Positions 1 through 64,000 of a DNA stretch of 64,000 nucleotides are shown here, piece by piece; position 1 is the first letter of the stretch; every line of letters begins with the position of its first letter. The DNA comes from Neptunicoccus cionae (lineage in GTDB: Bacteria > Pseudomonadota > Alphaproteobacteria > Rhodobacterales > Rhodobacteraceae): positions 372,001 to 436,000 of the forward strand of contig NZ_PKOJ01000001.1 of the NCBI RefSeq assembly GCF_002860325.1. Reading direction: 5' to 3'. A program made the translations under genes and the position numbers. The notes under the pieces are model-generated. The model saw only the letters and a list, made by a program, of their open reading frames with translations, was not told the DNA's origin and did no database searches.

Positions 1-1327
1 TGATACCGCCCAGAACCATGCCCAGAATGATCGGCACAATCGGCAGGTTGAGCCGCTTCAGCATAAATCCGAACACACCGAAACCGGCAGCAATGGCGCA
101 GTCGATGGTAGAGTTGCGCAGGGAATATACGCCGACAAAAGACAGGGTCAGAATGATAACGCCCAGAAAACGGGTCGGAATCTGGATGATCTTCAGCAGC
201 AGGTTGGTGGAACACAGCAGGAAGGCCACCACCATCACGTTCAACACCAGAAGCGCGATATATAGTGCGACAACAAAATCCATCTGGTTCTGAAATAGCT
301 GCGGGCCGGGTACGACGTTGTGCACGTAAAACACGGACAGCATCATTGCCGTCAGCGCCTCGCCCGGAATGCCAAGCGCCAGTAACGGGATCATCGCGGC
401 GGCGGGCACAGCGTTGTTGGAGGCTTCAGAGGCGATCAGCCCCTCTGGTGCGCCGTTGCCGAACAATTCCGGCGTTTTCGATCCGCGCCGTGCGGCAGTG
501 TAAGACATGAATTGCGCGGTAAATTCCCCGACACCGGGGATCATCCCCATCAGCACCCCGAAAGAGGCACTGACACTGGCCACCTTTTTGTAGCGGAACA
601 GTTCCTTAAAGCCCTGAAACAGATCGCCGGACAAGGTGCCGGTGCGCGGTGCGCGGTTTTTGTCCACCAGCAAGACGATAGCTTGGGAAATGGCGAACAG
701 ACCCAGCACGACCACGATCAGATCAACGCCGCCGGACAGCCAGCTTTGCCCGAAGGTGTAGCGTTTGGAATACTGGATCGGCTCCAGCCCGATGGTGTTC
801 AGCCAGATGCCGAAACAAGCCAAAGCACCCGCAATCAGGATCTGCCCGCGATGGGCCAGAACCACCAGAATGATGCCGAGCAGCGAGGCGAGGAAAATCT
901 CGCGGCTGCCGAAATGGGGGGCGATTGCGGCTAGCATGGGCGACAGGAAGATCAGGCAGACCACCGCAAAGACGCCACCGAAAAAGCTGGCAGAATAGGC
1001 CAGCGACAGCGCGCGGCGGCCTTCGCCCCGTTGGGTCATCGGATAACCGTCATAGGTGGTCAGTGCGTTGACCGCTGTGCCCGGTGTGTTCACCAGTACG
1101 GCAGGTATCGCGCCGCCATACATGGAACTGCCGTAAATCCCCAGCAGCGCGGTCAGACCGACAATAGGATCAAGCGAGAACGTCGCCGGAAGCAGGATGG
1201 CAATCGCCACCGCAGCGCCAACACCGGGAATAGCGCCGATGATGACACCTCCGACTGAACCGACAACAAGGGCGATGAGGACATCCCAGCGGGCGAGGAT
1301 GTCAAAGCTGGAAAGAAGCAGATCCAT
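1..1327 (-). CDS. tctA: Tripartite tricarboxylate transporter large membrane subunit (TctA), 3' end cut off
   Basis: Reverse translation from the ATG at 1327 gives about 442 residues before the window ends, against roughly 500 for complete TctA, so the C-terminus is missing. The N-terminus is MDLLLSSFDILARWDVLIAL. It is followed by the glycine- and proline-rich family stretches GAIPGVGAAVAIAI and MYGGAIPAVLVNTPGTA, and a second copy of the motif, GMIPGVGEFTAQFMSYTA, lies halfway along, as expected for the internally duplicated 12-helix TctA fold. It forms the main permease of a secondary, periplasmic-binding-protein-dependent carboxylate importer. It begins one base after the tctB stop codon, so the two are co-translated. 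The substrate cannot be read from the sequence. Confidence 0.93.
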   Translation of the reverse strand, partial: MDLLLSSFDILARWDVLIALVVGSVGGVIIGAIPGVGAAVAIAILLPATFSLDPIVGLTALLGIYGSSMYGGAIPAVLVNTPGTAVNALTTYDGYPMTQRGEGRRALSLAYSASFFGGVFAVVCLIFLSPMLAAIAPHFGSREIFLASLLGIILVVLAHRGQILIAGALACFGIWLNTIGLEPIQYSKRYTFGQSWLSGGVDLIVVVLGLFAISQAIVLLVDKNRAPRTGTLSGDLFQGFKELFRYKKVASVSASFGVLMGMIPGVGEFTAQFMSYTAARRGSKTPELFGNGAPEGLIASEASNNAVPAAAMIPLLALGIPGEALTAMMLSVFYVHNVVPGPQLFQNQMDFVVALYIALLVLNVMVVAFLLCSTNLLLKIIQIPTRFLGVIILTLSFVGVYSLRNSTIDCAIAAGFGVFGFMLKRLNLPIVPIILGMVLGGI

Positions 1328-1328
1328 A

Positions 1329-1847
1329 TCAGAAATTCAAAATCATAAAGTTGCGCAATCCGTCGGGCAGATACTCATAGAGCGCGCCTCCGGGGATTTT
1401 CACGCCGAGAAGCGTCTTGAAGATCACTACAATCGCCACACCGGATGCAGCGGCCCAGCCCAGCATCGCCGGACTGCGATAGCCCATTCGTAGGGCCAGA
1501 AGGGAGGTGAAGAGAACAGTGCTGGGCAGATAGCCCAGTCGCGGGACCAGCACCACATAGACCATGAACCAGCCAACGAATTCAAAGGCTCTCAGCCAGA
1601 TTACGACTTCAGCACCGGTGCCGTTTTTGGCCTGTTGCCGCATGTGGGTCAGAAGGTGCAGACCAGTGAATAGGACCATGCCGATCACACCGACACCGGG
1701 CCAGAAGGCGGGCTGTGCAAAAAGTTTCCCTTTGGCGGAAAACTTGGCCTGATCGCCGATTTGCGTCAGCAGTAGAACGGATATTGCGAAGAACAGACCT
1801 ACAAACAGAAACTCTCCGGGTTTGGCTCTTTTCGGTTCGGCGCTCAT
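1329..1847 (-). CDS. tctB: Tripartite tricarboxylate transporter small membrane subunit (TctB)
   Basis: 172-residue membrane protein with four hydrophobic segments, the size and topology of TctB, the small integral subunit that pairs with TctA. I place the start at the ATG at 1847 (MSAEPKRAKPG), because AAGGAG sits eight bases upstream. A longer reading to 1898 would add 17 residues that overlap the upstream hairpin. It lies between tctC and tctA in the usual C-B-A gene order and ends one base before tctA. A transcription terminator-like hairpin lies between it and tctC, so it is probably expressed at a lower level than the binding protein. TctB proteins are poorly conserved, so the call rests partly on its position. 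Confidence 0.85.
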   Translation of the reverse strand: MSAEPKRAKPGEFLFVGLFFAISVLLLTQIGDQAKFSAKGKLFAQPAFWPGVGVIGMVLFTGLHLLTHMRQQAKNGTGAEVVIWLRAFEFVGWFMVYVVLVPRLGYLPSTVLFTSLLALRMGYRSPAMLGWAAASGVAIVVIFKTLLGVKIPGGALYEYLPDGLRNFMILNF

Positions 1848-1870
1848 TTCGTGCTCCTTCGCAGGTTTGG

Positions 1871-1895
1871 AAAAACCGGCCCGATTGGGCCGGTT
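1871..1895 (-). terminator. Intra-operon hairpin with T-run between tctC and tctB
   Basis: On the minus strand the 9-bp arms AACCGGCCC and GGGCCGGTT enclose a 4-base loop, and the second arm runs into TTTTTCC. This is a good intrinsic terminator shape placed 22 bases after the tctC stop. In such operons a leaky terminator here would keep the binding protein more abundant than the membrane subunits; that role is inferred. Confidence 0.7.
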
Positions 1896-1917
1896 CAAAT
1901 CTTGAAACAGGGTAGGA

Positions 1918-2859
1918 TTATTCTACCAGACCGTTCAGTGTGCCCAGTTTGCCGGCGTCTGTTTCGATCCGCGCAGCAGATGTTTCAGCATCCTGCCAGT
2001 AAACACCCGCGCCCGTTTCGGCGGCCAGTTTCTGGGCGCGCTCGGACATCATGGTTTTCTTTGCAACGGCGATAATTTTCTCACGCACGTCTTGCGGGGT
2101 GTCCTTGGTCACGAACAGGCCGTTCCACAGGGAGATACCCAGATCGGCATTTACTTCACCCATGGTCGGTGTGTCCGGAACCTGAGGAATGCGCTCGTCT
2201 GTCATGGTGGCCAGGACGGTAATGCTGTCAAGACAAGGGAGAACCAGTTGCAATGTGGTGTTGATCACATCCGCATCGCCGGAAGCCAGCGTATTGCAAT
2301 CCAATGCATCAAAAGCAGCTTCGGAACCCCATTCAAATCCGGCAGTTTTGGCATAGGCCAGCGAGACTTTGGTCGGGATCAGCGGCGCTCCGAAGTGGCC
2401 AAGTGCCAGTTCGTTGGACTTGGCATGTTCGGCCATTTCCTCAACCGTTTTAAACGGAGCATCACCGGATGTTGCCAGAACAAAAGGATATGTCAGGAAG
2501 ATACCAAGCGGGTCGAATTTTGCCGGAGACAGTTCGTCAATGCCGATCTCGTGGCCGATAAGGGGAACGCCAATCACGAAAGAGCCGATGGTATAGCCGT
2601 CCGCAGGCGCGGTCGCGACATCAATAGCGCCCGGGAAAGGGCCGCCGCCGCCGCCCGGCTTGTTCACCACGGCCGCTGCCACGCCGTATTCCTTCTGAAA
2701 GTCCTCGGCGATCATGCGTGTCAGAACGTCTTCCAGATCACCCGGAGGCCACGGCACGATAAAGTTGACGGGTTTTTCGGGGTATTCGGCCAGCACGGGT
2801 GTGCCGATTGCGGCCGCTGTCAACGCAGCCGCAGCTGCTGCAGATATAAAATGTTTCAT
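1918..2859 (-). CDS. tctC: Tripartite tricarboxylate transporter periplasmic binding protein (TctC/Bug family)
   Basis: 313 residues. The N-terminus has a Sec signal peptide (MKHFISAAAAAALTAAAIG, cleavage expected near VLA-EYPEK). The mature protein opens with YPEKPVNFIVPWPPGD, the typical first strand and ligand loop of Bug receptors, followed by NKPGGGGG, which lines the binding site in this family. The start at 2859 has GGGAG ten bases upstream; an upstream extension to 2910 would hide the signal peptide and is rejected. It is the first gene of the tctCBA operon and is divergent from an IclR-type regulator, which probably controls it. The ligand is likely a carboxylate, but the sequence does not identify it. 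Confidence 0.92.
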   Translation of the reverse strand: MKHFISAAAAAALTAAAIGTPVLAEYPEKPVNFIVPWPPGDLEDVLTRMIAEDFQKEYGVAAAVVNKPGGGGGPFPGAIDVATAPADGYTIGSFVIGVPLIGHEIGIDELSPAKFDPLGIFLTYPFVLATSGDAPFKTVEEMAEHAKSNELALGHFGAPLIPTKVSLAYAKTAGFEWGSEAAFDALDCNTLASGDADVINTTLQLVLPCLDSITVLATMTDERIPQVPDTPTMGEVNADLGISLWNGLFVTKDTPQDVREKIIAVAKKTMMSERAQKLAAETGAGVYWQDAETSAARIETDAGKLGTLNGLVE

Positions 2860-2908
2860 GTGGGACTCCCTGTCCGATGTCTTGTGTTCCAAGTCATAAC
2901 CTTGGATC

Positions 2909-2950
2909 ATTATTCAATCCGTCGGTTGAAATAATGATTGCTTCAAAGCA
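2909..2950. promoter_or_regulatory. Candidate operator region between tctC and iclR-type gene
   Basis: Two inverted repeats lie in the 140-bp divergent space. At 2909-2935 the arms ATTATTCAA and TTGAAATAAT flank 8 bases, with one base inserted in the right arm. At 2939-2950, TGCTT and AAGCA flank CA. Short AT-rich palindromes in divergent promoters are typical IclR targets. Binding is inferred only. Confidence 0.4.
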
Positions 2951-2999
2951 GTATCGGTGTCAAACAAAAAACGATGCATTTGCAACGATAGGGTAACAG

Positions 3000-3773
3000 A
3001 TGAGCACCGTAGAGAAGGCTTTGGAGATACTGGACCTGTTCCACACAGCCCGTCCTTCGGTCGGTTTGTCAGAGGCAGCACGGTTGCTGAAACGGGATAA
3101 GGCTACGGTTCAGCGGTATCTCAGCGCGCTTGAATCCCAAGGCTTTCTCGAACAGGATCCCTTAAGCAAAACCTACCACCTCGGTCCTGCAGTCACCCGA
3201 TTGGCAACCGTTCGAAACCTGACATACCCAATTGAAATTGCAGCAAAAAATGTGCTTTCAGATTTGGTAGAAAAAACTGGAGAAACTGCACACCTGACCC
3301 ATCACCAGAAAAGCGGGTTAAGTGAAATTGCCATTGTGGAAACCTCTGTCAGGGCGACGCGGGTCTATATTGATCCCGCCGAAATTCTACCCTTTCACGC
3401 CACGGCGTCGGGCATCGCCTATCTAAGCTGTCTGGATGAAACAAAGCGCAACAGGATTCTGAATCGTTCACTGGAACGGATCACAAGCGAAACCCCGCTG
3501 GAGCGCGAATCAGTGCTCGCGCTGGTGGAGCAGGCTCGGACTGCGGGGCATTCTGTCATGTTCGGAACTTTCGAAACCGATGTTGTCGGGATGGCTGCAC
3601 CGGTTTTTGACAACACCGACACGGTTTGCGGTGCGGTGGCCGTCGCCACGCCCATGTCCCGCTTTGATGACAGGGTCCGTGATTGCATCGCACTCAATAT
3701 CAACGAAGCGGCACAGGCCATTTCCAGACTTTACGGAGCACGGCGTCAGCCGGTTTCTGCAGCGGCTGAATAG
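3000..3773 (+). CDS. IclR-family transcriptional regulator
   Basis: 257 residues. Residues 1-60 form a winged helix (STVEKALEILDLFHTARPSV, then LSEAARLLKRDKATVQRYLSALESQGFL). Residues 75-250 form the IclR effector domain, including the HATASGIAYL segment near the ligand pocket and the C-terminal VAVATPMSRFDD. IclR proteins bind palindromes as dimers or tetramers and respond to small acids. Its divergence from tctC and its position just ahead of an aminotransferase suggest that it controls uptake and use of the transported compound. Whether it activates or represses cannot be told. Confidence 0.92.
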   Translation: MSTVEKALEILDLFHTARPSVGLSEAARLLKRDKATVQRYLSALESQGFLEQDPLSKTYHLGPAVTRLATVRNLTYPIEIAAKNVLSDLVEKTGETAHLTHHQKSGLSEIAIVETSVRATRVYIDPAEILPFHATASGIAYLSCLDETKRNRILNRSLERITSETPLERESVLALVEQARTAGHSVMFGTFETDVVGMAAPVFDNTDTVCGAVAVATPMSRFDDRVRDCIALNINEAAQAISRLYGARRQPVSAAAE

Positions 3774-3827
3774 GCGCGCCCCCTTAAACCGCCCGAACGG
3801 GTTTTGACCAATCAAAGGATCGGAAAG

Positions 3828-5180
3828 ATGAAAGACGATAACTTCCTTAAAGAAAATAACGCAAAGCACATGTGGCATCCGATGGCGCATCCGGGCGCGC
3901 AACAAGAGAATCCGCCTGTGATCATCACCGGGGCTGCGGGTGTCAAAATCACCGACATTGACGGCCACGAAGCGATTGACGCTGTTGGTGGCCTGTGGAA
4001 CGTGAACCTCGGCTATTCCTGTGATGTGGTGAAAGAGGCAATTTCCAACCAGTTAAATCAGCTTCCTTACTATTCCACCTTTGCCGGCACATCCAATGAC
4101 GCTGTGATCGAGCTTTCCTACATGCTTCAGGAATTCTTCCAGCCAGAAGGTATGACGCGTGCCTTCTTCACCAGCGGAGGATCGGATTCCGTTGAAACCA
4201 GCCTGCGTCTGGCTCGCCAGTACCACAAAGTTCGCGGTGAAACCCAGCGCACCAAATTCCTGAGCCTGAAAAAAGGGTATCATGGCACTCATTTCGGCGG
4301 TGCATCTGTCAATGGCAACAACCGTTTCCGTACCGCCTATGAACCGCTTCTGCCCGGCTGCCGCCACCTGCCGGCACCTTACGCCTACCGCAACCCGTTT
4401 AACGAATCAGACCCCGCAAAACTGGCGCAACTGATCTTGCAGGCAGCCGAGGACGAGATCGCGTTTCAGGGGCCGGACACCATTGCCGCCTTTATTATGG
4501 AGCCGATCCTAGGTGCAGGGGGAATTATGGTGCCTCATGAAACCTTCATGCCGGGGATGCGTGAAATCTGTTCCCGCCACGGTATCCTGATGATCGCGGA
4601 TGAAGTGATTACTGCCTTTGGTCGTACCGGCGACTGGTCCGGTTCGCGCCATTGGGGCGTACAGCCTGACATGATGTGTACCGCTAAAGCGATCACCAAC
4701 GGCTACTACCCGTTTGGTGCCTGCATGATCGGGGAAAGCATGACGGAAGTATTCGAAAAATCCGGACCCGAAGGGTCTATCGGGCACGGCTACACTTATT
4801 CCGGCCATCCGGTCGGGGCTGCTGCTGCGGTTGCCTGTCTGAAAGAAACACAGCGTCTGGACGTACGGGATAATGCCGCGGCGCGTGGGACGCAGATGTT
4901 TGAAGGCGTGCAACGACTGAAAGAAAAGCACAGCGTGATCGGCGATGTGCGCGGCGGGCACGGTCTGATGACCGCCATCGAATTTGTGTCCGACCGCGAG
5001 AGCAAGAAGCAGATGGGACCGGACTTTGGTGCCAAAGTCGCCAAAGTTGCATATGAACACGGCGCAATGCTGCGAGTGTCCGGCGCAAACATCCTGCTGT
5101 CCCCGAGCCTTGTTATCAGCGAAGCTGAAGTCGACACGGTTCTGAACGCGATCGACGCGGGTATCTCTGCTGCGGGTTAA
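3828..5180 (+). CDS. Class III PLP-dependent aminotransferase (omega-amino acid or taurine:pyruvate type)
   Basis: 450 residues from the ATG at 3828; an earlier in-frame TTG at 3804 is less likely. Fold-type I class III features are clear: FFTSGGSDSVETSLRLARQY (phosphate cup), GYHGTH, IMEPILGAGG, the aspartate that binds the pyridine nitrogen in IADEVITAFGRTG, and the Schiff-base lysine in AKAITNGYYP. HMWHPMAHPGA near the N-terminus resembles pyruvate-dependent omega-transaminases. Together with xsc about 7 kb away it could be a taurine:pyruvate aminotransferase, which makes sulfoacetaldehyde, but the immediate neighbours are a TctC transporter and an IclR regulator, not tauABC. Family assignment is firm; the amino donor is open. 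Confidence 0.88.
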   Translation: MKDDNFLKENNAKHMWHPMAHPGAQQENPPVIITGAAGVKITDIDGHEAIDAVGGLWNVNLGYSCDVVKEAISNQLNQLPYYSTFAGTSNDAVIELSYMLQEFFQPEGMTRAFFTSGGSDSVETSLRLARQYHKVRGETQRTKFLSLKKGYHGTHFGGASVNGNNRFRTAYEPLLPGCRHLPAPYAYRNPFNESDPAKLAQLILQAAEDEIAFQGPDTIAAFIMEPILGAGGIMVPHETFMPGMREICSRHGILMIADEVITAFGRTGDWSGSRHWGVQPDMMCTAKAITNGYYPFGACMIGESMTEVFEKSGPEGSIGHGYTYSGHPVGAAAAVACLKETQRLDVRDNAAARGTQMFEGVQRLKEKHSVIGDVRGGHGLMTAIEFVSDRESKKQMGPDFGAKVAKVAYEHGAMLRVSGANILLSPSLVISEAEVDTVLNAIDAGISAAG

Positions 5181-5208
5181 ATCCGCCAAACACTTTATGA
5201 CAACCGGA

Positions 5209-5234
5209 CTGGCCGCCCTTCACGGCGCGGCCAG
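5209..5234 (+). terminator. GC-rich hairpin after the aminotransferase gene
   Basis: Arms CTGGCCGC and GCGGCCAG are separated by 10 bases, 28 bases after the stop codon. No T-run follows (CCTTCCCC), so it may be a weak terminator or an RNA 3'-end stabiliser. Confidence 0.4.
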
Positions 5235-5302
5235 CCTTCCCCACCGTTTGAATTGTGTGTTCCCGTCTTTCGTGCCAGATTGCGAAAAAAACCGGAGCAT
5301 TC

Positions 5303-6436
5303 ATGTCTGGCGATCCCATCCGCACCAATTTCCTTGCCGCGCTGCCATTCTGGTTATCGCTCGGGTATTTACCTGTAATCGCATTTGCCGGTTGGCAGGG
5401 CGGCTGGTGGCTGGCGCTGACGCCGGTGTTCGGTTGGTGGATCATGTCAATCGTGGACGTGATTGGTGGTTTGCGCACCGAAAATGCGGACCCGCAAACA
5501 CCGGATGAAAGCCTGCGCTGGTACACGCTGATTACCCTGATCTGGCCGTTCTTGCAGGTGCTGCTGGTTTTCGGCGCCTTGGCTTATGTCAGTTGGGGTG
5601 ATCGGCTGGGCACGCGGGAAAGCTGGATATTCATGGCAACCGTCGGTATTGCCAGTGGTACCATCGGTATAAACTACGCCCATGAACTGATGCATCAGAA
5701 ATCCCGTTTCGAACGGTTTTTGGGCGATATGTTGATGACAATGGTGCTCTACGGTCATTTCCGCAGCGAACACCTGCTGGTGCATCACCGCTATGTGGGG
5801 ACGCCGCGTGATCCGGTGACTGCCCGCTATAATGAAGGGTTCCACCGGTTTTTCCGGCGTGTTCTGGTCTCTTGCCTGCGCTCTGCTTTCAAGGCGGAAA
5901 AGGCGATGCTGGCGCGTAAGGGATTGCCTGTTTATCACAGGAGCAATCCGTTCTGGAGATATGCTGCATGGCAGACCGCGTGGTTGCTTCTGGCCTATAT
6001 GATCGGCGGATGGGCCGGTGTCGGCATGTTCTGTTTGCAGGCTTTTGTAGCGGTATGGCAGTTGGAGCTGGTCAATTATGTCGAACATTACGGGCTGACC
6101 CGCCGCCATCTGGGGGAAGGTAAATACGAACACGTTCTGCCCCGCCATTCATGGAATGCTGCGCACCGCGTAACCAATTACGTACTCATCAATCTGCAAC
6201 GCCATTCCGACCACCACTATAAACCCAGCCGCCGGTTTCCGCTGCTGCAAAACTACGACGCGGATGAGGCACCGCAGCTGCCCTACAGCTATCCGATCAT
6301 GACGATTATGGCGATGATGCCTCCGTTCTGGCGGCGCTACATGAACCCGAAAGTGCGGGCGTGGCGGCGCAAATACTATCCGGATGTGGAAGACTGGACA
6401 CCCTATAACAAAGCCTTGAACCCGCTACCGCGCTAG
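5303..6436 (+). CDS. alkB: Alkane 1-monooxygenase-type membrane di-iron hydroxylase
   Basis: 377 residues starting at the ATG at 5303, with GGAG upstream; a TTG at 5255 in the same frame is rejected. The protein has six hydrophobic stretches and the histidine boxes of AlkB-type integral-membrane di-iron hydroxylases: HELMHQ, HLLVHHRYVGTPRDP, NYVEHYGLTRR and LQRHSDHHYKPSRRFP. In the family these bind two irons and hydroxylate terminal methyl groups of alkanes or alkyl chains, using electrons from rubredoxin. No rubredoxin or rubredoxin reductase gene is nearby, so the electron donor must be encoded elsewhere. It stands alone between two hairpins. Confidence 0.9.
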   Translation: MSGDPIRTNFLAALPFWLSLGYLPVIAFAGWQGGWWLALTPVFGWWIMSIVDVIGGLRTENADPQTPDESLRWYTLITLIWPFLQVLLVFGALAYVSWGDRLGTRESWIFMATVGIASGTIGINYAHELMHQKSRFERFLGDMLMTMVLYGHFRSEHLLVHHRYVGTPRDPVTARYNEGFHRFFRRVLVSCLRSAFKAEKAMLARKGLPVYHRSNPFWRYAAWQTAWLLLAYMIGGWAGVGMFCLQAFVAVWQLELVNYVEHYGLTRRHLGEGKYEHVLPRHSWNAAHRVTNYVLINLQRHSDHHYKPSRRFPLLQNYDADEAPQLPYSYPIMTIMAMMPPFWRRYMNPKVRAWRRKYYPDVEDWTPYNKALNPLPR

Positions 6437-6461
6437 GGCTGTTGCCTCATACGGGAAGCGG

Positions 6462-6504
6462 AAAACAAAAAGACCTGCGGATATCATGAGGATACCCGCA
6501 GGTC
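6462..6504 (-). terminator. Intrinsic terminator of serA
   Basis: On the minus strand a 14-bp stem beginning GACCTGCGGG (one G-U wobble, 5-base loop) is followed directly by TTTTTGTTTTCC. It begins 22 bases after the serA stop. In the plus direction the wobble becomes an A-C mismatch and there is no T-run, so it serves serA rather than the convergent alkane hydroxylase gene. Confidence 0.9.
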
Positions 6505-6526
6505 ATGGATCAAATGCGACAGAGAT

Positions 6527-8122
6527 TTATTCTACGTCGAATTCCAGTGGTTTAACCTGCTGGAACATGCCAGTTGCTTTCAGCTTGTCCAGAACAGATA
6601 CCGGAGGCTGTGCATCAAGGTACAAAAGCGCGATGGCGTTTGCGCCGGCTTCGGAACGGCCCAGCGTAAAGTTCGCAATGTTCACGTCGTTCTGACCCAG
6701 AGTCTGGCCCAACGTCCCGATGATACCGGGCACATCGTCGTTTGTGGTGTAAAGCATGTGACGGCCGATTTCCGCATCAATGTTGATACCTTTGATCTGG
6801 ATGAACCGTGGCTTCCCGTCCGAGAATACCGTGCCAGCAATAGAACGCGTTTTCTTCGCAGTCTTGACAGTCAGCTTGATGTAGCTGTCGAACACACCGG
6901 ATTTTTCCTGTGTGGTTGTAGAGCACTGGATGCCACGCTCTGCTGCAACAACAGGAGCTGAAACCATGTTCACATCAGGGTTTTGCGCCTTCATCACACC
7001 GGCAATTGCCGCAGAGGACAGGGCTTTGGTGTTCATTTCGGCAACTTTACCATCGTAAAGGATATTTACGCTTTCGATCGCTTCTTCGGTCATCTGGCCG
7101 ATGAATGCCCCAAGATGGGAGGCGAGTTTCACAAACGGGCCAAGCACCGGAGCTTCTTCTGCTGTGATTGACGGCATGTTGATCGCATTGGTGACAGCAC
7201 CGTTCAGCAGGTAGTCTGAAATCTGCTCGGCGACCTGGATTGCAACGTTTTCCTGCGCTTCGCTGGTTGCCGCGCCAAGGTGCGGGGTTACAACCACGTT
7301 GGACAGGTTGAACAGCGGGCTTTCTGTTGCGGGCTCGACAGCAAAAACATCAAAGGCTGCACCAGCAACATGACCGGATTTCAGTGCTTCAGCCAGTGCG
7401 TCTTCGTCCACCAGACCACCACGGGCACAGTTTACGATGCGTACACCCTTTTTCATTTTGGCAATGGCAGCGGCGTCCAGCATACCGGCTGTTTTATCGG
7501 TTTTGGGAACGTGCAGGGTAATAAAGTCGGCTTGGGCCAGAAGTTCATCCAGCTCTACTTTTTTCACGCCCAGATCGGCGGCACGTTCTTCGGACAGGAA
7601 GGGGTCATAGGCCACAACCTTCATTTTCAGACCCAGCGCACGGCTGGCCACGATGGACCCGATGTTACCGGAGCCGATCAGACCAAGGGTCTTGTTGGTC
7701 AGCTCGACCCCCATAAACTTGGATTTTTCCCATTTACCTGCATGTGTGGAAGCCGAAGCTTCCGGGATCTGGCGGGCCACGGCGAACATCATTGCAATCG
7801 CATGTTCCGCAGTGGTGATGGAGTTGCCGAAAGGCGTGTTCATCACGATCACACCTTTGCGGGACGCGGCGTTCAGATCAACGTTATCCACACCAATACC
7901 GGCGCGGCCGATCACCTTCAGGTTTGTTGCGTTCTCAAGAATCTTCTCGGTGACTTTGGTCGCAGAACGAATGGCAAGACCGTCGTAATCCCCGATGCGT
8001 TTCATCAGTTCTACTTTGTCCTTGCCCAGATCCGGTTCGAAATCCACTTCGATCCCGTTGTCACGGAAGATTTGCACGGCGGTCGGGCTGAGTTTGTCAG
8101 AGACGAGTACTTTAGGGGCCAT
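6527..8122 (-). CDS. serA: D-3-phosphoglycerate dehydrogenase
   Basis: 531 residues, the length of the long SerA form with an intervening domain and C-terminal ACT domain. It oxidises 3-phosphoglycerate to 3-phosphohydroxypyruvate, the first step of serine synthesis. Visible are the NAD-binding GLIGSGNIG (around 147), the substrate-binding/catalytic arginine in NCARGGLVDE, the glutamate in FDVFAVEPATESPLF and the catalytic histidine in TPHLGAATSEAQ. The last 75 residues (RHMLYTTNDDVPGIIGTLGQ) are the ACT domain, usually the serine feedback site. It follows serC by 64 bases and ends at a strong terminator. AGGAACG precedes the start. Confidence 0.97.
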   Translation of the reverse strand: MAPKVLVSDKLSPTAVQIFRDNGIEVDFEPDLGKDKVELMKRIGDYDGLAIRSATKVTEKILENATNLKVIGRAGIGVDNVDLNAASRKGVIVMNTPFGNSITTAEHAIAMMFAVARQIPEASASTHAGKWEKSKFMGVELTNKTLGLIGSGNIGSIVASRALGLKMKVVAYDPFLSEERAADLGVKKVELDELLAQADFITLHVPKTDKTAGMLDAAAIAKMKKGVRIVNCARGGLVDEDALAEALKSGHVAGAAFDVFAVEPATESPLFNLSNVVVTPHLGAATSEAQENVAIQVAEQISDYLLNGAVTNAINMPSITAEEAPVLGPFVKLASHLGAFIGQMTEEAIESVNILYDGKVAEMNTKALSSAAIAGVMKAQNPDVNMVSAPVVAAERGIQCSTTTQEKSGVFDSYIKLTVKTAKKTRSIAGTVFSDGKPRFIQIKGINIDAEIGRHMLYTTNDDVPGIIGTLGQTLGQNDVNIANFTLGRSEAGANAIALLYLDAQPPVSVLDKLKATGMFQQVKPLEFDVE

Positions 8123-8159
8123 TTTGGGCGTTCCTTATGTATAAATATGTAAGGGGTGG

Positions 8160-8178
8160 CCCCGCGTCTGGCGCGGGG
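8160..8178 (-). other. Hairpin in the serC-serA intercistronic gap
   Basis: Perfect 7-bp arms CCCCGCG and CGCGGGG with loop TCTGG. On the transcribed minus strand no T-run follows, so it is more likely an mRNA processing or 3'-protection structure that uncouples the two messages than a full terminator. Confidence 0.45.
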
Positions 8179-8186
8179 CGAAAAGC

Positions 8187-9326
8187 TTATTGGGCGATCT
8201 CGGCGTTAAACGCCCAGTCGAGCCATGGCAGAAGCGCTGCGATGTCGGCTGTTTCAACTGTACCACCGCACCAGATGCGCAGGCCCGCAGGGGCATCGCG
8301 GTAGGCACCGATGTCCAGCGCAACACCTTCGGTTTCCAGCCGTTTCGCAACCGCTTTGGCAAAAGCCGCGCCGTCCGTGATCCGGTCGTCTGTGAACTTC
8401 AGACACACAGAAGTGTTGGAGCGGGTTTCGGGCGTTTCGGCCAGAAAATCGATCCAGTCGTTTGCCGCCACAAAGGTCTCGATCTCGGCAAGGTTGGCAT
8501 CGGCGCGGGCTTTCAGCCCTTCCTGTCCGCCAACGGATTTCGCCCAATCGAGCGCGAAGAGGTAATCTTCGACGCAGAGCATCGAAGGCGTGTTGATCGT
8601 AGCACCTGTAAAGATACCGTCGATCAGCTTGCCGCCTTTGGTCATGCGGAAGATTTTCGGCAGGGGCCACGGCGGGGTGTAGTTTTCCAGACGCTCCACA
8701 GCGCGGGGCGACAGGATCAGCACACCATGGGCGGCTTCCCCGCCCAGAACCTTCTGCCATGAGAAAGTGGTCACATCCAGTTTGTCCCAAGGCAGGTCTT
8801 GCGCAAAGGCCGCAGAGGTTGCGTCGCAGATGGTCAGGCCAGCACGGTCAGCCGGAATGAAATCACCGTTTGGCACGCGCACACCGGATGTGGTGCCGTT
8901 CCATGTGAACACCACGTCATCGTCAAAATTGATCGCGGAAAGGTCGGGAAGCTGGCCGTAATCCGCATTCAGATGCGTGACGTCCAGTTTGAGTTGTTTG
9001 GTCACATCCGTCACCCAACCCGCACCGAAACTTTCCCATGACAGCATGGTCACACCACGTGCGCCAAGAAGGGACCAGAGCGCCATTTCAACCGCACCGG
9101 TGTCGGATGCGGGAACGATGCCGATCTTGTAATCGGCCGGAACGCCAAGAACTTCACGGGTGGTTTCGATTGCTGCTTTCAGCTTGTCTTTGCCCACGGC
9201 GGCGCGGTGGGAACGGCCAAGCGGCGCATCGCGCAACGCGTCCAGAGACCACGTTGGTGGTTTCGTACAGGGGCCAGAGCTAAAACGGGGGTTTTGCGGG
9301 CGTGCGCCCGGCTGAGATGTCGTCAT
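8187..9326 (-). CDS. serC: Phosphoserine aminotransferase
   Basis: 379 residues from the ATG at 9326, which has AAGGA nine bases upstream; a 44-residue extension to 9458 has no family similarity. It converts 3-phosphohydroxypyruvate and glutamate to phosphoserine, or acts on the related vitamin B6 precursor. The PLP lysine is in [15 protein letters not shown], the start [13 protein letters not shown] is the family N-terminal signature, and [15 protein letters not shown] forms the cofactor phosphate site. The length and motifs match the Methanosarcina-type SerC common in alphaproteobacteria, not the E. coli type. It is the first gene of the serC-serA unit and is divergent from serB, with 156 bases between them. 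Confidence 0.95.
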
Positions 9327-9482
9327 CAGTGGTATCCTTACAGATATAAGCCTCTCGTTGGGGAGAGGTGTCCCACCGCCGCGTCTAGGACAGTTTTTGT
9401 TGCGCCGCAACAGGAAACACTGGTCTTTGTGACGTTTTTGGCGAATAAAGCGCCGCAAGTTGACCCAAAACAGAGTGACCAG

Positions 9483-10361
9483 ATGTACGTTGCGACCCTT
9501 ATTTCCAAGCCCGAAGATGCCCGTGTCACCGCCGATCTGGTGTCGTCAATAAAGTCGCGTCTGAACGGTTCCAACGTGGACTGGCTGGCTGAAGGGATCG
9601 CCTGCGATGTCTATTTCGAACAGGAACTCAGCGGTTTTGATGTGTTCTGGCGGGGGCTGGACCGGATGCGAATCGACTTTTGTGTGCAGCCTGTAGAGGG
9701 CCGTCGCAAGAAAGTCCTTCTCGCGGATATGGACAGCACGATGATCCAGCAGGAGTGTATCGACGAACTGGCGGCAGAAGCCGGTGTCGGCGAACGGGTT
9801 GCCGAAATCACCGCACGGGCGATGAATGGCGAACTGGATTTTGAGGCGGCGTTGAAGGAAAGGGTCGGCCTGTTGAAAGGTCTGCCAGTTGGTGTGATCG
9901 AAAAGGTTCTGAACGATCGGATTACCCTGATGCCAGGCGGGCCTGAACTGGTGGCGACCATGCGGGCGAACGGGGCCTATGCGGCGCTGGTTTCCGGCGG
10001 GTTTACCAGTTTTACTTCGGCTGTCGCGGCCAAGCTGGGATTTGATGAAAACCGGGCAAATACGCTGTTGCAGGAAGATGGTAAATTGACCGGTGAACAC
10101 GGGGTTCCGGTACTGGGCAAACAGGCTAAAGTGGATGCGTTGAACGAAATCACAGCGGCCAAGGGACTCACAGCTGACGATGTGATCGCGGTCGGGGACG
10201 GGGCCAATGATCTGGGGATGCTGCATCTGGCCGGATCGGGTGTAGCACTTCACGCCAAGCCTGTCGTCGCTGCGCAGGTCGATCTGCGTCTGAACTATGC
10301 AGACCTGACGGGACTGTTGTATTTGCAAGGTTACAAAGCTGCGGAGTTTGTCCGCCCGTAA
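9483..10361 (+). CDS. serB: Phosphoserine phosphatase
   Basis: 292 residues from the ATG at 9483; the longer frame back to 9207 overlaps serC and is not protein-like. The N-terminal 75 residues are an ACT-like region. Then comes the HAD catalytic core: [10 protein letters not shown] (nucleophile Asp and acid/base Asp), SGGFTSF (motif II Ser) and [12 protein letters not shown] (motif IV). It removes phosphate from phosphoserine, the last step of serine synthesis. Facing serC, it completes the pathway around one divergent promoter region. The Shine-Dalgarno sequence is weak (AGAGTG). Confidence 0.95.
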
Positions 10362-10373
10362 ACAGGAGAGACC

Positions 10374-11063
10374 ATGCTGGAAAAATTCGGAGAGAATATC
10401 TGGATCACGGCCGGCGATACTGTCGCTGTCGCCGGTTTCCACTATCCGACCCGCATGGCCGTGGTCCGGTTGAATAGTGGCGATCTGATGATCTGGTCGC
10501 CGGTTTCTTTAAGTGACCGTTTGCGCAAGGCCGTGGATGGCATGGGCGTCGTGCGGCACATTGTGGCCCCAAATTCCCTGCACCACCTTTCGCTGACAGA
10601 TTGGGTGGCAGCCTATCCCGAGGCCACATTGTATGCGCCGCCGGGGTTGCGCAGCAAACGCAAAGATCTGACTTTTGACGAAGACCTTGCAGAAGGCGCA
10701 AATGCGGCGTGGCGCGACGAGGTTCAGCAGACCATTGTGGCAGGCAATTTGATCACGCAGGAAGTTGTCTTTTTTCACCGGCAAAGCGGTACAGTTCTGT
10801 TCACCGATTTGTTGCAACAGTTTCCGGCGGGCTGGCATAAGGGATGGCGGCGCGCGGTGGCGCGGCTGGATTTGATGGTTGAACCGGAACCAACGGTGCC
10901 GCGCAAATTCCGCACGGCTTTCCTGCGCCGTCGCAAGGCGCGGCAGGCTGTGGCACGTATCCTCGACTGGCCGGTCGAGAAGGTCCTGATGGCCCATGGA
11001 GATCCGGTAACGGTGGATGCCGCCGCCTATTTGAAGCGGGCATTCCGCTGGCTGACGGGATAG
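10374..11063 (+). CDS. DUF4336 family protein (metallo-beta-lactamase-like fold, function unknown)
   Basis: 229 residues, 12 bases after serB with a clear AGGAGAG, so co-transcribed with it. The start MLEKFGENIWITAG and the APNSLHHLSLTDWVAAYPEA segment are typical of DUF4336 proteins, which resemble metallo-beta-lactamases but lack the full HxHxDH metal motif. A late AHGDPV resembles the HGD strand of that fold. The C-terminal third is rich in arginine (RKFRTAFLRRRKARQ). No enzymatic role is known to me. The link with serB is positional only. Confidence 0.8.
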   Translation: MLEKFGENIWITAGDTVAVAGFHYPTRMAVVRLNSGDLMIWSPVSLSDRLRKAVDGMGVVRHIVAPNSLHHLSLTDWVAAYPEATLYAPPGLRSKRKDLTFDEDLAEGANAAWRDEVQQTIVAGNLITQEVVFFHRQSGTVLFTDLLQQFPAGWHKGWRRAVARLDLMVEPEPTVPRKFRTAFLRRRKARQAVARILDWPVEKVLMAHGDPVTVDAAAYLKRAFRWLTG

Positions 11064-11118
11064 CGCTGCCCGAAGGCCAGCCGGATTTTCCGCAAGGATG
11101 ATCTAAATGTCTTGACAG

Positions 11119-11139
11119 TAGGTCCGTATTGTTGACCTA
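11119..11139. promoter_or_regulatory. Inverted repeat upstream of the MocR-like aminotransferase
   Basis: Perfect 6-bp arms TAGGTC and GACCTA with a 9-base spacer, beginning next to TTGACA (11112-11117, a possible -35 element) and 22 bases before the start codon. This placement suits an operator, but no dedicated regulator gene is adjacent. Confidence 0.4.
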
Positions 11140-11161
11140 AATCGGTCAGGAGGACAGACCT

Positions 11162-12403
11162 ATGACAACACCCGAAGCGCCGCTTGACTGGGGCACGCGC
11201 TATGCTGCGCGTATGGCCGGTATGAAAGCATCCGAAATCCGCGAGCTGCTGAAGCTGCTGGACCAGCCGGATATTATCTCCTTTGCAGGCGGCATCCCCG
11301 ATCCGGCGCTGTTTCCACAGGACCAGATCGCAGAAATTTATGCGCAAATCTGTAGCGATCGCAGCCGCTTTGATGCGGCGTTGCAGTATTCGGTTTCCGA
11401 AGGGGATGCGGGCCTGCGCCAGTGGATTGTCGGGTATATGGGGAAACGGGGCGTGGCCTGCACCCCCGAAAATATCCTGATCACCAACGGTTCCCAGCAG
11501 GCGCTGGAGTTTCTGGGCCGTATGTTCCTGTCACCCAAAGACACGGCACTGGTCGAAGCGCCGACCTACCTTGGCGCGTTGCAAGCCTTTTCCGCGATGG
11601 AACCGGCCTATGATACGTTGCCGACAGGCCAGACGAACCGCACGGTTGCCTCTTACCGCGATAATGCGGAGGCTGCAGGCGGCGCCGCGAAATTTGCTTA
11701 TGTGGTGCCGGATTTCGCCAACCCGACCGGACACACCCTGACCGTTTCGGAACGCAAGAGCCTGCTGCAGTTTGCCCGCGATCTGGACATTCCGGTGATA
11801 GAGGACAGCCCCTATGTGGCGCTGCGCTATGACGGTGACGAGGTGCCGATGGTTCAGGCATTGGATTGCGCGGATCAGGGCGGGATAGAGGCGTCCCGCG
11901 TGATCAGTCTCGGTTCTTTTTCCAAAGTATTTACACCCGGCTTGCGGGTCGGCTGGGTTTGCGCCCCGCGGGAGGTTATCGGCAAGTTGACCCTGATGAA
12001 ACAAGCCTCTGATCTCAGCAATTCGGCTATCAACCAACGGGTGATCGCAACGCTTGCAACCACGCGATTTGACCAACAGGTGGCTGAAGGCATCGCCCAT
12101 TATCGCGTGAAACGGGACGCAATGCTGGCGGCGCTGGAGGAGCACATGCCTGACGGCGTGGAATGGAGCAAACCGGAAGGCGGGCTTTTCATCTGGGTTA
12201 CGCTTCCCGAACCGCTCGACGCTACAGCCTTGCTGCAAACGTCTGTTGAAACGGCCCGCGTTGCCTATGTGCCCGGTCACGCCTTTTTCGCGGACGGTTC
12301 GGGGCGCAACACTTTGCGGCTCAGCTTCAGTCTGCCTTCTGTGGAGGCAATCGAAGACGGTATCGCAAAACTGGGTTCAGTATTGCGAGAGGCGACAGGG
12401 TAA
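11162..12403 (+). CDS. PLP-dependent aminotransferase, class I/II (2-aminoadipate transaminase-like)
   Basis: 413 residues with AGGAGG six to seven bases before the ATG. Fold-type I landmarks: FAGGIPDPALFP near the N-terminus, ITNGSQQALEFLGRMF (cofactor phosphate), PDFANPTGHTLT (the Asn-Pro-Thr-Gly substrate motif), EDSPYVALRYDG and the PLP lysine in SLGSFSKVFTPGLRVGW. This is the aminotransferase half seen in MocR regulators and in stand-alone LysN-like enzymes that act on 2-aminoadipate, aromatic or branched amino acids; there is no winged-helix domain here. It is a single-gene unit. The amino acid substrate is not predictable from sequence. Confidence 0.88.
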   Translation: MTTPEAPLDWGTRYAARMAGMKASEIRELLKLLDQPDIISFAGGIPDPALFPQDQIAEIYAQICSDRSRFDAALQYSVSEGDAGLRQWIVGYMGKRGVACTPENILITNGSQQALEFLGRMFLSPKDTALVEAPTYLGALQAFSAMEPAYDTLPTGQTNRTVASYRDNAEAAGGAAKFAYVVPDFANPTGHTLTVSERKSLLQFARDLDIPVIEDSPYVALRYDGDEVPMVQALDCADQGGIEASRVISLGSFSKVFTPGLRVGWVCAPREVIGKLTLMKQASDLSNSAINQRVIATLATTRFDQQVAEGIAHYRVKRDAMLAALEEHMPDGVEWSKPEGGLFIWVTLPEPLDATALLQTSVETARVAYVPGHAFFADGSGRNTLRLSFSLPSVEAIEDGIAKLGSVLREATG

Positions 12404-12436
12404 TTGTGATTGTGGAGCAGTTTTGGGATTCTTGGT

Positions 12437-12454
12437 CTCAAAAAACGCTTTGAG
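12437..12454 (+). terminator. Weak hairpin after the aminotransferase gene
   Basis: Arms CTCAAA and TTTGAG (extendable by a T-G wobble and a G-C pair) with a 6-base loop. A TTTTT run follows eight bases after the stem. Possible inefficient terminator. Confidence 0.35.
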
Positions 12455-12489
12455 GCAACGATTTTTAGAGCAGGTCATGTGCATCTGGA

Positions 12490-12499
12490 ATCACGTGAT
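12490..12499. promoter_or_regulatory. Palindrome upstream of xsc
   Basis: ATCACGTGAT is a perfect 10-bp palindrome in the 225-bp gap before xsc. It could be a regulator site, but a 10-bp palindrome can arise by chance and I see no second copy nearby. Confidence 0.25.
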
Positions 12500-12628
12500 G
12501 AAGTAACTGGCCCTACAGGTTAATACGGCTTTATCGCTTTAACTGAGACAATTCCATCGGGCGGAAATTATGTGCGCCTGACGGACATCGATAAAAGCGC
12601 AAAGCGTGATAACTCAAGGAACCGCCCC

Positions 12629-14398
12629 ATGAAAATGACAACAGAAGAAGCCTTTGTAAAAGTCTTGCAAATGCATGGTATCGAACATGCGTTCGGGATC
12701 ATCGGTTCGGCGATGATGCCGATTTCCGATCTGTTTCCGGCGGCGGGCATCAAGTTCTGGGACTGCGCCCATGAATGCAACGCAGGCATGATGTCCGACG
12801 GGTACACCCGCGCATCCGGCAAGATGTCCATGATGGTTGCGCAAAACGGTCCGGGGATCACCAACTTCGTCACGCCGGTGAAAACCGCTTACTGGAACCA
12901 CACACCGCTGCTGCTGGTCACACCGCAAGCGGCTAACAAGACAATCGGGCAGGGTGGTTTTCAGGAAGTCGAGCAGATGAAACTGTTCGAAGATATGGTG
13001 GCCTATCAGGAAGAAGTCCGCGATCCGAGCCGGATTGCCGAAGTGCTGAACCGTGTGATCGAAAACGCCTTCCGCGCCTCTGCCCCTGCGCAAATCAACA
13101 TCCCGCGCGATTACTGGACTCAAGTCATTGATATCGAGCTGCCGAAAATCGTCCGTCTGGAACGCCCCGCGGGTGGTGAAACCGCGCTGAGCGAAGCAGC
13201 CAAACTGCTCTCTACTGCAAAATTCCCTGTGATCCTGAACGGCGCAGGCGTGATCCTTGCTGGTGCAATCGAAGACAGTGCAAAACTGGCTGAAGCGCTG
13301 GATGCGCCGGTGTGCTCGGGCTACCAGCATAACGATGCGTTTCCGGGGTCTCACCCTTTGGCCGCCGGTCCACTGGGCTACAACGGGTCCAAAGCAGCGA
13401 TGGAGCTGATCTCAAAGGCGGATGTGGTTCTGGCGCTTGGGACACGGTTGAACCCGTTCTCCACACTGCCGGGCTATGGCATTGATTACTGGCCTAAAGA
13501 CGCCGCCGTTATTCAGGTGGATATCAACTCCGACCGGATCGGCCTGACCAAAGACGTGACTGTTGCGATTCAGGGCGATGCGAAGAAAGTCGCGCAGGAA
13601 CTGCTGGCCCGTCTGGACGACGGTGCAGGCGATGCCAACCGTGAAGAACGTAAGGCCACCATCGCCAAGACCAAATCTGCATGGGCGCAGGAACTGACCT
13701 CTATGGATCACGAGGACGACGATCCGGGCACCACATGGAACGAACGCGCCCGTGACCGCGAGCCGGGCAAGATGTCCCCGCGTATGGCGTGGCGTGCGAT
13801 CCAGTCTGCCCTGCCGAAAGAGGCCATCATTTCTTCGGACATCGGCAACAACTGTGCCATCGGCAATGCCTACCCGACGTTTGAGGAAGGGCGCAAATAT
13901 CTGGCCCCCGGCCTGTTCGGTCCCTGCGGCTACGGTTTCCCTGCCATCTGTGGTGCCAAAGTGGCGCAGCCCGACGTGCCTGTTGTGGGCTTTGCCGGTG
14001 ATGGCGCTTTCGGGATTTCCATGAACGAAATGGTATCCTGCGGCCGCGACGACTGGCCCCCGATCACTATGATCATTTTCCGCAATTACCAGTGGGGCGC
14101 GGAAAAGCGCAACACCACCCTGTGGTTTGATGACAACTTTGTCGGGACAGAGCTCGACACCAATGTGTCCTATGCCGGCATCGCGCAGGCCTGTGGGCTG
14201 ATCGGCGTACAAGCGACCTCTATGGAGGATCTGACGGACAAACTGGACACAGCGATCAAGGCGCAGATGAACGAAGGCAAGACCACCTTCATCGAAGTGC
14301 TGCTCAATCAGGAACTGGGCGAACCTTTCCGTCGCGATGCAATGAAAAAGCCGGTTTCCGTTGCCGGAATCAACCGCGACGACATGCGTCCACAGTAA
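12629..14398 (+). CDS. xsc: Sulfoacetaldehyde acetyltransferase
   Basis: 589 residues, the length of Xsc, with AAGGA before the ATG at 12629. This TPP enzyme cleaves sulfoacetaldehyde with phosphate to sulfite and acetyl phosphate, the key step of taurine and other C2-sulfonate degradation. The N-terminus KMTTEEAFVKVLQMHGIEHA and the block VTPQAANKTIGQGGFQEVEQ are diagnostic of Xsc rather than acetolactate synthase. AHECNAGMMSDGYTRA holds the TPP-activating glutamate, and GFAGDGAFGISMNE begins the TPP/Mg motif. It is usually followed by pta; here a terminator follows immediately and no phosphotransacetylase or sulfite exporter is nearby. It is a monocistronic unit. Confidence 0.95.
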   Translation: MKMTTEEAFVKVLQMHGIEHAFGIIGSAMMPISDLFPAAGIKFWDCAHECNAGMMSDGYTRASGKMSMMVAQNGPGITNFVTPVKTAYWNHTPLLLVTPQAANKTIGQGGFQEVEQMKLFEDMVAYQEEVRDPSRIAEVLNRVIENAFRASAPAQINIPRDYWTQVIDIELPKIVRLERPAGGETALSEAAKLLSTAKFPVILNGAGVILAGAIEDSAKLAEALDAPVCSGYQHNDAFPGSHPLAAGPLGYNGSKAAMELISKADVVLALGTRLNPFSTLPGYGIDYWPKDAAVIQVDINSDRIGLTKDVTVAIQGDAKKVAQELLARLDDGAGDANREERKATIAKTKSAWAQELTSMDHEDDDPGTTWNERARDREPGKMSPRMAWRAIQSALPKEAIISSDIGNNCAIGNAYPTFEEGRKYLAPGLFGPCGYGFPAICGAKVAQPDVPVVGFAGDGAFGISMNEMVSCGRDDWPPITMIIFRNYQWGAEKRNTTLWFDDNFVGTELDTNVSYAGIAQACGLIGVQATSMEDLTDKLDTAIKAQMNEGKTTFIEVLLNQELGEPFRRDAMKKPVSVAGINRDDMRPQ

Positions 14399-14422
14399 CT
14401 TTCGCAACTTTGCGGAACAGGA

Positions 14423-14453
14423 CGGCGCCGGATTTTCCGGCGCCGTTTTTCTT
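14423..14453 (+). terminator. Intrinsic terminator of xsc
   Basis: Perfect 10-bp stem CGGCGCCGGA / TCCGGCGCCG with a 3-base loop, followed by TTTTTCTTT, 24 bases after the xsc stop codon. Confidence 0.93.
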
Positions 14454-14519
14454 TGGAATCCGGCGCGCCGGCCTGTCATTAATGTTGCCACTTTGTTCTC
14501 ATTTCGCTAGATTGAGATC

Positions 14520-15116
14520 ATGCTGCTGTCTGACGAACTTTTCCCGATTGTGCTGCCTCGTGGCCTGACTTACCTGCCGGAGTATCTGAGCGGGAAAGAA
14601 GAACAGCGTCTGCTGGAGGCGATAGAAGAAGGTCCGTGGGATCTGACCTACGCCAGACGGCGCAAGCATTATGGCAAGGCCTATCAGGAAACGCCGAATC
14701 TGCGCCCCCTGTTGATGCCCGCCGCAATCATCCGGCTTGCAACGCGGATTCACAGCGAAGGGCTGCTGCCCTATGTGCCGCAAAAAGCCCTGATAAATGA
14801 ATATCTTCCGGGGCAGGGTATAGCGGACCATGTAGACCGCGCCGATTGTCGCGGAGGTAAGGTAATTTCCGTGTCTCTGGGCTCCGGCGCCGAGATGCGT
14901 TTTATTGAACCAACGGGGCGCAGGCACCACATATACCTTGAACCCCGCTCTCTATTGCTGTTCGAAGGGGCTGCACGGGACAGTTGGACCCACGGCATCG
15001 CCGGCCGCCATTCCGACCAACGCCACGGCATCACAGTTGCCCGAAAACGCCGCCTCTCCGTAACCCTGCGCTGTGGACCAAATAAACCCCTTGCCCCCGC
15101 CGCCCAATCCCAATAA
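14520..15116 (+). CDS. AlkB-type 2-oxoglutarate/Fe(II) dioxygenase (alkylated nucleic acid repair family)
   Basis: 198 residues. The iron ligands of the AlkB family are visible: HVD in GIADHVDRAD and the distal histidine in DSWTHGI. They are followed by the 2-oxoglutarate-binding arginines in RRLSVTLR. NEYLPGQGIADHVD and ISVSLGSGAEMRF match the core strands. These enzymes oxidatively remove methyl groups from DNA or RNA bases, or from proteins. It is shorter than E. coli AlkB at the N-terminus and closer to the ALKBH-like group with a LPEYLS...LLEAI lead-in. Its stop codon is 10 bases before the tRNA-Ser gene. It may act in alkylation repair; the exact substrate is unknown. Confidence 0.85.
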   Translation: MLLSDELFPIVLPRGLTYLPEYLSGKEEQRLLEAIEEGPWDLTYARRRKHYGKAYQETPNLRPLLMPAAIIRLATRIHSEGLLPYVPQKALINEYLPGQGIADHVDRADCRGGKVISVSLGSGAEMRFIEPTGRRHHIYLEPRSLLLFEGAARDSWTHGIAGRHSDQRHGITVARKRRLSVTLRCGPNKPLAPAAQSQ

Positions 15117-15126
15117 ACACGCCAAC

Positions 15127-15218
15127 GGAGACGTGGCCGAGTGGTCGAAGGCGCTCCCCTGCTAAGGGAGTAGACGGGTTGAACCGTCTCGAGGGTTCGA
15201 ATCCCTTCGTCTCCGCCA
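15127..15218 (+). tRNA. tRNA-Ser (anticodon GCU)
   Basis: 92 bases including an encoded CCA end. The acceptor arms GGAGACG and CGTCTCC pair perfectly. The anticodon stem CTCCC/GGGAG holds loop CTGCTAA with anticodon GCT at 15161-15163. A long variable arm (TAGACGGGTTGAACCGTCTC) is typical of serine tRNAs, and the T-loop reads GGTTCGAATCC. It reads the AGC and AGU codons. Confidence 0.98.
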
Positions 15219-15389
15219 CAAACAAAAAACGAACCCATTTAAATCGGTGCGTTGAGTTGTGGCGGTAATGTTTGTCCCCTTTGAGGCGGGCTTCGCCAGT
15301 ATTCCAAAATCTTTCACGATTTAAAATATTGAGTGCAAGCGACAGAGATTGGACGATACGACAGAAGAGAATACTCATCAAACGTCAGA

Positions 15390-15687
15390 TGTAGATATGT
15401 ACGCACTCTCGGAACACTTCCTGTAAATTCCCTAATTTGGGTTGGAGGAAGTATTCATGACTAACGATGAACGCGACATTCAACGCAAACTTTGAGTACC
15501 GCAGTACGCCGAAATGATCGGTAATGCCCGCAAAGCCTGCCGATATTTTGGAGTCAGCAGGTCCAGCTTCTACAGATGGCGCGCAGCCTATGAAAAGTAT
15601 GGTAAAGCCGGTTTAAAGAATACCGGTTCTTCACCCGTCCCTGACCGGAAGACTCTCTTGATGGCGGGAAATGGAACGTCACCTTAG
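15390..15687 (+). pseudogene. IS481-like insertion sequence, 5' end and broken transposase
   Basis: An IS left end begins at TGTAGATATGTAC (15390). A transposase reading frame opens at 15457 (MTNDERDIQRKL) after GGAGGAAG, meets TGA at 15493 after 12 codons, then reads on as ACRYFGVSRSSFYRWRAAYE, a helix-turn-helix like that of IS481/ISL3-type integrases, until TAG at 15685. The catalytic DDE domain is gone. An inverted copy of the first 88 bases lies at 22528-22615 with seven mismatches by my count. The family name is inferred from the helix-turn-helix and ATG context. Clearly a decayed element. Confidence 0.75.
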
Positions 15688-15690
15688 GCA

Positions 15691-16096
15691 GATCGTATCT
15701 TAAGGCGACGTTTGGATCGCTCCTACGGTAGAAATTGCAGAATACTTAAAAGGGCAAGGCGGACCTTATGGCGGGAAGCCTGAAATACGGGCTTGGATCA
15801 AACCTAACACACTTAGGTCAACACAGGGAGAGGGCCGCTATCCCTTATTAGGGTGTCATCCAAAAGGTCTCAAATTGCCCGAGAAACGGGGGGCGCCGGT
15901 AGATCATCCATTTGTGGATTGTTTACCCAACATCCAATCAGCTGCTTCATCCGGCAACCTTACCGGACAAATAACCAATCAGACACAGGCCCAAGGTACC
16001 ACTGCTCTCAGCTTCGGGCAGCGGCACCTGAAATCCACGAACCGATCGGAAGCTCGCTCTAGGCGAGACGAGCGAATGCCGGAATTCACACCTTCT
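15691..16096. other. Non-coding stretch after the IS remnant
   Basis: About 400 bases with no convincing gene. It is probably decayed mobile DNA: short open frames have stop codons throughout and none has a recognisable motif or ribosome site. GAATACTTAAAAGGGCAAGGC (15729-15749) to about 15790 could be read as integrase-like, but I cannot support that. No terminator for the convergent agmatinase gene is evident. Confidence 0.4.
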
Positions 16097-17047
16097 TTAC
16101 CTTGCTTGTGCCTTTGGCAGCACACACAGCATTTCATAAAGCAGGTTTGCAGCCATGACAGCTGTATTGCCGGAAGGGTCGTACGGGGGGGAAACTTCGA
16201 CGAGGTCACAGCCCACGATGTTCAGACCGGCGCAGCCGCGCACGATCTCAAAGCCTTGCGAAGCCGTCAGCCCGCCAAACTCTGGCGTCCCTGTACCCGG
16301 AGCGACAGAAGGATCGAGGCTGTCGATGTCAAAAGTCAAATAAACCGGCCGCTTTTTCACTTGTTCGCGCACCTTATCCATTACCGGCGCCAGTGATTTG
16401 TACCAAACCTCTTCAGCCTGAATAACCGTGAAACCCCAACTGCGTCCGGTGTCAAAATCGTCCGCTTCGTATCCGGTGCCGCGCAAACCGATCTGGAAGG
16501 TGTTGGCAGCATCAATCAACCCTTCTTCATAGGCACGGCGGAACGGGGTGCCGTGGGCGATTTCGTTGCCAAACATGTGGTCGTTGATGTCGGCATGAGC
16601 ATCGACATGGATCAGTGCCACGGGGCCGTGTTTTTTGGCAATCGAGCGAAGCACCGGCAGGGACAACGTGTGATCGCCCCCCATGGTCACCGGCACCACG
16701 TCATGTTTCAACACCTCGTCGTAGAAGTCGGTAATCCGCTTTACCGTATCCTTAAGGTCAAATGTATTGACTGGCACATCCCCGATATCAGCGACCTGCA
16801 TATGCGCGAATGGCGCTGCTTTCGTCCACATATTGTAGGGTCGCAGCATTGTGCTCTCTGCTCTGATCTGTTTGGGGCCAAAGCGTGTGCCCGAGCGCCA
16901 GCTGGCACCGATGTCCATAGGAATACCAATCAGGGCCGCGTCCAGTCCTTGGGCATCTGCAGCGGATGGCAGACGCATGAAGGTTCCAGGCCCGGCGAAG
17001 CGTGGCATTTCGTTACCGCCGAGCGGTTGGTTGTAGCTATCCGACAT
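16097..17047 (-). CDS. Ureohydrolase: agmatinase or guanidinobutyrase-like
   Basis: 316 residues, a full-length arginase/agmatinase-superfamily enzyme. Mn-binding motifs are complete: GGDHTLSLP (His), HVDAHADIND (Asp, His, Asp) and FDIDSLDPSVAPGTGTPEFG (two Asp). Members cleave urea from agmatine, guanidinobutyrate or guanidinopropionate. The N-terminal RFAGPGTFMRLPSA and EVSPPYDPSGNTA fit the bacterial SpeB/GbuA group. It lies just downstream of a polyamine-type ABC transporter operon on the same strand, separated by 83 bases from the MBL gene, which suggests that an imported guanidino compound or polyamine is degraded. AGGA precedes the start. Substrate choice between agmatine and guanidinobutyrate is not settled. 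Confidence 0.9.
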   Translation of the reverse strand: MSDSYNQPLGGNEMPRFAGPGTFMRLPSAADAQGLDAALIGIPMDIGASWRSGTRFGPKQIRAESTMLRPYNMWTKAAPFAHMQVADIGDVPVNTFDLKDTVKRITDFYDEVLKHDVVPVTMGGDHTLSLPVLRSIAKKHGPVALIHVDAHADINDHMFGNEIAHGTPFRRAYEEGLIDAANTFQIGLRGTGYEADDFDTGRSWGFTVIQAEEVWYKSLAPVMDKVREQVKKRPVYLTFDIDSLDPSVAPGTGTPEFGGLTASQGFEIVRGCAGLNIVGCDLVEVSPPYDPSGNTAVMAANLLYEMLCVLPKAQAR

Positions 17048-17130
17048 GGTGCTGTTCCTGTTTTTTTGTCTAAGTATCCAGTCGCCCGGAGCAGTTTTTG
17101 AAGATCTGTATCAAGTTGGGATCAAGCCGC

Positions 17131-17859
17131 TCAGACGTCTTTTTCACGCAGCCAGTTTGTTATGAGTTCCCGATAACGTACCCCTGAGAACGACTTGAAA
17201 TGCCCCCCGTGCACAACGCGGGCCGGAAGGGAAAGCAAGCGTTTCATGCTATCGACATATTGCGCCATTTCCACCGGATCGTCGCTTTCGATCAAAGGTC
17301 CGTCGTAGAGAACATCACCAGAGATCAGCATCTCTGTTGCAGCTTCCCAAAGCGCGATGCCGCCCGGACTGTGGCCGGGTGTATGAATAACCTCGAACTG
17401 CCGATCTCCCAGATCAATAATGCTGCCATCGTTAAGAATCCGCGTGGCAGGCGCAGACTTCACTGTATAGGTAGATGACTGGTAAGGCTCCGGCGGCAGT
17501 TCGGTAAATATATCGTCCTTCACATAATCGGCAGCCCAGGTATTCTCCCGGGTTGGCGCGGCGAGGATGTCTGCTTCCGCAGCGTGGCATAGACGGCAAT
17601 CAAATTCATGGTGCGTGCCGATATGATCGAAATGGGTATGGCTGGCCACCGCATCCAGCGGGCGTTCGCTCACCAGTGGCACCCATTCGCGGAGGGAAAG
17701 GACACCCATTCCACTGTCTACAAGCATGTCCTTATCACGCCCGCGGACATGCCAGATGTTGCATCGGAAGAACTCCTTGATGTGGGGTTCGTCAATCCAG
17801 GTCACACCGTCCGAAAGTTTGCGGATTCGGTACCAGTCTTCGGGTCGTGCGTGTTTCAT
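17131..17859 (-). CDS. Metallo-beta-lactamase-fold hydrolase in a polyamine transport operon
   Basis: 242 residues from the ATG at 17859, which overlaps the stop of the ABC ATPase gene by four bases (ATGA), so it is translationally coupled; a longer frame to 17988 is rejected. The zinc motif SHTHFDHIGTHHEF (HxHxDH), HTPGHSPGGIALW and a final VHGGH are the ligands of the glyoxalase II/MBL fold. There is no signal peptide, so it is cytoplasmic. It may hydrolyse an ester, thioester or lactam made from the imported substrate; no specific role is established. The location between transporter and ureohydrolase suggests the same pathway. Confidence 0.82.
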   Translation of the reverse strand: MKHARPEDWYRIRKLSDGVTWIDEPHIKEFFRCNIWHVRGRDKDMLVDSGMGVLSLREWVPLVSERPLDAVASHTHFDHIGTHHEFDCRLCHAAEADILAAPTRENTWAADYVKDDIFTELPPEPYQSSTYTVKSAPATRILNDGSIIDLGDRQFEVIHTPGHSPGGIALWEAATEMLISGDVLYDGPLIESDDPVEMAQYVDSMKRLLSLPARVVHGGHFKSFSGVRYRELITNWLREKDV

Positions 17860-18848
17860 ACATCGGCCTTCAGTGTCATTGGGCTGGACGCAAAGAGCGG
17901 TATAGTCTGATCTTCGAGAGGAAGCGCGCCTATTGGCAGATGCGCGACGTAAGTCTGGCCGCCCTGCTCGACAGTCTGGAAGTGGCACCGGTGATAGGTG
18001 CCAAAGAAAGACGCTTCGGTAAGCCGCGCATCTCCCAGACTGATGTCTCCGGTAAGGCCGATGTTTTCGGGCCGCGCAGCATATACCGTCCCCGCACCGG
18101 CAGCGCGTCCTACCTGCGCTTCAGGGATCATGTTCAAATCACCCATGAAATTGGCGGAAAACAACGTTTTAGGGCGCAGATAAACCTCCTCCGGAGAACC
18201 GGCATGTTCAACTTTGCCGTTATTCATGACAGCGATCCGATCCGCGATAGCCATTGCTTCCTCTTGGTCGTGGGTCACATGCACGAAAGTCGTGCCAACT
18301 TTGCGTTGAATGATTTTCAGTTCTTCCTGCATCTGGCGACGCAGCTTGAGATCGAGAGCGCCAAGCGGCTCGTCCAGCAGCAACACCTCCGGCTCGACCG
18401 CCAAGGCCCGCGCCAGAGCAACACGCTGGCGCTGGCCGCCCGACAATTCGTGTGGCTTGCGTCCGGCCTTGTCCAGCAGCCCCACAAGATCGAGCATCTC
18501 ATCTGCCTTGGCATTGCGTTTCGCCTTCCCCTGACCGCGCATCCGCAACCCGAACCCAACATTGTCGCGAAGGGTCATATGCGGAAACAACGCATAATCC
18601 TGGAACATCGTCGTGGTCGGACGGTCCTTGGCTGCCACAGGGGACATATCCTGCCCCCCGATCCACACTTGCCCTTCTGTCGGGGTTAAAAACCCGCCGA
18701 GGATGAACAGCAACGTCGACTTGCCACACCCCGACGGGCCGAGCAGGACGACGAATTCGCCGGCTGCAAATTCAAGATTGATGTCGTCAAGTGCCTGAAA
18801 CTCTCCGAAGTTGTGGCTTAGCGCCTTTAGCGAAACATTAGCGGTCAT
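17856..18848 (-). CDS. ABC transporter ATP-binding protein (PotA-like, polyamine family)
   Basis: 330 residues. Walker A GPSGCGKSTLL (about 38), signature LSGGQRQRVALARALA, Walker B LLLDEPLGALD, H-loop VTHDQEEAMAIADRIAVM, then a C-terminal regulatory TOBE region (RPENIGLTGDISLGDARLTE). The order and spacing match PotA/PotG-type importers of spermidine, putrescine or related cations. It overlaps both neighbours by four bases (potC-like start side and MBL gene). It energises the two permeases and the binding protein encoded upstream. Confidence 0.92.
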   Translation of the reverse strand: MTANVSLKALSHNFGEFQALDDINLEFAAGEFVVLLGPSGCGKSTLLFILGGFLTPTEGQVWIGGQDMSPVAAKDRPTTTMFQDYALFPHMTLRDNVGFGLRMRGQGKAKRNAKADEMLDLVGLLDKAGRKPHELSGGQRQRVALARALAVEPEVLLLDEPLGALDLKLRRQMQEELKIIQRKVGTTFVHVTHDQEEAMAIADRIAVMNNGKVEHAGSPEEVYLRPKTLFSANFMGDLNMIPEAQVGRAAGAGTVYAARPENIGLTGDISLGDARLTEASFFGTYHRCHFQTVEQGGQTYVAHLPIGALPLEDQTIPLFASSPMTLKADV

Positions 18849-19615
18849 GTCTTGGACTTTCTGAAAACGGTCAGTTCCAACAGGATCAGGATCACGATGG
18901 ACACAAGAAACACCAGCGAGCCGATGGCATTGGTTGCAGGGGATAGGCCCGAGCGCAGCATAGACCAGATCTCGACAGGAAGGGTGACGTCAAATCGGGT
19001 CAGCAGGAAGGCGATGATGAACTCGTCCCAACTGAATGTGACGGAAAGGAAGAACGCCGCCAGCAGCGCGGGTTTGAGCATAGGCGCGGTCACAAGAAAC
19101 AGCACCTGAAGATCCGAAGCTCCGAGATCCCGCGCAGCGCGTTCGGCGTTTTTCTGGTGGTCGCCCATCGCGGCAAAAAGGATCGCAAAGCAGAGCGGCA
19201 GGTTTATCACCACATGGCCGATCCCAGTGGTCCAGAGTGACGGACGAAAACCGAGATTGTTAAACACGGTAAGCAACCCGAGCGCGATAATCAGATAGCT
19301 TACGGTCATCGGCGCGATCAGCAGGCCCCTCATCAAGATTGACCCTGGCAGCTTGACCCGTGCCAGCCCCTGCGCGGCAAAGAACCCCAGCAAAAGCGCC
19401 ACAGCGGCAGAGATGATCGCCACGGCAAGGGAATTGCGCAGCGCTTCCATCATGCCACGATCTGCCAGTACCTGCCCGTACCATTTCAGCGTAGGCCCGT
19501 CGAACGGCGGCACTGGCAAACGGCTGTCCTGAAAAGAGAACAACACAAGCACGATTACCGGAAGAAAAATGAAAACGAAGATCGCCGCCATATAGAGCCA
19601 GCCTAACATCCGCAT
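18845..19615 (-). CDS. ABC transporter permease (PotC-like)
   Basis: 256 residues with about six membrane helices. The EAA-type cytoplasmic loop reads ERAARDLGASDLQVLFLVTAPML, where the coupling helix contacts the ATPase. A PotC-like pattern is seen at the N-terminus (AIFVFIFLPVIVLVLFSFQD). It shares a four-base overlap with the ATPase gene and a one-base overlap with the upstream permease gene, so the operon is compact. Confidence 0.9.
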   Translation of the reverse strand: MRMLGWLYMAAIFVFIFLPVIVLVLFSFQDSRLPVPPFDGPTLKWYGQVLADRGMMEALRNSLAVAIISAAVALLLGFFAAQGLARVKLPGSILMRGLLIAPMTVSYLIIALGLLTVFNNLGFRPSLWTTGIGHVVINLPLCFAILFAAMGDHQKNAERAARDLGASDLQVLFLVTAPMLKPALLAAFFLSVTFSWDEFIIAFLLTRFDVTLPVEIWSMLRSGLSPATNAIGSLVFLVSIVILILLELTVFRKSKT

Positions 19616-20469
19616 CAGACACGCTCCATCTTGAGCCAGCGTGCCGAAGCGGCGTAGGCAAGGGTTACGATCACCATCAAGACAACGGACAGGGCCGAAG
19701 CCATCGGGAAATCCCCGCGCCGCCCCAGTTGCAGCATAATGAGTTGCGGCATGCTCAACTCGTTATTACCGCCAAGAATCTGCGGCGTGATATAGTCGCC
19801 AATGCACAGCACAAACGTCAGAAATGCGCCGGTCATGATGCCGGGAAGGGTCAGCGGAAGTATCACCAGACGAAAGGTATTCCAGCCATTCGCGCCAAGA
19901 TCCGCGGCAGCGCGGGCATAGTTCGGCGAGAGCTGGATCAAATTGGAATAGATCGTCAGCGTCAGCAGCATGACAAAGAAATGGACGAACCCGATAACTG
20001 TAGCCGCCCGTGTCGCCATAATCTGGATGGGTTCATCCAGAATGCCAATCCCGATAAGCCCTTGCATCAGCACGCCGTTTTGCCCCAACACCAGTGCCCA
20101 AGCATAAGAGCGCACGACGTAAGAGGTCCAGAACGGCAGCACTGCAAGCATAATTGCCAGTCGCTGGTAGCGTTCGGGCACCTGCGTAGCGATGATCCAG
20201 GCCAGAGGCCAAGCCAGCAGAACAGAGAGTATCGTGACGGTGACCGTAATCTCGAGCGACACTACGATACCCTTGAAAAGCGAGGGTTCTGTGAAAATCT
20301 TGACGTAGTTTCCCAGATCAAAATCCTGCACGATCTGGCGCCCTTCGAGATGCGCAAGACTTAGCACCAGCATCACCAAAAAAGGCACCACAAAGAAAGC
20401 ACAGGTCCAGATCAGAGCGGGCACGGCAAAGCCGAAGCTGCGCCGTCGCTCCTGTTGTTCCATGGTCAT
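19615..20469 (-). CDS. ABC transporter permease (PotB-like)
   Basis: 284 residues, six predicted helices. The coupling loop reads YARAAADLGANGWNTFRLVILPLTLPG, the standard EAA motif. I choose the ATG at 20469, which has AAGGAG six bases upstream; the TTG one codon earlier is less likely. It begins 59 bases after the binding-protein stop and partners the PotC-like permease to form the channel heterodimer of a polyamine-family importer. Confidence 0.9.
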   Translation of the reverse strand: MTMEQQERRRSFGFAVPALIWTCAFFVVPFLVMLVLSLAHLEGRQIVQDFDLGNYVKIFTEPSLFKGIVVSLEITVTVTILSVLLAWPLAWIIATQVPERYQRLAIMLAVLPFWTSYVVRSYAWALVLGQNGVLMQGLIGIGILDEPIQIMATRAATVIGFVHFFVMLLTLTIYSNLIQLSPNYARAAADLGANGWNTFRLVILPLTLPGIMTGAFLTFVLCIGDYITPQILGGNNELSMPQLIMLQLGRRGDFPMASALSVVLMVIVTLAYAASARWLKMERV

Positions 20470-20528
20470 CAACCGCTCCTTGGCTGGCAGAGAAGCGGGA
20501 CAGGCAGCAACGCCTGTCCCTTTAAAGG

Positions 20529-21584
20529 TTATTGCTGGAGCATGTCGGTCCAGAGGTCCTGCATGGCAAGATCAAGATCGGCATCCGGTACAGGGTAAAG
20601 CTGGGTGCGGGCAAGATAGTCACCCTGCTCGTCCCACCGCAACGCGCCTTTCTGGGCATCGTCCAGCACGTCTCCGGCTGCCTTGTTGGCCGGCATTCCC
20701 CAATAACAAGACGATGTCGCCAGCCGCGCCTGCCCCTCGGGGCTGGTGATGTATTTGACGAACTCTACAGCAAGGTCCTTGTTTTCAGAATCTTCCAGCA
20801 CTGCGATCGACTGGGACCAGCGCAGCGCGCCCTCTTCCGGCACCGACCAGTCCAGTTCCGGATTTTCCGCGCTCAATACCGCCGTCACCCACTCGCCGCC
20901 GCCGATCAGAATGTCGACTTCGCCGGTGGCCAGTGCGGTTTGGCTTGCCACAACATCACTAACCTGAAGGGCCGCTGCCTTTAGCCCGTAAGCCCGGTCG
21001 CGCAGCGCTTCCACCGCGTCACTGTCCAGATCGGCCGTGGCAACGCCCTGCTCTAGCCCGATCAGCCCCAGCACCGGCAGATAATAATCATAAACGGCAA
21101 TACGTCCGTCATATTTGCCCGACCAAAGGCTGCTCATGTCCTGCATGTCTGCGGGATCAACCTTGGACGAATTGTAGGCAATCGTATTGTAACCGAACTT
21201 TTCGGTGACAGCGTAGGTTTTGCCATCGCGGCCGTTGTGGTCTTCCATCACGATTTCGGGGAAGAAAGAAGCCGTTGGAAGGGCATCGCCGGGCAACGGG
21301 GCCAGCAGCCCCTCATCAACAGCACGACCAACGTCGACTGTGTCGATCACCATCACATCCCAATCGCCGGGTCGTGACTGTTCGAGAATGGCGAGCCCTG
21401 CCGCAGTTCCTTCGTATTCCTTGACGTTAACACGCACGTCATGAGCCTTTTCGAAAGGCTCTAGCAGCGCAGGATCGGTATGGTCGCACCATACCAAAGC
21501 GTTCAGGTCCGCCGCTTGTACCATTGAAGTAGAGATGAGGAGCGCCGCAACACCCCCAAATCCGGAAATTTTGCCATTTTGCAT
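20529..21584 (-). CDS. Periplasmic polyamine-type substrate-binding protein (PotD/PotF-like)
   Basis: 351 residues from the ATG at 21584, preceded by AGGGGA; the longer frame to 21632 would bury the signal peptide. Residues 1-24 (MQNGKISGFGGVAALLISTS) are a Sec signal cleaved near VQA-ADLNA. The mature domain is a type-II binding protein (LNALVWCDHTDPALLEPFEK, then GDWDVMVIDTVDVGRAVDEG and FGYNTIAYN), as in PotD. Paired with the downstream ureohydrolase, a guanidino polyamine such as agmatine is a reasonable ligand guess. It is first in a potD-B-C-A-MBL operon, divergent from a TetR regulator. Confidence 0.9.
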   Translation of the reverse strand: MQNGKISGFGGVAALLISTSMVQAADLNALVWCDHTDPALLEPFEKAHDVRVNVKEYEGTAAGLAILEQSRPGDWDVMVIDTVDVGRAVDEGLLAPLPGDALPTASFFPEIVMEDHNGRDGKTYAVTEKFGYNTIAYNSSKVDPADMQDMSSLWSGKYDGRIAVYDYYLPVLGLIGLEQGVATADLDSDAVEALRDRAYGLKAAALQVSDVVASQTALATGEVDILIGGGEWVTAVLSAENPELDWSVPEEGALRWSQSIAVLEDSENKDLAVEFVKYITSPEGQARLATSSCYWGMPANKAAGDVLDDAQKGALRWDEQGDYLARTQLYPVPDADLDLAMQDLWTDMLQQ

Positions 21585-21618
21585 TTTAGTCCCCTGTTGG
21601 TGAATTGTTTTTATTGGC

Positions 21619-21648
21619 ATTAAACTAAACATAGGGATATATTAAACT
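21619..21648. promoter_or_regulatory. Repeated ATTAAACT boxes in the potD/tetR divergent promoter
   Basis: ATTAAACT occurs at 21619-21626 and again at 21641-21648, a 22-base period equal to two helical turns, in an AT-rich 109-bp divergent region. It could be a TetR-protein site or overlapping promoters. Binding is inferred. Confidence 0.35.
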
Positions 21649-21693
21649 TCCGGTCAACCTAAAATTTGAATGACTATAAAAATGTGAGTGCCC

Positions 21694-22305
21694 ATGGGAC
21701 TAAGAGAGCGAAAAAAAGCGGCAACAGCGCAGCGGATCATCGAGGAAGCCTCTCGTATGTTTCAGGAAAAAGGCTATGAAAACACGCGTATCGAGGATGT
21801 TGCCGCGAAGGCCGAGCTGTCAGCCGCGACCTTTTACAACTACTTCGGGTCCAAAGCCGACATCCTACTGAGCTGTGTATCAACCGAAACCGAGCTTGTG
21901 CTCGCCGAAGCAGATCATTGTATCGAACAGTCTTATGACACTGCCGCGATGGGATTCGACGCGCTGGTCGCAACCTATTTCACCACGTCCTTCACAAAAA
22001 CGCCGCGCTCGCTCTGGCGCATTGCGGTATCTCAATCCATGCTTGACCCAAGGGCGGAATTCTCGCTGCGCTATGTGGAAATGGACAACCGCCTTTCAAA
22101 ACAATGCTGCCGCTTCGTGCGTGTAATGAAGGAGGCCGGGCTCATTCGGGCAGAAGTGCCATCCGAACCGGTGGGCGAGCTATTGTTCAATAACGTGAAC
22201 ATGAACTTTATCGACTACATTCGTAGCGACACCCTGACAGGCGAGGATGTCAGGGCCGTCGTGAACCGGCAAAGCGCACCGATTTTCGATCTGATTTCAA
22301 TGTAA
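21694..22305 (+). CDS. TetR-family transcriptional regulator
   Basis: 203 residues from ATG 21694 (a GTG at 21688 is an alternative). The N-terminal helix-turn-helix is canonical: AAKAELSAATFYNYFGSKADILL. The remaining 140 residues are a ligand and dimer domain without recognisable specificity. It is divergent from the polyamine-type ABC operon, which it most likely represses. No strong Shine-Dalgarno is visible. Confidence 0.88.
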   Translation: MGLRERKKAATAQRIIEEASRMFQEKGYENTRIEDVAAKAELSAATFYNYFGSKADILLSCVSTETELVLAEADHCIEQSYDTAAMGFDALVATYFTTSFTKTPRSLWRIAVSQSMLDPRAEFSLRYVEMDNRLSKQCCRFVRVMKEAGLIRAEVPSEPVGELLFNNVNMNFIDYIRSDTLTGEDVRAVVNRQSAPIFDLISM

Positions 22306-22539
22306 GTTGATACCCAAGCCCTGCCGCGGATTTGGTCTGGCATTACCACATCCTGCCCACGCCCATCTGTGCAGGCTTGCATCCAGCGTGAAATGACCCG
22401 AAGCAGAGCAAAGACAAGAACGCTGACACCCATGGCGGTATGGGTCGACAATAGCCCGAAATAGCCTTCGCCACGCGGCTCCGCGAACCATTGTGCCCAG
22501 TAGATCAGCGCGTAGTTTGTGATGAAGGCCGCGTTTATC
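22300..22539 (-). pseudogene. Cytochrome b561-like gene fragment
   Basis: On the minus strand an open frame reads NYALIYWAQWFAEPRGEGYF then LSTHTAMGVSVLVFALLRVI, which resembles helices 2-3 of prokaryotic b561-type cytochromes, including a histidine at the heme-ligand position (STHTAMG). No start codon, first helix or last helix is present. The upstream side runs straight into an IS481-like end at about 22528-22545. It looks like a gene cut by a mobile element. Identification is from pattern similarity only. Confidence 0.45.
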
Positions 22540-22615
22540 GTTAGTCATGAATACTTCCTCCATCCCAAATTAGGGAATTTACAGGAAGTGCCCCGAGAAT
22601 CCGTACATATCTACA
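22528..22615 (-). mobile_element. IS481-like left end, inverted copy of 15390-15477
   Basis: Read on the minus strand, 22615 to 22528 matches 15390-15477: it begins TGTAGATATGTACG, includes CACTTCCTGTAAATTCCC and GGAGGAAGTATTCATGACTA, and has seven mismatches in 88 bases by my count. The transposase start codon falls at 22548, but only about seven codons remain before the frame becomes the b561-like fragment. Similarity begins exactly at TGT, as at an insertion-sequence tip. Confidence 0.8.
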
Positions 22616-22839
22616 GCCGCCGTATACTCCACCAGTCATTCACGTCAGGGTTAACTGCAGTCATGTGTCGAGGCACGCCGATATGAACGGCAGCAGTACC
22701 TTTGGACCACGTTTTTATACGGGGTTCCTTCCTCAGACAGACCTCAATTAGGCGAACGGCCGCTGCTCTTTATGGTGTGACACTAGTACAGGCTGTTTCT
22801 ACCGCGCGCAGGCCGGCTCCAACCCGGAACAGTTTTTGG

Positions 22840-23055
22840 ATGTCGCGCTCCGCCATTAGAAGATGGTTCTGACGTCGCGGCTGCTCATTTTCTTGGGGGA
22901 GACTCAAATCCCCTTTTGGCACCATGTATGTGTTTCAGTGCCCGGTGTTCCAATTGTTCAGCGTCGACATGTCCACGCCAAGGTCATCAGCAACCTTATT
23001 ACGCTTACTCGCTAGTGCGATACGCACCGCTTCCTGACAAAATTCTTCCGCCCGT
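22840..23055 (-). pseudogene. IS3-family transposase OrfA remnant
   Basis: Minus-strand frames contain EAVRIALASKRNKVADDLGV followed by DMSTLNNW, the helix-turn-helix of IS3-group OrfA, ended by TGA. Further on, in another register, LSLPQENEQPRRQNHLLMAE and RDIQKLF match the leucine-zipper end of OrfA (usually ENERLRRENRLLREERDILK). No OrfB catalytic region was found. A decayed element. Confidence 0.65.
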
Positions 23056-23499
23056 TACAATCCCGAAGTCAATCGCCTTTGTTGCTGTAAATGCTATCAA
23101 AGGAGCGGAACAACTCCGTGACAGGTCCAGTTCGAACTCCCGTGTGTTGTGCTTCAATAGTTTGCCAAATGAAAGCGGACTGCGCCTAATACAAAACACC
23201 AACTTTTTCTAAAGAGGAACGGAAGGATTGGTTATGGCTGGTGTGTCCAAGTAGTGCCTGTCCTGTAAAGCAGCTTGAACTGCTGTGTACGAAATCATTG
23301 AACGTACAGATTGTACAAAGGTACCTGCAAAAGTTTTTCTTTACATAATTTAACAAGTTTAGCTAAAATTGGTTAGCCAAAGTGGGGGGCGGCATTTCAA
23401 TTTAAAGGTTTCGAGCGCGATTTCATCCAGATTGGGGGATGGACTCGCAAGTTCGCTACGAAACCAGTGTCGGATCTTCAATAGCCAAGGGGGTCTGTA
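23056..23499. promoter_or_regulatory. Upstream region of the giant RTX gene
   Basis: About 440 bases without a supportable gene. The stretch at 23330-23400 is AT-rich (TTACATAATTTAACAAG and TTTAGCTAAAATTGGTTAGC) and is the likely promoter zone. CAAGGGGGTCTG just before 23500 supplies the ribosome-binding site. The first half is probably continuation of decayed IS DNA. Confidence 0.4.
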
Positions 23500-26400
23500 A
23501 TGCCGGTATTTTCTAAAGTCATTTCGTTCGAAATGGGTGACAGAGGTCAGAACACGGACGGTAGCAAAGCTGTCGTGTCCAAAGACAATTCGTTAGAAAA
23601 AATTAGTACCAAAGACAAGCTTATTTGGGATCCCGATAGATGGGAATACCCGGAAGAGAATTTCGAAGATAGTAATCTGAAAGTTTGGGCCGACATCAAA
23701 TTTGGTATCGAGCCCTATATTAAGCTCCCTTCGCTGACCGGGTCATTCACCTCTAGCCTGTCGTTTGAACTGGATGTAGAGATCGGAAACGCGGTTCTGC
23801 CGTCAAGCGACGGCTCGACTCACGGTTTTACTAATCGCGACAAATTTACCTTTGATGTGTATGATTACAAAACGGTGAAGGCCGAATTTTCCAATGTAGG
23901 ATTTGGCGGTCTGACCGCAAGCGTCGGGCTCGATGCGTTTGTGCGTTTCCAAGCCGGAATAGAATACGAATGGCCCGTTTTACTACGATGGCTGCCTGAT
24001 GTTGATTTCTCTATCGATACGGCTGGCATCATCGGTGACGATGAAGGCAGAATCAACGTATTCGAGCTTTCTCTGGGCGGCAACGAGGTTTCTATCGGGC
24101 CGGTTTCAATCGGAGGTTCCCCTCTTACCGGCGTGGATATGCAACACACGGAACTCGGGGCGCTTAAGCTGACAAAGAAAGAGAGTGCGGAAGATAATTT
24201 TGCCTATTTGAAGGTGGATTTAGACAATTTCATAACCACAGTTCTAAAGGCGATTCCCGCGACTGCCACTGTTGGCACAGCGCTGGAGAACTCTATCTTT
24301 CTTGATAAAGATCTGTGGAGTTTGTTCAAGAAGAAGAAAGACGATAGTGCCGGTGATGACGATGATGATGAAGACGAAGGTGGTCTCATCGGATTGATCA
24401 AGGATCACATTGACGCCAAAGCGACAGTCTTGAACATTGAGGCAGAATTCGGCCTTGCCCTGACCGAGCAGCTTACGGTTGATTATACCAGCGGCGAAAG
24501 TTTCAGAAGGGAAGGCCAGAAAGTAGACCTGCCCGGCGTAAACATCACTCTGCAACGGCTGGATGATGACGGCATAATTACAGGCCCTACAGTAAAAACA
24601 TCACTTTCCAAACTTTTGAACAGCAGCGCAGAAACGCTTGAGACGCCGGAAACCGGCACGGGGCATGTCACTTATCAGGCGACCTATGAACTGACAAAGG
24701 TGGCCTTCCAGCATAGATACGGGATCAATTTTAATGCCCAATTGATCATTGAGGCTTTGAAGCTTGAAGTCAAAGCGCCGGGCATCTCTTTTGAAGTTGG
24801 CCCCGCCTTAAAAACTTCGATCGCTCCGAGTTTTGCCAATTTTGATCTGTTCAGTTTGCCCGAAACCAGATCCAATAATTTTGCAGACAAGTTTGAAACC
24901 GTTACTCAAAATTACAGTTTTTACTATACCGACGCGCCGGACCCGGATTTTGACATCAACGCTCCGTCGCGGGAACAAGCGCTGGAAGCGAACCTTGCGT
25001 TGCTGGAGTCTCAAGGGCCCTCAAAGGTTGCGGCTGGAGACCCGACATATCTTTGGGCGAATTCTACCACGCTGAACTATGACCCGCAGGATTTGCTGCC
25101 TTCCAAAACCTTGCGCTTTCCGCGACAGGATATGTCAACAGACGAGTCTGATTGGGAGATGTACGGGACAAGGTCCCGTCCTGCACCAGATGGATTTGCA
25201 TCAGTGGTTGTATGGCGCGGGGTGGAAAATGCGCGTTCGGACAACGATGATACCCGTTTGGTGGACTTTGGCAGTTTTGATATCAACAGCGCAGATGACT
25301 CTGCAATTTGGGGCGCGGGAGTCGTCCATCTTTCTTCCGAGGCTGACCGTCCGGGCCTTCAGGCAACCCTGATGGGCGCAGCAGATGCGAAGGATCTGTT
25401 TTTCAACAGCACGGACGATACCAAACTGCGGAAAATGTTGCTTGGCGCGAATGAACGGCTGGAGTCCTATCTGCCTCTCTTGTTCGGTGCCGAAGGTGTC
25501 AGCGGGATAGACGGCCCGCTGGAGGATACGAATATTATCTACGGGCAGGTTGAGGATCACCGTGTAACCACCCTGACGGTTGATACCCAGTTTTCTGTCA
25601 TCGGTACGCAAGCAAATGATCTGGCCATCCACGTGCACCGAACCGAAGGCGGAGGCACGGTACCTACAGACGCGCTCGACCCGAAGTCCAAGGCAAGCCA
25701 GACTGGCTTCGGGGCATTTTACGACGGGCGCAAGCACCATCCGATTACCGAAGGATGGTGGAACGAAGAAGATCGTTTTGTTGCAAATTTCTCCGAGGAA
25801 ACCGCTTTCACCATTGTTTGGGACCTCCATGCTTCGGTGCGGGCGCAGGACTTGTTTGACAAGGAAAAGCTGTTTGCGAGGATCGACCTGACCAACGAGG
25901 TGACGCAGGAAAAAGACGGCTATGTAGTAGGAAACTTTGAGGCGGTGTCCCTTGTGACCACTCAAGGCGATGATGTGATGATCCTGTCCCGCGGCAGCGA
26001 CTGGCTGTCCACTTTGGGTGGGAATGATCTTGTCACCTCCCATTGGGATCTGAAACGCGATGTCATCCGGCTTGGGGATGGCGATGATATTATCAACGTT
26101 AAATTTGCGGATTCCGATCTGCTTCTGAATAAGGCCAGACTGCAAATGGCAGTGGCCGACGTCATTGAGAATTTCGCAACCAAAGCCAAAGAAGCAACCG
26201 ATGGCGATGTGAATGCCGCAAACCGTCTGTCGCGGGTCGATTTAACAATCGCGGACGAGGTTCACGGCGGGCGTGGTCTAGATGTCGCGGTGCATTCCTA
26301 CAGGGATAACAACGCTTTCGCCGCACATTTGGCGTTGGAAGGTGCACCTTGGGGGCTAAGTGCGGACATTACAAAACGGTATCACGATCTGGCGGACGGA

Positions 26401-29400
26401 AGCGGACGTACCGGCTTGAAAGTCGGTTTGGGTGACGGGCTCACCTATGGCTTTGACGCCCTGAGCAGCAATTTGACTCATTTGCGTGCAACCCATTCAG
26501 CTTCCCTCCTAGGCTCCCTTGATGAAATGGCCGAGCGGGACTCTGTTTTGGGAGCCTCGAAAATCGTCTATGAGGATACCTTCAAACTCGCTGAAATCCG
26601 GATCAAAGAGGGTACAGGCGCGGGCTTTGACGGTTACGTATCCTTGCGAACTGAATACGATGGAACGGTCGAACATATCGGCGTAGTCGTGGATGACTGG
26701 CTACGGTACACTGTGGATGATCTCGACAGTGAACTCGTTGACTTCGGCGGGGAACCAGCCTCTACAGCGATGCTATATACCGGCGGCACCCGTTATGTTG
26801 GCCATGCGAAAGACATTGAGAATGTTCGCTCCGGTAAAGACCTGTTGATTGCGGACTTTGGCGTCTACGAGCGTCTTTTCGGCACAGGCCACGGCATCGC
26901 AATTACAGCCGACGGTGGCGAATATTCTGCACTGGGTTCCGTGATCAGCGGAATTGACAGATGGAATGTCGCGGGCACGGATTACGGCGACCAGATCAAT
27001 GGCGGCCTTTACGATGACAGGATCGACGGCGGTGCCGGGAATGATGTTCTGGATAGCGGAGCATCGGGCCATGATGTGATTTACGCCGACGCAGGTAGTG
27101 ACACGGTTGTCTGGCACGGCAAAGGCAGCGGCTTTTTCTCCGGTGAGTCAGCGTTCGACTTTTTCAATCCTGACCCACACCTGGACCACGACCGTTTTTT
27201 GATTTCGGCGGCAGATGACACAGGATCGGGTATGGCCTGGCAATTCCGTCGCCGAGTGATTGAAGACGGTGTCGAAACCTCTAGGGATGATGTCTATAAT
27301 CTGAGCGTAAAAAGTGACGTTGACGATCTTACCGGGCTTTGGGACTGGAAGTCCCCGACTGATTATGCGTCGGTCTCGCTGAAGGACGGTGCGTTTGCAA
27401 GGTTCTGGTATTTCGAGGCCGTTGATGTTGTCACAGGCAGCGGTGACGATCTTCATATCTACACGGGCGGCGAACTTTATGACGCTGGCGCCGGCAAGGA
27501 CGTTTTCTTCGGTGATTTTTCCAAAGAGATCGCCCCCATCAATTTGCGGGCCTACGGTAATCCCGCAGAGGTCGAATTTGCCAATGGCACCGTGCTTCGC
27601 AACTTTGAGACCTATGTGATACGGGGTACGAACGGCGCTGATCATCTGGAAGGCGGCAGCGGCAACGACTACCTGAATGGCGGGGTTGGGAATGACGTGC
27701 TCTTTGGCACAGCAGGCTCTGACACGTTATTGGGTGGAGAAGACGGAGATGTAGTCGTCTGGGATTCCAACCGCCCCGGAATACTCGACGGGGAGCCCTT
27801 GTCCACGTCGTACGCGGATGGTGGTGAAGGTGAAGACGCGCTGATCGTTCTGGGGGACAAATTCGCCAGAATGTATTTCACGGTTGACGTTGACGGTACC
27901 TATTACGATCTGCTCTCGCTGAACAACTTTTCAAATTCCTATATCGCAGAACATGCGCTGGATACAGTTGCAGGACTGACCGGCAAGATAGACACCACGA
28001 TATATTCTACAGTGGAGATCAAAAAGGGGTCTGGCACCACCGTCCTTTATAACAAATTAGAATTCACCAATTTTGAAGTAACTACCTTCAGAGGCGGTAA
28101 GGAAGCCGATAGCATGATCATGATCGGTGAGGGCATCTACAGTGGTGGCGAAGGTAAGGCCGATCTGTTCGCCGGCAACTTTAGCAGTTTCGGGGCAGTC
28201 TCAACCGATTTGCGGGTTGACGGGGCCAACCTTGCAGGAGCCAGCGTATCAGGCTTTGAAATATTCGCGTTGCAACTGGGCGGGACCGACGACAAACTTA
28301 GCGGAATAGCGAGTATTGATGCCATCGACGGCGGCGGCGGCGACGATATTCTGTCAATCGACGATTTCCACCGTGGAGATGGTGTGGAAGGTGGACTTCC
28401 CGCGCGGGCAGGCCTGCTGCGCGGCGGCGGTGGCGATGATGAAATCATCATTCACGGCGGCTATGCCAAGGTTGAAGGCGGGGCTGGAACGGATGAACTG
28501 ACATGGTCCGGAGAGGGCATCACAGAGGAGATCTCTGTGGCGTACATTGAAGGCCGTTCGGTTGTATATCTTGCCCAAGCGGAAGGCGCGTTCACTCTGG
28601 ACGGTGCGGAACACATCCTGAACAATCTGGACAAGGCAGACATCCTGAGATACTCGGCCACCAATGTTCGACTGGATTTCTCCGGTTTTGAAACCAGCCA
28701 CATCACGCTGAGCGATGCAAAAGCCTCGCTGCTTGTGGCGACCTCTGGCGAAAGCTGGCTTGTCGGCGGCTCCTATGATGATACGCTGGTCGGACGTCAC
28801 GGCGATGACAGGCTCGCAGGTAGCCTTGGGTATGACCACTATGTGGTTGGAGCCGATGCGGGCCACGATGTGATCGTCGGTGAAACCTCCTTTGGTGGCA
28901 AGCTGATGATTGTAGGCAGCGCGACCGCAGATGTCTCCGCACAGATCATCGCCCATACAGAAGGTCCGGGCAGTGATGGTGAGTCCGCAAGCTCTGCTGC
29001 GACAACCAAAGACCTGTTGATCACCCATGCCGGTGGCACCGTGCGCATATCCAACTGGATCAACGCGGCAACCCCCGAAGGTTTCGCCTTTGATGTAGAA
29101 ACGACGGACGGTTCTTTTGATGTGTCCGCACTGCTGTCCGCAGACGCGGTTCCAACCGGCGCGGCAGAGTTCTCGGCCGTGTTTGCCCCGTTGGAGGAAG
29201 AGCCCGAAGACGAAGCCTTCCATGATGTGACTGTGATCAATGGCACGGCAGATCGGGATGAACTGACAGGCACGACGGGTCATGACATTATCCACGGCGG
29301 CGCGGGTAGTGACATCTTGCATGGCAATGGCGGCGGCGATGTATTTGACGGCGGTTCTGGCGAGGACATCGTGTCCTACCGCGATATTTATGAGGGAACA

Positions 29401-31995
29401 GCGGATACTGTGGCCTCCCTTGCCATCGGGCGCGGCATCGACGGTGCTGCGGCCGGCGATACTTATATCGGTATCGAAACCCTCATTGGTGCCGAGGCGT
29501 CCCGTAACCGTTTAACTGGTGACGACGGGGCAAACGGTTTGATGGGCGGTGCCCTTGAGGACATCCTGTCGGGCGGCGGCGGTGCCGACCAGCTTCTCGG
29601 GTTTGAGGGCGACGACAGCCTTTATGGGGGAGACGGCAATGACTTGCTGGTTGGCGGTGACGGATCGGATGTCCTGAGCGGTGGCGCGGACAATGACGTG
29701 CTTGGCGGTGATGCCGGTGACGATTGGGTTGACGGTGGCGCAGGCGACGATGTGATCTTTGGCGGCGACGGGCATGACACGCTGAACGGCGGCGCGGGCA
29801 ATGACACCTTCGGGTGGGACAACACCGTTGATCCGCTGCTGGCGACTGCGCCGGATGTCATCTACGGAGGCAATGGTGACGCCGACGTGATGGACTTTGC
29901 CGGTGCGGATTTCGCGATCTGGTTTGTAAACAACCTGACCGGCGGCGTGGAGGCACTGACCAATGGCACAGGGGCAATAGACCTTGGTAGCGAAGACGCG
30001 ATGGTCGCCCTTGCCGATATTTCCGGAGTAGAGCGGTATTTGGGCTCTGCCTTCAATGATGTGGTCACGGATTATGAAGGACACGCCTTTGATTTGGGCG
30101 AAGGTAACGACCGTTTCATATTGTACGAGGGTTCCAAAGGGGGCGATTACACCGGCGGCAGCGGTCTTGACGGGATAAGCTCAACCGGGTCTCTATTGCA
30201 GGGCATCAACGTGGACCTGTCCAAAAAACGCTATGTGGACGGCTTTGGCGGCGAACACCGCGTTTCAGAGATTGAGGTCTTTGAAGGCACCGGCAAACGG
30301 GATGTCTTCAAAGGGGACGACAACAGCAACATTTTCTTTGACGGCGGCGGCAGAGATAAATTCAAAGGTGCGGGCGGTGAGGATGTGCTTATAGCCGCCA
30401 CTGCGCGCAAAGGCACCAGCGACATTTATGATGGTGGCAAAGGCCATGACGCCATCGACTACTCCAGTGCCAAGACTGATCTGCTGGTTAATCTGGCCAA
30501 GGGTGTCGCCAAGGATACCAGCGCAGGCAAAGGCCGTATCGGTAAAGACAAAGCTCTCAACTTCGAGGAAGTTTACACCGGTAATGGCAAAGACAAAATC
30601 ATCGGTTCTGCGGCTGACAATATTATTGATGCTGGTGGCGGACGGGATGTCATCATCGGGGGGGCTGGATCGGACATCATTGCCGGAGGAGAAGGCAACG
30701 ACAAGATTAATGGTCATGGTGTAAAGCGTGGCGTGGACGGTTTTGATATTGTTGACTACTCTGGCATGTCGCAGAAACTAAAGATTACTTTCGGCAACAA
30801 AACAGAGGTCACTTCAGCTGGCAAAAATGGTTGGACCGACACGCTGACAAATATCGATGCGGTCGGCGGCAGTGGAAAGTCAGACAAATTCAATGGTAGC
30901 AAAACTGACGATACTGTTTTGTATATCGGAGCCCCCGGGGGAGGTGGATTTGACAAGTTCAACGGACGCGGTGGACGGGATACAATTGACTTTTCCGGCT
31001 TTGGCGCGTCTATCGTCGTGGACCTTTCTGTGCGGCCAGTAAAAAATAAAGCACAGGTGACAACTAATGATCTGGAATCTGCAACGGATGAAAGCGGTAC
31101 GTTCCGCAAAGTTGCACAGTTCAAAAATGTTGAAAAAATCGTGTTTACCGAATTTGACGATGTCCTTTTGGGAACAAAGAGATCGGACTTTGCCGCAGGT
31201 GGTAGCGGGATTGATGTCTTCGTAGGACACGCCGGTTCGGATAGTTTTGAGGGCGGCCACGGAAAAGATTGGATCAGATATGACCTTGAAAAAGGAAATG
31301 CGCTTAACGAACTACCCGCCGGTGTAATCGGTGATAAAATCGTAGTGTTCAGCGGGGTCGTTGCTGACCTTGGCGGCCAGATGTTCGACAAATCAGGTTC
31401 CTACGATACGTTTGGGGATTTCGATGCACTACATGATATCGAAAATATCGCGGCGACAAATCGCAATGACTTTGTGCTTGGAACCGATTCAGGCAACGTG
31501 ATTGTTACAAGCGACGGCGAAGATGTAGTCTACGGGGCGCGTGGCGCTGACGAGATTTTCGGGGGCAATGGTAAGGATGTGATTTCGGGTGGCGATGACA
31601 ACGATCTGATCGATGGCGGTGGTGGAAACGATGGGCTCTACGGCGAAACCGGTGATGACAAGATCAACGGTGGAGGCGGGAATGATCTTATTTCCGGAGG
31701 GCTCGGTGATGATCTGATGACAGGCGGTGCCGGTGCAGATGTGTTCCTTATGGAGTATGAGTCCGGCGAAGACACGATTATGGACTTCGCGTCCGGAGTA
31801 GACAGGATCGATTTCCGGAGTCTTGCAGTTGATGGGGAGAAGTTAACCATTGAAAATTTCCTGATCAGCGTGTCGCCTGCTGGTCATCTGGTGATGCAGC
31901 TTGATGCTGACTTGGATAGTATTGCAGACGGGCCATCACTGACCTTTTATGGCCTTGGAAGCACAACACTGACGTCGTCAGATTTCTTGTTCTAA
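23500..31995 (+). CDS. Giant RTX (hemolysin-type calcium-binding repeat) secreted protein
   Basis: 2831 residues without a signal peptide and without a single cysteine, both typical of type I secretion substrates. Residues 1-800 are a non-repetitive, beta-rich region with an acidic run (GDDDDDEDEGG, about 285-295). From about 820, blocks of GGxGxDxxx nonapeptides recur (around 1170-1205, 1384-1417, 1609-1660, 1754-1796, 1923-1960, 2006-2106, 2281, 2367-2407, 2660-2764), separated by 100-200-residue beta domains. In the family they bind Ca and fold as beta-rolls outside the cell. The end (GADVFLMEYESGEDTIMDFA and terminal SSDFLF) resembles the serralysin-type C-terminal secretion module. No HlyB/HlyD/TolC genes lie in the window. 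No enzymatic domain is recognisable; adhesin or matrix protein is the likely class. Confidence 0.9.
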   Translation: MPVFSKVISFEMGDRGQNTDGSKAVVSKDNSLEKISTKDKLIWDPDRWEYPEENFEDSNLKVWADIKFGIEPYIKLPSLTGSFTSSLSFELDVEIGNAVLPSSDGSTHGFTNRDKFTFDVYDYKTVKAEFSNVGFGGLTASVGLDAFVRFQAGIEYEWPVLLRWLPDVDFSIDTAGIIGDDEGRINVFELSLGGNEVSIGPVSIGGSPLTGVDMQHTELGALKLTKKESAEDNFAYLKVDLDNFITTVLKAIPATATVGTALENSIFLDKDLWSLFKKKKDDSAGDDDDDEDEGGLIGLIKDHIDAKATVLNIEAEFGLALTEQLTVDYTSGESFRREGQKVDLPGVNITLQRLDDDGIITGPTVKTSLSKLLNSSAETLETPETGTGHVTYQATYELTKVAFQHRYGINFNAQLIIEALKLEVKAPGISFEVGPALKTSIAPSFANFDLFSLPETRSNNFADKFETVTQNYSFYYTDAPDPDFDINAPSREQALEANLALLESQGPSKVAAGDPTYLWANSTTLNYDPQDLLPSKTLRFPRQDMSTDESDWEMYGTRSRPAPDGFASVVVWRGVENARSDNDDTRLVDFGSFDINSADDSAIWGAGVVHLSSEADRPGLQATLMGAADAKDLFFNSTDDTKLRKMLLGANERLESYLPLLFGAEGVSGIDGPLEDTNIIYGQVEDHRVTTLTVDTQFSVIGTQANDLAIHVHRTEGGGTVPTDALDPKSKASQTGFGAFYDGRKHHPITEGWWNEEDRFVANFSEETAFTIVWDLHASVRAQDLFDKEKLFARIDLTNEVTQEKDGYVVGNFEAVSLVTTQGDDVMILSRGSDWLSTLGGNDLVTSHWDLKRDVIRLGDGDDIINVKFADSDLLLNKARLQMAVADVIENFATKAKEATDGDVNAANRLSRVDLTIADEVHGGRGLDVAVHSYRDNNAFAAHLALEGAPWGLSADITKRYHDLADGSGRTGLKVGLGDGLTYGFDALSSNLTHLRATHSASLLGSLDEMAERDSVLGASKIVYEDTFKLAEIRIKEGTGAGFDGYVSLRTEYDGTVEHIGVVVDDWLRYTVDDLDSELVDFGGEPASTAMLYTGGTRYVGHAKDIENVRSGKDLLIADFGVYERLFGTGHGIAITADGGEYSALGSVISGIDRWNVAGTDYGDQINGGLYDDRIDGGAGNDVLDSGASGHDVIYADAGSDTVVWHGKGSGFFSGESAFDFFNPDPHLDHDRFLISAADDTGSGMAWQFRRRVIEDGVETSRDDVYNLSVKSDVDDLTGLWDWKSPTDYASVSLKDGAFARFWYFEAVDVVTGSGDDLHIYTGGELYDAGAGKDVFFGDFSKEIAPINLRAYGNPAEVEFANGTVLRNFETYVIRGTNGADHLEGGSGNDYLNGGVGNDVLFGTAGSDTLLGGEDGDVVVWDSNRPGILDGEPLSTSYADGGEGEDALIVLGDKFARMYFTVDVDGTYYDLLSLNNFSNSYIAEHALDTVAGLTGKIDTTIYSTVEIKKGSGTTVLYNKLEFTNFEVTTFRGGKEADSMIMIGEGIYSGGEGKADLFAGNFSSFGAVSTDLRVDGANLAGASVSGFEIFALQLGGTDDKLSGIASIDAIDGGGGDDILSIDDFHRGDGVEGGLPARAGLLRGGGGDDEIIIHGGYAKVEGGAGTDELTWSGEGITEEISVAYIEGRSVVYLAQAEGAFTLDGAEHILNNLDKADILRYSATNVRLDFSGFETSHITLSDAKASLLVATSGESWLVGGSYDDTLVGRHGDDRLAGSLGYDHYVVGADAGHDVIVGETSFGGKLMIVGSATADVSAQIIAHTEGPGSDGESASSAATTKDLLITHAGGTVRISNWINAATPEGFAFDVETTDGSFDVSALLSADAVPTGAAEFSAVFAPLEEEPEDEAFHDVTVINGTADRDELTGTTGHDIIHGGAGSDILHGNGGGDVFDGGSGEDIVSYRDIYEGTADTVASLAIGRGIDGAAAGDTYIGIETLIGAEASRNRLTGDDGANGLMGGALEDILSGGGGADQLLGFEGDDSLYGGDGNDLLVGGDGSDVLSGGADNDVLGGDAGDDWVDGGAGDDVIFGGDGHDTLNGGAGNDTFGWDNTVDPLLATAPDVIYGGNGDADVMDFAGADFAIWFVNNLTGGVEALTNGTGAIDLGSEDAMVALADISGVERYLGSAFNDVVTDYEGHAFDLGEGNDRFILYEGSKGGDYTGGSGLDGISSTGSLLQGINVDLSKKRYVDGFGGEHRVSEIEVFEGTGKRDVFKGDDNSNIFFDGGGRDKFKGAGGEDVLIAATARKGTSDIYDGGKGHDAIDYSSAKTDLLVNLAKGVAKDTSAGKGRIGKDKALNFEEVYTGNGKDKIIGSAADNIIDAGGGRDVIIGGAGSDIIAGGEGNDKINGHGVKRGVDGFDIVDYSGMSQKLKITFGNKTEVTSAGKNGWTDTLTNIDAVGGSGKSDKFNGSKTDDTVLYIGAPGGGGFDKFNGRGGRDTIDFSGFGASIVVDLSVRPVKNKAQVTTNDLESATDESGTFRKVAQFKNVEKIVFTEFDDVLLGTKRSDFAAGGSGIDVFVGHAGSDSFEGGHGKDWIRYDLEKGNALNELPAGVIGDKIVVFSGVVADLGGQMFDKSGSYDTFGDFDALHDIENIAATNRNDFVLGTDSGNVIVTSDGEDVVYGARGADEIFGGNGKDVISGGDDNDLIDGGGGNDGLYGETGDDKINGGGGNDLISGGLGDDLMTGGAGADVFLMEYESGEDTIMDFASGVDRIDFRSLAVDGEKLTIENFLISVSPAGHLVMQLDADLDSIADGPSLTFYGLGSTTLTSSDFLF

Positions 31996-32003
31996 TGACA
32001 CAG

Positions 32004-32027
32004 GACGCCGCCGTTAAGGGCGGCGTC
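32004..32027. terminator. Hairpin between convergent genes
   Basis: Perfect 9-bp arms GACGCCGCC and GGCGGCGTC with loop GTTAAG, eight bases after the RTX stop codon and overlapping the last codons of the opposing gene. Only TT follows on the plus strand, so the terminator call is weak; convergent geometry favours it. Confidence 0.45.
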
Positions 32028-33159
32028 TTGGCATTGCGGCTTTCAGGGCGTCTTCGGAGATACCGAGACGTTCGGCAACTTTGCCGAGGTCTGCGTCACG
32101 TCCGCCTTCGGCGCGGATTGCATTCATCAATTCGGATGCTTCGATGCCCAGTGCTTCTGCCGGTCTAGAGAAGTCGGGACGGCCACCGCTCGGTCCGCCG
32201 GGTTCGTTGGCAGAGCCGATACCCTGCGCAGCAGTGGTTGAAAAGTTGTCTTGCGCCACGACGCCGACCAGACAGGTTGGCAGGTTCGGGAAGCTTTCGC
32301 TTGCGTGGTAGTGATAGACCTCACCGTCCTGGCCGGCAACCGGACCAATATGCCCACCGCATTCATCAAGCCCGACAGGCAAGGTACCATCCGCTTCGCG
32401 GGAACCGAATAAAGCAAACCCGTCGAATGCGTAGCCGAACTGTGCGGTCTGGTCCTGTCCGACATTTGCACAGGTGGCATCCACGTTTTCATTCTCGAAC
32501 ACTGTATTGATATCTGTCGCTGTCGCGTGCCAGTGGTACCAACCCCCCGGATCAACATGGCCGCCGCAGGTGTCCAGTGCGGGCATGTGTCCGGTATCAA
32601 GAACGGAGGGCGCGTCCGCAAAAACGGGTACGCCATCCAGCCCCATCCCGACCTTGGCCACAGTCCCGAGCGGGGTCGGTGTTTCAGCCTTCCGGGGCGT
32701 TACGGGGATCAAGGCGGTGATCGACATATCCGCACTGGTATCCAGCGAACCGGCTATACATTCGTGATCTTCTTCAGGCCCTTCAACGCGGATGTCAAAA
32801 ACGTTGACCTCTCCGTTGTTGTTAAAAAAGGTGTAACCGAGCTCGGAAAGCATTTCGAGATAGGCGCGATCGATCCGGTACAATCCCGCATTCTCTCCAT
32901 CCCAATCCCAGACCCCGCCTGCTTCGTCGAGCGTTGCAGGGCAAAACGGTCCGATGTCCAGCGTTTCCGGTAGGAATTTCACGGTATAGGCTGCACATTT
33001 GGCAGCTGCACCGTTTTCGAGCGTGCAATCAACGATCTCGGCGGGTTGTGTGAGCGCGGTGTCGGCGATGCTATGGGCATCCGGATGGGCATAAGCAACC
33101 AGCGGCGTGAGGCAACCGGATGCAATCAATGTTGCGACGGAGAGGGTTCTGTGAAGCAT
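32014..33159 (-). CDS. Secreted YHYH-domain protein
   Basis: 381 residues from the ATG at 33159 (the TTG one codon earlier is less likely), with AAGGACACC upstream. Signal peptide at residues 1-25 (LSVATLIASGCLTPLVAYA). The family signature YHYH occurs in GEVYHYHASESFP, with a second related WYHWHAT and paired CGGH motifs (DTCGGHVDPGG, DECGGHIGPV), which look like metal or disulfide sites. A C-terminal 60-residue extension (SRPAEALGIEASELMNAIRA, repeated LGISEDALKAAM) resembles two short helical repeats. YHYH proteins are exported, and I know of no established biochemical role. It is convergent with the RTX gene and downstream of the purine-type operon. Confidence 0.8.
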   Translation of the reverse strand: MLHRTLSVATLIASGCLTPLVAYAHPDAHSIADTALTQPAEIVDCTLENGAAAKCAAYTVKFLPETLDIGPFCPATLDEAGGVWDWDGENAGLYRIDRAYLEMLSELGYTFFNNNGEVNVFDIRVEGPEEDHECIAGSLDTSADMSITALIPVTPRKAETPTPLGTVAKVGMGLDGVPVFADAPSVLDTGHMPALDTCGGHVDPGGWYHWHATATDINTVFENENVDATCANVGQDQTAQFGYAFDGFALFGSREADGTLPVGLDECGGHIGPVAGQDGEVYHYHASESFPNLPTCLVGVVAQDNFSTTAAQGIGSANEPGGPSGGRPDFSRPAEALGIEASELMNAIRAEGGRDADLGKVAERLGISEDALKAAMPRRRP

Positions 33160-33253
33160 CAAAAGGTGTCCTTGGCGGTTATGATACCTTTAACGTAGGA
33201 CGAACAATTTTCCGTCGATCTTTTTCAATCCTTTGGAACCACCACTGATGTTT

Positions 33254-34582
33254 TCAGGTCAGACTTCGGATGCGAAGCGCGTGCGCCTTGGCGCGAAAAT
33301 TTCTCCGTATCTCTGCTTCGTCAACACCCGCAACAATCCGGTTCTCCATAAGCAACCGTCCAGCGACAATCGTATGGAGCACATCGTCCGCGCGACTGGA
33401 ATAGACAAGGGACGCAGCAGGGTCGTAGACCGGCATGGTATGTGTCGTGTCCAGATTGACCACGATAACATCCGCCGCCATCCCCGCGCACAATTGACCG
33501 GTTTCGGGACGGTTCATCGCCTTTGCCCCTTCTGCGGTCGCCATTTCAAGCACTTGGGTCGTCGGCAAAAACTCTGCGTTCCCTGTTTTGTCCTTGTGAA
33601 TAATGCTGGCAAATTTCATTTCCTGAAACATGTCGAGCGAGTTGTGACTCGCCGGTCCGTCCGTCGCAAGGCCCACCGTCACCCCGTGGCGCTGCACACA
33701 TTCCAGATGCAAAGTGCCCGACGACAGTTTGGCGTTACAGATTGGACAATGGGCGATTTTCGTACCGGTTTCCGCCAGAATACGGGCATCTTCCTCGTCA
33801 AGTTGGGTGCAATGGGCGGCTGTCACGTCGGATTTCAGAAACTCCAGAGAATGCAGCCAGCGCACCGGAGAGGTGCCGTAGTGTTCCTGTACATAGGCGA
33901 TTTCCTGCGGACCTTCGGCAAGGTGGGTGTGGATCGGAACGCTGTATGCGTCAGCCACTTCGCGCACCAGATGGTACATCCCTGCACCACAGGAATAGGG
34001 CGCGTGCGGGGACAGGCCGATCTGCAAGAGCCCGCCGTTGCTGTGGTGATGCCGGTCCACCAGATCACCGAAATTGTGAAGGGTTTTCCATGACCAGTCG
34101 GTGATCGCCGCGTAAATCCCGCGATCCGCAAATCCGTAGCCAAGCGTTGCCCGCAACGGTAATTCTTTTAGTGCTTCGATCTGGGGTTCGACTGCATAAG
34201 CATCGAAATGTTCGTTGAACGCGGTGATGCCGGATTTCACCATCTCTACCAGACCGTTCATATTGGCCCAATACAGGGTTTCAGGATCGAAATTCTGTTT
34301 CAGCTTCCACATGGTGCCAAGCCACTCAAACAGGCGGACATCTTCCAGAAGGCCGCGCAGAAGCATATTCGATGCAATGTGGGTGTGGCTGTTTGCAAAG
34401 CCGGGCATGATCACACAGTTACTTGCGTCGATCACTTTGACAGCGCCGGTGATATCTACATTAGCGGAAGGACCGACCGCAGCGATTTTATCGCCTTTTA
34501 TAGTGACGGTACCACGCTCTATCATGCTGGCCCCGCCCATCGGCATTACCGTGCCGTTGGTAATCGCAATATCAATCGTCAT
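33254..34582 (-). CDS. TRZ/ATZ-type amidohydrolase (purine or triazine deaminase class)
   Basis: 442 residues. Metal and catalytic motifs of the cytosine deaminase-like superfamily are present: NSHTHIASNMLLRGLLED (HxH), HTHLAEGPQEI (His and acid-base Glu), HCTQLDEED and the essential Asp in LATDGPASHNS. MLLRGLLEDVRLFEWL is shared with MtaD/SAH deaminase and ATZ enzymes. It is expected to deaminate an aromatic N-heterocycle in the cytoplasm. It is the last gene of the left train, 24 bases after the aldehyde dehydrogenase gene. Three enzymes of this family occur within 20 kb, so they probably act on successive or alternative purine derivatives. Exact substrate unknown. Confidence 0.85.
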   Translation of the reverse strand: MTIDIAITNGTVMPMGGASMIERGTVTIKGDKIAAVGPSANVDITGAVKVIDASNCVIMPGFANSHTHIASNMLLRGLLEDVRLFEWLGTMWKLKQNFDPETLYWANMNGLVEMVKSGITAFNEHFDAYAVEPQIEALKELPLRATLGYGFADRGIYAAITDWSWKTLHNFGDLVDRHHHSNGGLLQIGLSPHAPYSCGAGMYHLVREVADAYSVPIHTHLAEGPQEIAYVQEHYGTSPVRWLHSLEFLKSDVTAAHCTQLDEEDARILAETGTKIAHCPICNAKLSSGTLHLECVQRHGVTVGLATDGPASHNSLDMFQEMKFASIIHKDKTGNAEFLPTTQVLEMATAEGAKAMNRPETGQLCAGMAADVIVVNLDTTHTMPVYDPAASLVYSSRADDVLHTIVAGRLLMENRIVAGVDEAEIRRNFRAKAHALRIRSLT

Positions 34583-34606
34583 CGTGTCGGTCTTTCTGTC
34601 GGAGGC

Positions 34607-36115
34607 TTAAATCGCCATGCAGACGGTTTTGTTTTCAAGGTAATTGTCCAGTCCGGGCGCCCCGTTCTCGACACCCCAACCAGAGGCTTTCATTCCGCCC
34701 TTTGGCAATTCCGGAGAGAAGTAACTGTGGCAGTTTACCCAGACTGTACCGGCGCGAACCTGTGCTGACATGCGGTGCGCGGTAGACAGGCTTTCTGTCC
34801 AGACAGAAGCTGCCAGACCGTATTCTGTGTCATTCGCCATTGCGATGACTTCGTCCGGATCGTCAAACGGAGTGAGGGTGGCGACGGGTCCGAAAACCTC
34901 CTGACGCATGAGTTCTGCGCTGGCGGGCACATTGGCCAGCACCGTCGGGTGGTAAAAGGCGGGGTAGCCGGCGTCTGTCTCTCCTCCTGTCAGGATTTCG
35001 GCACCGCTACTCCGGCCGGATTCGACCATTGCGGCCACTGTGCTGGCGTGACCTGCATTTACCAGCGGGCCGAGATCGCTGTCGGGATCCAACCCGTGAC
35101 CAAGCCGCATTGCTCGCGCTGTTTGTGCAAAGCTTTCTGCGAACCGGTCGTAAATCCCGCGCTGTACATATATCCGCGCAGCGGCCACGCAGACCTGTCC
35201 AGAATTGGCAAATATCCCCCGCGCAACACCGGACACAGCAAGCGAAAGATCGGCATCCTCCATCACCACAGCTGGTGACTTCCCGCCGAGTTCCAGTGTC
35301 AGTTTCTTCAAATTCCCTTGGGCGGCGCCAAGCAAGCGGCGACCGACCTCGGTCGATCCGGTGAAGGCAACTTTTGCCACGTCAGGATGCGTTGCAAGGG
35401 CCTCGCCGACCTCGTGTCCAAACCCCGTCAGAAGATTCACTACGCCAGCGGGCATTCCGGCCTGTTCGATCAATTCACACAGGCGTACCGCTGTCAGGGA
35501 CGTTTCCTCGGCGGGTTTCAATACCACCGTACACCCCGCACAAAGCGCCGGCGCTAGTTTCATCGCTGCCATCAGCAAAGGAGAGTTCCACGGCACGATC
35601 GCCGCCACGACGCCAATAGGTTCCCGTCGTGTATAGGCCATCACCTGCTTGCCTTCAGGGGCATAACCGATTGAGGGTGTGATTGTCTGGCCGGTCAGTT
35701 TGGTGGCATAACCGGCGTAGTAGCGGAATTGCGCGATGGCTCCATTCAGTTCTCCGAAACGGGCAGTGGCATAGGTCTTACCCTGATCAAGGCATTCAAG
35801 CTCTGCCAGTTCGTCGGCGTGGGCTTCGATCAGGTCTGCGATTTTCCACAACAGGGACTGTCGTGCAGCGGGCAGCATTTCGGCCCATTCCGGCGTGCCT
35901 AACGCGCGATTGGCGGCCTCGACCGCCTGATCCGCCTCGGTCCTGCCCGCTTTTGACAAACGTGTCAGCAGTGCGCCCGAAGCCGGATCATGGCTGTCAA
36001 AGCTGTCGGGAAGAACCCGCCAGCGCCCCCCGATCCAGACCGGCTGCACGGCGCGGGACAGAAAATCCTTCGCCCCTTTTGTCTTGGGGGAGCAGGGCCG
36101 AAGCGTGATCGTCAT
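34607..36115 (-). CDS. NAD(P)-dependent aldehyde dehydrogenase
   Basis: 502 residues, standard ALDH length. Motifs: VAAIVPWNSPLLMAAMKLAP (Rossmann), FTGSTEVGRRLLGAA (cofactor), LELGGKSPAVVMEDADL (general base Glu), NSGQVCVAAARIYVQ (catalytic Cys, about 298) and EVFGPVATLTPFDD. It oxidises an aldehyde to an acid. Its start overlaps the stop of the 2Fe-2S gene by four bases, so it belongs to the oxidase cluster. It may consume an aldehyde released during the pathway, possibly one produced by the GMC oxidoreductase or the TPP decarboxylase; there is no sequence evidence for formaldehyde specificity. Confidence 0.93.
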   Translation of the reverse strand: MTITLRPCSPKTKGAKDFLSRAVQPVWIGGRWRVLPDSFDSHDPASGALLTRLSKAGRTEADQAVEAANRALGTPEWAEMLPAARQSLLWKIADLIEAHADELAELECLDQGKTYATARFGELNGAIAQFRYYAGYATKLTGQTITPSIGYAPEGKQVMAYTRREPIGVVAAIVPWNSPLLMAAMKLAPALCAGCTVVLKPAEETSLTAVRLCELIEQAGMPAGVVNLLTGFGHEVGEALATHPDVAKVAFTGSTEVGRRLLGAAQGNLKKLTLELGGKSPAVVMEDADLSLAVSGVARGIFANSGQVCVAAARIYVQRGIYDRFAESFAQTARAMRLGHGLDPDSDLGPLVNAGHASTVAAMVESGRSSGAEILTGGETDAGYPAFYHPTVLANVPASAELMRQEVFGPVATLTPFDDPDEVIAMANDTEYGLAASVWTESLSTAHRMSAQVRAGTVWVNCHSYFSPELPKGGMKASGWGVENGAPGLDNYLENKTVCMAI

Positions 36116-36576
36116 AGGTGTTTTTCCTTAATCATATCGCGGGCCAGCCGGGCACCGCGCAGGATAGAGTGGTAGCCGGTGCAGCGGCAGATATTGCCTT
36201 CAAGGGCTTCTTCGATCATCGCATCTGTCGGTATGGTTTCACCGGACAGCAGCCCCGCGAGGCTCATCATCACACCGGGCGCGCAATAACCGCACTGAAA
36301 GCCGTTTTCGATCTCCATTGCTTTGATCAGCAGTTGACCGGCAGGCATGGTTTCCAACCCGTCGATGGTGCAAATTTCTGCACCGTCCAGTTGCCAGCCC
36401 ATGACAAGGCAAGCGTTGACTGCCACGCCGTCCCGCAACACCGTGCAGGCGCCGCATCGTCCAATTTCGCACCCGACCTTTGTGGAGGTTTTGCCCAGCC
36501 CCTCGCGCAGACGGGTCAAAAGCATGGCATCAGGTGCGATTTCCGTTTCTACACCGTTCAGGCTAAAGCGGACCAT
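36112..36576 (-). CDS. [2Fe-2S] subunit of a molybdenum hydroxylase (CoxS/XDH type)
   Basis: 154 residues from the ATG at 36576, with GGAGG six to seven bases upstream; the longer frame to 36726 lies inside the neighbouring gene. Two iron-sulfur clusters are signalled: CEIGRCGAC plus the upstream/downstream Cys pattern for the plant-ferredoxin-like cluster, and FQCGYCAPGVMMS with EGNICRCTGYHSI for the helical cluster. It passes electrons from the Mo centre to FAD. The start lies 14 bases inside the FAD-Mo gene, giving translational coupling. Confidence 0.93.
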   Translation of the reverse strand: MVRFSLNGVETEIAPDAMLLTRLREGLGKTSTKVGCEIGRCGACTVLRDGVAVNACLVMGWQLDGAEICTIDGLETMPAGQLLIKAMEIENGFQCGYCAPGVMMSLAGLLSGETIPTDAMIEEALEGNICRCTGYHSILRGARLARDMIKEKHL

Positions 36577-39500
36577 GGGCACCCTCCAACATTTCAAGCA
36601 CGGTTTCCGGCGCGATTGGCATGGTTGCCGGACATTGCCCTGTTGCAGTCGCCACCGCATTTGCGATCGCAGGCATAATGGCCCCGATCCCAAGTTCCCC
36701 CGCTCCGCGCGGGCCATAAGGATCATTGGCGTCGAGTCCTTCGTGGGCGGTGATGCGCATCGCTTCGGGAACGTCTTTCACGCTGGGCACCATGTAACTG
36801 TCAAAATTGCCCGCGACCGGCCGACCGTTCTGATAGCTCATGTTCTCTGTCAGCGTGTATCCGAGCCCCTGCACCAGACCACCCTCCATCTGCCCGAGAT
36901 AAGAGGCCATATCGATCACCGGCCCCGCCGCGGTGTGCATCTCTAGGTCGACAACACGAACCATTCCCGTGATCCGGTTCACAGCCACCCGGGCTAGGGT
37001 TGCGCCAAAAGCAAAAATGAAACGGGCGTTCCCTTTGGTGTAATCGGTCTTGGGAAAGTCATAATGCGCCATCACCGGCGCAATCTCCCCCAGTTCTGCG
37101 AAACTTACGCAGGGTGTAGACGAATTTAACCGTGTCTCTCCGACCCCGCCTGGCACGATTTTCAGCGCCTCCGGCGTGCAACCTTTGATGGTTGCGGCAC
37201 GCTCTAACAGGGCGGCTTCAAAAGCTGGAGCCGTCCGGTTCACCCCCTGCCAGACCACAAAGCCACCCCGCGCCGCCGTGGTAGAGCCGCTGTCCGGCGC
37301 AAGCATGGTGTCGCCGGTTACGGAACAGACATCAGTGCGTGCGCAGCCGAGCCTGTCCGCAACGGCTCCGTGCAAAGAAGCCGTCAGCCCCTGACCCATT
37401 TCATCCAACCCGCAAAGCGCCTGAATTTTCCCGTCCTTCAAGCCAAGCCCGAAGTCTGCTTCGTCTTGTGGGATCGTACCAAGCCCGTTGCCCTGATAAT
37501 TCAGCGCCATCCCGACACCGGGAATTTCGTCGGCGTTTACTGGAAAAGGCTGCCACATGTCAGAGTGAGCAGCCGCAGCCAGCATTTCGGACAGGCGCTC
37601 TGACGGAGCGACCCTCTGCCCGAGCACGCCGGGGCTGCCGGGAATGCGCAGGTTGCGGCGCCGGATTTCCAACGGGTCAAGACCGGCTAAAACAGCCAGC
37701 CTGTCCATTTGGCATTCAATAGCAAACGTCATTTGGTTGGCACCGAACCCCCGGAAGGCACCACAGGTTCCGTTATTGGTATAGGCCAGCCGACCGTTCG
37801 CGCGATAGTGGTCGATCTTGTAAGGTCCGACTACATGCTCCAATGCGGTTTCCAGAACTCCGGGCGCAAGCGAGGCATAGGCGCCGCAATCCGAAATAAC
37901 TTCCACCTCTTGTGCCACCAGATTTCCCTGCGCATCGCAACCGGTTTTCATTCTGATCGTTAATGGGTTGCGCTTGGTTCCGGCTTGCACGCTTTCTGCA
38001 CGGGACAGATGCAGCCGCACAGGTTTGCCTGTTTTTTGTGCCAGAAGGGCCAGTGCGGGTTGCACTGTCAGTTCGTCCTTGCCGCCAAAAGCCCCGCCTG
38101 TGGGGGAGGTAACGACGCGCAAACTGTCCGCCGGAACATCCAGAATACGGGCGAGTTGCATCTGGTCCCGAGACCCGTGTTGCCCGCCCGCGCAGATGAT
38201 CAGCCCGTCACCGTCGGGTGCGGCCCAACCGCCTTCGGTCTCCATAAATCCGTGCATCTGGCGCGGGGTTACATAAGTGTCTTCGACTATGTGAACCGCT
38301 TGCGCCCAGCCCGTGGAGGTATCGCCCCTTCCATGTGCGACCGCGGTTACAAGGTTGCCTGCTGTGTGGACCGGTGGGGCATCAGGCGCGAGTGCGCAGC
38401 TTGCATCACTGATGACGGGCAAATCGTCATAAACAACCTCGATAAGGGACAGCGCCCTTTCCGCTGTTTCAGCATCAATTGCGGCCACCGCTGCTACGGC
38501 ATCTCCGGTATAGCGGACCTTGTCATGACACAGTGCCGGTTGGTCCTGAAAGACAATCCCGAAGGCATTTAGCCCTTTGATGTCCCTATGGGTTACGACA
38601 GCTTCGACCCCGTCCAAAGACTCTGCTTTTGTGGTGTCGATGCTTCGGATAAGGGCATGAGGGCGACCTGCCCGCAAAATGCGCCCGACGAGCATTCCAT
38701 CCGCCCGTTTATCGGTAAGATAGGGGAAGGTGCCCCGCAGTTTCGCGGGCATATCGGGGCGTGTGTGCCAGCGGTCGCCTCCCTTCAGTCGCGACAGTTC
38801 GGTCAACGCGGGGGGAAACGCGGTTTTGGACGGTTCGGGCATTTTGTTGCGTGGGGCAAGCGGCAGTCCGAACAATCCCGCCGCCAGCGAAGCTGCCGCC
38901 ACTTTCCGCCGATAGCTTGCTGTACGGAACGGGCAATCCACAGCGATGATCGCATCTTCCAGACGCTGGCGCAGGATGGCTTGGTCGATGGCGTGAATGT
39001 TTTGTCCGACAAGCCAGTGCTCAACCGCTGTCAAGCGCTGGGCGGGTGTTGCACCGCCCCCCGCCGCCAGCCGGATTTGCACGATGGTGTTGTCACACAG
39101 GGACATCATTCCGGCCGTTGCGATTACGGATGCAGTGAACGCCTGCCGCAGTCCGACCTTGCGCCAAGTGCTTTGAATCTGACCGCCCTCCAAAGGGCGC
39201 AGCGTGATCGAAAGAACCAGACCGTCTGGTGCCGAGAGATATTCCAGCACTGGCATCGAACCGTTTGTCGTTGTGATGAGCGCATCCAAGGCAATCAGTG
39301 CCGGAACAAGGCAGCCTTTGCGCCAAGCCAGATTCCCGCCGAGCGTTCCCAAACGGCGGATATTCGGAGCGGCCACATCACGGCAGGCGTCCGACAGCAG
39401 GGGAATACCGGCGTGGCGCAAGTCCTCAAGCGGTGTGCCTGCACCAATAGTCAGACCTTTGATGCCGGTCGGGATCAGATGCCCCACAGGCACGTATTGC

Positions 39501-39622
39501 GCAGGAGGCGTCGTCCCTTGTGCATATTCCAGCTGGAAGGCGGTCCCGCCCGCCACCGGCACGCCGCCGTCCGTGATCAGGGACAGGGCCTGTTCCAGAC
39601 TGTCGGGCCGTGCAACCTTCAT
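36563..39622 (-). CDS. Molybdenum hydroxylase with fused FAD and Mo-binding domains (xanthine dehydrogenase family)
   Basis: 1019 residues. Residues 1-275 are the FAD domain (VAGGTAFQLEYAQG; RRLGTLGGNLAWRKG). Residues 285-1019 are the molybdopterin domain: TPRQMHGFMETE, TSPTGGAFGGKDELT, TCGAFRGFGANQM and, near the end, GPRGAGELGIGAIMPAIANA holding the active-site glutamate. Xanthine dehydrogenases usually split as [FeS-FAD]+[Mo]; here FAD is fused to Mo and FeS is separate. Members hydroxylate purines, nicotinate, aldehydes or CO. Between purine deaminase-like genes, a purine (C8 or C2) substrate is the best guess. No XdhC-type chaperone is present. It overlaps the oxygenase gene by four bases. 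Confidence 0.9.
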   Translation of the reverse strand: MKVARPDSLEQALSLITDGGVPVAGGTAFQLEYAQGTTPPAQYVPVGHLIPTGIKGLTIGAGTPLEDLRHAGIPLLSDACRDVAAPNIRRLGTLGGNLAWRKGCLVPALIALDALITTTNGSMPVLEYLSAPDGLVLSITLRPLEGGQIQSTWRKVGLRQAFTASVIATAGMMSLCDNTIVQIRLAAGGGATPAQRLTAVEHWLVGQNIHAIDQAILRQRLEDAIIAVDCPFRTASYRRKVAAASLAAGLFGLPLAPRNKMPEPSKTAFPPALTELSRLKGGDRWHTRPDMPAKLRGTFPYLTDKRADGMLVGRILRAGRPHALIRSIDTTKAESLDGVEAVVTHRDIKGLNAFGIVFQDQPALCHDKVRYTGDAVAAVAAIDAETAERALSLIEVVYDDLPVISDASCALAPDAPPVHTAGNLVTAVAHGRGDTSTGWAQAVHIVEDTYVTPRQMHGFMETEGGWAAPDGDGLIICAGGQHGSRDQMQLARILDVPADSLRVVTSPTGGAFGGKDELTVQPALALLAQKTGKPVRLHLSRAESVQAGTKRNPLTIRMKTGCDAQGNLVAQEVEVISDCGAYASLAPGVLETALEHVVGPYKIDHYRANGRLAYTNNGTCGAFRGFGANQMTFAIECQMDRLAVLAGLDPLEIRRRNLRIPGSPGVLGQRVAPSERLSEMLAAAAHSDMWQPFPVNADEIPGVGMALNYQGNGLGTIPQDEADFGLGLKDGKIQALCGLDEMGQGLTASLHGAVADRLGCARTDVCSVTGDTMLAPDSGSTTAARGGFVVWQGVNRTAPAFEAALLERAATIKGCTPEALKIVPGGVGETRLNSSTPCVSFAELGEIAPVMAHYDFPKTDYTKGNARFIFAFGATLARVAVNRITGMVRVVDLEMHTAAGPVIDMASYLGQMEGGLVQGLGYTLTENMSYQNGRPVAGNFDSYMVPSVKDVPEAMRITAHEGLDANDPYGPRGAGELGIGAIMPAIANAVATATGQCPATMPIAPETVLEMLEGAHGPL

Positions 39623-40458
39623 GCGGCCTCCGGTGTGGTGGTCCCGAACGTTAGCCCTTTCTGTTTCAACCAGCGCCGGTAGGCCACCGATGAACTGTCC
39701 GCCCGTGTCGGAATTTCGGCGCGGGCCTCAAGCGGCAAAAGCAGCGGGCGCTGGTTTTCCACGATAATGCGGTCCTGTAGAAAGATGACCTGTTCAAACC
39801 TCAGAAGTTGGGTGTGGCTGGCCTCTTGATCGGTCAGATACATGACCGGAATGGCCCGCACTTCGTCTTCTTCAACAGGATGAATGAACAGCGCAATGGC
39901 ATCCTCTACGCCGTCCATATCCGGCACGGCGCGATAGAGCATCACCACAAATGGGGAGGGCACCCGATAGGTCAGCTGCGCAAATTCTCCTTCCGGGCGT
40001 GTAGAAGTCATTTGCGGCTGGAAAAATTTGCAGTTTGTCGCCCAAACCTCATCCACATCATGACGGATTTCGGATTTATAGCCGAGCACTTCGGTATGGG
40101 GTTCCGATCCCAGTATATCGGCATGGACAAAGGGAAAATGCGCCATGTCGAGAAAATTTTCCACGACCCGCAACCCCGATGCGCGCATTTTCACCCAGCC
40201 GCAAGGCACATAGCGGCGGTCTTTTTCTTCGCTTTCGGCAATGTCGAAGATCTCTTTGTTCGGGGTGCCTAGGGTCGTCCATAGCACGCCGAATTTTTCA
40301 CGGACAGGCAGGCTGCGGCCCGCTTGCGTGACCTGTTTTCCCGGCCCGACTGTGATCGGATGGCCCAGCAATTTGGTGTCTTCGGCCCGCTCCAGTTCGG
40401 CCACCGTGCCAACGGCATACCAATCGTTAAGGGCTACAGGGTCTTGCGTGCCAGTCAT
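39619..40458 (-). CDS. Rieske-less non-heme iron oxygenase catalytic subunit 1 (NdmC-like)
   Basis: 279 residues from the ATG at 40458 (GAGGAAGACACG upstream); the extension to 40602 is rejected. The catalytic half of a Rieske oxygenase alpha subunit is intact: NFLDMAHFPFVH carries Asp104, His107 and His112 (Dx2Hx4H), and FLQDRIIVENQRP supplies a likely third ligand, Asp229. The Rieske Cys-His motifs are absent: WYAVGTVAELERAEDTKLL runs directly to REKFGVLWTTLG, the strands that normally flank the cluster. NdmC, the N7-demethylase of 7-methylxanthine, is the known precedent (about 280 residues, no Rieske domain). Likely an N- or O-demethylase fed by the Rieske protein at 46123-46806. Substrate inferred. 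Confidence 0.82.
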   Translation of the reverse strand: MTGTQDPVALNDWYAVGTVAELERAEDTKLLGHPITVGPGKQVTQAGRSLPVREKFGVLWTTLGTPNKEIFDIAESEEKDRRYVPCGWVKMRASGLRVVENFLDMAHFPFVHADILGSEPHTEVLGYKSEIRHDVDEVWATNCKFFQPQMTSTRPEGEFAQLTYRVPSPFVVMLYRAVPDMDGVEDAIALFIHPVEEDEVRAIPVMYLTDQEASHTQLLRFEQVIFLQDRIIVENQRPLLLPLEARAEIPTRADSSSVAYRRWLKQKGLTFGTTTPEAA

Positions 40459-40468
40459 CGTGTCTTCC

Positions 40469-41839
40469 TCAATCTGTCCACTGCGCGGTGCCGCCGCCAT
40501 TGGCGTCAAGCCACGTCTGCCGCCGTTCGAAATGGCCGGGGGCAAGACGGGATACCCGTTCGATAATTTCAGGAAGGTCGCCGGACACCAGCTTGCCTTC
40601 ATCCACGCAAATCTGCCCGTTAACCATCGTCATTTTTACGTCACTGCCCTTCACCGCATGCACAAGGTTGTGTTGCAGGTTGAACCAGCGCCCGTCGGGG
40701 AAAAACGGCGTCATGCGGGGGGATTTTCCGTCAACGGCGATAATGTCCGCCTTTTTACCCACTTCCAGAGACCCTGTCACAGTTTCAAGCCCCACAGCTT
40801 TGGCGCCCAGACAGGTAGCCATCTCCAATACCGTCCAGCTGTCCATCGCAGCGGCATCCAGCATCCGCAACTTGCCTTTCAGAGAGGCGGTTTTCATCTC
40901 TTCGAACATATCGAAGTTGTTGTTTTCCTTTTCCCCGTCGGTCCCGATCCCCACAGGTATACCAGCGGCGAGCATTTCCTTGATCGGTGCAATCCCCGAC
41001 GCCAGTTTCATGTTGGAAATCGGGTTATGGGCAACCGATACGTTGTAGTCTGCAACCATCTCTATCTCTTCGGGAGAGAACCAGACTGCATGGGCAAACA
41101 TTGCCAGCGGTGTTTCAAAGAAGCCGAGATCGCGGAAAATTTCCATTGGCATCTTGCCATAGCGTGTCTTGTATTCCGCGAGTTCGATTTCCGCTTCCGA
41201 ACAGTGGGTGTGAAACGGAACCTGATATTTTTTGGACATATCAATGGCGCGCTGCTGGCCTTTTTCATCGGAATAGAACAGGTGCTCCAGACCGACCCAG
41301 ACATTCACACGTCCCTGCGCCTTGCCATTCCACCGCTCGATCATGCCTTCGTTCATATCAAGCGTGTCAAAATAGTCGTAGTCGGGATGCTCACCCACAT
41401 AAGGCACCGCGATGAGGCGGTTGCCAAGCACTTCACACGCCCGTGCAGAGCCGTCCATGTGCCGCCACATGTCCACGATGGTGGTGGTTCCCCCAAGCAG
41501 GCTTTCCGCATAGGCGAGGTAACTTGCCGCTTCGGCTTCTTCGGGCAGCAGAACACGGTGCATCGGGTTGATATGCTGCGTCAGCCAGTCCCAGACAGGC
41601 AGATGTTCCGCCGTGCCCCGCAGAAAGCCGGAATGGGCATGAGCATTGATCAGTCCGGGCATCAGAACGGCCTGACCGAAGGCTTTGACGGGGATATCCG
41701 GATTGGCCGAGATAACCTTTGTGCGCGGACCTACCCCGGCGATTTGATCGCCTTTTACCAGGATCGCGCCGTCGGTAAGCGTCTCGCGTTCCGCGTTCAT
41801 CGTCACAATTGCATCGGCCGTTAAGATCAGATCGCTCAT
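40469..41839 (-). CDS. TRZ/ATZ-type amidohydrolase 2
   Basis: 456 residues. NAHAHSGFLRGTAEHLPVWDWL (HxH metal site), HTHCSEAEIELAEY (His, Glu), MFAHAVWFSPEEIEM (His) and GIGTDGEKENNNFDMFEEM (metal Asp) define a hydrolytic deaminase or dechlorinase-class enzyme of the AtzB/TrzN/SAH deaminase group. EKENNN replaces the more usual SASNN or PASNN, so specificity may differ. It overlaps the GMC gene by four bases and is 10 bases ahead of the oxygenase subunit gene. It probably removes an amino group from a purine-like ring before or after demethylation. Confidence 0.85.
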   Translation of the reverse strand: MSDLILTADAIVTMNAERETLTDGAILVKGDQIAGVGPRTKVISANPDIPVKAFGQAVLMPGLINAHAHSGFLRGTAEHLPVWDWLTQHINPMHRVLLPEEAEAASYLAYAESLLGGTTTIVDMWRHMDGSARACEVLGNRLIAVPYVGEHPDYDYFDTLDMNEGMIERWNGKAQGRVNVWVGLEHLFYSDEKGQQRAIDMSKKYQVPFHTHCSEAEIELAEYKTRYGKMPMEIFRDLGFFETPLAMFAHAVWFSPEEIEMVADYNVSVAHNPISNMKLASGIAPIKEMLAAGIPVGIGTDGEKENNNFDMFEEMKTASLKGKLRMLDAAAMDSWTVLEMATCLGAKAVGLETVTGSLEVGKKADIIAVDGKSPRMTPFFPDGRWFNLQHNLVHAVKGSDVKMTMVNGQICVDEGKLVSGDLPEIIERVSRLAPGHFERRQTWLDANGGGTAQWTD

Positions 41840-43359
41840 GCGTCCTCCAAGATAAATGTAGCTGCACGCTCACCGATCATGGTGACGGGTGCATGGGTGT
41901 GACAGGATGGGATTTCAGGAATTACCGAAGCGTCCGCGACCCAAAGTTTGCGGCACCCTTTGACGCCCAGACGGGGGGAGACCGGCGCATCTTCGCCCGC
42001 ACCCATATGTGCGGTACCGCAACAGTGAAAGAATGTGGAACAGGACCGGCGCACGAAAGTTTCAAAATTGTCCCCGCGTTGCGGTGCAACATAGTCTTTG
42101 AAATAGGACGAAAATCCAGGCGTTGCGACCATATCCATCAGGAACTCCACCCCTTTGACAAGGGCTGCAAGGTCGCGGGGATCCGAGAGCAAATTCGGCT
42201 GGATTTCCAGCGGTGCCGTTGGCGTTGCAGCCGTAAGCCGCAAGGCACCTTTGGAGTATGACCGCATTACCCCCAGCCCGATCGAAAATATGTCATCCCC
42301 GTCCAGATTGTAATGATCCCATAGCGCAGGCACGGCGGAGCGCCCCTGAACCGGAAAGGCCAGCAGATCGGCTTGGGGCAGGGCATCGTCGGATTTCCAG
42401 ATGCTCAGCGTGCCACCACCATTTCCCACCATTGCACCAAGGGGGGCAGTTGCGCGGAAATTGAGTGCGCGTACAAGCGGGTGGTCCTGAAGGTTCTGCC
42501 CGACGCCCTCGGCCTTTATCCGCAGTGCTATGTCCAATTCCGCCAGTTCCTTTGCCGGACCGATGCCGGACAACATCAACAGGCGCGGGGTTTCCAATGC
42601 GCCTGCCGCAAGAATAACGCCCTGTCGTGCCGTCAGAAGCGCCTCACCCTTCGGAGAAAGTATAGCCACTCCGGTGGCGCGGTCTCCTTCAAAGGTCAAG
42701 TGATGGGCAAGGGTCTCGGTCAATACTGTCAGCCGCTCCGACGACAGGATCGGCGCGATGTAAGCTTGCGCAGAGGTGTGGCGCAGACCGGCCTTATCAA
42801 TGTTGAAATTCGCCAGCCCGACACCACCGGCTTCCGGCCCGTTCGGATCATCGATCCGGTCCAGCCCCATCGCAACACCGCCGTCAATCATGGCGCGGGT
42901 CAGAGGATGATCCGGATTGGGGCGGGTGATCTGCAGCGGCCCGTCGCCACCGCGCAATTCATTCGCGCCGCCCGACCAGCATTCTGCCGCCTTGAAAGCA
43001 GGCAAACAATCCTGCCAGCCCCACCCCGGGGCGGTGTCATTCCAGCGGTCGTAATCCGCAGGGACGCCGCGATACCACATCATGGCGTTGGTGGCCGATG
43101 ATCCCCCCAGCGCCTTGCCACGTGGAATTGCGATCTTGCGGTCCAGAATGCGCGGGCTCGGGGTGTAGTGATGCCCCCAGTCCCACGTGCCAGTCTGAAG
43201 GGAAAACCACCTTGCAGGGTCTTCGATTTCGGCGATGCCAAAACTGCTCTTGCCAGCTTCGATCATCGCAACATCGGCGCCCGCATCGTGAAGACGCCGC
43301 GCGACCGCGGCCCCTCCGGAGCCGGAGCCGATGACAATGTAGTCGAAACCGGTCTTCAT
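41836..43359 (-). CDS. GMC-family FAD oxidoreductase
   Basis: 507 residues. The dinucleotide motif DYIVIGSGSGGAAVARRLHD and GMC signature RGKALGGSSATNAMMWYRGV bind FAD; GALETPRLLMLSGIGP is the second GMC signature. The C-terminal active-site region is CGTAHMGAGED... with SCHTHAPVTMIGERAATFI. Members oxidise alcohols (choline, glucose, methanol, aryl alcohols) to aldehydes. The primary acceptor and substrate are unknown. It starts seven bases after the TPP-enzyme gene and overlaps the next deaminase gene by four bases, so it is firmly part of the operon. Together with the aldehyde dehydrogenase it could make an alcohol-to-acid sequence. Confidence 0.9.
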   Translation of the reverse strand: MKTGFDYIVIGSGSGGAAVARRLHDAGADVAMIEAGKSSFGIAEIEDPARWFSLQTGTWDWGHHYTPSPRILDRKIAIPRGKALGGSSATNAMMWYRGVPADYDRWNDTAPGWGWQDCLPAFKAAECWSGGANELRGGDGPLQITRPNPDHPLTRAMIDGGVAMGLDRIDDPNGPEAGGVGLANFNIDKAGLRHTSAQAYIAPILSSERLTVLTETLAHHLTFEGDRATGVAILSPKGEALLTARQGVILAAGALETPRLLMLSGIGPAKELAELDIALRIKAEGVGQNLQDHPLVRALNFRATAPLGAMVGNGGGTLSIWKSDDALPQADLLAFPVQGRSAVPALWDHYNLDGDDIFSIGLGVMRSYSKGALRLTAATPTAPLEIQPNLLSDPRDLAALVKGVEFLMDMVATPGFSSYFKDYVAPQRGDNFETFVRRSCSTFFHCCGTAHMGAGEDAPVSPRLGVKGCRKLWVADASVIPEIPSCHTHAPVTMIGERAATFILEDA

Positions 43360-43366
43360 GCCATGC

Positions 43367-43975
43367 TCAATTATGCTCGGACGGACCCATGATTGTGATC
43401 CCTTCGGTTTTCTCTACATGGCGGACAAAGATGTATTTGTCCTCGCGTCCGTCGGAATGCTTGCGCTTTATTTCCGGCTGGACCGTGCCGGAAACCTTGG
43501 CCACAACAACATAAGGAACATCTGCTTTCAGGCCCGCCTCGCAGTGGGCGTCGAATTCTTCCAGCGTTGTTGCGGTATAGGCGTGGTCGATCCCCGATGC
43601 ACGGGCGATCCCCGCAAGATCCACCCGACCGGACGCCGTATGCGTCTTGGGGCCGCCAATGGATTGATACTGTTCGTTGTCCCAGACAACGATAAACAGG
43701 TTTTTCGGTTGCTCGTTTCCCAAAGTCGCGAGGATGCCAAGGTTGAACAAGAGGCCGCCATCCGTGTCCAGCGATATGATCCGTCGTTCCGGCAGGCCGA
43801 CAGCAAGGCCAAATGCCTGTGGGGTTACGCAGCCGAGTTGTTGCTGGAACAGGGAAGCCTCCCGCATATGAGGCGCGGCGTTGTACCATTCATCCACCGA
43901 AGCACCGAGCGACAGGATGACAAGTTCATCAGACAGGCGGGTGGCCAGTCTGGTCATGCAATCAAAGCGTTTCAT
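43367..43975 (-). CDS. Split TPP-dependent decarboxylase, TPP-binding subunit (sulfopyruvate decarboxylase beta-like)
   Basis: 202 residues from the ATG at 43975, which overlaps the partner stop codon by four bases (ATGA). The C-terminal TPP domain of this enzyme family is seen: LDTDGGLLFNLGILATLG and VWDNEQYQSIGG, the Mg-diphosphate motif. Sulfopyruvate (ComE) and phosphonopyruvate decarboxylases have the same domain. Activity requires the partner subunit encoded immediately upstream. A 2-oxo acid is the expected substrate. No sulfopyruvate or phosphonopyruvate pathway gene is adjacent, so the oxo acid is probably different. Confidence 0.85.
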   Translation of the reverse strand: MKRFDCMTRLATRLSDELVILSLGASVDEWYNAAPHMREASLFQQQLGCVTPQAFGLAVGLPERRIISLDTDGGLLFNLGILATLGNEQPKNLFIVVWDNEQYQSIGGPKTHTASGRVDLAGIARASGIDHAYTATTLEEFDAHCEAGLKADVPYVVVAKVSGTVQPEIKRKHSDGREDKYIFVRHVEKTEGITIMGPSEHN

Positions 43976-44472
43976 CGTACAATGCTCCCGGAAAGGGCCA
44001 CGGCGGTGTGGTAATAGGAGGAATAGGCGAGCTCGTAAGCGTTCACGATGGACTGCTCGATGTCGGCTTCTTCCCTTTCTACAGTGTAAGGAATGCGCAA
44101 TGCCTTCAGGATCGGTTCCATCGTGATTCCATGCGGTACGGCCCACCAGTTGTTTTCTCCCATGTCGCCGCGATAGCTCATGAGCATGACAACCGGAATG
44201 CCGGCCCCCAACCCCATCCGCGACAGTGGCTCTACCGAGGCGCGCAGGCCGGAGTTTTCCATAACGAGGGCCGCACGCTGACCGGACAGGAACAAACCAC
44301 CGCAAATCGCAGCGCCTTCCCCTTCGTTTGTGACCTGAATGGTGCGAATGTCAGGGTCGGCGTCCAGCGCGGGGTAGAGTTCCTTGAACAGGCTGTCAGG
44401 AAGATAACATACCAGTGTCACTCCGGCGCGCTTGAGGCCGCGGATCACAGCCTCGACGGCACTCTGTTGCAT
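43972..44472 (-). CDS. Split TPP-dependent decarboxylase, pyrimidine-binding subunit (sulfopyruvate decarboxylase alpha-like)
   Basis: 166 residues with GGAG before the start. It is the PYR half of a TPP enzyme: VTNEGEGAAICGGLFLSG carries the glutamate that activates TPP, and MSYRGDMGENNWWAVPHG is the substrate-side loop typical of ComD and phosphonopyruvate decarboxylases. The two halves are separate genes, as in ComDE. It is 101 bases downstream of the LysR gene, with a palindrome (44496-44507) in the gap, so it may have its own promoter. Confidence 0.86.
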   Translation of the reverse strand: MQQSAVEAVIRGLKRAGVTLVCYLPDSLFKELYPALDADPDIRTIQVTNEGEGAAICGGLFLSGQRAALVMENSGLRASVEPLSRMGLGAGIPVVMLMSYRGDMGENNWWAVPHGITMEPILKALRIPYTVEREEADIEQSIVNAYELAYSSYYHTAVALSGSIVR

Positions 44473-44494
44473 CTTTTTCTCCAGTTTTCTGTCT

Positions 44495-44507
44495 TGTTGA
44501 GTTCAAC
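44495..44507. promoter_or_regulatory. Candidate LysR-type operator ahead of the TPP-enzyme gene
   Basis: GTTGA-GT-TCAAC (44496-44507) is a perfect palindrome 24 bases upstream of the start codon. The core TGTTGAGTTCA recurs as TGTTGCGTTCA on the minus strand at 47188-47178 in the divergent regulatory region. A shared site for the LysR protein encoded next door is plausible. Confidence 0.45.
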
Positions 44508-44573
44508 CTGACAGGGAAAAACTGTTCGCAAAAGACGGTAATATTCGAACGAGTTGTTCACCTCAGTGCAACA

Positions 44574-45497
44574 CTAGTCCCGCATCCCTTCCAGCGTGGA
44601 GGTCAAGCTGTCCGCCAGCGCCTGTGCGGCTTCTGTGACCTGACCTTTCGGCCGTGACACAAGGTTCAGGCGCCGCATGCTCAGGCCCGGATCGGCGAGC
44701 GGTATGAACACCAGTTGCCCGCGCGCGATTTCGGTTTGTACGCCCATCTTGGTTTGCAGGATCGTGCCGAGCCCCCGTGTCGCCAGATCAATCATCAAGC
44801 TGATGGAGTTGGTACGTGTCCGGCGGGAGAATTCGACGAAGGCGCCGGAAAACATCTGCTCGACCGAGCTTCCAAGCGACAGGGATCCATCGGACAGGAT
44901 GATCCTTTCCCCAGCCAGATCATAGCTTCGCAGCTTGCCCTGCAGTTTTGTTAGCGGGCTACCTGGGGGGACCAGAACGCCAAGGGGCAGGGAAATTGCA
45001 GAAAGTCTGCGGGCATTTCTGGGAACCCGCACATCAAAGGCAAGGGCGATATCTGCTTCCCCCTGATGTACCATATCCACCGCATCCTGCGAACCGACGA
45101 CCTGCACATCTACACTGATTTCAGGGTGACGGACCCAAAATCCCGCGAGCACATCCATAAGGATTCCGCGGGCGGCGCTTTCGATGACAGCAACAGTCAC
45201 CGTGCCGCGCCGTAGCCCCCGCATGTCGCTGATTTCTGTCAGTGCGCGGTTCATCTCGCTGGAGGACTGCTTGAGATGATATTCAAGCAATTCACCCGCA
45301 GACGTCAGCCGCAAACGCTGTTTTGTCCGGTCAAACAGGGGCGTTCCCAGATCATCTTCCAGCTGTTTGATGGAACGGGAAATAGACGATGGTGCAACAT
45401 TCAGCGTAAGGGCAGCCTGACGGATAGACCCCAAACGCGCCACGAGGGAAAAATGGTAAACGCGGGAGGAAACCAGACCAAGGCGATGTAAATCCAC
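44574..45497 (-). CDS. LysR-family transcriptional regulator
   Basis: 307 residues from a GTG start at 45497, supported by GGAG at the right distance, which overlaps the stop codon of the GST-like gene (TAGGAG). The alternative at 45572 lies inside that gene. Helix-turn-helix: LGSIRQAALTLNVAPSSISRSIKQLEDDLGTPLFDR. The effector domain is standard (TVAVIESAARGILMDVLAGF and ADIALAFDVRV). It is encoded in the same direction as the genes it probably controls, which is unusual for LysR genes, and would give autoregulation with the operon. Its ligand may be a purine or a pathway intermediate. Confidence 0.9.
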   Translation of the reverse strand: MDLHRLGLVSSRVYHFSLVARLGSIRQAALTLNVAPSSISRSIKQLEDDLGTPLFDRTKQRLRLTSAGELLEYHLKQSSSEMNRALTEISDMRGLRRGTVTVAVIESAARGILMDVLAGFWVRHPEISVDVQVVGSQDAVDMVHQGEADIALAFDVRVPRNARRLSAISLPLGVLVPPGSPLTKLQGKLRSYDLAGERIILSDGSLSLGSSVEQMFSGAFVEFSRRTRTNSISLMIDLATRGLGTILQTKMGVQTEIARGQLVFIPLADPGLSMRRLNLVSRPKGQVTEAAQALADSLTSTLEGMRD

Positions 45498-45505
45498 GGG
45501 GACTC

Positions 45506-46126
45506 CTAGTGATAATCCGGTATGCCCGGCATCGTAATGAAGCCGGGGAGCGTTCGTATCTGGCGCGCCCAAAGACGCGCGGCGGGAAACTCATCATGGT
45601 CGAGATTAAAGTCCCTGCACAGGGCAAATGCAGGGAACAGAGCAATATCTGCAAGGCTGGGAGACTTGCCTGCGACGTAAATTTCGCCCCGGAGGGACTG
45701 TCGGGTCAGGTGGTCGTCAAGAATGCGAAAAAGCTGCCTTGCTTTGGCACGCAATACTGCAACGTCCCCCGGCGCATCCAGCAAAGCAACTGCACGGGCC
45801 TCGGTTGCGACTGACAGGTCTTGGCAAGCAAAACCAAGCCAGTCCATCATGCGCGCCCGTTCTGCACTGTCTTTCGGAATGAAACGTTTTTGCGCATCCT
45901 GTTCTGCAACATATATCAGAATGGCTGAAAGGTTTCGCAGGCAAAGCTCCCCGTCTTCCAGAATGGGAAGGCGCCCCAGAGGGTTCAGCTTCAGGTAAGG
46001 GGCGGATTTTTCCTCGGCTCCGGGAAAGGCGTTTACGTTCACGAGTTCCAGCGATTGCTCCGTGCAGGACGCCAGAAGACGCACGCGGAAGCAATCTTCA
46101 TAAAGGTCGTAGTTGTGCAGGATCAT
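45506..46126 (-). CDS. Glutathione S-transferase-like protein (NdmE-like partner candidate)
   Basis: 206 residues. Thioredoxin-like N-domain: MILHNYDLYEDCFRVRLLAS, then YLKLNPLGRLPILEDGELCL, with the cis-proline and the following strand of GSTs; the usual ES pair binding glutathione is replaced by NLSAIL. The C-terminal all-helical domain ends with GKSPSLADIALFPAFAL, the GST N-capping box. In the caffeine degrader system NdmE is a GST-like protein needed to assemble NdmC with the Rieske-bearing reductase. Here the gene overlaps the Rieske gene by four bases, which fits a structural role in the same complex. A true transferase is the alternative. Confidence 0.82.
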   Translation of the reverse strand: MILHNYDLYEDCFRVRLLASCTEQSLELVNVNAFPGAEEKSAPYLKLNPLGRLPILEDGELCLRNLSAILIYVAEQDAQKRFIPKDSAERARMMDWLGFACQDLSVATEARAVALLDAPGDVAVLRAKARQLFRILDDHLTRQSLRGEIYVAGKSPSLADIALFPAFALCRDFNLDHDEFPAARLWARQIRTLPGFITMPGIPDYH

Positions 46127-46806
46127 GCGGCGGCCTCCAGTTGTTCAACACTCCGCCGCAGGTCTTCGCACCAGTCGAGCAGGGCTTCTCTGGTCGCTAT
46201 TGTCGTATCCTGCGGCACGGCAATATGCAGCGCACATCGTCCTTCGGAAATCTGCTGCAGGCCGACTGTCACAACTGTGCTCTCCAGCTTTACCGTTGTG
46301 AAATTGCTGTTGGTCTCATTGTTGCCTGCGGGGGTACTGCCGTGTTGCTCCAGCGCGCCGGATACCTGTGCAACGGGCGCATCTATGTAAACAGAACGAA
46401 CCCCTTCCAGCGCGGGCAGGTCGGGTGGTGAATCCTGTTCCAAAGTGCCAAGGGGTGTGTAGGCCCAGATCATGCCGCCTGTTTCTGTCGTGCCATAGCG
46501 CGAGATACAAATCGATTTGGGAACCTCCAGTTCGGGGTGGGCCGGAACATACTGGCAGGTGCCGCTCGTGTCGTATTCCCACCCGTGGTAAAGGCAGGCA
46601 ATGTGATCGCCCCGCACGAAGCCGAAGCTCATCTTCATGCCACGATGGGGGCAGCGGTCCTCCCATGCGTGGGCCTTTCCGGCAGTATCCCGCCACACAA
46701 CGATTTCTGCATCGTTCACAACTGTTCCTGCGGATGTCCCTGCTTCGATCATATTCGACAAGGCAACCGGAACCCATTGCGAAGGGGCGCTCCCTGTTTG
46801 CGTCAT
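46123..46806 (-). CDS. Stand-alone Rieske [2Fe-2S] protein (oxygenase electron carrier)
   Basis: 227 residues from the ATG at 46806, with AAGGA upstream. A complete Rieske motif of the oxygenase type is present: CPHRG (Cys52, His54) and CLYHGW (Cys71, His74), spaced as in ring-hydroxylating oxygenases. After the cluster domain (to about residue 130) comes a 100-residue tail with no catalytic Dx2Hx4H motif. The Rieske domain is therefore split from both catalytic subunits encoded in the cluster (39619-40458, 53537-54421), which lack it. It overlaps the preceding small gene and the following GST-like gene by four bases each. No reductase is fused to it or encoded nearby. Confidence 0.88.
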   Translation of the reverse strand: MTQTGSAPSQWVPVALSNMIEAGTSAGTVVNDAEIVVWRDTAGKAHAWEDRCPHRGMKMSFGFVRGDHIACLYHGWEYDTSGTCQYVPAHPELEVPKSICISRYGTTETGGMIWAYTPLGTLEQDSPPDLPALEGVRSVYIDAPVAQVSGALEQHGSTPAGNNETNSNFTTVKLESTVVTVGLQQISEGRCALHIAVPQDTTIATREALLDWCEDLRRSVEQLEAAA

Positions 46807-47087
46807 TGTGACTTTCCTTTTTCTGACTGTGTTCCAACCCGCTGCACGTCCCGAACCACGCAATCCGGCGGCCCGAGACTCAGTGCCATTTCAAAAGCGT
46901 CCACCAGATCGGTCTGTCCGGTAACCCGCATTCGTGCTTCTGTATTGTTCTGGAACTGCGTCTCCAGTTGCAGTGACAGTCGCTTTGCGCGGTGTTGCGC
47001 AAACTCAAGAAAGCTCTGCGCTGGCAGGGTGCCCCTGAATGAGAATGTGACCTGTTCGGTTTTCATCTGCGCCTGTAAAGCCTTCAT
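46803..47087 (-). CDS. Small acylphosphatase-like protein, probably non-catalytic
   Basis: 94 residues from the ATG at 47087 (AGGGG upstream); an ATG at 47066 is an alternative. The pattern FSFRGTLPAQSFLEFAQHRA then VTGQTDLVDAFEMALSLGPP follows the acylphosphatase fold (VxGxVQGVGFR, then the G...GP segment). The catalytic arginine of that motif appears replaced by leucine, whereas the asparagine (QNN) may remain. It is the first gene of the left train and overlaps the Rieske gene by four bases. A regulatory, scaffold or electron-transfer partner role is possible; I know of no experimental precedent. Confidence 0.65.
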   Translation of the reverse strand: MKALQAQMKTEQVTFSFRGTLPAQSFLEFAQHRAKRLSLQLETQFQNNTEARMRVTGQTDLVDAFEMALSLGPPDCVVRDVQRVGTQSEKGKSQ

Positions 47088-47092
47088 AAAAG

Positions 47093-47109
47093 CCCCTGAA
47101 ATCAAGGGG
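47093..47109 (-). other. Hairpin covering the ribosome-binding site of the left train
   Basis: Arms CCCCT and AGGGG with a 7-base loop. On the minus-strand message the AGGGG arm is also the Shine-Dalgarno for the gene starting at 47087, so folding would block translation of the first gene of the left train. The stem is short (5 bp). Confidence 0.35.
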
Positions 47110-47168
47110 CAGCGGTTGGGTTTTCTGTATTCCGACACACTAAGAGAGCGGAAAATCCCTGCCGTCAA

Positions 47169-47420
47169 GTGTTGTTATGAACGCAACATTAAGGTGCAAA
47201 ATTTACCACTATTCAGCATCGTTTAGTTTTGGAAACGTGGGACCACTCGCAAATGAGGGAATGGGCAGTCCGGCCCTTTACCGCAGCGGGTGTTGATGCA
47301 AGGCACCGGTAGAACTGGCCTGTGTCGCGCATTCTATCCAAACGCGTTCAGTCGCGGTCCGCACCCGGAGCACCAGAAAAACGGGGCGGACATATTCCAA
47401 CAGACAAGAGGTTCCTCCCG
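47169..47420. promoter_or_regulatory. Divergent control region of the purine-type cluster
   Basis: About 250-330 bases between the acylphosphatase-like gene and the binding-protein gene must hold promoters for both trains. GTTG-N9-CAAC (47171-47187) is a LysR-like dyad, and TGTTGCGTTCA on its minus strand matches the site at 44495. No other repeat stands out. A TTG-started open frame from 47322 is an upstream extension of the binding-protein gene, not a gene. Confidence 0.5.
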
Positions 47421-48545
47421 ATGATTTCCACCAAGTCCCTATCCCGCCGCGGCTTCCTGAACATGGGTGTTGCAGCCGGCGCAGGGTATCTGCTGCCCAA
47501 GACGGGCTTGATCAGCCCCGCCCATGCCGCCACCCCGCTTGCTCCTGTCGCCGAAGAAGATGCTCACATCGCTTTCGGTCACACTGGCCCGACCTCTGAC
47601 GAGGGTTGGACCTGGGCCCATGACCAAGGCATGAAAGCGGTTGAGGCCGCCTTCCCGAAACTGCGCACATCCTATGTGGAAAGCATTCCATATTCCGCCG
47701 ATGCCACACGTATTTTCCGCCAGTTCGTCGCGGATGACGCGAATATGGTTTTCGCGACCTCGAACTATGGCGATTTCCTGTACGATGTTGCCAATCGCGC
47801 CCCTGACGTTGCTTTTTACGAATGTGACGGCCGAAGCCCGCTTGAAAATCTCGGGACCTTCTATCTGTCGCACTGGTATCCGTCTTATGTGGCTGGTATT
47901 GCCGCTGGTGCGATGTCGCCTTCGGGTAAACTCGGCTATGTTGCTTCTTTCCCGGTGCCTTCGGTTTATTCCGGAACCAATGCCTTCCTGATGGGCGCGC
48001 GTTCGGTTAACCCCGAAGCCACGTTGCAGGCGATTGTAATCAACAGCTGGTTTGACCCGCAGGCGGCAACGCAGGCCGGTACGGCCCTGATCGATAACGG
48101 TTGCGATGTGTTGTTCGGAATCATGGATGAGGCCGGCTATCTGCAAGTTGCGGAAGAACGCGGCGCCAAGGCAGTAATGTGGAACACCGACCTGCGCCGC
48201 TATGGTCCGAACGCCTATATCTCCTCGATCATCGTGGATTTCAAAGACTTCTACGTAGAGCAAGTCCGCCGCCGTCTGGCCGGTGAATGGACGCCAACAC
48301 AGGATCTTCTGCCCTTCGGAAACGGTGTCGATGTGGATGCCTGGGGCGAAAGCGTACCTGCCGAGGTTGCTGCCAAAGCCGATGCTGTCAAAGCCTCTAT
48401 TCTGGACGGGTCTTTCAATCCGTTCGTAGGCGAGCTCAAGGATACCAAAGGCAACGTGAAAGTCGCCAAAGGTGCAACCATGAGCGAGCAGGAGCTTTAT
48501 CACTGGAACTGGTCCATCGAGGGTGTTTCCGGACTGGACAGCTAG
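47421..48545 (+). CDS. BMP/PnrA-family ABC transporter substrate-binding protein (nucleoside/purine type)
   Basis: 374 residues from the ATG at 47421, behind AGAGG. The N-terminus SRRGFLNMGVAAGAGYLLPK is a twin-arginine signal with cleavage near AHA-ATP, so the receptor is exported folded. The Bmp domain is typical (AFGHTGPTSDEGWTWAHDQG; ADDANMVFATSNYGDFLYDV; GAMSPSGKLGYVASFPVPSV). Family members bind purine nucleosides, bases or related heterocycles. It heads the right-hand train (transporter, deaminases and an oxygenase subunit) and is divergent from the Rieske operon, so it probably imports the same substrate. The ligand is not resolved. Confidence 0.9.
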   Translation: MISTKSLSRRGFLNMGVAAGAGYLLPKTGLISPAHAATPLAPVAEEDAHIAFGHTGPTSDEGWTWAHDQGMKAVEAAFPKLRTSYVESIPYSADATRIFRQFVADDANMVFATSNYGDFLYDVANRAPDVAFYECDGRSPLENLGTFYLSHWYPSYVAGIAAGAMSPSGKLGYVASFPVPSVYSGTNAFLMGARSVNPEATLQAIVINSWFDPQAATQAGTALIDNGCDVLFGIMDEAGYLQVAEERGAKAVMWNTDLRRYGPNAYISSIIVDFKDFYVEQVRRRLAGEWTPTQDLLPFGNGVDVDAWGESVPAEVAAKADAVKASILDGSFNPFVGELKDTKGNVKVAKGATMSEQELYHWNWSIEGVSGLDS

Positions 48546-48550
48546 GAACC

Positions 48551-50122
48551 ATGCGAGACAGTGCATCCGTTCAGCAGCGTCTCGGGCTAACGCCCGGGAC
48601 GCCACCAATTCTTTCGCTGAAAAGCGTGAGCAAGTACTTCCCTGGTGTTATCGCCAATGAGTCAGTTGATCTTGACGTGTATCCGGGCGAAATTCACGCC
48701 CTTCTCGGGGAAAACGGCGCGGGGAAATCCACGCTGATGAATATTGTTACCGGCATCTACAAGATGGATGCAGGTGAATTGATTGTGGATGGTCGCAGGC
48801 GGGATTTTTCGTCACCTACCGATGCGATTGAGGCCGGTATCGGCATGGTGCACCAGCATTTTAAACTGGTGCGGGCCTTTACTGTCGCTGAAAACATCCA
48901 TTTGGGATGGCCTGAAACCCCAAAGCGCATATCGCGTAACAGTCTGGAAACCCGCACAGCCCAACTTGCAACGGATTTGGGGCTTGCCGTTAATCCCAAG
49001 GCAGTGGTTGCGGACCTGTCTACCGGAGAACAGCAAAGGGTCGAAATCCTGCGCGTGCTGGCCCGCGATGCCAAATTGTTGATCCTTGATGAACCGACAG
49101 CCGTTCTGACACCGCAGGAAGCGAGAGAATTGTTCACCGCCTTGCGCGCCTTCACCGCGCGGGGGAACGCGGTGATTTTTATTTCCCATAAACTTGAAGA
49201 AGTGCTCGAAATTTCCGACCGCATCACTGTTTTGCGCAATGGCGAAAAAGTCGCCACAGAGTGGACAAAGGACTGTACAGAGAAAAGCCTTGCGCAATTG
49301 ATGGTCGGGCGGGAGATTGTGCTGACCGAGACCCACAAGAAATCGGCAATTCGCGTAAAAGCTGCTCCTGTTCTCAGCCTGTCAGACGTCAGCCTCAAGG
49401 GAGAGCAGGACACGGTTCTGAAGAATATTTCCTTCGACCTTTATCCGGGGGAAATTCTGGGCATTGCAGGGGTCGCCGGTAATGGCCAACGGGAACTGAC
49501 ATATGTCATTTCCGGCCTGTCGCAGCCCAGTTCCGGCAAGATTGTATTGGATGGTGAAGACGTCACACGCGCTGGTGCCCGTGCGCTTGCGCAAAAAGGC
49601 ATCGGGCATATCCCCGAAGACCGGCTGCATTCCGGTATGGCCCCAACGCTTTCGATCACCGACAACGCGGTTTTGCGTGAATACGGGGCGCCGCCCCTGT
49701 CCCGCAAGGGATGGTTCTCTCCAAGGGGAGCAGCCAATCTCGCGCGGGAGATTGCAAGTATCGCCGAAGTGATGGTGCCCGATTTCAACATGCCAGCGCG
49801 GAACCTGTCGGGTGGCAACCAGCAACGGCTGGTGGCACGTCGGGAGATGCGTATTGCGGAGCGAATCCTGATCGCTGCCTATCCGTCCCGTGGTCTGGAT
49901 GTGGGCGCTATCAACACGATGATGCGCTATTTTCTGGAACTGCGCGACAGCGGTGTAGCGGTGGTTCTTATCTCAGAGGAGTTGGAAGAGTTGCTGAGTT
50001 TTTCGGACCGGATTGCTGTCATGTTCCACGGAGAAATAATGGGAACCTGCCCGACAGACAAAGCAGACGCCGAAACAATCGGCCTGATGATGGGCGGCAC
50101 ACGTCAGGAGGATCTGCCATGA
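48551..50122 (+). CDS. ABC transporter ATPase, duplicated (YufO/RbsA-like)
   Basis: 523 residues, two fused ABC domains. First: GENGAGKSTLM (Walker A), DLSTGEQQRVEILRVLARD (signature), LLILDEPTAVLTPQEA (Walker B). Second: GVAGNGQRELTY, the degenerate Walker A seen in this family, LSGGNQQRLVARREM, AYPSRGLDVGAI. This architecture drives BMP-type nucleoside importers. The start at 48551, five bases after the binding-protein stop, is chosen; a frame back to 48287 lies inside that gene. It overlaps the first permease gene by four bases. Confidence 0.93.
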   Translation: MRDSASVQQRLGLTPGTPPILSLKSVSKYFPGVIANESVDLDVYPGEIHALLGENGAGKSTLMNIVTGIYKMDAGELIVDGRRRDFSSPTDAIEAGIGMVHQHFKLVRAFTVAENIHLGWPETPKRISRNSLETRTAQLATDLGLAVNPKAVVADLSTGEQQRVEILRVLARDAKLLILDEPTAVLTPQEARELFTALRAFTARGNAVIFISHKLEEVLEISDRITVLRNGEKVATEWTKDCTEKSLAQLMVGREIVLTETHKKSAIRVKAAPVLSLSDVSLKGEQDTVLKNISFDLYPGEILGIAGVAGNGQRELTYVISGLSQPSSGKIVLDGEDVTRAGARALAQKGIGHIPEDRLHSGMAPTLSITDNAVLREYGAPPLSRKGWFSPRGAANLAREIASIAEVMVPDFNMPARNLSGGNQQRLVARREMRIAERILIAAYPSRGLDVGAINTMMRYFLELRDSGVAVVLISEELEELLSFSDRIAVMFHGEIMGTCPTDKADAETIGLMMGGTRQEDLP

Positions 50123-51174
50123 CTTCGATGCGTCTGCAACGTATGCCTCTGGCGCCGCCCCGCGTGGCTTTTGCATTGCGCGTGCTGTCTGTCGTTCTGG
50201 CTATCCTGACGGCCGCGCTGGTTTTATGGGGTTCGGGGCACAATCCGCTGGCGCTGGGCGCGAAGGTAATATCCTCGACCTTTGGCAGTTCCTTCGGGCT
50301 GGAAGATCTGTCGCTTTTGTTTTCTCCGCTGATCTATTGCGGCTTGTCGGTTGCGGTGGCTCTGCGCATCGGGGCGTGGAACATCGGGGCTGAAGGGCAG
50401 TTCAATTTTGGCGCGCTCTGTGCCACCGGCGTTGCGCTGTTCGTATCCGGGCCGGTCTGGGTTATCCTGCCTCTGATGGGGGTGGCCGGCATGATTGGCG
50501 GCGCGCTCTGGATTCTGGTTCCGACACTGGCGCGGGCTTACGCGGACGTTTCAGAGCTGATTACCACGCTATTGATGAACTTTGTCGCAATGCTGCTGGT
50601 CTATTGGCTCGCGACCGGACCGTGGCTTGATCCGTCGGGCATGGCGCTGGCGACGACATCCCGTTTGCCGGTTTCGGTGCCGGCCTTTTGGGGCATCGTG
50701 CATTGGGGTCTTCCAATCGCAATACTCATCGCGATCGCATTGTCCCTGTTCGTGACATACACCCGTTGGGGCTATGAGGTGCGGATCGCAGGGGCCAATC
50801 CGGGTGCCGCACGCTATGCGGGTATGCCGGTGCGCACCCAACTGATCGGGATCATGCTGCTGTCCGGCGCGCTGGCAGGGCTGGGTGGTATGATGGAAGT
50901 GGCGGGCACTGTGGGGCGGTTGCAGGGCGGCATTTCCAACAACTACGGATACATCGGCATCATGGTTGCGGTTCTTGCGCGGGCTGCCCCTATCGGCGTT
51001 CTGGCTACGGCGTTTTTCATGGCGGTCTTGCTCAATGGCGGGATCGTGCTCCAGTCACAGGGTCTGACGACCCATACTGTTCTGGCCGTGACCGGCCTGA
51101 TCCTTCTCTATGCGGCTATCGGGGACGAAGCGGCCCATTACAAAATTTTGCGCACCAAAGCGAAGGACGGCTGA
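50119..51174 (+). CDS. ABC transporter permease 1 (YufP-like, BMP importer)
   Basis: 351 residues with about ten hydrophobic helices. AALVLWGSGHNPLALGAKVI at the start and GAWNIGAEGQFNFGALCA are typical of BPD-transporter permeases of the branched-chain/ribose/nucleoside class, as is GANPGAARYAGM, a cytoplasmic loop contacting the ATPase. It starts inside the ATPase gene (ATGA overlap) with AGGAGG upstream. The partner permease gene begins one base after its stop codon. Confidence 0.92.
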   Translation: MTSMRLQRMPLAPPRVAFALRVLSVVLAILTAALVLWGSGHNPLALGAKVISSTFGSSFGLEDLSLLFSPLIYCGLSVAVALRIGAWNIGAEGQFNFGALCATGVALFVSGPVWVILPLMGVAGMIGGALWILVPTLARAYADVSELITTLLMNFVAMLLVYWLATGPWLDPSGMALATTSRLPVSVPAFWGIVHWGLPIAILIAIALSLFVTYTRWGYEVRIAGANPGAARYAGMPVRTQLIGIMLLSGALAGLGGMMEVAGTVGRLQGGISNNYGYIGIMVAVLARAAPIGVLATAFFMAVLLNGGIVLQSQGLTTHTVLAVTGLILLYAAIGDEAAHYKILRTKAKDG

Positions 51175-51175
51175 C

Positions 51176-52111
51176 ATGGATATTCTTGCAGGTCTCATAC
51201 AAACCGCGTTTCTGGCTGGTGGTGTTCTTGCCCTTGCCGCGCTCGGTGAAGTGCTCGCAGAACGGGTCGGCGTTGTTAACCTTGGTGTTGAAGGGCTCAT
51301 TGCCTTGGGGGCGATGTCTGCCGTCGTGACTGTGGTGAGCACGGGGTCGCCGTGGCTTGGCCTTGGTGTTGCCCTGCTTGTAGGGTTGCTCTCGGGTATG
51401 GTGTTCGCAACGGCCACAGTTGTTGTGCGCGCCAACCAAATCCTCTGCGGTCTTGCTCTTACTTATATCGGAACGGGTATGGCGGCGACGATCGGCAAAC
51501 CGTTTTCCGGCACGCCAGTGCCCGAAACGTTTTCCCCCCTTCACATACCGGTCCTGTCCGATCTGCCCTTCTTCGGACGGGCGTTGTTTAGCCATAACAT
51601 CCTGATCTATGTAATCTTTCTTATTTTGCCTTTGGCGCTGCATTACATGATGTTTTATACGCGGCACGGTTTGAACATGCGGGCTGTCGGGGAAAATCCG
51701 GCCGCTGCAGACGCCGCCGGCATTCCGGTGATGAAGATGCGTTTCTGGTATACTTCTCTGGGCGCTGCTCTTGCGTCAGGGGCCGGGGGCTACCTGACAC
51801 TGACCTTTGTGCCAAGCTGGTCGGAGGGAGTGGTCGCGGGGCGGGGCTGGATCGCAGTCGCTCTAGTGATTTTCGCAGGGTTCCGGCCGATCAACGCAGT
51901 ACTGGCTGGTTTGTTGTTCGGATTTGTCACCGGACTCGGCTTTGTCGGGCAGGCACGCAACTGGCCTGTCGCGGCCTCTATACTGTCCATGTTGCCCTAT
52001 CTCGGGACAATGGCGCTGATGATCCTGCCTGTGGTCACATGGCAAAGAATGCGCCGCCTGATGGCTGCCCCTGATGGCATAACAGCCCCCTATTTCAGAG
52101 ACCAAAGATGA
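51176..52111 (+). CDS. ABC transporter permease 2 (YufQ-like, BMP importer)
   Basis: 311 residues, eight to nine membrane helices. EVLAERVGVVNLGVEGLIALGA is the family signature and NMRAVGENPAAADAAGIPVM the coupling loop. GAAREA-like loop and size match the second permease of BMP-type systems. It has GAAGGA upstream, follows the first permease by one base and overlaps the 8-oxoguanine deaminase-like gene by four bases, so import and deamination are produced together. Confidence 0.92.
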   Translation: MDILAGLIQTAFLAGGVLALAALGEVLAERVGVVNLGVEGLIALGAMSAVVTVVSTGSPWLGLGVALLVGLLSGMVFATATVVVRANQILCGLALTYIGTGMAATIGKPFSGTPVPETFSPLHIPVLSDLPFFGRALFSHNILIYVIFLILPLALHYMMFYTRHGLNMRAVGENPAAADAAGIPVMKMRFWYTSLGAALASGAGGYLTLTFVPSWSEGVVAGRGWIAVALVIFAGFRPINAVLAGLLFGFVTGLGFVGQARNWPVAASILSMLPYLGTMALMILPVVTWQRMRRLMAAPDGITAPYFRDQR

Positions 52112-53526
52112 CGACGATCCTGCTGAAACATATTTCGCATTTAGCCCAATTCGACGGCGTCCTGAGGGATGCAGGCACCGAGATTTCGGACGGTTTTGTC
52201 CTGATCCGCGACAATGTCATTGCGGCGTGCGGGCCAATGGCCGATTGCCCCGAAAATGCAGAGCAGAGCGCGGACCGTGTGCTGGATATGTCCGATCATG
52301 TGGTCATGCCGGGTATGGTGAACACCCATCACCATTTCTACCAGAACCTGACCCGTGTTATGGTGCAAGACGATGAATTGTTCGTCTGGCTCAAAACGCT
52401 CTACCCGATCTGGGCGAGGCTTGACGATCGCGCAATGGCCACAGCTTCCCGTATGGCGATGGCGGAACTCATCATGTCCGGCTGCACAACCAGTTCGGAT
52501 CACCAGTATATCATGCCCAATGATTGCACGCTCGACACGCCGATCCGTGTCGCACAGGAGATGGGTCTGCGGTTCCACGCAGCCCGCGGCGCGATGAGCC
52601 GTGGGGAAAGCAAAGGCGGCCTGCCACCCGATAGCTGTGTGGAAGAAGAAGATGATATTCTGCAAGACGCAGAGCGTTTGATCGGCACCTATCACGATAT
52701 GTCGGACCATGCGATGACGCGCATAGTGCTTGCGCCCTGTTCGGCATTTTCGGTTACGCAAGGGCTAATGAAAGACGCTGCTGCGCTGGCACGATCCCAT
52801 GATGGTGTACGCCTTCATTCCCATATCGCCGAAGTTCTCTCCGAAGAAGAATATTGTATTGAAACCTACGGCATGCGTTCCGTCGCCTATGCCGAAAGCT
52901 GCGACTGGCTGGGGCCGGATGTCTGGTTCGCCCATTCAATATTCCTCAATGATGCTGAAATCAGGGCCTTTGCAGAAACCGGAACCGGTGCAACGTTTTG
53001 CCCCTCCGCCCATATGCGCTGCGGGCTTGGGATTATGCGCACGCGCGAGATGCTGGATGCCGGTGTTGTCGTGGGGCTGGGGGTGGACGGGTCTGCGTCC
53101 AATGACACCTCCAACATGTTTTCCGAGGTGCGCTTCGCGCAGTTCCTACAGCGTGTCGCACCGGACCGTTATCTTTCCGAAGCACCGGGGGGGCGTGGCG
53201 GCTTCGGGGGAACTCCAACCGCATTGTCTGTTCGCGAGGCGCTCTGGATGGCGACACGGGGCGGCGCCCATTTGCTGGGACGCGATGACATCGGTCAGAT
53301 TGCAGCCGGAAAATCAGCGGATCTGATCGCAGTGAAGCGTACCCAACTTGGTATGGCAGGCACGCAACGCGACCCGCTTGCGGCGCTGGTGATGTGTGGC
53401 CCCTTTAACGTGGACTATTCTTTCGTCAACGGTGTGCCTTTGGTTGAACGAGGCAGTTTTACCCGTCTGGATATTGACGCTGCATTGCGCGATCATAGCG
53501 AAACGATGGATCGGATTTATGCCTAA
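52108..53526 (+). CDS. 8-oxoguanine deaminase-like amidohydrolase
   Basis: 472 residues. It shows the metal motif NTHHHFYQNLTRVMVQDDEL, the YPIWARL and SDHQYIMPND segments, HSHIAEVLSEEE (His, Glu), HSIFLNDAEIRAF and VDGSASNDTSNMFSEV with the metal-binding Asp. These segments are close to bacterial 8-oxoguanine deaminases, which convert 8-oxoguanine to uric acid. Related enzymes accept isocytosine or other guanine analogues. In this cluster the substrate may be an 8-oxidised or methylated guanine. Translation is coupled to the second permease gene through ATGA, and the second oxygenase subunit gene begins 10 bases downstream. Confidence 0.85.
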   Translation: MTTILLKHISHLAQFDGVLRDAGTEISDGFVLIRDNVIAACGPMADCPENAEQSADRVLDMSDHVVMPGMVNTHHHFYQNLTRVMVQDDELFVWLKTLYPIWARLDDRAMATASRMAMAELIMSGCTTSSDHQYIMPNDCTLDTPIRVAQEMGLRFHAARGAMSRGESKGGLPPDSCVEEEDDILQDAERLIGTYHDMSDHAMTRIVLAPCSAFSVTQGLMKDAAALARSHDGVRLHSHIAEVLSEEEYCIETYGMRSVAYAESCDWLGPDVWFAHSIFLNDAEIRAFAETGTGATFCPSAHMRCGLGIMRTREMLDAGVVVGLGVDGSASNDTSNMFSEVRFAQFLQRVAPDRYLSEAPGGRGGFGGTPTALSVREALWMATRGGAHLLGRDDIGQIAAGKSADLIAVKRTQLGMAGTQRDPLAALVMCGPFNVDYSFVNGVPLVERGSFTRLDIDAALRDHSETMDRIYA

Positions 53527-53536
53527 GGAGCAGCCG

Positions 53537-54421
53537 ATGACCAAATCACTGGACCAAGCCACGCTGGATCAATGGTATTGCATTCAGAATGTTGCGGAGA
53601 TTCCCGTTTCCGGTGTGCGGACGCGGCTGTTGGGGGTGGATCTTTCCATTTCCGCAGGACCAGAGCCCACGGTGCAGGCGTCTGAAGACACGGGTGTCCG
53701 CACACTGCCTGTACGCCAGCGTTACGGGTATCTGTGGACGACACTTGGTGCGCCTAACAAGGACGTGCCGGATATCCCCGAAGCCGAAGAACCGGATCGC
53801 CGTTACGTGCCTTGTGGCGCGGTGAAGGTGCAATCCTCTGCGCCGCGGGTGGTGGAGAATTTTCTCGACATGGCTCATTTCCCGTTTGTTCACACGGATA
53901 TTTTGGGGTCCGAAGAACATCCGGAAGTGGAAAAATACAAATGTGAGATCCGGCGCGAAGTGGATGAAGTCTGGGCAACCGACTGTGTTTTTACCCAGCC
54001 CCGCGCGGCGAAACTGTCGACTGAGCCGTTGCGCACGGATTACATTTACCGGATCACAACGCCTTATACTGTGGTGCTTTACAAAACCTGCCCGATTTCG
54101 AAGACCCGTTGGGATGTTATCGCTTTGTTTGTGCAGCCGGTGGAGCCGGGTCTCAGCCGTGCCCATCCGGTCATGTTCTTGCTGGATGATGTTAGCACGG
54201 ACGCCGAATTGATTGCCTTTCAGCAGGTTATTTTCCTTCAGGACCGGATTATTCTTGAAAACCAGCGTCCGGTCCTTTTGCCGATCGAACCCCGAAGCGA
54301 AACGCCCACAAGGGCGGATGCCTCCTCTATCGCTTATCGCCGGTGGTTGAAGGAAAAGGGCTGCTTCTATGGTACATCGCTCGGCCCAGCGCTTGGCACG
54401 CAACAGTTCCAACAGGTCTAA
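53537..54421 (+). CDS. Rieske-less non-heme iron oxygenase catalytic subunit 2 (NdmC-like)
   Basis: 294 residues from the ATG at 53537 (AAGGAG upstream); the longer frame to 53396 is inside the deaminase gene. It is a paralogue of the protein at 39619-40458: both have RRYVPCG, VVENFLDMAHFPFVH, DILGSE, DEVWAT and IFLQDRII. Iron ligands are Asp111, His114, His119 (Dx2Hx4H) and probably Asp236. No Rieske Cys-His pairs exist; QWYCIQNVAEI leads to QRYGYLWTTLG, again the flanks of an excised cluster domain. Located between the two guanine-deaminase-like genes. Probably an N-demethylase for a purine, with different regiospecificity from its paralogue. Electrons would come from the stand-alone Rieske protein. 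Confidence 0.82.
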   Translation: MTKSLDQATLDQWYCIQNVAEIPVSGVRTRLLGVDLSISAGPEPTVQASEDTGVRTLPVRQRYGYLWTTLGAPNKDVPDIPEAEEPDRRYVPCGAVKVQSSAPRVVENFLDMAHFPFVHTDILGSEEHPEVEKYKCEIRREVDEVWATDCVFTQPRAAKLSTEPLRTDYIYRITTPYTVVLYKTCPISKTRWDVIALFVQPVEPGLSRAHPVMFLLDDVSTDAELIAFQQVIFLQDRIILENQRPVLLPIEPRSETPTRADASSIAYRRWLKEKGCFYGTSLGPALGTQQFQQV

Positions 54422-54427
54422 AGTTAT

Positions 54428-55807
54428 ATGACAGCAGCAACAATTGCAGGGGTGCAGGCCCTTGGTGATCTGCGGGGGTGCAAGCTCCTGTTTTCCGGAT
54501 TTCATGCGCCCGAACTCGGCGTGCTCGAAGAGTTTCGCAACGCAATCCTAACTTTGGACGAGGAGGGAAGAATTCTGTCCGTCGATCCGGATGGAGATCC
54601 CCAAGATGCAATCGCCTTGCCGGAAGGGTGGCTTCTGATCCCGGGGCTGGTGGATCTGCACGTACATGCGCCGCAATATGCCCAACTTGGAACCGCTCTG
54701 GATGTCCCGCTTGAGGATTGGCTGCAATCCTATACTTTCCCGCTCGAAGCGCGTTTTGCCGATCTGGATTATGCTGGGGAAGTCTATTCTGCGCTGATTG
54801 ACGATATGCTGGCCCTTGGCACTACCACGGCCCTGCACTTTGCAACCATCCACGTTCCGGCAACCCAAAGACTGGCCGAGATCTGTCTGGCAAAGGGACA
54901 ACGGGCGCTTGTTGGTAAGGTCGCAATGGATGATCCGGCGCAGTGTCCGCTGGATTACCGCGATTCCACGGCGCAGGATGCCGTGGAGGGTACACGCGCA
55001 GTGATTAATCATATTAACGGGCTGCCGGACAATAACGGTATGGTGTTTCCGGTTATCACGCCGAGGTTTGTCCCGTCTTGCACGGATGCCTGCCTTGAAG
55101 GTTTGGGAAAACTTGCAGCCGAAACCGGTGCGCATATTCAAAGCCACATCTCGGAAAGTGACTGGCAGCACGGATATGTCAAAGATCGCTGCGGTTGTTC
55201 GGACGCGCAGGCATTCGAGCGGTTCGGTTTGCTACGGGACAATGCGGTTTTTGCGCATGGCACCCATCTGTCTGATAGCGATCTTGATCTCATGGCGCAG
55301 AATGGCGCTGCTGTGGCCCATTGCCCCCTGTCTAACGTTTATTTCTCGGGCGCGGTCTTTCCGCTTCGGAAGGCTTTGGAGCGGGGGCTCAAAGTTGGTT
55401 TTGGTTCTGATGTGTCAGGCGGCCCGACAGCCTCTATGTGGGAAACCGCGCGCATGGGCATCAGCGCCTCGCGCATTCGCGAAAGCGGGGTGGACGCAGC
55501 AAAGCCGGTGGAAACCCGGGGTTGCGGCGATAAACGTATTGATTTTCGCGAGGCGTTTTACATCGCAACGCGAGGCGGAGGCGCGGCGCTGGGACTGCCC
55601 GTTGGCGCATTTGTGCAGGGCATGAAATTCGATGCAATTGCGATAAACACTTTGGAACCTGCGGGGACGGTGCGGATCTGGCCAGAGGATAAAACCGAAG
55701 CGCCCAACGATCTGTTATTGGAGAAACTCCTTTATACAGTGTCCAAACCCAATATCGCCGGTGTGTGGACGGACGGGATAAACCGCCTTCAGAAATCAGA
55801 AGGATAA
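54428..55807 (+). CDS. guaD: Guanine deaminase
   Basis: 459 residues. The signature LPEGWLLIPGLVDLHVHAPQ continues with YAQLGTALDVPLEDWLQSYT and FPLEARFADL, hallmarks of GuaD, along with ALGTTTALHFATIH, HISESDWQHGYVKD, HGTHLSDSDL and GSDVSGGPTASMWET (metal Asp). It converts guanine to xanthine and ammonia; some GuaD enzymes also accept 7-methylguanine. In this context that promiscuity would feed an N7-demethylase. The Shine-Dalgarno is poor, so translation may depend on the upstream oxygenase subunit gene, six bases away. Last gene of the right train, seven bases from a convergent gene. Confidence 0.9.
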   Translation: MTAATIAGVQALGDLRGCKLLFSGFHAPELGVLEEFRNAILTLDEEGRILSVDPDGDPQDAIALPEGWLLIPGLVDLHVHAPQYAQLGTALDVPLEDWLQSYTFPLEARFADLDYAGEVYSALIDDMLALGTTTALHFATIHVPATQRLAEICLAKGQRALVGKVAMDDPAQCPLDYRDSTAQDAVEGTRAVINHINGLPDNNGMVFPVITPRFVPSCTDACLEGLGKLAAETGAHIQSHISESDWQHGYVKDRCGCSDAQAFERFGLLRDNAVFAHGTHLSDSDLDLMAQNGAAVAHCPLSNVYFSGAVFPLRKALERGLKVGFGSDVSGGPTASMWETARMGISASRIRESGVDAAKPVETRGCGDKRIDFREAFYIATRGGGAALGLPVGAFVQGMKFDAIAINTLEPAGTVRIWPEDKTEAPNDLLLEKLLYTVSKPNIAGVWTDGINRLQKSEG

Positions 55808-55814
55808 CGGCGGT

Positions 55815-56834
55815 TTACAAGGCGTCGATGACGGCGTCTATTTCAGGCATCCAGTCCTGACGCCAGTTTCTTTTGGTGGTTTCATCAACCCACGCATGAT
55901 CTATGGTTGCGAGCACTGCGGTCTTTATGTCCGCAGGCGAGAACTGCATCTGTTCTATAGCAATCACATATTCCCCATTCAGGTCTGTGTTGAACATCGG
56001 CGGATCGTCAGAATGGATCGACACGGCAAGTCCTGCCTGTTTCATCACCCTGATCGGATGGGACGGACTGCCCAGATCGCGGTGCGGTGTGGTAAACCGT
56101 GTGGTTGACGGGCAGCAGGTGAACAGAATACCGGCATCGCGTAATTCGGCCATGAGGGCAGGATCGTCGACCACATTATACCCGTGGTCCAAACGGTCCA
56201 CTTTTAAAGCCTCGTAACACCCGCGAACATAAGAAGCCGGACCGGCTTCGCCACAATGGGCTGACAGCTTCAACCCGCTTTCGCGGGCGCGTGCAAAGAC
56301 TTTTGCAAAAGGCTCGGGCGGGTAGGGCGCTTCGAAATAATCAAGCCCAAGCCCGACGACATCATCACCACGGTTTGCAAGGATTTCATCCAGATAGGCT
56401 TCTCCCCGCTCCGGCCCGAGTTCGCGATTCATGCCCGGAATGATTAACGAAGTTACGCCAAAATCGACTTGGGCGTCTTTGATGCCAAGGCGGATACCTT
56501 CAAACTGTCGGGCAAAGGGAACGCCTTCATGCGCGTGAGGGCTGATGAAAAACTCGACGTGGCGCGCACCGCTCCGAGAGGCAGATTGCAGCATTTCATA
56601 AGTTATGCGCCGGAAGTCATCGACCTGTACGATGGTTTTGGAAATCGCGTCGTAGACGTCCAGAAACGCATCAAGTGTGTTGTAATCATACAAATCATCA
56701 GGACGATCACTATGAGGTAGGGATACGCCGTTCTTCCGCGCGAGTTCTACCGCTGTTTGGGGACGGATAGCGCCCTCCAGATGCAGGTGAAGTTCGACTT
56801 TTGGCAGCTTTTGAAGATGCTGATACAGTTCCAT
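55815..56834 (-). CDS. Adenosine deaminase-family enzyme
   Basis: 339 residues from the ATG at 56834; the start to 56894 has no better support. ADA-family motifs: VELHLHLEGAIRP (HxH), EFFISPHAHEG, LSAHCGEAGPASY (catalytic His/Glu), DRLDHGYNVVDDP and VSIHSDDPPMFNTDL (metal-binding Asp). Family members deaminate adenosine or, in the Add-like bacterial branch, adenine or N6-substituted derivatives. It adds a fifth base-deaminating enzyme to the region. It is convergent with guaD and expressed separately; no strong ribosome site is seen, and the 195 bases upstream to 57029 are its probable promoter region. Confidence 0.88.
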   Translation of the reverse strand: MELYQHLQKLPKVELHLHLEGAIRPQTAVELARKNGVSLPHSDRPDDLYDYNTLDAFLDVYDAISKTIVQVDDFRRITYEMLQSASRSGARHVEFFISPHAHEGVPFARQFEGIRLGIKDAQVDFGVTSLIIPGMNRELGPERGEAYLDEILANRGDDVVGLGLDYFEAPYPPEPFAKVFARARESGLKLSAHCGEAGPASYVRGCYEALKVDRLDHGYNVVDDPALMAELRDAGILFTCCPSTTRFTTPHRDLGSPSHPIRVMKQAGLAVSIHSDDPPMFNTDLNGEYVIAIEQMQFSPADIKTAVLATIDHAWVDETTKRNWRQDWMPEIDAVIDAL

Positions 56835-57029
56835 ATTCAATCGTTTCAAAAAGAGGCAGTTACTAAGTGCGGTGTATTTGCTCCACAGTTCCACCGCCCG
56901 CTTCCATCTGAAACGAGTAAGTTTTCTAATGAAGGCAATAGGCGGGTCTTTTCCGCAATTGCCATGTTTTTGAACAGCTTCGTTTTAATTTTAACCTTTG
57001 AGTAGACGGTCATAGATCAGACCCTGCGG

Positions 57030-60000
57030 TCACGGGGTGATCGCTACGCGGAATTGCAGCGCGCCGACCTCGCCGGGTAAGAAATTACCGGAGCAGTTCC
57101 ATTCAACCAGACCCGAGTAGTTTGCAGTGTTCGTGACCGGTTTGGCCAGATTGCAGCTCAGGTTGGGGGACAGGATCTGCGGATCGGCAATCGGTTCGGA
57201 CAGGGCCGTGTACGGAGGCGTCCTGTCGTATACCTTTACGTTGGTTACGGGGGTTGTATCTGTGTTTTCAAGGTAGATCCGGTAAAGCAGCACATCGTTT
57301 GCACCGCCCATGTTGGAGGTGGCCTCGGCGGTTCCGGCGGTTTCGTTTTCGACCGTTTTGGTCAAATGGACCTGCCCGCTTTCAGCTGTGACTGTCACCT
57401 GATCTGTATTGCTGGCGCTGCTTACTGCGGTTGTGCCGGTAAAGGTGGTTTTCGCGATAATTTTATAGGTAAACCTGCTGCCTGTGCCAGCGCCTGCACC
57501 CGCAGAGATACGGGACTGGATGCATATGGTTTCACCCGCGCTGACAGAAAGGGGCCCTGTCACAGGCACGCCCGGCGCACCGGTGCAACTGGCATCGTGA
57601 TAGAGCGCCGCACTGAAGGCACCTGTCGGAGCGGAAGTGCTGTCTGCAAGAGAGAACGTCACACTTCCATCTGACGTCGCGGTGTAGAGATGTGGCAAGG
57701 CCACGATTTGCCCTTGTCCGACTGTGCTGACCCGATCTTCGGTGAGGATCGGAAGTTCCAGCAGCCCGATGTCCAGATTAACCAGATTTCCGGACGGATC
57801 AGGCGTGAATGTGAAAGAGCCGTCGTGCGGATCGGGATTGGAGAGGCCCGGCAGGGCGTTCGTTGCCTCAGAGATGGCGCGGTAGCCATTCGCGGGGATT
57901 GCACGAATGGTGAGCTCGCCCGTGTAAGAAGAAGGCAAGGCGTAGGTCCATGTTCCGCCAGAGGCCACATCTGGCGTTGCGATGACGGTGCCGGTGTTGT
58001 CGACGATTTCCAGAAGGGCCGAGGACAGGCCGACCTCCCCGCCATTGATTTCCGCATCATGGGCCGTACCGCCGGATTCCCCGTTGTCGCTGAAAATACG
58101 CCCCGAAAAGACCCTGTCGTTTGTTATCAGATTGACGGTATAGGACGCTTCGTCATCGTCTGCGATCTGGTCGAACAGGTCATCTGTAAGCGGTCCGGTA
58201 GACGGATCACTGTCGGGATCGGGCAAGGAGCTGTAGATAATTTCAGCGGTATTTGTCAGTTCGCCGCTGTCCAGCACTGTTGTGGTGATGACGAGCGTTT
58301 CACTCGCGCCGGCCAGAATTTCATCGACAAACCACAGGCCTGTATCGGGATCATAGGTGTCACCGGTTGATGGGGCGCTATCGGAAACATAGGCAAAGCC
58401 GCTGGGGATCAGATCAATCACTTTGACACCGGAGGGAGAGCCTCCGCTGACGTTGGTGATTGTGATGATCCAGTCAATGACGTCACCCTCGGAAACATTC
58501 GTGACCGGCGTGGTTGTGCCTGTCAGAGCGGCGTATTTTGTCAGTTCCAGATCGCTTGCTGCTGCATCAAAGCCGAAATCCTGATCTGTAGTGGTCTCTC
58601 CCGCGGTGACTTCGACCCCGAGCCGCGGGTTGGATGTGCCGATGGTTTTTCCACCGCCCAGATCCGGGTCGGCTTCGTCTAATTCAACGCGGTAGTTGGT
58701 ATTTATCAACAGGTCTGCAACCGCATAAGTGCCGTCTGCCTCTGTATCGGTGGTGATCAGAAACAGATCGTCACTGGTGTCGGCAGGTGTACCGGAGTCC
58801 GCGTAAACAGAAATGGCGATTCCCGCACCAAGGTTGGTTTCCCCGTTGTCTTTTACGTCGGAAGCATTGGTATCGTCATATACGTTACCCGAAATGGCGC
58901 CAAATGGGATAGGAGCCGGACCGCGGCAGGACATGCCATCGCTGTCCCCTGCTTCATCGACAGTGCTGTTCGCAATCAGCTGTGCCTCTCCGGTGGTGGT
59001 GTTCGTGAGGTAAAGATTGTTGGTGGTATTACTGTAAACGTAAAAGCGTCCGTCTTGGTCAAACCAGACCGAACCGAAAATACCGCCGTATATGGCAGGG
59101 CCAAACTCTGTAACCGTTGCAAGACCGGCGACCCCGCCGTTCGGATCGACCTTGAAAGCCCGCCCCGAAGACTGGTTGATGCCGTAAAACAGTCCGTCCA
59201 CGGGGTTGTAGGCAATATCTCTGGTATCCACGCTTTGGCTGAGGTTGAGCACGCCCAGATTGACAGGATTGCTTGCGTCCACAAGGCTGATCAATTGCCA
59301 GGTGTTTCCGTTCGCCACATAGACCATCGTGCCGTTTGGCATAATGTCACCCGCTCCGGATCCGTCGGCCGTTCCGCCGGGCAGGTTGGTGAGATCGACA
59401 AAGTTACCCGCACCGTCCAGCCGGTAAAGATCGCTGCGGCCGGGGCGCACGGCATACATATACCCGTCAAGAGCGTTGTATCCCCAGTTTGCATTCAGAT
59501 TTCGCGGGGCGGTTCCAATGTCCTGAAATCCGATGGCATAGCTTGAGCCGCTGGCTGTGAAGGTAAGCCGGCGCACGACCCTGTCATCATCATAACGGTA
59601 GATGCTGCCATCACACAGGAAAGGGGGCGGATCGCCGGAAATAGTAAGGGGGTAATCTTCAACCTCACCGTTGAAGGCGATGGCCTGTCCGGTTGCGTCC
59701 GTTGACCAGCGGAAGCGGGCGAATGTCGGCAGGGTTGTGGCACCGGCAGGCACCGCAACTTCAAACCGGATAGAGCCGTCTGATGCACCGTCCTTATCCA
59801 AAGGATCACCATCCTGAAGATTGGTGGCAACCTGCTCCCCCGCCTGCAGGAATGTACCGTCGCCGTCAAAATCGATGAAGGCTTGCAGGTAGGCGGATTT
59901 CTGGGGCGGGCTTCCTACATCGTTTACGGTTACCGTAATCTCGGCCAGTCCGCCCAGATAAAGGGTCGGTAAGACGACGCCGTCTTCATCATCGTTGCCG

Positions 60001-62279
60001 TCCAGATCATCGCCGGAAGCCGTTGCAGTGTTCTGTGCGATCACATCCACATCCGGCGCAATTGTTCCAAGGTATATTTCCGGTGCCGCCGGTCCTTCTA
60101 CGATGTGTTGAGGATCACCATAGCTGGCTGGTGCATCGCCGCGGTCGGCTTCCGGCGGTGTCTTGATGGTGATGCCATAATCTTCGACCTCGCCGTCGGT
60201 AGCGGGTGATATCGCTGTCAGACCGGCAACGCTTGACCAGCGGAGCCGTGCAAATGTCGGAGTCAGCACAGCAGTCGCAGGGACCGAAATTGCAAAGCTG
60301 ATCTCTCCGTTTGCTGTGCCGTCAAGATCCTGAGGGCCTCCGTCCTGAATATCTGTTGCGACCTGATCGCCAAGGGACAGAAAGGTGCCATCCCCGCCGA
60401 AATCGATAAAGGCCTGCAAATAACCTGATCCGGGTACGGGCTCATTAACAGGTATCGTAACCGTGCGGGTCAAATCACCATAAAGCTGAGGAAAATTTTC
60501 TTCGCTTTCGTCGTCTTTTCCATCCAGATCATCGCCTGTGCCATCTGCGGAGTGCTGCGCAGAGCCGTCGCCATCACCGTTGAGCGCGCCAATCCAGTAC
60601 GCCGAAGTGTCGGCGTGTTGCGGGTCGCCATAGGTGATCGGTGCATCGCCACGGTCCGGGCCGGAACCGGCATAGATGGTGGTTGGATCGTCGCGCCCTT
60701 CCCCGGGACCGTTTCGTGCCACACCATCGCCGTCCGACGGGTTTTCGGAGTCCGAAAGGTCGGACACTGTTGTCCCGCTGGGTGTCTGCGCCGTGACCTC
60801 GGCCTGATTGGAGATCGTGGTGTCCAGATCTTCCGGAACAAGAGTGTAAGTTGCTGTATAGACAGCTTTTTCACCTACAAGAAGTGTCCCTTCGGGAGAC
60901 AGGGAAGTCGCGGCCTGAAAGGTAATTACAGGAGGGATGCCTGCGCCACTGAATTGGGTCTCGGCGAGTTGGACATTGGTCAAATCCACATTGCCGAAAT
61001 TTTCTGCGGTAAACACATAGGCAATCGTTTCACCCGGATCGGCATATCCGTTGAGGTTGGTATCAACAAGTTGGGCCAGTTTCAAAAGACCCACGGATCC
61101 GACATCAATCGAGACCCGCGCCGGAGCGGAATAGGCTTGTGGCTCGCTTGGCAGGATGATTGGCGACTGAAAACGATAATCTATCGGGGTCGGCGCGGCA
61201 AAAAATGCCACAAAAGGGGTGAAGGTAAGTTCACCGGTGACGTCATCGTAGCTCCACGTGCCTTCACCGATTACATCAAAACCCACGCGGTGGCCTGCGC
61301 TGTCTGTGACAATATTCAAAGCGCCGGTTGGAGGAATAAGGTCGATGGCCTGCATCGCGTATTCGCTGGGTTGCTGGGAGTTATTAGCTGGCGCGTTGTC
61401 GTTCTCTGTCGCCACAGAGTCATTGAACAGAATGTTCACCGTGACAGGCTCGCCAAGGACCTGTTCTTTGATATCGTCCTGCAAAACCGGTGCTTTGAAG
61501 TCACCGCATTTCAATTCGTATGTGTCTGAAACATCGTAGGTCGGGTTTGCCAGCAGTACGAGGAAACCGTTATTTGCCGTGCGCCCGAAGCTGAAGGTTG
61601 AGGTTTGGGGGTAGGAGATTTCCAGACCGGAGACCGGCTGGTTTGCATAGTTCTGATCACCGGCAAGGTAAAATACCTCTGTGCCCAGGTTGGCATCCGG
61701 CCCTTCGATATATCCGCGATAGGTGGTGGCGTTACGGTCTACGCGCACGTATTCGACGGAACCGTCGCAAAGATTGACATATACCTGTTCGTTTACAGGG
61801 CCGTCGATGTCGTTAATCTGGATGTCCACATCGGCAACCACGGGAACGCCGCCGGAGTTGGAAAAGATATTGTAGGTTCCGGCTTCGTAGATATGGAAAT
61901 CCGCAAAATGGGGATCCTGTCCGACCGATGTAATCATGATCTGGCCGTTGCCGGTTCCGAAACGGTGGTCGCGCGTTGCAAGGGTCATGATGCCGACGAT
62001 ATCTACAGAGGCGCCATTCACCGTACCCACATTCCGCCAGACACCGCGCTTGCCGATCCCGTTACCCACAACTGTTGGCGCGCCGGTCGGGTTCAGGATA
62101 AGCTGCTGCGCCCAAACCCCGCCGGATTTGACCAACGCAAACAGCACTGCCAAAAGCAGCAGGACGGAATACCGGACAAACAGGCGTGCGAAACAGTGTG
62201 CAGAACTGCGCATGCAGGCTGCACGGGGCGTAATGGCCGCTTTGCGGGCGCGGTCGTTAGTATGGGTTATCATAGGCAT
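57030..62279 (-). CDS. Giant secreted surface protein with GEVED, DUF11 and SdrD-like domains
   Basis: 1749 residues from ATG 62279 (or ATG 62273). A long positively charged N-terminus precedes a hydrophobic segment (YSVLLLLAVLFALVKSGGVW) and an AQ cleavage site near residue 58. Repeated units follow: two GEVED modules (RGDAPITYGDPQH at about 540 and RGDAPASYGDPQH at about 715, each ending in GEVEDY), DUF11-type conserved repeats (about 390-500, 1240-1313, 1640-1749), a YVTN-like propeller segment (about 890-1120, IYRYDDDRVVRRL) and two SdrD-B-like beta domains (ISGNVYDDTNASDVKDNGET; VFSGRIFSDNGESGG). Such proteins act outside the cell, for instance in attachment or the surface layer. No LPXTG, PEP-CTERM or other anchor is visible at the C-terminus, which ends RVAITP. 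Confidence 0.82.
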   Translation of the reverse strand: MPMITHTNDRARKAAITPRAACMRSSAHCFARLFVRYSVLLLLAVLFALVKSGGVWAQQLILNPTGAPTVVGNGIGKRGVWRNVGTVNGASVDIVGIMTLATRDHRFGTGNGQIMITSVGQDPHFADFHIYEAGTYNIFSNSGGVPVVADVDIQINDIDGPVNEQVYVNLCDGSVEYVRVDRNATTYRGYIEGPDANLGTEVFYLAGDQNYANQPVSGLEISYPQTSTFSFGRTANNGFLVLLANPTYDVSDTYELKCGDFKAPVLQDDIKEQVLGEPVTVNILFNDSVATENDNAPANNSQQPSEYAMQAIDLIPPTGALNIVTDSAGHRVGFDVIGEGTWSYDDVTGELTFTPFVAFFAAPTPIDYRFQSPIILPSEPQAYSAPARVSIDVGSVGLLKLAQLVDTNLNGYADPGETIAYVFTAENFGNVDLTNVQLAETQFSGAGIPPVITFQAATSLSPEGTLLVGEKAVYTATYTLVPEDLDTTISNQAEVTAQTPSGTTVSDLSDSENPSDGDGVARNGPGEGRDDPTTIYAGSGPDRGDAPITYGDPQHADTSAYWIGALNGDGDGSAQHSADGTGDDLDGKDDESEENFPQLYGDLTRTVTIPVNEPVPGSGYLQAFIDFGGDGTFLSLGDQVATDIQDGGPQDLDGTANGEISFAISVPATAVLTPTFARLRWSSVAGLTAISPATDGEVEDYGITIKTPPEADRGDAPASYGDPQHIVEGPAAPEIYLGTIAPDVDVIAQNTATASGDDLDGNDDEDGVVLPTLYLGGLAEITVTVNDVGSPPQKSAYLQAFIDFDGDGTFLQAGEQVATNLQDGDPLDKDGASDGSIRFEVAVPAGATTLPTFARFRWSTDATGQAIAFNGEVEDYPLTISGDPPPFLCDGSIYRYDDDRVVRRLTFTASGSSYAIGFQDIGTAPRNLNANWGYNALDGYMYAVRPGRSDLYRLDGAGNFVDLTNLPGGTADGSGAGDIMPNGTMVYVANGNTWQLISLVDASNPVNLGVLNLSQSVDTRDIAYNPVDGLFYGINQSSGRAFKVDPNGGVAGLATVTEFGPAIYGGIFGSVWFDQDGRFYVYSNTTNNLYLTNTTTGEAQLIANSTVDEAGDSDGMSCRGPAPIPFGAISGNVYDDTNASDVKDNGETNLGAGIAISVYADSGTPADTSDDLFLITTDTEADGTYAVADLLINTNYRVELDEADPDLGGGKTIGTSNPRLGVEVTAGETTTDQDFGFDAAASDLELTKYAALTGTTTPVTNVSEGDVIDWIITITNVSGGSPSGVKVIDLIPSGFAYVSDSAPSTGDTYDPDTGLWFVDEILAGASETLVITTTVLDSGELTNTAEIIYSSLPDPDSDPSTGPLTDDLFDQIADDDEASYTVNLITNDRVFSGRIFSDNGESGGTAHDAEINGGEVGLSSALLEIVDNTGTVIATPDVASGGTWTYALPSSYTGELTIRAIPANGYRAISEATNALPGLSNPDPHDGSFTFTPDPSGNLVNLDIGLLELPILTEDRVSTVGQGQIVALPHLYTATSDGSVTFSLADSTSAPTGAFSAALYHDASCTGAPGVPVTGPLSVSAGETICIQSRISAGAGAGTGSRFTYKIIAKTTFTGTTAVSSASNTDQVTVTAESGQVHLTKTVENETAGTAEATSNMGGANDVLLYRIYLENTDTTPVTNVKVYDRTPPYTALSEPIADPQILSPNLSCNLAKPVTNTANYSGLVEWNCSGNFLPGEVGALQFRVAITP

Positions 62280-62664
62280 GCAAATAAATTCAAAGGTTGT
62301 TGATCTGACCATCAGGATTTACGCGCTATGCTGCGGGCAAACCATAGTCCCAAAAGTATAGGATGATGTATCTTAAGGATTCCTTTCGGATGACCGTTTG
62401 CCTTAGAAGGGGCTCTCATCCGGACGGTTTTCGCTGGGAAGACTGCCCTACTGCCAACATTTTCGAATGGCGGGTGGCGACAATCGAAAGAAGGATATTA
62501 TTATAAAAATTATTGCATTCTGACCGCCGCGCACCTTTATAAATCCGTCTCTTTATTGCGGGGCTTCATCCCCTGCGGTCTGAATGGGCAAGGTTTCGCT
62601 AATTCTTTTCAACGACGCTCTATTTTAGCAGTGCACCAGATGTTTGCTGTGGTATTTCAATAAT
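62280..62664. promoter_or_regulatory. Divergent region upstream of the antiporter and surface-protein genes
   Basis: 385 bases with no gene. AT-rich ATATTATTATAAAAATTATT near 62500 is a likely promoter zone for the antiporter, and TTTCAATAATATGG adjoins its start. No repeats or terminator identified. Confidence 0.35.
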
Positions 62665-64000
62665 ATGGACATAGTTTTAATCACTACGATTGTTGCGACG
62701 CTGTTTGTTGTAATCGGCGTCGCAGAGCCTCTGGCTGCGCGGTTGCGGATGCCGTATAGCGCGCTTCTTGCGGTGATTGGTATTCTGATCAGCGTGACCG
62801 CGATCTTCTTTATGCAGACGGATCTGACAGACGCTCTTAATCCGGTGGCAGAGGTGATTCTGGGCTTTCCTATCCGGTCCAATGTGTTCCTGTACGTCTT
62901 TTTGCCGACCCTGCTGTTTCAGGCGACGCTGGGTATGAATCTGCGGCGGATGCTGGATGACTGGGTGCCGATTCTCGTTCTGGCAGTGGTGGCTGTTGTA
63001 GTGGCGACCCTGTTTGTCGGGTATGCGCTTTCCTGGGCTAGCACATTGCCGCTGGCGGCCTGTTTGCTGATCGGAGCGATTGTCTCCACGACGGATCCAT
63101 CGGCTGTGGTGTCGATCTTCCGCTCTATTTCCGCGCCGCGCCGTGTTGCGCGGATCATCGAGGGTGAAAGCCTGTTGAACGACGCGGCTGCCATCGCATT
63201 GTTTGGTCTGTTCATGGGGTTTGTCATGCTTGGTGTGCCAGACCCGACTCTGGCAGATGCGTTGGGTCGCTTCCCGCTTCTGATTGCGGGTGGTGTGCTG
63301 GTCGGCTGGATCGTCGCGCGCATTGCAATATGGTTAATGGCAGCCTTCCCGCAGTTCGAGCTGGCGCAGGTCTCGATCTCGGTGGCGTTGCCCTATCTGG
63401 TTTACATCGGGGCAGAACAAAGCATCGGGGCTTCGGGTGTGATTGCGGTGGTCGCAGCGGGGCTGACCTTGAACCTTGCAGGACCGGGGCGGTTGCTGCC
63501 CCAGACCTGGATCAGCCTGCGCGAACTTTGGGATGTGTTGGCCCATTGGGCCGGTGCGCTGATCTTTATTCTGGCGGCATTCCTGATCCCCCGTTTCCTT
63601 ACAGATGTCCGGTTGCATGATTTCCTGTTGATCGGTGTGGTGATCCTTGCAGCGATCACGGCGCGTGCCGTGATCCTGTTTGTCCTGATGCCGATACTTC
63701 ATAAATTCCGTCTGTCCCCCAAAGTCGAGCGCCCCTACCGTACGGCTATCCTGTGGGGGGGGTTGCGGGGAGCGGTGACACTGGCGCTGGCACTGGCGGT
63801 AACAGAGAGTTTCCGCGTACCCAACGACATCCAGCGGGTCGTTGGCATTCTGGCCACGGGTTTCACGCTATTTACGCTGCTGGTGCAGGGGACAACCCTG
63901 CGCAGGGTGATCCGCTGGCTGGGGCTGGAAAACCTGTCCCCGATTGACGAGGCACTGTCCCGTCAGGTGGTGGCGGTTGCGTTGCAAACCGTGCGGGAGG
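62665..64000 (+). CDS. CPA1-type Na+/H+ antiporter, 3' end cut off
   Basis: ATG at 62665; 445 codons are visible before the window ends. It is a polytopic membrane protein of the NhaP/NHE (CPA1) family: GAIVSTTDPSAVVSIFRSIS and RIIEGESLLNDAAAIALFGL carry the conserved ion-binding Asp-Pro and Asn-Asp pairs, and later GGLRGAVTLALALAV matches the last core helix motif. Members exchange Na+ (or K+) for H+ and help set internal pH and sodium tolerance. A C-terminal cytoplasmic tail should follow, but its type cannot be seen here. It is not linked by distance to the neighbouring surface-protein gene, which is divergent. Confidence 0.92.
   Translation, partial: MDIVLITTIVATLFVVIGVAEPLAARLRMPYSALLAVIGILISVTAIFFMQTDLTDALNPVAEVILGFPIRSNVFLYVFLPTLLFQATLGMNLRRMLDDWVPILVLAVVAVVVATLFVGYALSWASTLPLAACLLIGAIVSTTDPSAVVSIFRSISAPRRVARIIEGESLLNDAAAIALFGLFMGFVMLGVPDPTLADALGRFPLLIAGGVLVGWIVARIAIWLMAAFPQFELAQVSISVALPYLVYIGAEQSIGASGVIAVVAAGLTLNLAGPGRLLPQTWISLRELWDVLAHWAGALIFILAAFLIPRFLTDVRLHDFLLIGVVILAAITARAVILFVLMPILHKFRLSPKVERPYRTAILWGGLRGAVTLALALAVTESFRVPNDIQRVVGILATGFTLFTLLVQGTTLRRVIRWLGLENLSPIDEALSRQVVAVALQTVRE

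Follow-up and report, generated by a model that had tools for sequence, protein, structure and literature searches.

A putative NdmCDE-type split Rieske oxygenase with a free-standing Rieske protein in Neptunicoccus cionae

In the usual ring of Rieske oxygenases, the cluster and the iron that cooperate belong to different copies of the chain and lie about 12 Å apart, according to the accessible part of the source. In the window, the whole 64,000-nucleotide stretch of a Neptunicoccus cionae contig analyzed here, this inter-chain pairing has apparently been converted into separate genes, which raises the question of whether these genes encode one oxygenase and what it would act on. Since the genes are separate, mixing experiments with the proteins could probe partner choice, a common electron core and the exchange of catalytic subunits. 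The arrangement was found again in many other bacteria; it provides a large natural family around NdmCDE and suggests that marine and plant-associated bacteria have a route for purine degradation of which no description was found in the portion of the open-access literature available.

Rieske and iron sites on separate genes

The sequence-only reading had described one Rieske gene lacking an iron site and two genes with an iron site lacking the Rieske motif. This was borne out: Cys52, His54, Cys71 and His74 are all present in the product of 46123–46806 (ATG start), which has no iron site, and residue checks and Pfam searches found the iron site and no Rieske motif in the products of 39619–40458 and 53537–54421 (catalytic A and B). 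Coordinates and residues had been given exactly, and only the strands had been left out (minus for the first two genes, plus for the third). Because Rieske and iron sites are complementary between these proteins, they can be read as parts of a split oxygenase.

Table 1. Features of the locus (positions in the window)
Feature	Position	Strand	Basis or remark
Amidohydrolase/deaminase	33254..34582	-	profile search
Aldehyde dehydrogenase	34607..36115	-	profile search
2Fe-2S subunit, xanthine-dehydrogenase-like enzyme	36112..36726	-	listed ORF, synteny only
Xanthine-dehydrogenase-like FAD + molybdopterin fusion (PucC/PucD-like)	36563..39622	-	below cut-off
Catalytic-only oxygenase A, 279 aa	39619..40458	-	Asp104, His107, His112; Glu at selectivity position
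Amidohydrolase/deaminase	40469..41839	-	nearest solved relative is MTA/SAH deaminase
GMC (choline dehydrogenase-like) oxidoreductase	41836..43359	-	profile search
TPP enzyme beta part	43367..43975	-	below NCBIfam cut-off
TPP enzyme alpha part, sulfopyruvate decarboxylase-like	43972..44472	-	below NCBIfam cut-off
LysR-type regulator	44574..45572	-	listed ORF, start uncertain
GST-like (NdmE-like) protein, 206 aa	45506..46126	-	Pfam; 34% identity to GST of NdmCDE-type cluster
Free-standing Rieske protein, 227 aa	46123..46806	-	PF00355 match, ligand residues, fold search
Small acylphosphatase-like protein, 94 aa	46803..47087	-	four-base overlap with Rieske start
BMP-type solute-binding protein	47421..48545	+	nearest solved: atrazine-binding protein, BMP lipoprotein
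ABC transporter ATPase	48287..50122	+	listed ORF, true start internal
Two ABC permeases	50119..52111	+	synteny with annotated relatives
8-oxoguanine deaminase	52108..53526	+	572 bits, cut-off 532
Catalytic-only oxygenase B, 294 aa	53537..54421	+	Asp111, His114, His119; Gln at selectivity position
Guanine-deaminase-like amidohydrolase	54428..55807	+	363 bits, slightly below cut-off 375
Adenosine deaminase	55815..56894	-	266 bits, cut-off 217

The Rieske protein matches PF00355 at 81.9 bits, without a second Pfam domain above cut-off, and consists of a Rieske domain (residues ~1–117) and a C-terminal domain (~134–226). With Foldseek, its predicted model matched SxtT and GxtA over the full length (TM 0.67–0.74 by query length, rmsd 5.3–7.5 Å). 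On this basis the C-terminal domain is likely, but not shown, to be a shrunken, vestigial catalytic domain; this reading depends on the model and Foldseek, since the sequence likeness to the catalytic domain was not significant (hhalign probability 8.6%). The linker of NdmD-type proteins, compared for two targets only, is a better sequence match to this domain than the catalytic domain (23.6 bits for S. meliloti, 8.9 bits for Klebsiella).

Both catalytic proteins match VanA_C and KshA_C and neither matches Rieske in Pfam; the shell of the Rieske domain is retained and the cluster loops are gone. The same fold search gave TM values of 0.75–0.84 for the catalytic model, SxtT and GxtA being the nearest solved structures, and Asp236 of catalytic B is the probable third iron ligand. 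At the position where NdmA/NdmB selectivity is set, the two paralogues are distinguished by Glu versus Gln, a difference that is nearly fixed. The fold and ligands of an alpha subunit, which characterize the Rieske oxygenase superfamily, are found here spread over two chains. SxtT/GxtA and NdmA/NdmB are alike in the fold and ligands of both halves but, unlike the proteins of the window, carry both centres on one chain.

Adjoining proteins and recurrence of the gene set

The four-base overlap between the GST-like gene (46126–45506) and the Rieske gene, also noted from the sequence alone, was confirmed. On the other side of the Rieske gene, 47087–46803 (minus strand) encodes an extra component that, like the purine context, is absent from that earlier reading. 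The small protein scores 17.3 bits against the acylphosphatase family PF00708 (window protein; curated cut-off 22.5) and matches PDB 3trg with an E-value of 5.5e-5, so that an acylphosphatase fold is probable. Acylphosphatases use a catalytic Arg and an Asn, 18 residues apart. The Arg position holds Arg in just 7 of 71 sequences of the small protein and, 18 residues further on, Asn is not among the six commonest residues in the same set. An acylphosphatase enzyme was rejected, the score being below the PF00708 cut-off and both catalytic residues mostly missing; what the small protein probably has in common with this family is the fold.

At least 578 relatives were ordered by their similarity to catalytic B and the best 80 loci were kept, so that the fused NdmC type is under-sampled. 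Among these 80 loci the parts occur together in 77, and in the other three they are present in the same genomes; the GST-like gene likewise adjoins the Rieske gene in 77. The small gene was found in 70 and is missing from 10, hence not universal. Overlaps, called from the bases surrounding the stop codon, are of four bases in 44 and one base in 3 of 62 small-to-Rieske junctions, and of four bases in 42 and one base in 28 of 72 Rieske-to-GST junctions. When 250 genomes of the class were sampled, both parts were carried by the same four (hypergeometric p 1.6e-6 excluding the own genome), two of which belong to one genus. The survey of joint occurrence that had been proposed thus returned a near-complete association, and, as related loci show the same set of genes again, chance does not account for the arrangement in the window.

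The proposal that one Rieske protein serves two catalytic subunits fits the gene counts, interaction and electron transfer being inferred: two catalytic genes per free Rieske gene were again counted in 10 genomes, nine of which had been picked partly because five already showed two catalytic loci on one contig. In Rhizobium johnstonii 3841 the operon is compact and contains a single catalytic gene; a Rhizobium with two catalytic genes also occurs.

Comparison with NdmCDE

NdmCDE, the 7-methylxanthine N7-demethylase of Pseudomonas putida CBB5, likewise combines a cluster-less catalytic subunit, a Rieske domain located elsewhere, a GST-like partner and a purine context. In the available part of the literature, the complex is reported to depend on its GST-like part and its structure is called unsolved in a 2026 note. 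Clusters of this type also occur on a Klebsiella plasmid and on S. meliloti pSymA. All three components of the window are homologous to the Klebsiella cluster (45% identity for the NdmC-type, 35% for the NdmD-type Rieske and, over 203 aa, 34% for the NdmE-type GST), against which, rather than the CBB5 proteins, identities were taken. The earlier suggestion of a principle shared with NdmCDE is supported to this extent: an iron-site subunit without cluster, a Rieske domain on another polypeptide of the same cluster and a GST-like NdmE-type subunit are all present. Fusion of the Rieske domain to a reductase, as in NdmD, is not, the 227-aa protein containing a Rieske domain only. The further suggestion of a Rieske domain freed from the reductase agrees with this unfused gene and with the reductase-fused forms of S. 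meliloti and the Klebsiella plasmid.

The window also differs from NdmCDE by having two catalytic paralogues, an acylphosphatase-like neighbour gene and no reductase among the clustered genes. Split Rieske oxygenases like NdmCDE are known, and the unfused form is a variant of them; no description of this form or of an acylphosphatase-like partner was found among the titles and abstract openings listed from the open-access literature.

Proposed function, alternatives and origin

The explanation that we favor, and hold to be probable, is an NdmCDE-like split oxygenase whose free Rieske protein serves A and B in purine N-dealkylation. Homology, domain content, co-occurrence, gene ratios and single-chain predicted folds are established; complex, electron route, substrate and reaction are inferred. 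A reductase or ferredoxin whose gene lies elsewhere would carry electrons from NAD(P)H to the [2Fe-2S] cluster of the Rieske protein, from which they would pass to the mononuclear iron of A or B. Within the usual alpha3 ring, the Rieske protein would stand in for the Rieske domain of the adjacent chain; the GST-like protein and the small protein would be putative non-catalytic parts for docking or assembly. A and B would have this one Rieske core in common and may target different purines or different positions. The substrate is inferred from the guanine/8-oxoguanine deaminases, xanthine-dehydrogenase-like enzyme and BMP transporter nearby: a guanine- or xanthine-type purine may be imported by the transporter, undergo oxidative N-dealkylation (demethylation) as the likely reaction, and have its ring oxidized afterwards by the deaminases and the xanthine-dehydrogenase-like enzyme. 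A strong transporter or deaminase match was lacking at 13 of the 80 best loci (of at least 578), and these were counted in favor.

Several observations speak against this explanation. No relative of the NdmD-type reductase was found in the flanks examined of the 80 best loci (of at least 578); the four such reductase domains of the own genome all lie within larger fusions. Other short Rieske proteins of this genome (open frames of 142, 119 and 209 aa) are possible donors, and the TPP, GMC and aldehyde dehydrogenase genes fit poorly with a simple demethylation. No formaldehyde dehydrogenase was found among the ten cluster proteins scanned.

The same three genes would suggest side-chain chemistry if the split oxygenase, while real, acted on another nitrogen heterocycle (e.g. 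pterin, triazine-like or imidazole) or hydroxylated a ring, as named for HpxD. This reading, unlikely though still serious, gains from the likeness of the solute-binding protein to an atrazine-binding protein, from an oxygenase among the relatives that bears the annotation Rieske xanthine hydroxylase HpxD, and from SxtT/GxtA, the nearest solved catalytic relatives, being described as C-H hydroxylation enzymes in what could be seen of the source. It is opposed by the 8-oxoguanine and adenosine deaminases above their cut-offs, by the guanine-deaminase-like and xanthine-dehydrogenase-like proteins just or somewhat under theirs, and by the homology to the Klebsiella NdmC-type protein, which adjoins a nucleobase symporter. 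Cytokinin as substrate was a guess for which no support was found in the accessible open-access texts.

Three-component oxygenases use a small separate Rieske ferredoxin as electron carrier. The free Rieske protein might be such an ordinary soluble ferredoxin for another oxygenase, the catalytic-only proteins using a different donor, and the additional short Rieske proteins of the genome are compatible with this. In both cases the Rieske carrier is separate, but in three-component systems a Rieske cluster is also present in the terminal oxygenase itself and the ferredoxin has no extra C-terminal domain. We regard this possibility as very improbable: the window protein is not a single-domain carrier nearest to ferredoxins, its best E-value being 2e-18 with oxygenase alpha subunits versus 1.6e-5 with ferredoxins; no ORF with both motifs was found in the 80 best loci (of at least 578); and it co-occurs tightly with catalytic-only genes.

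That the pieces are non-working, decayed remnants of a full-length oxygenase, although they resemble deletion derivatives of a single fold, is hardly credible given the third-ligand motif, which 96 of the 97 distinct sequences of catalytic proteins retain, the 29 and 53 invariant columns among 48 Rieske and 47 catalytic proteins, respectively, and the conserved gene overlaps. The conservation sets (window, L012, L016 and L025–L117 minus L032 and L034) were defined by motifs, trimmed and de-duplicated, with a loss of 6/88 Rieske, 0/97 catalytic, 6/91 GST and 6/77 small-protein frames, which leaves the third-ligand count as the one independent figure from these sets.

The predicted folds suggest that the Rieske and catalytic proteins derive from one ancestral oxygenase by reciprocal loss. 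More tentatively, and with real doubt, a modular family can be envisaged in which a duplicated full-length alpha subunit would have given, by such loss, one Rieske core with GST-like and acylphosphatase-like adaptors and interchangeable heads of differing regioselectivity; reduced by a general cellular ferredoxin/reductase, it may serve a widespread salvage of N-alkylated guanine from RNA/DNA turnover in rhizobia, roseobacters, acetic acid bacteria and a Rhodococcus. A search for Rosetta-stone fusions, restricted to long frames between stop codons that gave a catalytic or Rieske match in loci from L025 onward, compared with 21 query proteins and blind to other domains, gave no second-query match beyond the S. 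meliloti Rieske-reductase fusion and an undivided Pantoea HpxD (L034). The trees (57 Rieske and 51 catalytic rows) were calculated without the bootstrap having settled; the Rieske tree has long branches and leaves the direction of change unresolved. In it, 39 free rows are grouped (support 86/85) apart from two fused rows, with which one free row (G192) sits. In the catalytic tree, one full-length row on a long branch is placed among catalytic-only rows, and the 12 A-type rows form a single group (100/100), whereas the Gln rows do not.

Division of the oxygenase and its gene context

In translation, the Rieske protein carries the cluster ligands Cys52, His54, Cys71 and His74, and the iron-site residues lie on the two catalytic proteins (Asp104/His107/His112 in A, Asp111/His114/His119/Asp236 in B). 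Pfam assigned a Rieske domain to the former and VanA_C without Rieske to A and B, which are 54% identical. Residues and domains agree with the sequence-only reading, which had placed a full Rieske motif on one gene and the iron site on two others. Among the matches listed, the nearest named record was a Rhodobacteraceae MAG, whose catalytic protein is 98% identical to B. The proposed set of Rieske, two catalytic and GST-like genes was recovered but incomplete, a 94-aa gene with a four-base overlap at the Rieske start having been left unlisted.

Genes of the split oxygenase and their neighbours, in reading order on each strand
Feature	Coordinates	Strand	Place
Small gene	47087-46803	-	first of a series running 47087 to 33254
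Rieske gene	46806-46123	-	after small gene
GST-like gene	46126-45506	-	after Rieske gene
LysR, two TPP-enzyme parts, GMC oxidoreductase, amidohydrolase	43367-44472 (TPP enzyme)	-	between GST-like gene and catalytic A
Catalytic A	40458-39619	-	after amidohydrolase
Xanthine-dehydrogenase-like genes, aldehyde dehydrogenase, amidohydrolase	to 33254	-	after catalytic A
BMP binding protein, ABC ATPase, two permeases, 8-oxoguanine deaminase	from 47421	+	
Catalytic B	53537-54421	+	after 8-oxoguanine deaminase
Guanine-deaminase-like gene		+	after catalytic B

In a profile comparison, the stretch along which catalytic and Rieske proteins aligned was the Rieske domain (probability 84.8, E 6.5e-6), of which the catalytic proteins lack the cluster loops. 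AlphaFold modelled the Rieske protein (48 sequences, pLDDT 92.3, pTM 0.89) as a Rieske domain and a C-terminal domain of beta-alpha-beta-beta-beta-alpha topology. Foldseek matched this model to SxtT, GxtA and NdmA (260-284 aligned columns, TM 0.66-0.74 by query length); because the Rieske domain is only about half of the chain, the modelled C-terminal domain should contribute to this match, despite an rmsd of 5.3-7.5 A. For the catalytic protein, a model from 47 sequences (pLDDT 89.0) aligned with SxtT/GxtA over 328-335 columns (TM 0.75-0.84). Reciprocal loss from a single full-length ancestor would account for this most simply; the trees leave the order of events unsettled.

Co-occurrence of the components and the small gene

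The genome survey of co-occurrence suggested earlier as a check was run by scanning genome contigs with the catalytic alignment, which gave at least 578 relatives, and the best 80 loci were kept. All 80 contain a catalytic-only gene and 77 a flanking Rieske-only gene, adjoined by a GST gene in 77; no ORF with both motifs was found in any of them. Each of the three remaining loci has a strong Rieske match elsewhere in its genome (open frames of 254-278 aa). Among 250 genomes drawn from the class, catalytic-only genes were detected in 4, and Rieske matches (E <= 1e-22) in 5, namely the same 4 and one 407-aa frame with both motifs. This overlap has a p of 1.6e-6, own genome excluded, with two genomes of the same genus. 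In 61 genomes from the own genome, its genus, family and class, the catalytic gene was confined to 3 members of the own genus, and the system is therefore patchy. In one of these (G008) the Rieske, catalytic and GST genes are consecutive and overlap by four bases.

The small gene is present in 70 of the 80 loci (68 by a stricter count) and adjoins the Rieske gene in 69 of the 70. In R. tumorigenes, R. johnstonii (annotated acylphosphatase) and Lichenihabitans, relatives of the small gene also precede the Rieske gene. A 27-member profile of the small proteins matched solved acylphosphatases (best E 5.5e-5), and 14 of the 27 members matched PF00708 at E <= 1, the window protein falling under the cut-off. 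Given these matches and an Arg at the catalytic-arginine position in only 7 of 71 sequences, the small protein probably has a non-enzymatic acylphosphatase fold; a role in docking or assembly is inferred.

Kinship with NdmCDE and electron supply

As had been proposed, the system is akin to NdmCDE: catalytic B, Rieske and GST proteins are all homologous to those of a Klebsiella plasmid cluster (45%, 35% over 146 aa, and 34% identity), in which a GST gene and a nucleobase symporter accompany a full-length oxygenase, a catalytic-only gene and a 585-aa protein. The 585-aa protein aligns end to end with a 588-aa Rieske-reductase fusion of S. meliloti pSymA, encoded there alongside two catalytic subunits, a GST and a BMP transporter, whereas the window Rieske protein is unfused. 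A tblastn search with catalytic A returned 307 plasmid records (128 Rhizobium, 65 Sinorhizobium), a list that also takes in full-length oxygenases. The long cluster of the window is found almost unchanged on R. tumorigenes pRt932, where a guanine deaminase is annotated. In R. johnstonii 3841, Shinella, Rhizobium sp. C104 and Qingshengfaniella, a compact operon holds Rieske, catalytic, GST and amidohydrolase genes together with those for a BMP protein, an ATPase and two permeases.

According to the available parts of a 2015 review (PMC4408171), NdmCDE was the first system reported in which a split-off Rieske domain is fused to a reductase, and it requires a GST-like protein; the review also notes homologous clusters, their function unknown, in 18 further organisms, beyond the closest mainly Sinorhizobium and Mesorhizobium. 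The structure of the complex is unsolved according to the accessible part of a 2026 note (PMC13237722), and a 2025 review covers NdmA/NdmB and NdmD without mention, in the portions consulted, of any split system (PMC12445004). The sequence-only reading knew of no described system of this form, and the literature search, confined to open-access papers seen partly and to the matches listed, likewise found no account of a free Rieske form.

One Rieske protein for two catalytic subunits was also supported: two catalytic genes with one free-sized Rieske gene recur in two genomes (G000, G016) and in 7 of nine others, these 7 having the Rieske gene between both catalytic genes. Electron transfer itself is inferred. 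Of the other two of the nine, G305 has two catalytic genes and one Rieske gene on one contig plus a 395-aa frame elsewhere matching both queries, and G066 has one of each. The A subunits form one clade (12 rows, support 100/100). In the alignments, the NdmA 'QL' mutant carries Gln in place of a wild-type Asn and Leu in place of a Phe. This Asn is residue 282. At the Asn position, all 27 catalytic subunits adjoining an amidohydrolase or xanthine-dehydrogenase gene have Glu; of the 70 others, 67 have Gln and one each Met, Tyr and Glu. Active-site changes suffice to switch NdmA from N1 to N3 according to one paper, seen in part. Our inference is that A and B act at different positions or on different substrates.

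Searching with the reductase portion of the S. meliloti fusion gave matches in four ORFs, none within the 80 loci. The own genome has four such VanB-type reductase domains, all inside larger frames (L118, L119, L120, L121) that read, from sequence and without a name search, as two P450 and two reductive-dehalogenase-like fusions. The reductase serving the Rieske protein is hence probably common to other systems, its identity not being established.

Two relatives may be mentioned here. Cupriavidus sp. EM10 plasmid p352-3 (L032) carries a caffeine-demethylation-type cluster with several genes apparently in broken frames. In genome G192 (L127/L129), a free Rieske gene groups with the reductase-fused NdmD type; the order catalytic, Rieske, GST is that of NdmC-D-E, and a reductase is apparently absent.

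Purine-related neighbours

Since the loci end at 10 kb, neighbour counts are lower bounds. BMP binding proteins were found in at least 60 of 80 loci, guanine-deaminase-like genes in at least 31, and 8-oxoguanine-deaminase-like genes and xanthine-dehydrogenase-like large subunits in at least 20 each. No strong transporter or deaminase match was detected in the flanks of 13 loci, including three short contigs, one locus with a weaker deaminase match (L081) and one with an ATPase match (L115); ten neighbouring proteins in L061, L069 and L082 had no transporter or deaminase domain. Because some loci lack such matches, the core is catalytic, Rieske and GST genes, usually with the small gene.

Our own reading is that a purine would be N-dealkylated, then deaminated and oxidized, both reaction and substrate being inferred. 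The two-part TPP enzyme, like sulfopyruvate decarboxylase and beside the GMC oxidoreductase, is kept in many relatives (tppA in at least 40, tppB in at least 29, gmc in at least 24 of 80 loci). The TPP, GMC and aldehyde dehydrogenase genes, unexplained by demethylation, may serve a longer N-substituent.

Elsewhere in the window, direct inspection suggested RTX-kind Gly/Asp-rich calcium-binding repeats in a 2831-aa protein (23500-31995, +) and repeated surface-protein-like domains in a secreted-looking 1760-aa protein (57030-62312, -).
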